A program made the translations under genes and the position numbers. From an uncultured Sphingorhabdus sp. (lineage in GTDB: Bacteria > Pseudomonadota > Alphaproteobacteria > Sphingomonadales > Sphingomonadaceae), in assembly GCA_937873665.1 (NCBI GenBank), contig CALMYW010000345.1, forward strand, positions 1 to 29,296: DNA of 29,296 nt, written 5' to 3'. The notes under the pieces were generated by a model. It was not told where the DNA came from and ran no database searches. It saw only the letters and a list, made by a program, of their open reading frames with translations. This document shows, piece after piece, positions 1 to 29,296 of the stretch. How positions within the stretch are numbered: position 1 is the first letter of the stretch; every line of letters starts with the position of its first letter.

Positions 1-2
1 AT

Positions 3-50
3 CTCCATCGCCGCAACATGCTGCTACTGGTTGTGATCAATGAGTCCTGA
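3..50 (+). CDS. possible 3' end of an upstream gene
   Basis: One frame is open from the window edge to a TGA at 48-50 and gives a short Arg-then-hydrophobic tail (HRRNMLLLVVINES). The next gene starts 47 bases downstream on the same strand, so this may be the end of the preceding gene of the same operon. Sixteen codons are too few to recognise a family or to exclude chance. Confidence 0.15.
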   Translation, partial: LHRRNMLLLVVINES

Positions 51-97
51 GCCTATATTGGGCTGAGTAAATCCGGGCAGGAGATAATCACGCGTTT

Positions 98-1606
98 ATG
101 CAATACTTGTATCGATTTTCAGGACGCGCATGCGATCAAGAACGCAAGCCCGGTGCGAAGAAGCGCTGGCTACAGCTCTTTTCTCCAGCTTTCCTCGCTC
201 TGGCGGCACTGTTGATTCTGGTGTTTGCGACCGGTGGGGCTTCGCGGTCGGATGTGGATTCGCTGTTGGTGCTGAGGCCAGTTGCAACTGGCATAGCGTT
301 TCTTGGTTTGTTCTGGATGAGGGCCGAACACTGGCGCGCCAACTGGTTCTTGTTGGGCTGGACCGGCGCCGTTGTATTGCTCACATTCGCGCAGCTTGTG
401 CCGCTGCCGCCAAAAGTCTGGCAGGCTTTGCCGGATCGGAACTTGATTGCCCAGATCGATCAGACCGTGGGGCTGGGTGATATCTGGCGTCCCTTGACGA
501 TGACGCCGGGGGCCACGCGCAACGCCTTTTGGAGCCTGATGCCGCCGCTGGCCTGTCTGGTGTTGGCCGTGCAACTTGATCGCCGAGAGCTTAGACAGCT
601 CATGGGGCTGGTGATCGTGCTGGGCTTCGTCAGCGCGTTCCTCGCTATGCTGCAACTCTTGGGCGACCCGCGCGGGCCACTATATCTCTATGATTTCACC
701 AACAATGGCGCAGCCGTAGGCCTGTTCGCCAACCGCAATCACCAGGCTCTGCTGCTTGCAGCTCTGTTGCCAATGCTGACGGCATGGGCATTCGATGAAC
801 AATTCCGCTCTGATGGCAGTCGTCTAAAAAGCTGGACTATACGGCGGGTTGCAGCTTTGAGTGCTGCAGGGTTCGTTATTCCGCTCGTTCTCATCACTGG
901 TTCCCGCGCGGGGTTGGCCCTAGGACTGGTCGCGCTCGGCGTAGCTGGAGCATTCACCTTACATTCGCTGCGTCGAAGCAAGTTAAATCCGATAACTGAC
1001 CTTGGCGGATGGGCACGCTCAACCAGTCAAGAAAAGCATCGCCGCGTTTCCCGACTTATGGGTGGCTTACTGCTGATAGTCAGCGCGCCAACTTTAATCG
1101 CAATAACTGTAACGCTAAACCGAGACCTAGCGATTGACAGGCTGCTCGAACAGGACATCGCCGAAGATGCACGGACCAAAATTTTGCCGACCGTGATCGA
1201 GAAAACGCAGCTTTATCTCCCCTGGGGCAGCGGCATGGGTAGTTTTGAGCAAGTGTTCCAAGTGCATGAGCCGGATGCGCTGCTCGCGCCGACTTACATG
1301 AATCATGCACACAATGATTGGCTGGAGCTCGTGCAAACCGGCGGAATTCCAGCATTGGCACTCCTCGCTACTGGACTGGCCTGGGCCTTCAGCCTGCTGT
1401 GGCGCTTTGGCTGGTCATATTCGGTGCCCCATGATGCCAGGCGCCTTGGTCAGGTGGGGGCTAGCTTTCTCGTTCTTGCCGGGCTTGGGTCGATCGGTGA
1501 TTATCCTTTGCGGGTACCGTCATTGGCGTGCTTGCTGGTGCTGGCCATGACCTGGATCGGCCAGTTGTCCGATCCAGGTTGGACCAATCAACAGGTTCAG
1601 CGTTGA
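98..1606 (+). CDS. O-antigen ligase / polymerase-like membrane protein (Wzy_C family)
   Basis: A 502-residue inner-membrane protein with about ten or more hydrophobic segments, the first at roughly residues 29-47. It shows two features of the O-antigen ligase/polymerase family (PF04932): an F-A-N-R-N-H-Q motif near residue 209 just before a membrane segment, and the periplasmic-loop motif H-N-D-W-L-E-L-V-Q-T-G-G near residue 405. Family members polymerise lipid-linked repeat units or transfer polymer to an acceptor at the periplasmic face. It lies directly upstream of the Wza- and Wzc-type genes, so a role in polymerising the same glycan is likely, but sequence alone cannot separate polymerase from ligase. 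A GGCAGGAG stretch lies about 14 bases before the ATG, rather far for a ribosome binding site, so the start is not certain. A second, unrelated-looking polymerase candidate lies at 17518-18891. Confidence 0.85.
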   Translation: MQYLYRFSGRACDQERKPGAKKRWLQLFSPAFLALAALLILVFATGGASRSDVDSLLVLRPVATGIAFLGLFWMRAEHWRANWFLLGWTGAVVLLTFAQLVPLPPKVWQALPDRNLIAQIDQTVGLGDIWRPLTMTPGATRNAFWSLMPPLACLVLAVQLDRRELRQLMGLVIVLGFVSAFLAMLQLLGDPRGPLYLYDFTNNGAAVGLFANRNHQALLLAALLPMLTAWAFDEQFRSDGSRLKSWTIRRVAALSAAGFVIPLVLITGSRAGLALGLVALGVAGAFTLHSLRRSKLNPITDLGGWARSTSQEKHRRVSRLMGGLLLIVSAPTLIAITVTLNRDLAIDRLLEQDIAEDARTKILPTVIEKTQLYLPWGSGMGSFEQVFQVHEPDALLAPTYMNHAHNDWLELVQTGGIPALALLATGLAWAFSLLWRFGWSYSVPHDARRLGQVGASFLVLAGLGSIGDYPLRVPSLACLLVLAMTWIGQLSDPGWTNQQVQR

Positions 1607-1676
1607 CCCGCCGGTCGATCAGGGGCTAAGACCTACTGTGGACGCAGTTACACTTGCAGAATAGGCGAGGAACACT

Positions 1677-2405
1677 ATGAAATTGAAGCAATTCGTCGGC
1701 TCCTTGTGCTTGGCTGCACTGCTCTCGGGCTGTGCGAGTACAGTGGAGTTCGGTGGTGACCCCAAGCTCACTGCGCTTGATGCGAGTGAGCCCCCCCCCC
1801 CCCAGCGCACAGACCTGACTGGCGGGACACAGCCTTATTTTGTGGGGCCTTATGATAAGCTGATTATCGATGTTTATGCCATCCAAGATTTGGCTGCCCG
1901 CGAAATCCAGGTCGATGCGAGCGGCCGAATGTCCTTCCCACTGGCCGGGGTACTTGACGTCTCAGGAAAGACCCCGGCCGAGATCGAACAGGAACTCGCC
2001 GTGCGGCTGCGCCAAGCCTACGTACGGAATCCGCAAGTGACCGTAAACCTCAAGGAAACGGTGAGTCGAGTGGTGACCGTTGAGGGGCAAGTGCGCAAGC
2101 CAGGACTTTATCCCGTGGTGGGACGCATGACCTTGATGCGGGCAATCGCGCGTGCTGAAGGCACGGACGAGTTTTCTAATCTCGACTATGTGGTGATCTT
2201 CCGGACTGTCGAAGGTCAGAGATATGCGGCTCTTTATAGCCTCGATGCGATCCGGCACGGCGCGTACGGAGATCCGGATATCTATGCCAATGACGTGGTG
2301 ATGGTCGGGGACTCTCGTTCGCGGCGCCTGTTCAAGGACGCGCTGGCAGTGATGCCTGCACTGTTGACGCCGCTTATCATCGGCATTGATCGCCTGACTC
2401 AATAA
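1677..2405 (+). CDS. wza: polysaccharide export lipoprotein, Wza type (short form)
   Basis: A 242-residue outer-membrane export protein. The N-terminus is a lipoprotein signal with lipobox L-L-S-G-C, so Cys19 should be the lipidated residue. A Poly_export domain follows (about residues 52-130, beginning near Q-P-Y-F-V-G-P-Y-D-K-L), then an SLBB-type domain (about 130-185, V-E-G-Q-V-R-K-P-G-L-Y-P). It is much shorter than E. coli Wza (about 380 residues), as is common for alphaproteobacterial homologues. Wza-type proteins form the outer-membrane channel that works with Wzc. A GAGGAA sequence five bases before the ATG supports the start. Residues 39-42 are four prolines encoded by a run of 13 C, where a one-base slip would truncate the protein. 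The Wzc-type gene follows after 27 bases. Confidence 0.9.
   Translation: MKLKQFVGSLCLAALLSGCASTVEFGGDPKLTALDASEPPPPQRTDLTGGTQPYFVGPYDKLIIDVYAIQDLAAREIQVDASGRMSFPLAGVLDVSGKTPAEIEQELAVRLRQAYVRNPQVTVNLKETVSRVVTVEGQVRKPGLYPVVGRMTLMRAIARAEGTDEFSNLDYVVIFRTVEGQRYAALYSLDAIRHGAYGDPDIYANDVVMVGDSRSRRLFKDALAVMPALLTPLIIGIDRLTQ
1791..1803. repeat. homopolymer tract of 13 C inside the wza-type gene
   Basis: Thirteen consecutive C residues encode Pro39-Pro42 and the first base of Gln43. With 12 C the frame would end at the TGA at 1816-1818; with 14 C it would end at the TGA at 1853-1855. The tract therefore sits where slippage would switch the export protein off, after the lipobox and before the export domain. 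Confidence 0.95.
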
Positions 2406-2432
2406 TTGACTTGTAGGAACTGAAGCGAACCG

Positions 2433-4676
2433 ATGACAAATTCCAATCAATCTCTTGAGCGTGCTCCGAAGGGTGAGCTTACGGCATTCACTTCGGATGA
2501 AGTCGCGCCAAGCGAGGAGAGTTTTTCTCTATCACCACTCTTGCTACAATATTGGCAGGCCGCCCTGCGCTGGCGATATGTCATCGCCGGGATCATTGCT
2601 GCCTGCGTTGCAATCGGGATCATCGCAACGCTGCTGACCGCGCCGCTGTTTACGGCTCGAGCGCAGATTGAGGTTAGCCGCGAACAGAAAAATGTAACAA
2701 ATGTCCAGGGCCTGGAAACGAGGAACGAAGTTCATGACATCGAATTCTACGCGACCCAGTATGCGTTGCTCAAAGCGGAATCACTGGCTGAACGCGTTGC
2801 CCGAAAGCTCAAGCTCGCAGACGATGAAGCCTACTTCGAAGCCCACGGTGCTACTCCTGCAGCAATTGGAGGCAAGTCCTCAGGTACACAGCAGAAGATT
2901 GCGGCGACAGCTGCCAAGGCAAGGGAACGCCAAGTTATTGCCCTTCTGCTTCGCAATTTGGAGATTTCGCCAATCCGCGCTTCGCGGCTGATCGATATCA
3001 AGTACACTAGCCGTTCACCTGAGATGTCGGCGAGGATCGTCAATACTTGGGCGCAAGAGTTCATTGGTTCGACCATGGACCGAGGTTTTGCTTCCACGTC
3101 CGATGCACGCCGATTCCTTGAAGAACGCTTGGCACAGCTGCGCCAGAAGGTCGAGGAGTCCGAGCGCGAGGTTGTTGCCTATACGAGCGGCAACGGTATC
3201 GTGACGCTCGACACCGTTCGGGATAGAGATGGCCGGACGTTCACGCAGCGTACGCTGGCATCGGCAGATCTTGAAGGGCTTAGTCAGGCCCTGGTTTCTG
3301 CTCGGGCCGAGAGGATTTCGGCTGAAAGCCGAGTGCATGCCGGTGCGGCTGAGAACAGTCCGGAAGTGCTGAGCAATCCCGCGATTACCACACTGCGAGC
3401 ACAGCGCGCCGAGGCAGCAGCCGATTATGCCAAGCTGCTGGTGCAGTTTGAACCGGGTTATCCGGCAGCACGAGCGCTCAAGCAACAGATCGACTCGCTC
3501 GACTCCGCAATCACCCGGGAAAGCGGTCGCGTAGCGGGGAGCCGGCGTTTGGCTTTTGCGGAAGCAATTAGGAAAGAGCGGGACCTTGGAGCCAAAGTGG
3601 AAGGCCTAAAGGCTGAACTGGACCGGCAGCGTCAGGCTTCAATCCAACAGAATATATATCAGCGCGAAGCCGATACCAACCGCCAGCTATATGATGCTTT
3701 GCTCCAACGCTATAAGGAGATCGGAATCGCGGGGACTGTTGGCGCCAGCAATATTGCGATAGTTGATGCCGCCAAAGTCCCGACATTACCATCTGCACCC
3801 AACATGGTGCTGAACTTGGCTTTCGCTCTCCTTGCAGGATTTGGTCTTGCGGCGGCCATTGTATTCGGTCTCGAGCAGATCGATGAAGGGATCCGCAACC
3901 CTGAGGATGTACGCAATTTCCTGAAAATGCCGTTGCTGGGCAACGTGCCGCTGAGTGAATTGCCGCCGCTCAAGGAAATCGAGGATCCCAAGTCGCCTCT
4001 GTCGGATGCCTACTTCAGCATCAGGTCGACACTCGCGTTCACGACCAATCATGGGTTGCCGCGCTCGATAATGGTCACAAGCACGCAGCCCGGTGAAGGC
4101 AAGTCTACGACGTCCATTGCGCTTGCAGAGATCATTGGTCGGACTGGCAAGACGGTACTGCTAATCGACGGAGATTTGAGGTCGCCATCACTGCACCGTT
4201 ACCTGAGAATGAATAGCGATAGCGGTCTCAGCAACCTACTGGCCGGAGACGCCATCAATGCTAAAATTCAGGAAACTGGCAAGCGCGGCGTGTCGCTGAT
4301 CACCACTGGCCCGGTTCCGCCGAGCCCCGCTGAACTCCTCAGTAGTGACCGTTTCGCGGAACTGATCGCAACGTTTCTGGAGAGTTATGACCATGTTATA
4401 GTTGACGCCCCGCCAATTCTGGGGCTTGCGGATTCTCCGCTCATGGGGCGTGTCGTTGAGGGCGTAGTTTATGTTGCCGAAGCTGAACGTACGTCGCGGC
4501 GCAGCATCCGTTCGTCGCTACAGCGCCTGCGCGGGGTCGGTGCGCATGTGTTCGGGTTGATCGTAACGAAGATCGACTACACCAAGCATAGCTATGGCTA
4601 TGGCTATGGCTATGGCTATGGCTATGGTTACGGCTATCGCTACGGTGACGATAAGGCGGAAAAGGAAACAGGTTAG
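2433..4676 (+). CDS. wzc: Wzc-type polysaccharide co-polymerase and tyrosine autokinase
   Basis: A 747-residue inner-membrane protein that controls chain length and export with Wza. It has a Wzz-type N-terminal part with a first membrane segment at about residues 47-70, a long periplasmic coiled-coil region, a G-rich (GNVR-like) stretch near residue 420, and a second membrane segment at about 452-475. The cytoplasmic BY-kinase domain follows: Walker A S-T-Q-P-G-E-G-K-S-T at about 550-559, Walker A' L-L-I-D-G-D-L-R-S-P at about 576-585, and Walker B V-I-V-D-A-P-P near 654. The C-terminus is a tyrosine cluster (nine Tyr in a Tyr-Gly series), the usual autophosphorylation tail, here unusually regular. 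Kinase and co-polymerase are fused in one chain, as in E. coli Wzc. A gene for the partner phosphatase (Wzb) is not seen in this window. Confidence 0.93.
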   Translation: MTNSNQSLERAPKGELTAFTSDEVAPSEESFSLSPLLLQYWQAALRWRYVIAGIIAACVAIGIIATLLTAPLFTARAQIEVSREQKNVTNVQGLETRNEVHDIEFYATQYALLKAESLAERVARKLKLADDEAYFEAHGATPAAIGGKSSGTQQKIAATAAKARERQVIALLLRNLEISPIRASRLIDIKYTSRSPEMSARIVNTWAQEFIGSTMDRGFASTSDARRFLEERLAQLRQKVEESEREVVAYTSGNGIVTLDTVRDRDGRTFTQRTLASADLEGLSQALVSARAERISAESRVHAGAAENSPEVLSNPAITTLRAQRAEAAADYAKLLVQFEPGYPAARALKQQIDSLDSAITRESGRVAGSRRLAFAEAIRKERDLGAKVEGLKAELDRQRQASIQQNIYQREADTNRQLYDALLQRYKEIGIAGTVGASNIAIVDAAKVPTLPSAPNMVLNLAFALLAGFGLAAAIVFGLEQIDEGIRNPEDVRNFLKMPLLGNVPLSELPPLKEIEDPKSPLSDAYFSIRSTLAFTTNHGLPRSIMVTSTQPGEGKSTTSIALAEIIGRTGKTVLLIDGDLRSPSLHRYLRMNSDSGLSNLLAGDAINAKIQETGKRGVSLITTGPVPPSPAELLSSDRFAELIATFLESYDHVIVDAPPILGLADSPLMGRVVEGVVYVAEAERTSRRSIRSSLQRLRGVGAHVFGLIVTKIDYTKHSYGYGYGYGYGYGYGYRYGDDKAEKETG
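4590..4646 (+). repeat. hexamer tandem repeat encoding the Tyr-Gly tail of Wzc
   Basis: After a Ser codon there are five exact TATGGC units, then TATGGT, TACGGC, TATCGC and TACGGT. They encode Tyr-Gly seven times, then Tyr-Arg and Tyr-Gly. Each unit is two codons, so gain or loss of units keeps the frame and changes only the number of C-terminal tyrosines. Confidence 0.93.
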
Positions 4677-4731
4677 TCACCTATTCAAGAACGGCCTTGC
4701 CTTGAGTCTTTCTACTACGCATGCGTGAATT

Positions 4732-5907
4732 ATGCAGTTCAAGTCTATCACCATAGCCGTTTTGAGCTGCTTCATGATGGCGGCAGCGTGGAGTGATACA
4801 TCGTGGCGGCTGGGCATTGGGTCGGCCGTCTTCCCGCTTCCCCTCGTCACAGGGCCCGGTCCGTTCAAACTCGAACAGGCTGAGAGGGAAGCGCTGTTCA
4901 ACAGATCGCTTAGTCCAACAACGCAAGGCATGATTGATCACGGCGCAAGCCGGTCACTTGCTGTAGAGCCGCTGTCGGCTACTGCGCTTTGGGGATGGAG
5001 CGTAGGGCAGACCGATCACGTCTTCAACACCGGCCTGACACTCGCCGAACAAATTACGCGACGCGAACTGGGCGTAGAGATGGAATTGTTTCGGAACGGA
5101 GCAGAGCACGGGGATCTGGGCGCTAGCTTTAAGCATCTCGACCGGGCGCTGACTGTCTATCCGGAAGCGGCGCCGACGATGCTCGTTGGTCTGGCTCAGG
5201 CGCTTGAGGTCGAGCAAATCCGGACCTTGGTCGCGCCATACAGTTTGCGGCCGTGGTTCGGCGGGCTTATTCGTGAAGCGACTTCGAAGACGCCCAGTAG
5301 CCTAGCCATTGCCGTACTTCTTAAAGATGCGAAGGTGAAGGTTGCTCCGCTTCCACGAGGAACGCTCCCAGGGGTGCTCAGGCGCTTGGTGCAAGAGGGC
5401 GAAGGCTTTGAAGCTGGCCAGCTTGCTTTGCGACGGGATGCGCTAACTCAGAATAGTTTGGAGCAGTTTGGAATTGAGGCAGATACCTTGCATTCAGAGG
5501 CTAGGCCGCTGACTTGGCAATTTGCTACTTCTGGTGGCGTAAGCGGTGCCTTGGGGCAAGCGGGACAAGCCACGTTTGCCATCGAGCCGGGCCGCTCTGG
5601 AACATTGCTGGCTCGGGTAACGCTATACCGTAATGGGGACTACAACCTTACGCAGTCTTTATCTGCATCCGATCCGCGAATCTTGTTAATATGGGAACTA
5701 CGTTGTCTGGATGGTGCTGGTGAGCGATTGGTCTGGTCACAGAGCTTTCCCTTGCAGAATTCAATACGACGTCTTTCAGCGCAGGTGACGATCCCAGAAA
5801 GGTGTCCTGCTCAGCAATGGACGCTGAAAGGCTCCGCTAGCGATCTGCAGGTGACTGGCGAGATAGAGCTGGACCGGTTGGATCTTTCAGCTCGACTGGT
5901 CAAATAA
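4732..5907 (+). CDS. exported protein of unknown function, last gene of the export block
   Basis: A 391-residue protein I cannot assign to a named family. It has a Sec-type signal peptide (K-F-K-S-like basic start, hydrophobic core about residues 6-19, Ala-rich cleavage region about 17-21), so it is probably periplasmic. The middle (about 60-200) is helical and Leu/Ala-rich and looks like short helical repeats. The C-terminal third (about 255-391) has alternating hydrophobic residues typical of a beta domain, with two cysteines (in E-L-R-C-L-D and P-E-R-C-P) that could form a disulfide. It starts 55 bases after the wzc stop with no strong ribosome binding site. Its position suggests a role in export or assembly of the polymer. 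Function is unknown; that it is a real gene is well supported by length, signal peptide and context. Confidence 0.75.
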   Translation: MQFKSITIAVLSCFMMAAAWSDTSWRLGIGSAVFPLPLVTGPGPFKLEQAEREALFNRSLSPTTQGMIDHGASRSLAVEPLSATALWGWSVGQTDHVFNTGLTLAEQITRRELGVEMELFRNGAEHGDLGASFKHLDRALTVYPEAAPTMLVGLAQALEVEQIRTLVAPYSLRPWFGGLIREATSKTPSSLAIAVLLKDAKVKVAPLPRGTLPGVLRRLVQEGEGFEAGQLALRRDALTQNSLEQFGIEADTLHSEARPLTWQFATSGGVSGALGQAGQATFAIEPGRSGTLLARVTLYRNGDYNLTQSLSASDPRILLIWELRCLDGAGERLVWSQSFPLQNSIRRLSAQVTIPERCPAQQWTLKGSASDLQVTGEIELDRLDLSARLVK

Positions 5908-6211
5908 AGCGAAAATATTTTGCACGCCATTGCCGCTCATCATGTTGCATGACATGAAATATATTATACAATTATGAAAATAATTCAATGAAAAATTCAC
6001 TTATCTTTTTGAATCTAAACTATGAACATTTCGAATGCTGATCGTATTTTTTCACTGAGCGTGAATGTATATTGTATCGATTTGAATTGGAAGGTCGCCA
6101 AATTGAGCGAGAGCGTTTATTTGAAGATATTGTGCAGCTGAGCACCCGCATTAACCCCTCGCTTTGAAGGTCTTACTGTGATTCAGTGGCTTCGTTGGAC
6201 GGAGAGTTTCG
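5908..6211. other. AT-rich spacer with a possible gene remnant
   Basis: About 300 bases without an intact gene. The stretch 5941-6060 is only about a quarter G+C by hand count, in sharp contrast to the surrounding genes. One + frame from ATG 5988 to TGA 6165-6167 has 60 codons broken by a single TGA at 6039-6041; the part after the stop reads like protein (R-Q-I-E-R-E-R-L-F-E-D-I-V-Q-L) but matches nothing I know. Another frame holds a 39-codon ORF at 6022-6141. I see no convincing promoter pair. The right part (from about 6165) probably belongs to the IS5-family element that follows. Confidence 0.4.
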
Positions 6212-6872
6212 ATGCAGCCACGCAGCCTGTTTTCGCTGGCGGAGCACCTGGACCGGTTGAGCAAGGACGGGGATCCGCTGGAGGTTTTGGCGGGCACGGT
6301 CGAGTTCGAGCGTTTCCGGCCACTTTTGACCCGTGGGCTTGGTTGTAGCGACGGCACCAAAGGCGGCCGACCATCCTTCGATCCAGTGGCGATGTTCAAG
6401 GTTATGGTGGCTCAGGCGCAGCATAACCTGTCTGATGCGCGCATGGAGTTCATGATCCGGGACCGGTGAGCTGGATGCGCTTCTTCGGCTTTGATCTAGG
6501 CGGCTCGATGCCCGACAAGAACACCATACGCACTATCGTTACCGGCTCACCGAGAGGGGCACGCTTGAGGCGCTGATGCAGGCTTTCGAGCAGCAACTGC
6601 GTGAGGCTGGTTATCTCGCCATGGGTGGTCAGATTGTCGATGCCACCCTGGTCCCCGCGCCGAAGCAGCGCAACACCGATGACGAAAAGGCCGCCATCAA
6701 AGCGGGCAAGTCGGCCAGGCAGATATGGCGGAGCAAGCCGAACAAAGCGCACCAGAAGGATGTCGATGCGCGCTAGACGGTAGAGATAGGCGGCAAGATC
6801 CGTTATCGCCGAGACGGCACGCCGCTGCCGCAGATCGCCACGCCTGTGTTCGGCTACAAATCGCATATCAGC
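6212..6872 (+). pseudogene. IS5-family transposase, N-terminal part, decayed
   Basis: The ATG (GGAGAG six bases upstream) opens an IS5-type transposase N-terminus with the DUF772-like start (S-L-A-E-H-L-D-R-L, then K-G-G-R-P-S-F-D-P-V-A-M-F-K). Two one-base losses break it, near 6467 (after I-R-D-R) and near 6530 (after D-K-N-T-I-R); reading continues in the next frame each time. A TAG at 6774-6776 replaces a Trp codon before a stretch reading I-G-G-K-I-R-Y-R and then V-F-G-Y-K-S-H-I-S. The sequence stops matching at 6872, where an IS66-like end begins. The C-terminal catalytic part is missing, so it cannot be active. Confidence 0.85.
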
Positions 6873-7076
6873 GTAAGCGGGGTCAGCAGGTCGCCTTGCG
6901 CGGAGGCGCGTTGATGGGTTGATGGCCGTTCCTTTTGATGGGCGGCGCTGATGGCCGATAACGAGGGCGAACGGACGAGTAGTCATACGAGCACTCATAT
7001 GACTACTCGGATTGAGGTTGTTGGCCGGATGTCGGGTCGTCGGCGCTGGACGGTGGAGCAAAAGCTGGGGATTTTG
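6873..7076 (+). mobile_element. left end of an IS66-family element with start of tnpA
   Basis: The segment begins GTAAGCGG, which matches the usual terminal bases of IS66-family elements, and lies inside the IS5 transposase remnant. From ATG 6999 it encodes the start of an IS66 TnpA-type accessory protein (M-T-T-R-I-E-V, then S-G-R-R-R-W-T-V-E-Q-K-L). After about 26 codons it joins IS481 sequence at about 7076. Only the left end survives. The exact right breakpoint may be off by a few bases. Confidence 0.65.
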
Positions 7077-7511
7077 CCCGGTACGGACTTCGGCCATGTC
7101 GATGTGGAAGTAGCCGATGGGGTAGGAGCTGAACTTCCCACGTTTGGGTTTGTCGCCTCCGACTTCGGGCAGCCGGGATATGTCGTGGCGCTGCAAGCAG
7201 CGGTGCAGCGATGAGCGTGTCAGGTGCGGGATCGACGCTTGCAAGGCATAGAGACAGTCGTCCAGCGGCAACAGCGTGTGCTTGCGGAAGGCGACGATCA
7301 TTGCCTCTTCCTCGATGCTCAACACCGTCGAATGGGCGTCCTTGGGGCCAGGGCGGATGTCCACCGTACTCTACCGGCTGCGCCACTTGGCGACCGTCTT
7401 GGGGTTGATGCCGTGCCGCTTGGCGAGAACCCTCAGGCTCTCTTGACTATTTTGTATTGCTCGACGGACTGCCGCTGTCGTGCTGGCGAACCCGTGAAGA
7501 ACTTGGACCAT
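7077..7511 (-). pseudogene. truncated IS481-family transposase with in-frame stop
   Basis: The start and first 36 codons are identical to those of the copy at 28680-28787. After K-W-R-S-R there is a TAG, then S-T-V-D-I-R-P-G-P-K and the IS481 family core up to A-E-V-R-T. The C-terminal DDE residues after the first Asp region are missing, so the product would be inactive. Confidence 0.85.
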
Positions 7512-7569
7512 AGTGCATCCTTCCATTCTTGCATGGATATTGCACCATCAAACTCCGGGACCAAACATC
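7404..7569 (-). repeat. 166-bp inverted repeat, left arm (IS481 5' end)
   Basis: Base-by-base comparison shows that the reverse complement of 7404-7569 is identical over all 166 positions to 28622-28787. Both arms have their IS terminus facing the polysaccharide genes and their transposase reading outward. Confidence 0.97.
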
Positions 7570-8798
7570 TAGCGCGCTGCGCAGGCTTCGATGATTTTCA
7601 GCATCTTTTCCGCCAGCGCCGCCCGATCATACTGCTGTGCAGCCACAGGCCCGTTGCGCGCCAGTTGCTCGCGTATTTTCCAATTATCGTGCAGCACGAG
7701 AAGCCGTTCCACCAACTCGAGGTGGTTTTCCGGCTCAAACGTTAAGCCAATCTCATGCCGGATCACAATCTCGGCCGATTCCCCTTCAACGCCGTGCAGC
7801 ACCGGGATGGCCATACCCATGCATTCGAACATCTTGGACGGAATGACGGTGGTAAACAGTTCAGATTTTTGGAGGTGTATTATCGACGCGTCGAGAATTG
7901 ACCAGTACCGCGTGACCTGATGTTTCGGAACGCTGTTGATGAACAGCATGTTGTTCAGACCTTCGCTTATAGCTCGATCTTCCAGCCTTTGCCGGTGGGC
8001 ACCATCGCCTAGCATCACGATCCGGATTCGTGCAGCGCGTTCGGAGTTGGCCAAGATCTTGGCAGCGTCAATCAAAGTATCGAGGCCATGCGCCATGCCA
8101 TGCGTACCGATGTAGCCGACGACAAAGGCCTCCTTGAGGTCTAGGTCAGCTAGAAGTTCCTGGTCTTTCGGGATAGGCGCAAAGCGTGAAGTATCGACAC
8201 CATTGGTCACTACGAAGATCTTCTCGGGGTCGATCCCGCGATCGACGAGGTTCTGCTTAAAGGCATTGGTGACCGAGACCACTGCGGTTGCCCTGCGGTA
8301 GAGAAACAATTCCAGTCTCTCCAGCAGATCAAGCAGGCGTTTCTTCTTCATGGCGCCTACCGCCCGGATCGATTCCGGCCAGATGTCGCGCAGCTCAAAC
8401 ACCCAGGGTCGGCGCTTGACTATACTGGTGGCATAGGCAGTACAGGCGGTGAAAAATTGCGGCGAAGTGCCGACGATCACATCCACGCGGCGCACGAACA
8501 GCGACGCGAAAAAAGCCGTCGCCATGAAACTGACATAGTCGAGAATGCGCTTGGCGAAGCCCTCATTGCGGGTGATGTAGCTCCACACGCGGATGACGCG
8601 GATGCCGTCCACGCCCTCGCTTTGCCAAATTCTGTTTCGGTATCCGGGAAAGACCTCCCCCTTCGGGAAATTGGGGGCGCAGGTGATTACCGTGACTTGA
8701 TAACCCGCCTTTACCCACTCCCGACAATGCTCGTGGGTGCGGCTGGCCGGCGCATTGACCTCCGGCGGGAAATTATCGGTAAGAAATAGAATGTGCAT
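7569..8798 (-). CDS. wbuB: GT4 glycosyltransferase, WbuB type
   Basis: A 409-residue cytoplasmic glycosyltransferase of the GT-B fold, family GT4, most like the WbuB group (sugar transferases of O-antigen loci). The N-terminus has L-T-D-N-F-P-P-E-V-N-A-P-A, the linker motif R-D-I-W-P-E-S lies at about residues 137-143, N-G-V-D near 204, and the donor-site region P-S-K-M-F-E-C-M-G near 326. The length is normal for the family. It would add one sugar to the lipid-linked repeat unit; E. coli WbuB is assigned to L-FucNAc transfer, but no L-FucNAc synthesis genes are present here, so the donor is open. It follows the heparinase-like gene after 4 bases. Its TAG stop (7569-7571) overlaps the first base of the IS481 repeat, so the last residues may have been set by the insertion. 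Confidence 0.88.
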   Translation of the reverse strand: MHILFLTDNFPPEVNAPASRTHEHCREWVKAGYQVTVITCAPNFPKGEVFPGYRNRIWQSEGVDGIRVIRVWSYITRNEGFAKRILDYVSFMATAFFASLFVRRVDVIVGTSPQFFTACTAYATSIVKRRPWVFELRDIWPESIRAVGAMKKKRLLDLLERLELFLYRRATAVVSVTNAFKQNLVDRGIDPEKIFVVTNGVDTSRFAPIPKDQELLADLDLKEAFVVGYIGTHGMAHGLDTLIDAAKILANSERAARIRIVMLGDGAHRQRLEDRAISEGLNNMLFINSVPKHQVTRYWSILDASIIHLQKSELFTTVIPSKMFECMGMAIPVLHGVEGESAEIVIRHEIGLTFEPENHLELVERLLVLHDNWKIREQLARNGPVAAQQYDRAALAEKMLKIIEACAAR

Positions 8799-8802
8799 GC
8801 GG

Positions 8803-10422
8803 TCACATACTCGTCATCGTCAAGGTGGCGTGCCCAGCCACCAAGGGCAGGACGAGGCAGCGATTGGGAAGGGTGACGCCGAACTCCGGATGCCAACTCG
8901 AGTCCTCCACCATCAACGGCTCGCCTGAACATTGGAGTCGCAATTGCTGGCCGCTGGAAAGCGTCAGGATCGCCCCATCCTCGGTGAGCGCGTTGACGCT
9001 GACCGACGGGTGCAGATGAAAGCGGGCCTTGGCGGGCATATCGATGCTGACAGCATCGGCCACAACAAAGCTGCTAGCCTGGACTTCAAAGCGGCGGGAG
9101 ACGAGCGGCTGCCCGGCAAGATGGCGGTAGCCATCATGGCTGGCCTGCGCGTACAGCGCGCCGCCATCGGATTCCACGCTAACAGACTGTGGCCTCGCGC
9201 GGCGGCCAACGCGGAATCCCGACCAGACTTCGGACGAATTACGCATATCTACGGCCACCGTGTTATGTGCTGCCGTTCCGCGCTGACGCAGGCGTTCCGG
9301 GCCTGTCCCATATTCCGATGTACCCGAATTCACGAACACGCGCTGCCCCGCATAGGACAGCTCAAAGCTCAACGTGTCGGCATGCGCATGGCCGGGCAAA
9401 TAATCTGGACCAATCCTCGCAAGGTCAGCCAATAGCGTGAACGCGCCAGCCTGCATCCTCACATAGCCACTATTTTCAAGGTGGGTGAGTTGTGGCAGGG
9501 CTTCGGAAGCCGGAACATGCAGCCGATAAGCATAGTCACGGAGTTCGGCGTTGTCGGGCGCAATCCCGAACGCGCAATCGTTGAAGAAGGATATGCCACC
9601 GTCCGGGTGGCTCATCGCCTGCAGCCATCGCAGCATCGACGGCACACGCCCGCGCCAGAGCGCGGCGATGCTTTCCCGCCCATAGGCCTCGGCAATGTTG
9701 ATGAGGTCGAGCATGTCTTCGACGGCCAGGGCATGATACATGGGGCTGAGTTCAAATTGCCCCCCATCTAGGAGAAACTGCTCCGAGATTTCGCGCGCCA
9801 GAATGTTGAGGCCCCGTTCAAGCCAGGTTCGCGACTCAGCCCCTTCAAAAAACAGGCCCGCGAAGACCAGGGCCTTTGCATTGGCGAACAGGTGGTTGCC
9901 CAGCAGATGATACTCCAGCCGCCTCATTAGCCAGCGGGCCTGAACGGCGAGGCTGTGGATCGCGACCGCGCTGTGCGCATTCCCGTTCAGCCCCCATTTC
10001 ACCCAGTTCACAATCCGCAGTGACGTTGGATACGGTTCCCACCCCGTACCAGTGCCCGGCGGATTGCCCGCGATCCAGGCTTCGATCAGCGCACGATGCC
10101 AGTCGACCCGCGCACCTGCGCCTTCGCCGTGCAGATCATCGAAATAATGCTGGTTATAACGCCAGAGTTTGGGCTGATCGGGATGATCCCACCCGATCTC
10201 CGTCAGGTCGGCTTCGGCATTCAAAAATCGAAAGCGCGTCGGACTCACTAGGCTGGCGGCGTGTCTGGCGGGTGTTTGCCAACTAACGGGAAGGGGCCTC
10301 AAAGGTGGCGGCGACGTAAGTACAGGCCGAGGACGGCGTAAGGTGAACCAAAGCCTCCCGGAAATCTGCACCGGCCGCAAATGGCGAACGGTGCGCCAGA
10401 AACGGCCCGCTTTGGCAATCAT
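8803..10422 (-). CDS. heparinase II/III-like protein (alginate-lyase fold), cytoplasmic
   Basis: A 539-residue protein with the start seen in heparinase-like proteins of EPS loci (R-H-L-R-P-V-Q-I-S-G-R-L-W-F, residues 14-26). It has a helical toroid region with Y-H-L-L-G-N-H-L-F-A-N (171-181) and F-E-L-S-P-M-Y-H (223-230), and a beta-sandwich region with G-H-A-H-A-D (344-349) and G-T-A-A-H-N-T (382-388). These are the conserved Tyr/His positions of polysaccharide lyases of this class. No signal peptide or membrane segment is visible, so it appears cytoplasmic, unlike catabolic lyases. The ATG at 10422 overlaps the TGA of the upstream wecB-type gene (ATGA), which fixes the start; a longer open frame to 10665 lies inside that gene and is not used. 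Its role in synthesis is not known; neighbours suggest it acts on uronic-acid-containing glycan or intermediates. Confidence 0.85.
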   Translation of the reverse strand: MIAKAGRFWRTVRHLRPVQISGRLWFTLRRPRPVLTSPPPLRPLPVSWQTPARHAASLVSPTRFRFLNAEADLTEIGWDHPDQPKLWRYNQHYFDDLHGEGAGARVDWHRALIEAWIAGNPPGTGTGWEPYPTSLRIVNWVKWGLNGNAHSAVAIHSLAVQARWLMRRLEYHLLGNHLFANAKALVFAGLFFEGAESRTWLERGLNILAREISEQFLLDGGQFELSPMYHALAVEDMLDLINIAEAYGRESIAALWRGRVPSMLRWLQAMSHPDGGISFFNDCAFGIAPDNAELRDYAYRLHVPASEALPQLTHLENSGYVRMQAGAFTLLADLARIGPDYLPGHAHADTLSFELSYAGQRVFVNSGTSEYGTGPERLRQRGTAAHNTVAVDMRNSSEVWSGFRVGRRARPQSVSVESDGGALYAQASHDGYRHLAGQPLVSRRFEVQASSFVVADAVSIDMPAKARFHLHPSVSVNALTEDGAILTLSSGQQLRLQCSGEPLMVEDSSWHPEFGVTLPNRCLVLPLVAGHATLTMTSM

Positions 10423-11516
10423 CGCGATACGAGAAGCTGTTCGAGCGTCGCCACGCAGCGCGGAGCGGTCTGGCCGTCCCATAGCGGCGAGATGCCGCCC
10501 GACTTCCATCTTCCATCGAACAACATGTCGAGCGCCGGAGCCAGCGCGTCGGGATTGCACCCGATCAGCATATTCGTGCCGATCTCGAGCGTCTCCGGCC
10601 GCTCCGTATCGTCCCGCAATTTCAGGCAGGGAGAACCTATCACCATGGTTTCTTCGGTTATCCACCCAGAATCGCTGATGACCGCGAACGCGTTCTTCAC
10701 CAGCCAGTTGAACTGCAGGTAAGGTTGCGGTTCAACCAGATGGATATTGGCCGGCACCTCGCCCAGTACACGCAGCGTCTTGGCGGTGCGGGGATGGGCA
10801 GGAAATATCACCGGCAAATTGCGCGCACCATGCCCGATCGCCGCCAGCATGCGCGAGAAGCCGTCACCCTGATCGACATTGGCCGGGAGATGCAGCGTCG
10901 TGACAAAATAGCCCTTGGGTTCCAGGCCCAACTTGTCAAAGAACTGTGGCTTTTCCAGCCGATCCATGTTGGCGAGCAACGTGTCGATCATCGTGTTGCA
11001 AACGAAGATAATGCGATCTTCGCCAACCCCGGCCTGCCGCAGATTGGCGTTGGCGACCACAGAGGTGGTAAAGAACCAGTCGGTGATGCTTTCGGTGACG
11101 ATCCGGTTCACTTCCTCGGGCATGTTTATGTCGCCCGACCGGATTCCGGCCTCCATATGCGCTACCGGCAGGCAGAGCTTCTTCGCGGTGATCGCGCAGG
11201 CCATCGTCGAGGTGACATCGCCCGGCACCAAGCGCAGGTCCGAGGGCTCCTTTAGCAGCAACTCCTCATAGCGGGCATGATTGCTGCCGGTCTGCTCGGC
11301 CTGACTACCCGACCCCACTTTGAGGCTGACGTCAGGCGCGGGAATGCCAAGCTGGACGAAGAAATCGGCCGACATGCGCGCATCATAATGCTGGCCGGGG
11401 TGCACCACACGGTACCGCAGCGGCCCGCCCTGCGCCGCCCGCTCCTGGATTGCGCGGATGATCGGCGCGATCTTGACGAAATTTGGCCTAGCGCCAGCGA
11501 TGATGTCTACAAGCAA
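10419..11516 (-). CDS. wecB: UDP-N-acetylglucosamine 2-epimerase, WecB type (non-hydrolysing)
   Basis: A 365-residue enzyme interconverting UDP-GlcNAc and UDP-ManNAc. It starts with the family pattern V-D-I-I-A-G-A-R-P-N-F-V-K-I-A-P, followed by H-P-G-Q-H-Y-D, V-P-G-D-V-T-S-T, the active-site segment H-M-E-A-G-I-R-S-G-D-I-N-M-P-E-E-V-N-R, a P-A-H-P-R-T motif, and D-S-G-W-I-T-E-E. The chosen start is TTG at 11516 with AGAGGT just upstream; it places the Rossmann strand at residue 4 as in homologues. The frame is open up to 11816, but the extra 100 residues are Arg-rich, lie inside the next gene and fit no family. It overlaps the downstream heparinase-like gene by four bases, implying translational coupling. 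Confidence 0.9.
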   Translation of the reverse strand: MLVDIIAGARPNFVKIAPIIRAIQERAAQGGPLRYRVVHPGQHYDARMSADFFVQLGIPAPDVSLKVGSGSQAEQTGSNHARYEELLLKEPSDLRLVPGDVTSTMACAITAKKLCLPVAHMEAGIRSGDINMPEEVNRIVTESITDWFFTTSVVANANLRQAGVGEDRIIFVCNTMIDTLLANMDRLEKPQFFDKLGLEPKGYFVTTLHLPANVDQGDGFSRMLAAIGHGARNLPVIFPAHPRTAKTLRVLGEVPANIHLVEPQPYLQFNWLVKNAFAVISDSGWITEETMVIGSPCLKLRDDTERPETLEIGTNMLIGCNPDALAPALDMLFDGRWKSGGISPLWDGQTAPRCVATLEQLLVSR

Positions 11517-11548
11517 AGCTACCTCTAACTGCGGCAAGATACCGACGA

Positions 11549-12262
11549 TTAAACCGGCTTTCGCAGGGACACGATTAGCAAGATGCGCAGGGTCGCCAAG
11601 ACATCCGTCACGTTGACGATCTTTTCGTAGACTAGCCCCGCAAGATAGGTGATCGCTGACAAGCGCAGATATTCGGGTCGGCCTTCGATCAGTTCGATCC
11701 GCTGCACCTTCAGGCCACTCGCCCGCGCGACGGCCCTCACTTGCGCCGCACTGTTTGCGCGATAGCGAGTCGGAAAGGTGTCCACCTCTTCGCGCCCGCG
11801 CCGCTTGTTGATCCATTGGTGAAAGCCGTGCGGCGTCCAGCGCGCAATGAGCGGCATATAATGGTTGCGGTTCGGCGTCTTGAACAGTAACTCACCGCCG
11901 GGCTTCAACACGCGAGCAATCTCTGTGAAAACGCCGACCGGATCGTCAAGATGCTCCATGACATTGTCGGCAAAGACCAGGTCGAATGTCGCATCCGGAT
12001 AGGGGATGGCACCCGCATCCGAGATACGCCCTTCATCGAGCAACGGGTTTTGCTCGACGCGAGGATCGAGGTCGATGCCGCACACGCGGCCCGCGATCCC
12101 GCGGAAATTCATTGCCGCGACGATGCCTGCTCCCGCGCCGATGTCCAGAATCTGTGAGCCGGGTGTCACGCTTTGCAATATCCTGTCCCGGAACAGGGTA
12201 TCATCCCAGTTTCCCTGATATTTTGGGTAAAATGTCCCGTCAATCCACGCAACAAGTCCCAT
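11549..12262 (-). CDS. class I SAM-dependent methyltransferase
   Basis: A 237-residue methyltransferase of the UbiE/UbiG-like class. Motif I is I-L-D-I-G-A-G-A-G (about residues 38-46), motif II ends in G-I-D-L-D-P, and the post-I region reads F-A-D-N-V-M-E-H-L-D-D-P, followed by L-K-P-G-G-E. The AAGGAGGT upstream fits ATG 12262 better than the GTG one codon earlier. The start overlaps the TGA of the preceding two-domain oxidoreductase. The substrate may be a sugar nucleotide or lipid-linked sugar (O-methylation), inferred only from the locus. The C-terminal part (about 190-225) is hydrophobic and may contact the membrane. Confidence 0.8.
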   Translation of the reverse strand: MGLVAWIDGTFYPKYQGNWDDTLFRDRILQSVTPGSQILDIGAGAGIVAAMNFRGIAGRVCGIDLDPRVEQNPLLDEGRISDAGAIPYPDATFDLVFADNVMEHLDDPVGVFTEIARVLKPGGELLFKTPNRNHYMPLIARWTPHGFHQWINKRRGREEVDTFPTRYRANSAAQVRAVARASGLKVQRIELIEGRPEYLRLSAITYLAGLVYEKIVNVTDVLATLRILLIVSLRKPV

Positions 12263-14373
12263 CACTGCACCTCCTTCGCCAGTTTGATCGACACCCGGCT
12301 GCTTTCAACAACCTCGTCAAGCGGGATGGTCGCGGCGTATCCCTTTCGAATTGCGTTCAAAAACAGCGACACGGACTGGTTCGCACCCTTATCTTGCCGC
12401 CAAAGATTCATCTTTCGGAACGTGGGCCAGCCCCAGCCGCGCAGCTTGAGGAAATTGTCGAGTTGCAGAATGCGCCCCGCAGTGAAGACCTCCACCCGTT
12501 CCTTGGGAAAGCCCTTGTCGCCATTGGCGAGATAGTGGATGGTGCCAACCGACCCGTCAGCAAACTCCAGCGTCAACGTCACCTTGTCGCTTCGGACCGG
12601 CACCGTGGCATGCCTGCCCAATGCCACCGCTCGATGGGCGATGATCGGCGCACCTACCAGATGGCGGGCGAGGTCGACGAAGTGGCAGGCCTCGCCGATG
12701 ATGCGGCCACCGCCAAGTGCGGGATCTTGCGTCCAATGATCGGGCGGTATTTCGCCGGCATTGACGGTAATGATCACGTTCTTGGGCTGGTCGACTGACG
12801 CGAGCAGAGCCTTCATCTTGATCACCTGTGGCGCAAAACGCCGATTGAAACCGAGCATCAGCTGCTGGTTTGGGCGGCCCTCCGCTTCACGCTTGATCTC
12901 CGCCAGATCGTCCAGCGTCAGGCAAAGCGGCTTCTCGCAGAACACATGCTTGCCCGCCTGTAGCGCCGCCAGAACCTGACGCGCATGGGCATCATGGCGC
13001 GTCGCAATAACAACCGTGTCGATCTCTGCGCTGTCGAGCACGGTGGCCGCATCGGTAGCGGCCTGAGCAAAACCGAACTTCTTGCCGAAATACACGGCGC
13101 TGACCCCGCCGCTGCTGACCACGGTATGGAGGTTGGCGCCCGCAGCTTGGAACGCGGGGATTAGCACGCGCCCCGCATAGTTGCCTGCCCCCAGGAAGCC
13201 GACCGTGCCCTTTCCCGGTACCGGCGCGGCTCCAAGGCTGCTCTGCCGCGCGGGCTGCGCCGTAAGATCAGGCTGGGGATAGGTCAGCACGATGCCCAGC
13301 GACGGCTCACCTGATGTCAAAAGCGACAAGGCCCTTTCGCCCTCCTCGATGGGAAAACGGTGGGTAATCAGCGACGCCACATTGAGCACGCCAGCGGCCA
13401 TCAGGTCCAGAACCGCCTCAAAATTGCGCTGTTCAGTCCAACGCACGAAGCCGATCGGGTAGTCCTGCCCGCCCTCTTCATATGCCGGGTCGTATCGGCC
13501 CGGGCCGTAGGAGCACGATACCTGGAAGCTTAGTTCCTTTTCGTAGAAGTCGGCGCGGCTGAGTTCGAGCCCTACCACACCCACCAGCACAATGCGCCCG
13601 CGCTTCCGGCACATGCGGGCCGCTTGGCTTACCGGCTCGTTGCTTTTTGTAGACGCGGTGATGATGACGGCATCAACACCCTGCCCTCGCGAAAAGCTCG
13701 CCGCGCGGACAAGCACATCTTCCCCCGCGCCGGGGTTGACAGTTTCGGCGCCGAACTGCCGCGCCATTTCCAGCCGCTTGGAATCAATATCCACGCCCAG
13801 CACCCGGCAGCCCTGCGCCCGGAGCGTCTGGACGGTCAGCAGGCCGATAAGGCCCAAACCGGTGACCACGACGCACTCGCCTAGCGTCAGTTGCGCCAAG
13901 CGGATGCCTTGCAGCCCGATGGCCGCAAGCGCCGTGAAACTGGCTTCTTCATCGGAGACGCTTTCAGGAATGCGAGCGCACAGGTTCTTCGTTACCGCCA
14001 CGATTTCGGCATGCTTGCCGTTGGAAACAACCCGGTCGCCGACAGCGAAACCCTCGGCTCGGCTTTCGATCACCTGCCCGACGTTGCAATATCCTAGCGT
14101 CAGCGGTTGATCGAGCTTGGAGCGCACTGCATCGAGCGTCGCCGAAAGACCGTCGGTACGGGCCTTTTCCAGCACCTGCTTGACCTTGTCGGGCTGTGAA
14201 CGGGCCTTCTGGATCAGGTTGCCCTTGCCGAATTCGACCAGCATGCGCTCCGTTCCCGCCGAAACGAGGCTTCGGGTCGTGCCGATCAACACTTGCCCCG
14301 GGCCTGCCGACGGGCTGGGCACGTCCGCGACCTCGGTCTTGCCAGTACTCAGTGACTGCAGAATCTGCTTCAT
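12262..14373 (-). CDS. two-domain oxidoreductase: MDR dehydrogenase fused to GFO/IDH/MocA domain
   Basis: A 703-residue fusion. Residues about 1-370 are a medium-chain (alcohol dehydrogenase-like) domain with Rossmann motif G-L-G-L-I-G (about 166-171) and V-D-I-D for NAD binding; the usual zinc-site G-H-E motif is not seen. Residues about 385-700 are a GFO/IDH/MocA domain with G-F-L-G-A-G-N-Y-A-G and the E-K-P-L-C-L motif. Proteins with this architecture occur in EPS and O-antigen loci, often beside heparinase-like and WbuB-type genes, as here. They presumably oxidise or epimerise a sugar through a keto intermediate; the reaction is not established to my knowledge. ATG 14373 is chosen over the upstream TTG because it starts the family pattern M-K-Q-I-L-Q. 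The gene overlaps the next one. Confidence 0.87.
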   Translation of the reverse strand: MKQILQSLSTGKTEVADVPSPSAGPGQVLIGTTRSLVSAGTERMLVEFGKGNLIQKARSQPDKVKQVLEKARTDGLSATLDAVRSKLDQPLTLGYCNVGQVIESRAEGFAVGDRVVSNGKHAEIVAVTKNLCARIPESVSDEEASFTALAAIGLQGIRLAQLTLGECVVVTGLGLIGLLTVQTLRAQGCRVLGVDIDSKRLEMARQFGAETVNPGAGEDVLVRAASFSRGQGVDAVIITASTKSNEPVSQAARMCRKRGRIVLVGVVGLELSRADFYEKELSFQVSCSYGPGRYDPAYEEGGQDYPIGFVRWTEQRNFEAVLDLMAAGVLNVASLITHRFPIEEGERALSLLTSGEPSLGIVLTYPQPDLTAQPARQSSLGAAPVPGKGTVGFLGAGNYAGRVLIPAFQAAGANLHTVVSSGGVSAVYFGKKFGFAQAATDAATVLDSAEIDTVVIATRHDAHARQVLAALQAGKHVFCEKPLCLTLDDLAEIKREAEGRPNQQLMLGFNRRFAPQVIKMKALLASVDQPKNVIITVNAGEIPPDHWTQDPALGGGRIIGEACHFVDLARHLVGAPIIAHRAVALGRHATVPVRSDKVTLTLEFADGSVGTIHYLANGDKGFPKERVEVFTAGRILQLDNFLKLRGWGWPTFRKMNLWRQDKGANQSVSLFLNAIRKGYAATIPLDEVVESSRVSIKLAKEVQ

Positions 14374-14470
14374 AGAATTTGAATTTCCCAAATTGCATTA
14401 ATCAAGGCGATCGGAACTTGTTGATGATCAGGCCAGTGACGATGGCGTGAGGCCGAATGATCCGGTCGCG

Positions 14471-15493
14471 TCATTTCTTGCCGTGTTTCATCATCAGAAC
14501 AGGCTTTTCGATAACGACCCAAGACAGCACCGCGCAGGCCGCAGAAATGCCGAGAAGGAGGCCAAGCGCGCCCCATGACGCAAGCCCGCCGAGCGCCAAA
14601 TAGGCGTTCAACACCGGCATATGGTAAAGGTAAATCCCATAACTGACGTCATTGCCCTTCAGTATCCGCTCACTTGCCTTCGGAAGTGTGAAGGCTGCTG
14701 ACAGGACACAGGCAAAGAGAATTATCGCCAGAAACGTGTTGATGCCGTTCCCGGAATTACGCAGCCCGGCATATTTGAAAATCGCCGAACATATCAGATA
14801 GACGACCAGCCAGATCACAAACTTTCCAGCAACAAAATGCCGCACCTGCGGCCATAGCTGCTGTGCCACCACGCCTGACAGGAATAGCCCCAGCCATGGC
14901 ACGATGCTGACCTGCAGGAGTTTGGCAGGCAGCGTATCTGTTCCGTAAATGAAAGACAGATAAAATACGTTTACGAGTAGCGCTATTACCGTAATCGGTA
15001 CAAAAAGCTGCAGTTTCCTAGCGCCCGCTATCCAATAAAGGATAGGGAGAAGCAGATAATATTGCATTTCCACGGATATCGTCCACAAGCTGCCGTTGAG
15101 GACCCCCACGCCGTAGCCCCGGAGAAACTCCGGGTTATAGAACTGAAAAAATGTGAGCTGGCCCAATATCCAGAACCAGAACCCCCGACTGGTCCAGGGC
15201 ACAGTGTAGATCAGCAGGACGGCTAGCAGCGTCACGCTGAAGCACCACCACAAGCCGGGATATATCCGCAGAAGTCGGTTGCGAAAATAGCGACGGGTGT
15301 CGCTATTCAGTTCCAAGGAGCGTGATACCAGAAATCCAGACACGAAGAAAAAAATGGGGACACCCGGGAAGAGGCCAATAACATCGACAAACATCGATCT
15401 AGACAGATTGAGATGGTGGACGATGTGGACAATGGCCACCTGCACCGCAGCAAAAAGCCGGACCAGATCAAAATTGTTGTTGCGTTCTTCCAT
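14471..15493 (-). CDS. membrane acyltransferase, OafA/acyltransferase-3 family
   Basis: A 340-residue integral membrane protein with about ten segments (PF01757 type). The N-terminus has N-F-D-L-V-R-L-F-A-A-V-Q-V and H-I-V-H-H, the conserved His region of the family, then F-F-F-V-S-G-F-L-V-S-R and the motif L-W-T-I-S-V-E-M-Q-Y-Y. Such enzymes O-acylate (usually acetylate) glycans at or across the inner membrane. ATG 15493 is preferred: a GGGG stretch lies 8 bases upstream and the family pattern begins at once, whereas the first in-frame start at 15535 would overlap the upstream methyltransferase by 23 bases. An 80-base gap separates it from the downstream oxidoreductase gene; nothing is recognised there. 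Confidence 0.87.
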   Translation of the reverse strand: MEERNNNFDLVRLFAAVQVAIVHIVHHLNLSRSMFVDVIGLFPGVPIFFFVSGFLVSRSLELNSDTRRYFRNRLLRIYPGLWWCFSVTLLAVLLIYTVPWTSRGFWFWILGQLTFFQFYNPEFLRGYGVGVLNGSLWTISVEMQYYLLLPILYWIAGARKLQLFVPITVIALLVNVFYLSFIYGTDTLPAKLLQVSIVPWLGLFLSGVVAQQLWPQVRHFVAGKFVIWLVVYLICSAIFKYAGLRNSGNGINTFLAIILFACVLSAAFTLPKASERILKGNDVSYGIYLYHMPVLNAYLALGGLASWGALGLLLGISAACAVLSWVVIEKPVLMMKHGKK

Positions 15494-15512
15494 GATCGAA
15501 GCCCCAATCCCC

Positions 15513-16229
15513 TTAAACAATCTTCCGAGCCTCAATAATCAAGATCGCGGGCTTCAATATGCGGTGCCCGCAGGCCGGAACATAGGGGTCAAAAGAACCG
15601 ATATGATAGATAACGAACCCGTTACGCATGAGCATGGCGGTGATTCCCCCCGCCGATTGCGTGAAGCGGGAATAATCAAGATAGGAGAACATGTCTTTAC
15701 CAATCAGACGGGCGCCGCGCCGCGCCGCGTGTTGCAACAGACGTACTGCGGAGAACTTTCCGGCCACCGTGATGATCAGTCGGCCGTCACCGCGAAGCAG
15801 CCGATACGCTTCCCGGAGCAGTGCCTTTGGTTCGTCAATATATTCGAGCACGCTGGAGCACAGAATACCGTCGAACGCCTGATCGGCACATCCCTGAATG
15901 GCGGTAACATTGGATAAGATGAACTCGGCCCTCGCCTCTTTGGCATAGGCCGCCCGGGCATTGTTGATCATCGCCGGTGCCCCGTCGACACCGACGACAT
16001 CGGCGCCTCTCGCCAACAGCTCACCGACCAGAACACCCGAACCACAGCCCATGTCCATCCATCGGCTACCCGGCTTCACATTGCGGTCGATTGACGGTTT
16101 GAGTACCTGCAGGCGGCGGTTGAAGCTACCCTGCTTGTAGCCCTTGCTCCAGGAGCCAGCGATCTCGTCATGGAACGCAATGGCGGTCTTGGATGAAGTC
16201 AGGTCGTCTTTATGGCTTGTGTCTGTCAT
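15513..16229 (-). CDS. class I SAM-dependent methyltransferase
   Basis: A 238-residue methyltransferase with motif I W-M-D-M-G-C-G-S-G (about residues 57-65), acidic G-V-D-G-A-P, and the post-motif segment L-C-S-S-V-L-E-Y-I-D-E-P, resembling the UbiG/Methyltransf_11 group. The substrate is unknown; in this setting O-methylation of a repeat-unit sugar is the simplest guess. The ATG has no strong ribosome binding site. It is preceded by an 81-base gap after the GT4 gene, in which I see no signal, and it ends 20 bases before the acyltransferase start. Confidence 0.8.
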   Translation of the reverse strand: MTDTSHKDDLTSSKTAIAFHDEIAGSWSKGYKQGSFNRRLQVLKPSIDRNVKPGSRWMDMGCGSGVLVGELLARGADVVGVDGAPAMINNARAAYAKEARAEFILSNVTAIQGCADQAFDGILCSSVLEYIDEPKALLREAYRLLRGDGRLIITVAGKFSAVRLLQHAARRGARLIGKDMFSYLDYSRFTQSAGGITAMLMRNGFVIYHIGSFDPYVPACGHRILKPAILIIEARKIV

Positions 16230-16310
16230 ATCGCTACATATTCTTTCATAAGCTGCGCCGGGTTCGAAACCACTTCATAAGGCAATTAGCCGCCCGATAC
16301 GCTGAGACCA

Positions 16311-17498
16311 TCACTTACCCGTTGCTGAAGTCGACGATGCGTCCGCGATCATCTTTTTCAGTTCGTCGGTCAGCTTCTTCATAGCAGGTTCGAGAGAAAA
16401 GCAGGCTGCAGCAGTGCAATGGGCATTCGCGCCTAGTCGTGTCCGCAGCGTGCCGTCATTGAGCAGAGCCGACAGCGCCGTCCCGAGCTCTTCCACATCA
16501 TGCGGCGCGACTAGCAAGCCATTCTCGCCATTGGTGACTACTTGGGGGATAGCGCCGACCGTCGTCACCACCGCGGGCACGGCGGCGGCCATGGCTTCGA
16601 TCAACGCATTCGGAAGTCCTTCAGCATGGGATGGCAACACGAAGATATCTGCCTCGGCCAGCAGCGAGGGAACGTCATGCGGTTCCACCCAACCCTTGAA
16701 GGCCACCCGATCACTCAAGTCATTGTCACGGACAAATTGTTTGGCATCGGTCGCGAAGTGCCCGTCACCTGCGATGACAAGCTCGAAATCGAACCGAGGT
16801 GCCAGTGCTCTGCACGCCACCAGCAAATCACCCACGCCCTTTTCCCGCTCCAGCCAGCCGACGAAAAGCAGGCGGAGGCGAGGCGACTTGCTTGGCGTAG
16901 AGGCGCCCCCTCTGCGCGCCGCGCCAATGGCTAGCAACTGCGATGATGCAGACCAGTTTTCGATAACCGGCGCATGCGCATGCACATAGCCCAGTTCGGA
17001 GAGCGCAAACTGATGCCACTTCTGCCCCTGACAGAAGAAGCGATCCCCGGTCTTCAGCGCTGCGGCATAGATGCGGCTGCCCTTTTTCCTTTCGGTGACC
17101 GTATCCATCACAGCCCCGCCACGCGGAAACAGGGCAACGGGTATGCCGACTAGCCGTGCAACCAACGCCATGGCCGCCTTTTCGATAAGGCTAGCCCCGA
17201 TGGCGGCGAACAGCAGAATGCCATCCGGTCGCTCGCGCACAACTGTGTAACAGTAGTAGGCGAACCGCACGAACGACAGTTGCGCACGTTTTAAGAGGCG
17301 GGGCGCTGGATTGCTAATCTGTGTGCTGTCCACCAGCACGAGATTGAACGCATCCCGGAAAGAGCTGGATAGCAGCGCGCGACACACCGTCGCAATGCCC
17401 CCGAAAATTAGGCTTCCTTTAGGCGGAAACGCCCCCACCACAAGCAGCTTTGGCTTTGTAGCTTTCATTGCCGAAATTGTGCCTGCACCAACACCCAT
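16311..17498 (-). CDS. GT4 family glycosyltransferase
   Basis: A 395-residue GT-B glycosyltransferase. The N-terminal acceptor domain contains V-V-G-A-F-P-P-K-G-S and F-P-R-G-G-A-V; the C-terminal donor domain has L-F-V-G-W-L-E-R-E-K-G-V, and the E-x7-E pattern of retaining GT4 enzymes in E-G-L-P-N-A-L-I-E-A-M-A. It would add one sugar to the lipid-linked unit at the cytoplasmic face; donor and acceptor cannot be told from sequence. ATG 17498 has TGGAG seven bases upstream; a GTG four codons earlier is possible. It starts 20 bases after the stop of the polymerase-like gene. Confidence 0.88.
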   Translation of the reverse strand: MGVGAGTISAMKATKPKLLVVGAFPPKGSLIFGGIATVCRALLSSSFRDAFNLVLVDSTQISNPAPRLLKRAQLSFVRFAYYCYTVVRERPDGILLFAAIGASLIEKAAMALVARLVGIPVALFPRGGAVMDTVTERKKGSRIYAAALKTGDRFFCQGQKWHQFALSELGYVHAHAPVIENWSASSQLLAIGAARRGGASTPSKSPRLRLLFVGWLEREKGVGDLLVACRALAPRFDFELVIAGDGHFATDAKQFVRDNDLSDRVAFKGWVEPHDVPSLLAEADIFVLPSHAEGLPNALIEAMAAAVPAVVTTVGAIPQVVTNGENGLLVAPHDVEELGTALSALLNDGTLRTRLGANAHCTAAACFSLEPAMKKLTDELKKMIADASSTSATGK

Positions 17499-17517
17499 GA
17501 TAGACTCCACGCGACGC

Positions 17518-18891
17518 TCAACCCTTCAGCAGCAACCAAGCGGCATGGACCATTAACATCATCAGCAGCAATATCTGCGTGAAAAGTCGCAAGCCTTTGG
17601 CGCGGGTCATGACATACTCAGCCATTGCTGCACATGCGATAAACAGGGGCGGCAAAAAGGGGATGATATGGCGGCTCTCAAGGCTCGAAATCGCCACTGT
17701 CACCGTCAAAACAGCCGATGAAGCCAAAAGGAAATAGATCCGTACTCGCTGCTGGCCCGACAGATGCATAAATCCACCGACGGCAATGGCCAGATAGGGC
17801 AAGAAGAAAAAGTTGAATATCGCGAAAAGCGTCTTGAAGAACATGGATACAGATCCCAAGCCTATGCCTGCCCACAATGGAATGGGCATCAGGAACAGGT
17901 ATGGAAGACCAACGACCGAGCGAATATAGAGAGGTTGGTCAACGACGAACTTATACCCTAGGGAATTTTCGACGTTGGTCCCCAGTGCCTTGATCTCGTA
18001 ATCTTCGCGACCCTTGTCGATATAGTCTAAGGGAATAAACCCCAGATTATCCGCTGATAGAACGAGGAACAAGGCGAACAGGAACACGAAAACGTATTTG
18101 AGATTCCCACCACCCCGTTTCTCGCTCTTAAACACTATCATCGAGATGATGGCGGCGGCGAAGAGTGCGATCGGAATGAAAAAAAATTCGGTCCGCAGAA
18201 AATGGAATATAAACGGAAACACAATAGAAACGGCAACCGCGGCGCTCTGCCAAAACAGGTTGAACTTCCGGGTCATGAATTGAATGAGAACATAGTAATT
18301 TATCACGGTAAGCAATGCTGTGAATGAATCTCGCAAGTGGATGCTCGCAGATAACCAGAACATTGGACAGAATGCGAACAGTATCAGTAGCAATCGCTCG
18401 CTGTTAGGATTATGCGGAGATACTTTACGCAAAAGATGCAGAGACAATACTGAAACTAGAGCCAAAATTGAGCTATTGACGGTTAACCCGATATATGGCT
18501 CTATTGAGAAGCTGAGGGCACTGGCGAATTCGTAAACATAGTGCCAGATTTTGATCGCTAAGGCGCCTTCCGAAACGTCATAAATTTCGTTGAGCGGAAA
18601 GGCTCCCTCAGCCCCGGTGGCTAACAGAAAAAAGTTCTGCGCGTCGCCAAATCTCAAGGAAATGTCGTTACCAAAATTCAGATACAGCGACGATAGGCCG
18701 GTTGTCGCCCAGTAGATGCTATAGGTTATCGAAAAGAACCGGAGATTGTCACGCGGAGCGGGCAGGAACAATACAAGTCCCAATCCAATGGCATAGAACA
18801 TCAACCCGATGACGACAGGCTCCACCGAGTGCCAGGACACGATATTGGCCACCAGCCCGGCCAGAAGGAAAAAGGTGACTACGAGTCTCAT
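17518..18891 (-). CDS. wzy: polytopic membrane protein, candidate O-antigen polymerase Wzy
   Basis: A 457-residue integral membrane protein with about eleven hydrophobic segments and little similarity to named families by eye, as is usual for Wzy. The segment F-W-L-S-A-S-I-H-L-R-D-S-F-T-A-L (near residues 178-193) resembles the S-x-x-x-x-R-D pattern seen in many Wzy proteins, and a large periplasmic loop lies around residues 285-330. The motif S-L-E-S-R-H-I-I-P-F-L-P near 412-423 is shared by some Wzy and GT-C transferases, so a GT-C function is the main alternative. Placement between two glycosyltransferase genes and near Wzx supports polymerase. G+C appears lower than in neighbours, common for Wzy. 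Confidence 0.75.
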   Translation of the reverse strand: MRLVVTFFLLAGLVANIVSWHSVEPVVIGLMFYAIGLGLVLFLPAPRDNLRFFSITYSIYWATTGLSSLYLNFGNDISLRFGDAQNFFLLATGAEGAFPLNEIYDVSEGALAIKIWHYVYEFASALSFSIEPYIGLTVNSSILALVSVLSLHLLRKVSPHNPNSERLLLILFAFCPMFWLSASIHLRDSFTALLTVINYYVLIQFMTRKFNLFWQSAAVAVSIVFPFIFHFLRTEFFFIPIALFAAAIISMIVFKSEKRGGGNLKYVFVFLFALFLVLSADNLGFIPLDYIDKGREDYEIKALGTNVENSLGYKFVVDQPLYIRSVVGLPYLFLMPIPLWAGIGLGSVSMFFKTLFAIFNFFFLPYLAIAVGGFMHLSGQQRVRIYFLLASSAVLTVTVAISSLESRHIIPFLPPLFIACAAMAEYVMTRAKGLRLFTQILLLMMLMVHAAWLLLKG

Positions 18892-18916
18892 ATTGCCGAG
18901 CTTTTCAGTTTTCCCA

Positions 18917-20038
18917 TCAGTGCCATTTCGCTGCCCCTAAGACCTGAAGATACCGGTGCGCGGCATGCTCGACGCTGAAATACTCGGCACGCTCTATGGC
19001 CTTATTTCGTTCGCCGCTACTCAACAGGTCAAGCATGCCCGCACAGAGTGCATCGGAATCCCCAACCGGCACCAGACGCCCCCACTTGCCATCACCAAGT
19101 ATCTCAGCGGGGCCGCTCGGACAATCTGTACTGACTACCGGCGTTCCGCAGGCCATTGCCTCGACCAAGACATTGCCAAAGCCTTCCCAGGCCGATGAAA
19201 GGGCAAAGACGTCGGCCTTGCCTATCCAGGGCAGCGGCTCCTGCATGAAACCGGGCATCAGGACATCATCCGCAATACCCAGTTCCGCAACTAGGCCTTC
19301 GATCATGCCGCGGGTCTCACCTTCCCCGACAAGGATCAGACGGGTGGGATGGAGCTGCCGCAATTTGGCAAACGCCCTCAGCAATGTTGGGTGATCCTTC
19401 GCCGCTGTCAGCCGCCCGACTGTCACGACGACCGGTATCGTCTTGTCGTCTAGCCAAGGGTGTGTCGGTCGATCGATATCGGCAGAGGTGACGGGCTGTG
19501 CGAGCACAGGATTGTAGATAGCCGTCACCTTATCGGGCGTTATGCGGAAGCTACGCACGATATTCTTCGCAACGCCTTCCGAAATGCCAATGATTGCATC
19601 GGCCCGTGAATAGATATGGGGAACCAGCGCATAGAGCACACGGCTGCGAAAGTTCCGATAGTTACGAATCGATGCGGACAGATTGCTTCGCTGGCTGATC
19701 GCGAGCACGGGGTGGACGCCGGACAACCAGCGGGCAACGATCGCCGCGACGTTCGCGCGGTCAAGCATCGATAGAAGCGACCTGGGGCGTGCCCGGCGCA
19801 GGTAACGCGCGAGGGCCGCGATGGACGTAATTACTCGCCGCTTCTTCAAATCTACCACATTTATCGACGGACTCACGTGCGACACCCATGGCCCGGCGAG
19901 ACTACAGACCACCAGATCGACGTGCTTGCCGAGACTGGAAAAATAGTTGGCCAGATTAACGCCCATGCGTTCCGCCCCGCCGCCGCCCAGCGACGGGAGA
20001 AAGATCGCGATGTCCGTGCGTGGCTCGGGTGCCGCCAT
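18917..20038 (-). CDS. GT4 family glycosyltransferase
   Basis: A 373-residue GT-B enzyme with the acceptor-side glycine loop L-P-S-L-G-G-G-G-A-E-R-M (residues 14-25), typical of GT4 enzymes of the PglH/CapM type acting on N-acetylhexosamines. The donor domain begins V-V-T-V-G-R-L-T-A-A-K-D and has the E-x7-E pattern in W-E-G-F-G-N-V-L-V-E-A-M-A. A GGGAGAG nine bases before the ATG lies across the end of the upstream nitroreductase-like gene, indicating coupling. It probably extends the repeat unit; the exact sugar is unknown. Confidence 0.9.
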   Translation of the reverse strand: MAAPEPRTDIAIFLPSLGGGGAERMGVNLANYFSSLGKHVDLVVCSLAGPWVSHVSPSINVVDLKKRRVITSIAALARYLRRARPRSLLSMLDRANVAAIVARWLSGVHPVLAISQRSNLSASIRNYRNFRSRVLYALVPHIYSRADAIIGISEGVAKNIVRSFRITPDKVTAIYNPVLAQPVTSADIDRPTHPWLDDKTIPVVVTVGRLTAAKDHPTLLRAFAKLRQLHPTRLILVGEGETRGMIEGLVAELGIADDVLMPGFMQEPLPWIGKADVFALSSAWEGFGNVLVEAMACGTPVVSTDCPSGPAEILGDGKWGRLVPVGDSDALCAGMLDLLSSGERNKAIERAEYFSVEHAAHRYLQVLGAAKWH

Positions 20039-20044
20039 GGATTG

Positions 20045-21142
20045 TTACTCTCCCTTGATGGATACGAGCTTCATGACCTTGTTAGACCGGTTCTTTTGGG
20101 AGAAGGGGACGCCGCCGTCCGGGTCCGCATAGCCGACCGAAATCAGCATGATGACCCGCTCGTGCACCGCGATATCCAGCAGCGACCGGATCTTCTGCTC
20201 TTGCAGTGACACGTCCGGCCAGTTTATAACGCAGCTTGCAAGCCCCAATGTCTCGACCGCAAGCAGGAACTGCATCGCGGCCAACGACGCGTCGATATAA
20301 ATGATGTGCCGGTCGCGTTCATGGACATAGGCGGCCAGATTTCCTGTAACAGCCACGACACACTGCACATTATCAGCAAAGCCAGCCGCGCCTCCGGCAC
20401 ATCTCGCCAAAGCGACTGCAGCCTCCTTGCTTGAGGTGACGTGGAAGGAATAAGGCTGGCGGTTGCAGGCGGATGGCGCGTTGCAGGCGGTATCAACCGC
20501 CGCGCGCACGAGGTCAAGTGACACAGGCCGATCCTGATACCAGCGCACGGAACTCCGCCGAATTGTCAGCGCGTCAAGGTCCTTATATGAGACGTTTGAT
20601 TCCGGCTTAAAGCGAGCGGGATAAGGAATCGAGCCCGCGCCACAGCGACTGGAAATTATGCCGTGGAATTTTTGCCTTGAAGCGGCGATCAGGGGGGTGT
20701 CAGCGACAACGTCGAAATATTCGTGCAGAACGCCGGAAAACCAGTCCAGCTCTTGTTGAGCAAGAAAGCCTTTGCCATTGAGCTCCACAAAGTAGTTTAC
20801 GGCTGTTTCGATATAGTCTTCTGCAAAAATATTGCGGCGGGGGCGCATGATGAGCCCTTTTTCTAGACGATGGACAAGGCGGCGGAGAATGAACGCCTTC
20901 TTGTTGCTGTCGGCAACGCCAGAGACTGCACGCTTGCCGGCTAGCACCGCCTGATGCTCAAGATCGAACTCGCGCGACAGGGCGAGATAGTAGAGGGAGG
21001 ACAGGCGAGCCGAGCGCTTCGGCGCCTCTTCAACCATACCACGCCCCCAATTGATGGCATTGCGGGCAAAAATCCTGAACCGCACCAGCAGACCGAGCGA
21101 CGTCATGCGCGACTGTTTGCTAACCTTAACCGCTCCGTTCAT
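20045..21142 (-). CDS. nitroreductase-family protein of polysaccharide locus
   Basis: A 365-residue protein. The C-terminal half (about 185-350) is a nitroreductase-like flavin fold: I-R-R-S-S-V-R-W-Y-Q-D-R-P-V-S, N-A-P-S-A-C-N-R-Q-P-Y, and a late L-G-L-A-S-C-V-I-N-W segment. The N-terminal half (about 1-180) is a separate helical region with R-R-L-V-H-R-L-E-K-G-L-I-M-R-P-R, a pattern I associate with nitroreductase homologues of EPS clusters. Classic nitroreductases are about 200 residues, so this is a long form. It lies between the flippase and a GT4 gene, with AAAGGAAAG eight bases before the ATG. An FMN-dependent redox step on a sugar or lipid intermediate is possible; no substrate is established. 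Confidence 0.83.
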   Translation of the reverse strand: MNGAVKVSKQSRMTSLGLLVRFRIFARNAINWGRGMVEEAPKRSARLSSLYYLALSREFDLEHQAVLAGKRAVSGVADSNKKAFILRRLVHRLEKGLIMRPRRNIFAEDYIETAVNYFVELNGKGFLAQQELDWFSGVLHEYFDVVADTPLIAASRQKFHGIISSRCGAGSIPYPARFKPESNVSYKDLDALTIRRSSVRWYQDRPVSLDLVRAAVDTACNAPSACNRQPYSFHVTSSKEAAVALARCAGGAAGFADNVQCVVAVTGNLAAYVHERDRHIIYIDASLAAMQFLLAVETLGLASCVINWPDVSLQEQKIRSLLDIAVHERVIMLISVGYADPDGGVPFSQKNRSNKVMKLVSIKGE

Positions 21143-21145
21143 AGC

Positions 21146-22465
21146 TTAGGCTTTCCTTTGTTCAGCGATGTTGGCAAGTGCATCGGGGATGCGAAACGGC
21201 AAGAGAATCGACCGCGTCATCATCTTGAAGACCGGTCGCATATCCTTATGCAGCAGCAGCACGATGTAGGAGGACATCGCGTAGGAAACTAGCGTTGCGT
21301 AGGCCGCACCGATAGCACCAAACTTCGGGATGAGGAAGTAATTCAAGCCAACATTGGCAATCGCCCCCAAGCCATGGCTTAGCATCGAAAATTTGAGCGC
21401 CCCTTCAATGAGTATCCATTTGCTGAATGCTGTACGCATGAAAATGAAAATCGCAGACCAGATGTGAACGATAAGTATCTCCGCGGCGGCGGCGTATTGA
21501 GGGCCGTAGAGCGATTCAATGATCACATGAGCGGAGAAGGTGACGATGATAGCCGCGATCAGCGCGGTGGTGAATAAGAGGTCCGTCAGCGACTGCATCT
21601 GGCGGTAGAAACATTCCTGACTGCTAGCGCGCCCCTTAATGAGGTAGGGAAATACCACTGAGGTGAGCGCCACCGGGAAAAAATACCAGGCTTCGGAAAT
21701 GCTGGCCGCCACCGCATAGTGACCCACATGCGTTTTGCCGAGCATAGCGTTGATCATCACTTGGTCAATTTTGAGGTTCACCGTGGCAAGGATCGCCCCG
21801 ACAAACAGAAAGACACCGCGCCCGGTGAGGTCCTTGGCTAGCGCCTTTGAATAGTTCGTGATCGCCAACGCGCCCGCAGCGTAGCGACGGACAATCACCA
21901 CATATGCAATGGTGAGCCCCGCATATTGAAGGATGAAAGTGCCCGCGATCCAGGGCAAGGGGATCTCAAGAAAGGAGAGGCCCGCGCGCAGTATCGCCCC
22001 GGCCACCTGCATCACAGTTCGCGCAATGGCGCCGTCCCTGAAGTTGTGACGACCTTGCAGCCAGTAATCGAGAACCTCATAGGGGCGGGGCAACAGCGAC
22101 ACCGCCATGAAGATCACCACCCACCGATCATATGCGGTCAGATTGGGTGTCGCGAAGGCCATGCTGATCACGATCACCATCGCCACGGCATAACCGATCA
22201 GCTTAAGCACGAAGGCTGTGGCAAGCACTGATCGCCAGCTATCTGGCCGATCAAGACATTCCTTCACGACAAGCCCGTTAAGGCCGAAATTGCCAGAAAC
22301 CGCAAACAGCGAGGTGAGCGAGAGCGCAAACGATAGGGTTCCGAAATCAGCTGGCCCATAATAGCGAGCCACTATTATCATTGAAAGAAATGTCGTGCCG
22401 GCGCCGACGACCTTTTCTCCCATGAGCCACGAAAAACCCTTCAGGATTTTGGTTCGCCCTGTCAC
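21146..22465 (-). CDS. wzx: Wzx-type flippase (polysaccharide transporter family)
   Basis: A 439-residue membrane protein with about twelve helices, of the PST/MATE-like superfamily. The opening K-G-F-S-W-L-M-G-E-K-V and Y-Y-G-P-A-D-F-G-T-L-S-F-A are typical of Wzx and RfbX. It moves undecaprenyl-linked repeat units to the periplasmic face for polymerisation. The start is GTG 22465, four bases after the stop of the pyruvyltransferase gene; no strong ribosome binding site is seen, so translation is probably coupled. The next in-frame ATG (residue 15) would cut into the first helix. Confidence 0.92.
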   Translation of the reverse strand: MTGRTKILKGFSWLMGEKVVGAGTTFLSMIIVARYYGPADFGTLSFALSLTSLFAVSGNFGLNGLVVKECLDRPDSWRSVLATAFVLKLIGYAVAMVIVISMAFATPNLTAYDRWVVIFMAVSLLPRPYEVLDYWLQGRHNFRDGAIARTVMQVAGAILRAGLSFLEIPLPWIAGTFILQYAGLTIAYVVIVRRYAAGALAITNYSKALAKDLTGRGVFLFVGAILATVNLKIDQVMINAMLGKTHVGHYAVAASISEAWYFFPVALTSVVFPYLIKGRASSQECFYRQMQSLTDLLFTTALIAAIIVTFSAHVIIESLYGPQYAAAAEILIVHIWSAIFIFMRTAFSKWILIEGALKFSMLSHGLGAIANVGLNYFLIPKFGAIGAAYATLVSYAMSSYIVLLLHKDMRPVFKMMTRSILLPFRIPDALANIAEQRKA

Positions 22466-22468
22466 CGA

Positions 22469-23653
22469 TTAGAACTCGTTATCTGATGCTGCTGAATCGG
22501 CTCGTGACCAATTCTGACCCGTGATCACACGGCAGGCCTGAGCCCACATCTCCAGAACCTGGTCCTTCAAGAATGCGTTCTTGGAAACAAGTGTGGACCG
22601 GATGCGCTGGTGGGCTTCTTCGTCGATCAGCATCCGTATCTTTTCTCGATTGGTGGCCCAATCATTACGGGGATCGAGCAATCCTTCGGGGAAACCATAA
22701 TCACGGAACAAATGCTCGTACTTGTGGGCCCATCCGATGCCGAACGATGGGACGCCTTGGGACAGCGCGCTCACCAGCCCGTGGAAACGCCCGCCGATGG
22801 TTCCCCGGCAAGTCCCCAAAATCCACTTTATTTCCAGTGGGTCGTCCGCCGAAACAATGGATATTTCCCCATCCACTTGCTGCACGATTGTTTCCGCGAG
22901 CAGTCGGTCGCGAGGGCCTTCGTGGATAAGGAAGAACGGCTTGGCCCCCGCTTCAACAAGAAATTTTGTCGCGTTCACCAAGAAATCGACATAAGCCGCG
23001 CCAGTTTGGGCATCGCTGCGCTCAATCATCATTCCGCTTGCAACGATGGCAATGCCCTGATGCGGGATGGACGTGTTTGAACTCGCGACCCCTTCCAGCA
23101 GGTTTGTGAAATCTGGACAGACATGAATATTGTCAGCTTTTCCAGCAACATCGGTAAGATAGCGGTAGGACTCTTCATCGCGCGCGAAAATCAGGTCCGC
23201 CCTCTTAACCACTTGGCGCATTGCCCAGCGGGAAAGCGGCTTCCGGAAGGGACCAAGCGCCTGCGGCAAAAGAATGATTTTCGCGTCCTTGCGCGCCTTG
23301 CGGCACTGCTGGGCCAGTTCGACGCAGCCTCCCACACCGTTCTTGTCCGAATAGCCAAAGCCGGAAATGTCGATAATGACATCGACATCCTTGTCGGTAA
23401 CCACCCCATACATCTCGCGGACGCTTTTCGGGAACAGCCTGACCAGCCCCCCGAATTGCAGTCCCTTGCGCCAATACGACGCCTTTTGCAGGCTACCGTG
23501 CAGCGCCCTCGCCTTGAAGGGCGCGGAAACGGGGTTGGGAGCCATTGCGAGCTCATAGTCGAGGCCCATGGTGTCAAGCTGTTGCAGAACAGCCGTAAGC
23601 ATGAGTTGGGCGCCCTTGTTGACGAACCCTGCTTTGCGAATTTCGATGATCAT
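22469..23653 (-). CDS. polysaccharide pyruvyltransferase family protein
   Basis: A 394-residue protein of the PS_pyruv_trans family (PF04230; WcaK, CsaB and AmsJ relatives). The start reads K-A-G-F-V-N-K-G-A-Q-L-M-L, followed by D-I-S-G-F-G-Y-S-D and L-P-Q-A-L-G-P-F, and the family's C-terminal signature G-G-R-F-H-G-L-V-S-A-L-S-Q-G-V-P followed by W-A-H-K-Y. Members transfer pyruvate from PEP to glycans as a ketal, adding negative charge. It lies between a methyltransferase and Wzx, which fits decoration of the lipid-linked unit before flipping. Residual uncertainty concerns the substrate, not the family. Confidence 0.9.
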   Translation of the reverse strand: MIIEIRKAGFVNKGAQLMLTAVLQQLDTMGLDYELAMAPNPVSAPFKARALHGSLQKASYWRKGLQFGGLVRLFPKSVREMYGVVTDKDVDVIIDISGFGYSDKNGVGGCVELAQQCRKARKDAKIILLPQALGPFRKPLSRWAMRQVVKRADLIFARDEESYRYLTDVAGKADNIHVCPDFTNLLEGVASSNTSIPHQGIAIVASGMMIERSDAQTGAAYVDFLVNATKFLVEAGAKPFFLIHEGPRDRLLAETIVQQVDGEISIVSADDPLEIKWILGTCRGTIGGRFHGLVSALSQGVPSFGIGWAHKYEHLFRDYGFPEGLLDPRNDWATNREKIRMLIDEEAHQRIRSTLVSKNAFLKDQVLEMWAQACRVITGQNWSRADSAASDNEF

Positions 23654-23683
23654 GTGCGCTTAATCTTAGAGGTAAAAGGGAAT

Positions 23684-24424
23684 TCACACCTGTGCGACGA
23701 CGCGGAAATGCGAGAACAGGAAGTAAGCTGCGACCCGATTACCCAGCAGCGCCTGGCCCAGGGAACCGAGAAAATTCGGCGTCGTCCACTTGATACTGGT
23801 CACGCGGAGCCCCGCTTGCTCCATCAAGCCTCCCCAGGTGGTCGGCGATTGATGGATAGACCAGTCGATCGATGGCATCACCGGGCTCCGGAAACCGAGA
23901 TCCCCGAAGAAATTCTTGCGATCGCAATCGGTCACGATGAGCAGGCCGCCGGGGTTAAGGTGCGACTTAGCCTGCTCAAAAAACGTGATATACGCTTTGC
24001 GCGAAGATTCGTTCTCCAACAGTGTCGAGCATTCTTTCTCGGCGATGTGGTTTATGCTGTTCGCCATGACAATGACGTCAAACTTCCGATCACAGGACGC
24101 CAGATAATCCTGGACATATTCCGGGGATATCGACGCTTGGAGGTTAGAGGAAATCTCACCCTTCATCCTTTCAAACACCTTGCGGACGTTCTGAGTCGCG
24201 CCTGCGCTTTCAGGCTCCAGACAGACCGCACTCGCCCCGTTTACCGCGGCCCAGATCGTGAGCAGCCCGGTGCCGCCCCCCACATCGAGCACATTGCGCT
24301 CCTGGAAGGAGACCCCCTCAAAGATATAGTTCAAAAAGGTCCGCAACCGGCCAGGCTTGGTGTAGGCATTGCTGCGCACCGCCACGTCAAAAAACCGTTG
24401 TTGCAAGTCAGGCCCTTCATTCAT
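23684..24424 (-). CDS. class I SAM-dependent methyltransferase
   Basis: A 246-residue methyltransferase with motif I V-L-D-V-G-G-G-T-G (about residues 45-53), C-L-E-P-E-S as the acidic loop, and V-I-V-M-A-N-S-I-N-H-I later. AGGAG eight bases before the ATG is the clearest ribosome binding site in the - strand block, and the gene is the first after the IS630 remnant, so it may open a separate transcript. A TTGACT at 24477-24482 (- strand) could be a -35 box, but no good -10 follows. The substrate is unknown. Confidence 0.82.
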   Translation of the reverse strand: MNEGPDLQQRFFDVAVRSNAYTKPGRLRTFLNYIFEGVSFQERNVLDVGGGTGLLTIWAAVNGASAVCLEPESAGATQNVRKVFERMKGEISSNLQASISPEYVQDYLASCDRKFDVIVMANSINHIAEKECSTLLENESSRKAYITFFEQAKSHLNPGGLLIVTDCDRKNFFGDLGFRSPVMPSIDWSIHQSPTTWGGLMEQAGLRVTSIKWTTPNFLGSLGQALLGNRVAAYFLFSHFRVVAQV

Positions 24425-24478
24425 AATTTTTTCTCCTCAGTAAGGGATCGTTTTCATCTGTCACTGCGCATTTAGAAG

Positions 24479-24517
24479 TCAAAGCGCCGGACGAGACGGC
24501 CCCGCCCGACGCTTTGA
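24479..24517. other. imperfect inverted repeat upstream of methyltransferase gene
   Basis: TCAAAGCGCCGG (24479-24490) and CCGACGCTTTGA (24506-24517) pair over 12 bases with one mismatch around a 15-base loop. No T-run follows on either strand, so it is not a typical terminator. It could be an operator or leader hairpin for the gene at 24424, or part of an old repeat element. The rest of 24425-24580 shows nothing I recognise. Confidence 0.35.
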
Positions 24518-24580
24518 TCGGGGTTGGGATCAGCGGAGTTGGGTTCTCCCATGCCATCGGGTTGGCTGGCCGCGGAACGC

Positions 24581-25416
24581 TAGTGGATTGATCGGAAAGG
24601 AAGAGTCCGATCGCGGATTCCCGTTTGGGTGGTGGCGTGCGATACTGGGGATGCGTACTGCGATCAGCATTTCCGTCACGGCTGCAGACAGAGTTCGACT
24701 GGAGGCGATCTTCGCGGCGCGCAGATCGCCTCACAAACATGTTGGGCGGGCGCGGATCATTCTCCTGAGCGATCAGCGCCTCGGTACCGGTGCGATCATG
24801 GCCGCCACCGCGAAGTCCAAGACCTGCGTGTGACGCTGACAGGAGCGCTTCATGACCGAGGGTGTCGAGGGTTTGTTGCGCGACAAGACCCAGCCACCGG
24901 ACATCGCGCCACTCGACGCCAGACTGGTTGACGAGGTTGTGTCGCTGACACTCGAAGCTCCTGGTCACGAAGCCACCCATTAGACGGTGCGCGCTATGGC
25001 CAAGGCCATTGGCATAGCTGCGGCTTCGATTGTGACAATCTGGCATGACCACGGCCTTACGCCCCACTGCTGGCGCAGTTTCAAGCTGACCAATGACAAG
25101 GCTTTTTGCTGAGAAGCTTCACGATGTCGTCGAGCTCTATGTCTCTAAGCTTAGCTGGCGCGGCATCGCCGATGGACCTTCCACTTCGTGCCAACGTCCT
25201 GCTCGTTGCTGAATGCCGTAGAGGGCTTCTTCGCCAAGCTCACCCAGCGGCGCCAGAAAACGGCGCATTCCATTCGGTGGTTGAGCTGCAAGCAGTCATC
25301 AACCGTTTCATCAAGGAACATAATCAGGACTCGCGACCATTCGTCAGGAAGGCTGACCCAGACCAGATCATTGCAGCCGTCCGTCGTGGGCACCAAATGT
25401 TGGAATCAATCCACTA
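24581..25416 (+). mobile_element. IS630-family element, decayed, with intact ends
   Basis: The ends are perfect 13-base inverted repeats, CTAGTGGATTGAT (24580-24592) and ATCAATCCACTAG (25405-25417), each containing TA, the usual IS630 target duplication. Between them lies a broken transposase gene with a large internal deletion, giving about 835 bases where full-length relatives are usually 1.1-1.2 kb. The element lies within the - strand operon and is oriented against it, between the dehydrogenase stop (25444) and the next methyltransferase gene. Confidence 0.88.
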
Positions 25417-25417
25417 G
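24651..25417 (+). pseudogene. IS630-family transposase, internally deleted with nonsense codons
   Basis: The reading begins M-R-T-A-I-S-I-S-V-T-A-A-D-R-V-R-L-E-A-I and continues to K-S-K-T-C-V, then two TGA codons replace Trp (24831-24839 region), and a TAG replaces Trp after H-E-A-T-H near 24981. An extra T near 25107 shifts frame before E-K-L-H-D-V-V-E-L-Y-V-S. The gene then jumps to R-H-R-R-W-T-F-H-F-V-P-T-S-C near 25170, so about 120-140 codons of the catalytic core are gone. The end M-L-E-S-I-H-stop lies in the right terminal repeat, as in intact relatives. Confidence 0.88.
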
Positions 25418-25443
25418 CACCCGCTGCTCCGCATCTTTGCCGA

Positions 25444-26733
25444 TCACAGACGAATATCGCTATCGCCGCTCGCGAAGATATACTTCAAATCATAGAGAAC
25501 GTGATCCTGCTTGCCCAAGGCACGCATTCTTTCGATCCCCATGCCCCTGAACTCGTCATGCGCAACAGCCAAGACGATCCCGTCATAGGTCGTTGGCTCG
25601 GGTTGCTCGGTCAGGGCCAGACCATATTCTTGGACAGCGTCAGTAGGGGCCACCCAGGGATCATGAATATCAACCTGAACACCGTACTCGACCAGTTCCG
25701 ACACGATATCCACCACGCGGGTGTTCCGCAAATCCGGGCAGTTTTCCTTAAAAGTCAACCCCATGACCAGCACGCGCGCGCCGTCGACCTGAATGCGACG
25801 CTTGAGCATCTCCTTCACCAGCCGCCCGGCAACATAGGCACCCATCTGGTCATTGAGACGGCGACCCGCCAGAATGACCTGTGGATGATAACCGATGGCC
25901 TCAGCTTTGTGCGTCAAGTAATAGGGATCGACCCCAATGCAGTGGCCGCCAACCAGACCGGGCCGGAATGGCAGGAAGTTCCACTTCGTGCCAGCGGCCT
26001 TGAGCACAGCTTCAGTGTCGATGCCCAGCTTGTTGAAAATGATCGCCAGCTCGTTGATCAGGGCGATGTTGAGGTCGCGTTGGGTATTTTCGATCACCTT
26101 GGCCGCTTCGGCAACCTTCAGGCTTTCCGCCTTGTAGGTGCCTGCCGTGATGATCTGCCCATAAAGCGCGTTGATGCGGTCTGCCGCATCATACGTCGAT
26201 CCCGATGTCACTTTGCTGATCGATGGCAAGCGATGCTGCTTGTCGCCCGGATTGATCCGCTCCGGCGAATAGCCGACAGTAAAGTCGTGATTGAACTGCA
26301 GTCCCGAAACTTTCTCCAGCACCGGCACACAGACTTCCTCCGTGCAGCCGGGATAGACAGTCGATTCAAAAATGACCGTATCGTCGGCCTTCAACACTTT
26401 TCCGACCGTCTCCGATGCACTGACCAGTGACCGCAGGTCTGGCTGCTTGTGCACGTCAATCGGCGTCGGCACTGTCACGATGTAGACGTTGGAGATCCGC
26501 AGATCCTCAAGATCGGTGGAGAAGCTGAGCTTGGTTGCCGCCTGCAACTCGTCCGACCCCATCTCCAGCGTATCGTCCCGACCTTGGCGCAGAGCCTCGA
26601 TGCGGGCCTGGTTGATATCAAAGCCAACCACGGGCCGCTTCTTACCGAACTCAACGGCCAGTGGCAGCCCAACATAGCCTAGCCCTATGACGGCTATGCG
26701 CGCGCCGTCGATCCATTCTGTTGTCTCGCTCAC
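25444..26733 (-). CDS. UDP-N-acetylhexosamine 6-dehydrogenase, TviB/WbpA type
   Basis: A 429-residue NAD-dependent nucleotide-sugar dehydrogenase. It has a Rossmann motif [14 protein letters not shown] (near residues 12-25), [25 protein letters not shown], and the catalytic cysteine in [16 protein letters not shown]. The last two patterns fit the group that oxidises UDP-GlcNAc or UDP-GalNAc to the uronic acid rather than UDP-glucose, but specificity needs testing. GTG 26733 is chosen because AGGA lies six bases upstream; the earlier TTG (26739) is too close to it. It follows the epimerase gene after 8 bases, so the two should act together on one precursor. Confidence 0.92.
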
Positions 26734-26741
26734 GTTCAATC

Positions 26742-27785
26742 CTATTTCTGGTAGTAATCACGGAACCAAGTGACGAATTGGGCAATCCCATCACAGTAAT
26801 CCGTTTGGGGGCGGTAATCGGTCAGACGCTGGAGCAGGGAGGCATCGGCCCAGGTAGCAGGAACATCGCCCGTCTGCATCGGCATGTAGTTGCGGATCGC
26901 CCTCTTCCCCAGTTGCTCCTCGACAGCCTCGATGAAGTCGAGCAGGCAGACCTTTTCTGAATTGCCAATGTTGACCACGCGAAACGAGGCGACCGGTGAC
27001 AGGCTGTCTCCCTCGACGATGTCATCCGCACTGGCCGGGCGAACCGGCGGCGTGTCGATCAGCAGGCGAATGGCTCGGACAAGATCGCCCACGTAAGTGA
27101 AGTCGCGGTACATTTCGCCGTGGTTGTAGATATCGATCGGCCGACCCGCGAGAATGGCGTCCACGAACTTGAACAGCGCAAGGTCGGGGCGCCCCCACGG
27201 TCCGTAGACCGTGAAGAAACGGAATATGGTGGTTGGCAGGTTCCAGAGATGGGCATAGGAATGACCCATGTTCTCGGTCGCTTTCTTCGTGGCGGCGTAG
27301 ATAGTCAGCTGGGTTTCCGTTCGCTCGGTCTCGGTGAACGGCATATCCTCGTTCGCGCCATAAACCGATGAGGTCGAGGCCATGAGCAGGTGCTCTACTT
27401 CGAGCTTGCGCGCCGCTTCCATGACATTGAACGTGCCGACAATGTTACTGTCGATGTAGGCGCGCGGGTTTTCCAAGCTGTATCGCACCCCGGCCTGAGC
27501 CGCGAGGTGCACGATCACCTGCGGCTGGAAGGTTTCGGCCACATTCCATAGCTCGTCATTGTCCTCCAGCATGCCCTCTGTTGCGGCAAAGCGGGGATGC
27601 TGCAGCAGCATCTGGTGTCGGCGACGTTTAAGCATTACGTCGTAGTAGTCGGTCATTCCGTCGAAGCCGTGGACCTCGAAGCCCTCCGCCAGCAGCAGCT
27701 GGGCGAGATGGAAGCCGATGAAGCCAGCCGTGCCAGTGATCAGCACGCGTGGCGGTTCTTGTCCGTTAGTTTCTGTGAACACCAT
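26742..27785 (-). CDS. NAD-dependent UDP-sugar (uronate) 4-epimerase
   Basis: A 347-residue extended short-chain dehydrogenase/reductase. It has the NAD motif [11 protein letters not shown] (near residues 18-28), D-Y-Y-D-V-M-L-K, the catalytic S-S-V-Y-G and Y-A-A-T-K-K pattern, and [12 protein letters not shown]. These match UDP-glucuronate 4-epimerases (CapI, LspL). With the adjacent dehydrogenase it could make UDP-GalA or UDP-GalNAcA. The N-terminal dozen residues precede the usual family start. No strong ribosome binding site is seen at ATG 27785. Confidence 0.9.
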
Positions 27786-27803
27786 CTATCTTTTCAATGT
27801 TGT

Positions 27804-27838
27804 TGGCGTGAGAGGTCTGGAAGGTCATGACCACGCCA
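27804..27838. promoter_or_regulatory. dyad in the gap between regulator and epimerase genes
   Basis: TGGCGTG (27804-27810) pairs with CACGCCA (27832-27838); the loop contains most of a second palindrome, GGTCATGACC (27823-27832). The site lies 19 bases before the epimerase start. No T-run follows in the direction of transcription, so an operator or leader hairpin is likelier than a terminator. Confidence 0.3.
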
Positions 27839-27879
27839 GTTTTGCGAACTGCCGATAATGCAGGCCTTCAGCCCTAACC

Positions 27880-28254
27880 TTACCCCGTTCGATCCCGCAC
27901 GAGGGTGGTAGGCTGCTGTATAAACTCGCCGCAGAGCTGTTCAAGCTCGGTGCGGATCGCCTCGTATTCGGCCATCTTGCGCTCGATGAAGCCCGCCGCC
28001 AAGCGGGCGCGGTGGGCGATGCCTTCCGGGGTCAAGAGATAAACATAGCCCAGCTTGTTCTTTGAGGCCTTAAAGTTGCCGAGCTTTATGTGACCCTTTT
28101 CGATCAGCGCCTTCACGCAGAAGTTGATGGCTCCGAGGCTCATGCCAAGTTCCTCTGCTATCTCGCGCTGCGAGGCGTCGGGCCGACTTTCGAGGAGACG
28201 CAGTACCCTGAAATGCACATCTTCGCGCTTCTGAGCGATTTTGTCACTGACCAT
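27880..28254 (-). CDS. MarR-like winged-helix regulator, EPS-associated type
   Basis: A 124-residue DNA-binding protein. Residues about 5-75 form a winged helix with the recognition part S-Q-R-E-I-A-E-E-L-G-M-S-L-G-A-I-N-F-C, then K-A-L-I-E-K-G-H-I-K-L and the wing K-L-G-Y-V-Y-L-L-T-P-E-G-I. A charged helix at about 80-110 should dimerise. This pattern fits the EPS-associated MarR group found beside exopolysaccharide loci. ATG 28254 begins the family pattern; the frame is open to 28338, but the added 28 residues are Cys/Arg-rich and unlike the family. As the first gene of the - strand block it probably controls the cluster. Direction of control is not known. Confidence 0.85.
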   Translation of the reverse strand: MVSDKIAQKREDVHFRVLRLLESRPDASQREIAEELGMSLGAINFCVKALIEKGHIKLGNFKASKNKLGYVYLLTPEGIAHRARLAAGFIERKMAEYEAIRTELEQLCGEFIQQPTTLVRDRTG

Positions 28255-28318
28255 GGGATCGACCGATAAAACTCGGACCAAAGCTACCGCACGGCAGGTG
28301 AAGCGGCACCTTCCGTGT

Positions 28319-28338
28319 TTGCTCAGAACTACGAGCAA
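28319..28338. promoter_or_regulatory. inverted repeat upstream of the MarR gene, possible operator
   Basis: TTGCTC (28319-28324) and GAGCAA (28333-28338) form a perfect 6-base dyad with an 8-base spacer, about 65 bases upstream of the regulator start. A third copy of the half site lies in TTGAGCAA at 28411-28418. The 14-base half-site repeat distance is suitable for a winged-helix dimer. I see no clear -35/-10 pair to anchor it. Confidence 0.35.
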
Positions 28339-28426
28339 GCTAAAGCCCCTCGTTCACACCTGAACGCGTAGGCGATCCCGACAGATTCGAAAAGGGGTTT
28401 CCTGTGTCCCTTGAGCAAATTGTCAG

Positions 28427-28621
28427 CTAGAGCGGTTTTCGACCGGTATGAATCGATGAGGGGTTCCCCTCTGGGCTGATTTCTGATTCAGAATCCGTGC
28501 TGGTGAAGGAGGCCGGTATGGATGGGTCACTCACTCTCGACGGATTTGCAGGTTCACCTTCTCGCGGCGTTTGACGAGGGGCTGTGAGGTGGTCCCGCCT
28601 TCCTGGACAGTTTGGCGGCTG
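28427..28621 (+). mobile_element. unidentified IS remnant with truncated leader ORF
   Basis: The segment begins with CTAG and has short dyads (GAGGGG-TT-CCCCTC at 28458-28471). A strong GAAGGAGG precedes ATG 28518, which opens only 18 codons (M-D-G-S-L-T-L-D-G-F-A-G) before TGA 28572-28574. This looks like the start of a transposon gene cut off by later events; an IS66-type accessory protein is one guess. It ends where the IS481 repeat begins. Confidence 0.35.
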
Positions 28622-28787
28622 GATGTTTGGTCCCGGAGTTTGATGGTGCAATATCCATGCAAGAATGGAAGGATGCACTATGGTCCAAGTTCTTCACGGG
28701 TTCGCCAGCACGACAGCGGCAGTCCGTCGAGCAATACAAAATAGTCAAGAGAGCCTGAGGGTTCTCGCCAAGCGGCACGGCATCAAC
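28622..28787 (+). repeat. 166-bp inverted repeat, right arm (IS481 5' end)
   Basis: Identical to the reverse complement of 7404-7569. It holds the IS terminus (TGTTTGGTCCCGG from 28624), the leader and the first 36 codons of the transposase from ATG 28680 (M-V-Q-V-L-H-G to R-H-G-I-N). It is cut at 28787 by the IS3-family sequence. Confidence 0.97.
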
Positions 28788-29092
28788 TGGACTTGTAACG
28801 GTTTTGAGCCGGTCACCTGAGCGTTTAAAGCTCGCAACAGGAGACCGACGAGATGATCAAGCATTCAGAAGAGTTCAAGCAGGAAGCGGTGCGCATTGCG
28901 CTGACCAGTGGATTGCCGCGTGAGCGGGTGGCTGCCGATTTGGGGGGTGGCAAATCGACGCTGGGCAAGTGGATATCGCAGTATCGGCCGACGGAGCTGA
29001 TCTCGGCGCCGCAGGCAGATTTGGCACGTGAGAATGAACGGCTTCGCCTTGAGAACCGGGTACTTAAGGAGGAGAGGGATATCCTAAAAAAC
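28788..29092 (+). mobile_element. IS3-family element, left end with truncated orfA
   Basis: The left end begins at about 28788. From ATG 28853 (AGGAG upstream) it encodes an IS3-type OrfA: helix-turn-helix with E-E-F-K-Q-E-A-V-R-I-A and L-G-K-W-I, then a leucine-zipper part R-E-N-E-R-L-R-L-E-N-R-V-L-K-E-E-R-D-I-L-K. The match ends at the run of six A at 29086-29091, near where these genes usually frameshift into orfB. The following codons are unrelated and no orfB is present. Confidence 0.8.
28853..29092 (+). pseudogene. truncated IS3-family orfA
   Basis: About 79 codons of OrfA remain; the open frame continues to 29185 in unrelated sequence (N-C-R-R-L-S-P-P-V-R), which is a fusion artefact. 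Without orfB no transposase is made. Confidence 0.75.
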
Positions 29093-29296
29093 TGTCGCCG
29101 GCTGAGCCCGCCTGTGCGCGGTAGAAACGGGTTGTGGTATGGCGGTAGCAGGAGGGTCGCGGCCGATAGCTTATTGGTGGCATGATACCCCGTTAAAAAA
29201 CGTGGCCCGTGGGCATTTGCGTACTTGAGAGTGGTGACGTCGTGACGTGCTCCCCAGATTGTTACCAGTCAGAGGTAGAGTCTCGTTCCTTCATGA
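29093..29296. other. region without a recognised gene
   Basis: Both strands carry only short open frames. The abrupt change after the A-run at 29091 suggests that another mobile-element end or an ancient deletion joins here, but I cannot name it. Confidence 0.4.

Follow-up and report, generated by a model that had tools for sequence, protein, structure and literature searches.

Truncated IS481 copies form identical inverted arms around a sphingomonad exopolysaccharide block

Bordetella pertussis undergoes genome rearrangements with IS481 at their boundaries, and PMC4888882 traces them to homologous recombination between inverted repeats. The locus studied here resembles this system in its IS family and in the inverted copies around a segment. 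However, each B. pertussis genome has 231 or more IS481 copies and its rearrangements are recognized by comparing isolates (PMC4888882), whereas our locus has 164 bp in common between two copies and no rearrangement was seen. A second parallel is the O-antigen cluster of Salmonella group D2, where an H-repeat remnant lies at a recombination junction and is proposed to aid exchange (PMC3715488). Our locus likewise has an IS remnant at a polysaccharide cluster; in group D2, however, both the donor and the recipient cluster have been recognized and the junction agrees with them, whereas none was identified for our locus.

The IS copies themselves are closest to alphaproteobacterial IS481 elements (for instance those of Bosea vaviloviae and of a Rhizobium sp. 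NXC14 plasmid), with which they share the 5' end, the tip, the transposase N-terminus and the CTAG-like flank. In contrast to these, our copies are truncated and dead, and their outer ends are lost. As for the polysaccharide genes, the same ligase-wza-wzc(-hypothetical) module stands beside a variable block in Sphingobium sp. AntQ-1 pl3, Novosphingobium sp. ES2-1 p2, Sphingobium sp. TKS pTK1, S. baderi and the genomes G260, G093 and G248. The contents of these blocks differ from ours and no IS481 arm was found in the fetched stretches. The named sphingomonad plasmids keep the module and differ in their biosynthesis genes, which in three of four plasmids (L083, L101, and L102) lie upstream of the ligase.

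The window, that is, the whole stretch of DNA analyzed, is 29,296 bases long (Table 1). Its export module opens with the ligase, which has the same place before wza-wzc in Sphingobium and Novosphingobium plasmids. The wza-like protein has an 80% match in Sphingobium sp. TKS pTK1, and no NCBIfam or Pfam match was obtained for the hypothetical protein after wzc. Read from its regulator, the biosynthesis block encodes the MarR-like protein, an epimerase/dehydratase, a TviB-type dehydrogenase, methyltransferases, a pyruvyltransferase-like protein, Wzx/Wzy-like proteins and glycosyltransferases, then a bi-domain oxidoreductase, a wecB-type epimerase, a heparinase-like protein and finally the glycosyltransferase GT1; an acyltransferase is also encoded. 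Matches above the cut-offs were obtained in the block for wecB (TIGR00236) and TviB (NF011729), and the Wzx match is weak (E 6e-12). Relatives of the MarR regulator (64% and 46%) stand at the far end of the exopolysaccharide blocks of G260 and G093, and 12 of the 298 genomes searched have a close MarR-type regulator (E <= 1e-20). GT1 is full length, the best 25 homologues beyond the window's own being 407–414 aa long. Truncation of GT1 by IS insertion was ruled out, as its C-terminus agrees with G260 and its length with the homologues.

Together, Wza (below cut-off), Wzc, Wzx (weak), the Wzy_C protein and the glycosyltransferases make up the gene set of a Wzx/Wzy-dependent exopolysaccharide locus. 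The window possibly encodes two Wzy-type proteins, one at 98–1606 (Wzy_C match) and one at 17518–18891, which has no family match and which we infer to be Wzy-like from its position only. A nitroreductase-like protein with weak family matches (20045–21142) is encoded within the polysaccharide operon. No priming sugar transferase was found among the annotated ORFs of the window. The region before the ligase gene (base 98), where the relatives G394 and G137 (L103 and L104) have a priming sugar transferase, lies outside our contig. Among the window ORFs annotated by NCBIfam/Pfam, a general annotation only, there is no dedicated recombinase.

Table 1. Coordinates of the features of the window, with the evidence for each
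Feature	Position	Strand	Evidence or remark
O-antigen ligase/polymerase-like membrane protein (Wzy_C)	98..1606	+	Pfam PF04932, E 3e-13
wza-like polysaccharide export protein	1677..2405	+	NCBIfam EpsE / pepcterm_export, below curated cut-offs
wzc-like chain-length determinant / tyrosine autokinase	2433..4676	+	NCBIfam TIGR01007, above cut-off
Hypothetical protein after wzc	4732..5907	+	24–30% matches, same position in L100–L102 and G260
IS5-family transposase fragment	6136..6872	+	87% to Croceicoccus marinus plasmid, annotated IS5 family
Further debris	6873..7084		ORF 6951–7214
Left IS481 copy, 5' 483 bp, tip toward block	7085..7567	-	77% to Bosea IS481 over 490 bp
Left arm	7404..7569	-	166/166 to 28622–28787
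Left IS481 block-side target-like flank GCTAGA	7568..7573	-	Contains GT1 TAG stop (7569–7571)
GT1, WcaI-like GT4 glycosyltransferase, 409 aa	7569..8798	-	NF007640, below cut-off
Rest of block	8803..27785	-	NCBIfam and Pfam; most matches below cut-off
Decayed IS630-family element inside block	24579..25417		Plasmid records up to 77.5% alike, several of them annotated as IS630
MarR/winged-helix regulator, block start	27880..28338	-	HTH_24 and MarR domains
IS630-family fragment	28426..28584		82–84% to Sphingopyxis, Sphingobium, Novosphingobium plasmids, several annotated IS630
Right IS481 block-side target-like flank GCTGGA	28618..28623	+	
Right arm	28622..28787	+	IS481 5' 164 bp = 28624–28787, tip toward block
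IS3-family fragment	28788..29243	+	83.6% to Sphingomonas paeninsulae plasmid; HTH_Tnp_1 domain

The original prediction described an exact inverted pair around the block, and direct comparison bore this out, the right arm being the reverse complement of the left one at every position. A repeat finder extended the pair to 170 nt at 99% (7404–7573 versus 28618–28787) and detected no second one of 25 nt or longer in the window. Both ends of the block carry long exact inverted repeats, as an invertible cassette would. A chance origin of the repeat was ruled out by its length, which is far beyond chance. The 166-base arm consists of 164 IS bases and 2 flank bases, and the 170-nt repeat of the same 164 nt and a 6-nt target-like flank with one difference, the two inner flanks being alike at 5 of 6 positions. 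The repeat is thus limited on its inner side by the IS tip plus this 6-base flank and, on the outer side of the right arm, by an IS3-like tip.

Transposase homology and tip positions confirm that the arms are 5' pieces of an IS481-family element with their tips toward the block. With the Bosea IS481 transposase as query, tblastn gave 73% at 7074–7511 (minus) and 80% at 28680–28787 (plus), and the transposase reads away from the block in both arms. The DNA comparison of the left copy given in Table 1 was made with the Bosea vaviloviae element (L082), to which the right copy is 83% alike over 169 bp; the right arm is also 85.5% alike to a Sphingomonas parapaucimobilis IS481 end. The tip, TGTTTGGTCC, was placed at 7567 on the minus strand and at 28624 on the plus strand, with an uncertainty of one base, since in most copies examined it is preceded by an A. 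In other replicons the tip is TGTTTG(A/G)TCC, mostly after a CTAG-like flank. Tip and flank read GAACTAGA in the Bosea copy, with CTAG on both sides, GCATTAGA in the Rhizobium NXC14 copy, with 6 bp, ATTAGA, repeated at the far end, and GGTCTAAG in the Sphingobium TomTYG72 copy. Further sphingomonad copies mostly have CTAGA, TTAGA or close variants as flank, and the Agrobacterium vitis copy reads GGCATGGG. As stated in parts of the IS481 literature, most members of the family make 6-bp duplications (PMC10045372), and an apparent 4-bp duplication can be copied along with the element (PMC11708052). Because an IS481 element may carry its apparent duplication in this way, we put little weight on duplications.

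Both copies in the window are truncated remnants. The full element measures about 1.04 kb, a length taken from the Bosea copy. The left copy continues as IS481 for 319 bp beyond the shared part, to about 7085, near which it meets other IS debris including the IS5-family piece. The right copy keeps 164 bp, stops at 28787 and is apparently cut by the IS3-family fragment, which begins at 28788. The outer halves were predicted to be missing from both copies, which is correct in kind, but the copies are unequal, the left one keeping about 483 bp. Translation of the left copy shows an in-frame TAG after 46 codons of the transposase, beyond the shared part, and neither copy has an intact transposase frame. 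Only the inner termini are present in the window, the outer ends and the outer target flanks being lost.

Other mobile elements have left traces in the window. On the left, ORF 6212–6469 in the IS5-family piece has a DUF772 transposase domain (Pfam), and the debris next to it is presumably IS66-like, to judge by a motif. On the right, the first 304 bp of the IS3-family fragment are 83.6% alike to a region of Novosphingobium KA1 that is annotated as an IS3-family transposase. The decayed IS630-family element at 24579–25417, with a methyltransferase gene on one side and that of the TviB-type dehydrogenase on the other, shows that an IS has also struck within the block. A stretch of 228 bp (5908–6135), flanked by the hypothetical gene and the IS5-family piece, has a G+C content of 32.5%, against 56–60% on either side, and no match in the fetched loci; at E <= 0.01, no homology to these loci was detected for 5880–6140, 28300–28430 and 28580–28623.

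Among the relatives, the sphingomonad G260 alone matches the left junction gene for gene. It has ligase-wza-wzc-hypothetical on the plus strand, followed on the minus strand by GT1-heparinase-…-bi-domain oxidoreductase-…-epimerase-marR. The convergent stops of the hypothetical gene and of GT1 are three bases apart (L141, ORFs 5383–6606 plus and 6610–8040 minus), and no IS481 transposase or arm DNA was found over 59.7 kb. One of the two findings that together were to count against the original prediction was the same gene order in relatives with no IS481 at either edge; G260 has this order in plan, and its middle block genes partly differ from those of the window. In G093, ligase-wza-wzc (plus) is followed by a minus-strand block that ends in epi-wecC-marR and whose inner edge gene is not GT1, and no IS481 was found in the fetched 39.8 kb. 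Blocks reversed relative to the module and without arm DNA are also present in L063 (Sphingomonas MAG; wecC-wecB-heparinase-oxidoreductase) and in L019 (Amorphus coralli; wecB-GT1-heparinase-oxidoreductase).

At E <= 1e-120, GT1 was found in 5 of 397 family genomes, namely G260, G248, G272, G370 and G118. In the last four, GT1 is co-directional with the ligase, with the caveats that the ligase and wzc matches of G118 are weak (34% and 24%), that G272 gave no wza hit in the panel and has its nearest wzc on the opposite strand, and that some intervening genes of G370 are on the other strand. No IS481 arms were found in the fetched stretches of these five genomes, nor in those of G178, G148, G016 and G093. 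The 40 surveyed loci were likewise free of IS481 arm DNA, and neither G260 nor G248 has an exact inverted 15-mer between the edge stretches that were compared. These 40 loci were drawn from the better-scoring places (275 of 397 genomes matched) and scored for orientation by mechanical ORF tiling with a 70/30 cut. Ten loci were convergent, 15 co-directional and 13 mixed after L120 and L132, which have no ORF after wzc in the stretch, were dropped to leave 38 (raw tally 10, 17, and 13); this gives only a rough picture because several loci belong to other exopolysaccharide locus types. Side by side, L108, L130, L141 and L168 show the sphingomonad block beside ligase-wza-wzc in both orientations between species. 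Both orientations are natural states, and the convergent one has a precedent without IS481.

Identity at 164 of 164 positions bounds the divergence of the two copies only below about 1.8% (95%). As a control, pairs of copies of this IS type, one pair per genome, were compared in five sphingomonad genomes. The G061 pair, copies of a related element that lie 2.56 Mb apart, shows complete identity over 1053 bp; the other four pairs are 75–88% alike over aligned stretches of 141–302 bp. Identical copies in one genome occur without a special mechanism, yet they are not the rule. The IS481 end was found in 11 of 298 sphingomonad genomes, 75–85% alike (E <= 1e-20, two candidates scored per genome), and it lies away from the ligase locus in G093 and G126, the two genomes with both positions available. 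The perfect identity had been ascribed to recent duplication or gene conversion, neither of which is needed: because the identity ends at the IS tip and the target flank, two insertions of one element suffice. Gene conversion was set aside as superfluous.

Our analysis makes it very probable that the arms stem from two IS481 insertions, since truncated, at the ends of an exopolysaccharide operon that was already in place. Seen directly are the anatomy of the copies, their tips and, in a relative, a locus of the same plan in which no IS481 was found. The starting locus would have had ligase-wza-wzc-hypothetical on the plus strand and the regulator-led operon marR…GT1 on the minus strand, in a convergent orientation that presumably predates the insertions. 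The same IS481-family element would then have inserted twice, presumably independently, first or second into the convergent gap, at the stop codon of GT1, and the other time upstream of marR, and the inner flanks would be nearly identical because the element favors CTAG-like targets. Each copy would later have lost its outer part, the right one stopping at the IS3-family element and the left one joining other IS debris, and the 164-bp identity would be the leftover common IS sequence. Some observations speak against this reading. Both copies face the block at its edges, which is not required of two random insertions; the right inner flank has CTGG rather than CTAG, and the A. vitis copy lacks a CTAG-like left flank; and the outer target flanks, which bear on independence, are lost. 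Selection would probably remove most insertions within the operon, which makes the edge positions less remarkable, though an IS630 element did land inside.

An inversion in the lineage of the window is conceivable because four of the five GT1-bearing genomes have GT1 co-directional with the ligase. A past flip through the inverted IS481 copies, perhaps once longer, would start from a G248-like co-directional ancestor, and low-rate flipping might continue. Perfect and inverted arms fit such a flip, and among epidemic B. pertussis isolates IS481 was at the rearrangement boundaries in 20 of 25 cases (PMC4888882). By analogy, homologous recombination between the arms is possible in principle, as originally proposed. 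The orientation of the block, opposite to wza-wzc, had also been mentioned in connection with a flip; it cannot serve as evidence of one, because the fetched stretches of G260 and G093, both convergent, gave no IS481, and those of G248, G272, G370 and G118, which have GT1 on the ligase strand, gave none either. Orientation thus varies between species without such arms, the G260 and G248 edges compared offer no exact inverted 15-mer in their place, and 164 bp is a short homologous-recombination substrate for a 21-kb inversion. We consider a past or rare flip through the arms unlikely. That the 164-bp remnants act as a functional switch, flipping the 21-kb operon between convergent and co-directional states beside wza-wzc and altering its expression, with flips via any available repeats explaining both orientations among sphingomonads, is in our estimation very unlikely. 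An invertible serotype cassette is an unproven reading and one that is not needed. The term exchangeable, also used in the original prediction, holds in an evolutionary sense, the content varying beside a conserved ligase-wza-wzc, but no exchange at the arms was seen.

Two inverted copies of one IS around a gene block also recall a composite transposon that once delivered the block and is now disabled by the loss of its outer ends, and comparable sphingomonad clusters do lie on plasmids. However, the block boundaries are operon ends that G260 has without IS481, and with the outer ends absent in both copies neither the unit nor its duplication can be demonstrated; we give this origin only a very slight chance. 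A composite transposon with usable outer ends was ruled out as the present state, in agreement with the earlier view that the block is no longer mobile as a unit. An effect of assembly appears very improbable as well. The window is very probably a whole contig, perhaps a metagenomic one, since the longest contig listed for a protein cluster that includes GT1 is 29,296 bases long, and an exact repeat of 164 bases may exceed the read length, which would leave the orientation of the segment or the identity of the arms to the choice of the assembler. Against this, the two copies have different outer and inner neighbors, the left one continues as IS481, and the resulting gene order is a known natural one, that of G260.

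The favored reading, two truncated insertions at the edges of an existing operon, makes this locus an example of how IS scraps common to both ends of an operon can resemble a designed switch; the whole arrangement looks like ordinary jumping-gene debris. In sphingomonads, the variable polysaccharide block next to the conserved ligase-wza-wzc module can point either way, and the stretches examined showed no IS481 arms; a recent inversion should therefore not be read from orientation alone.
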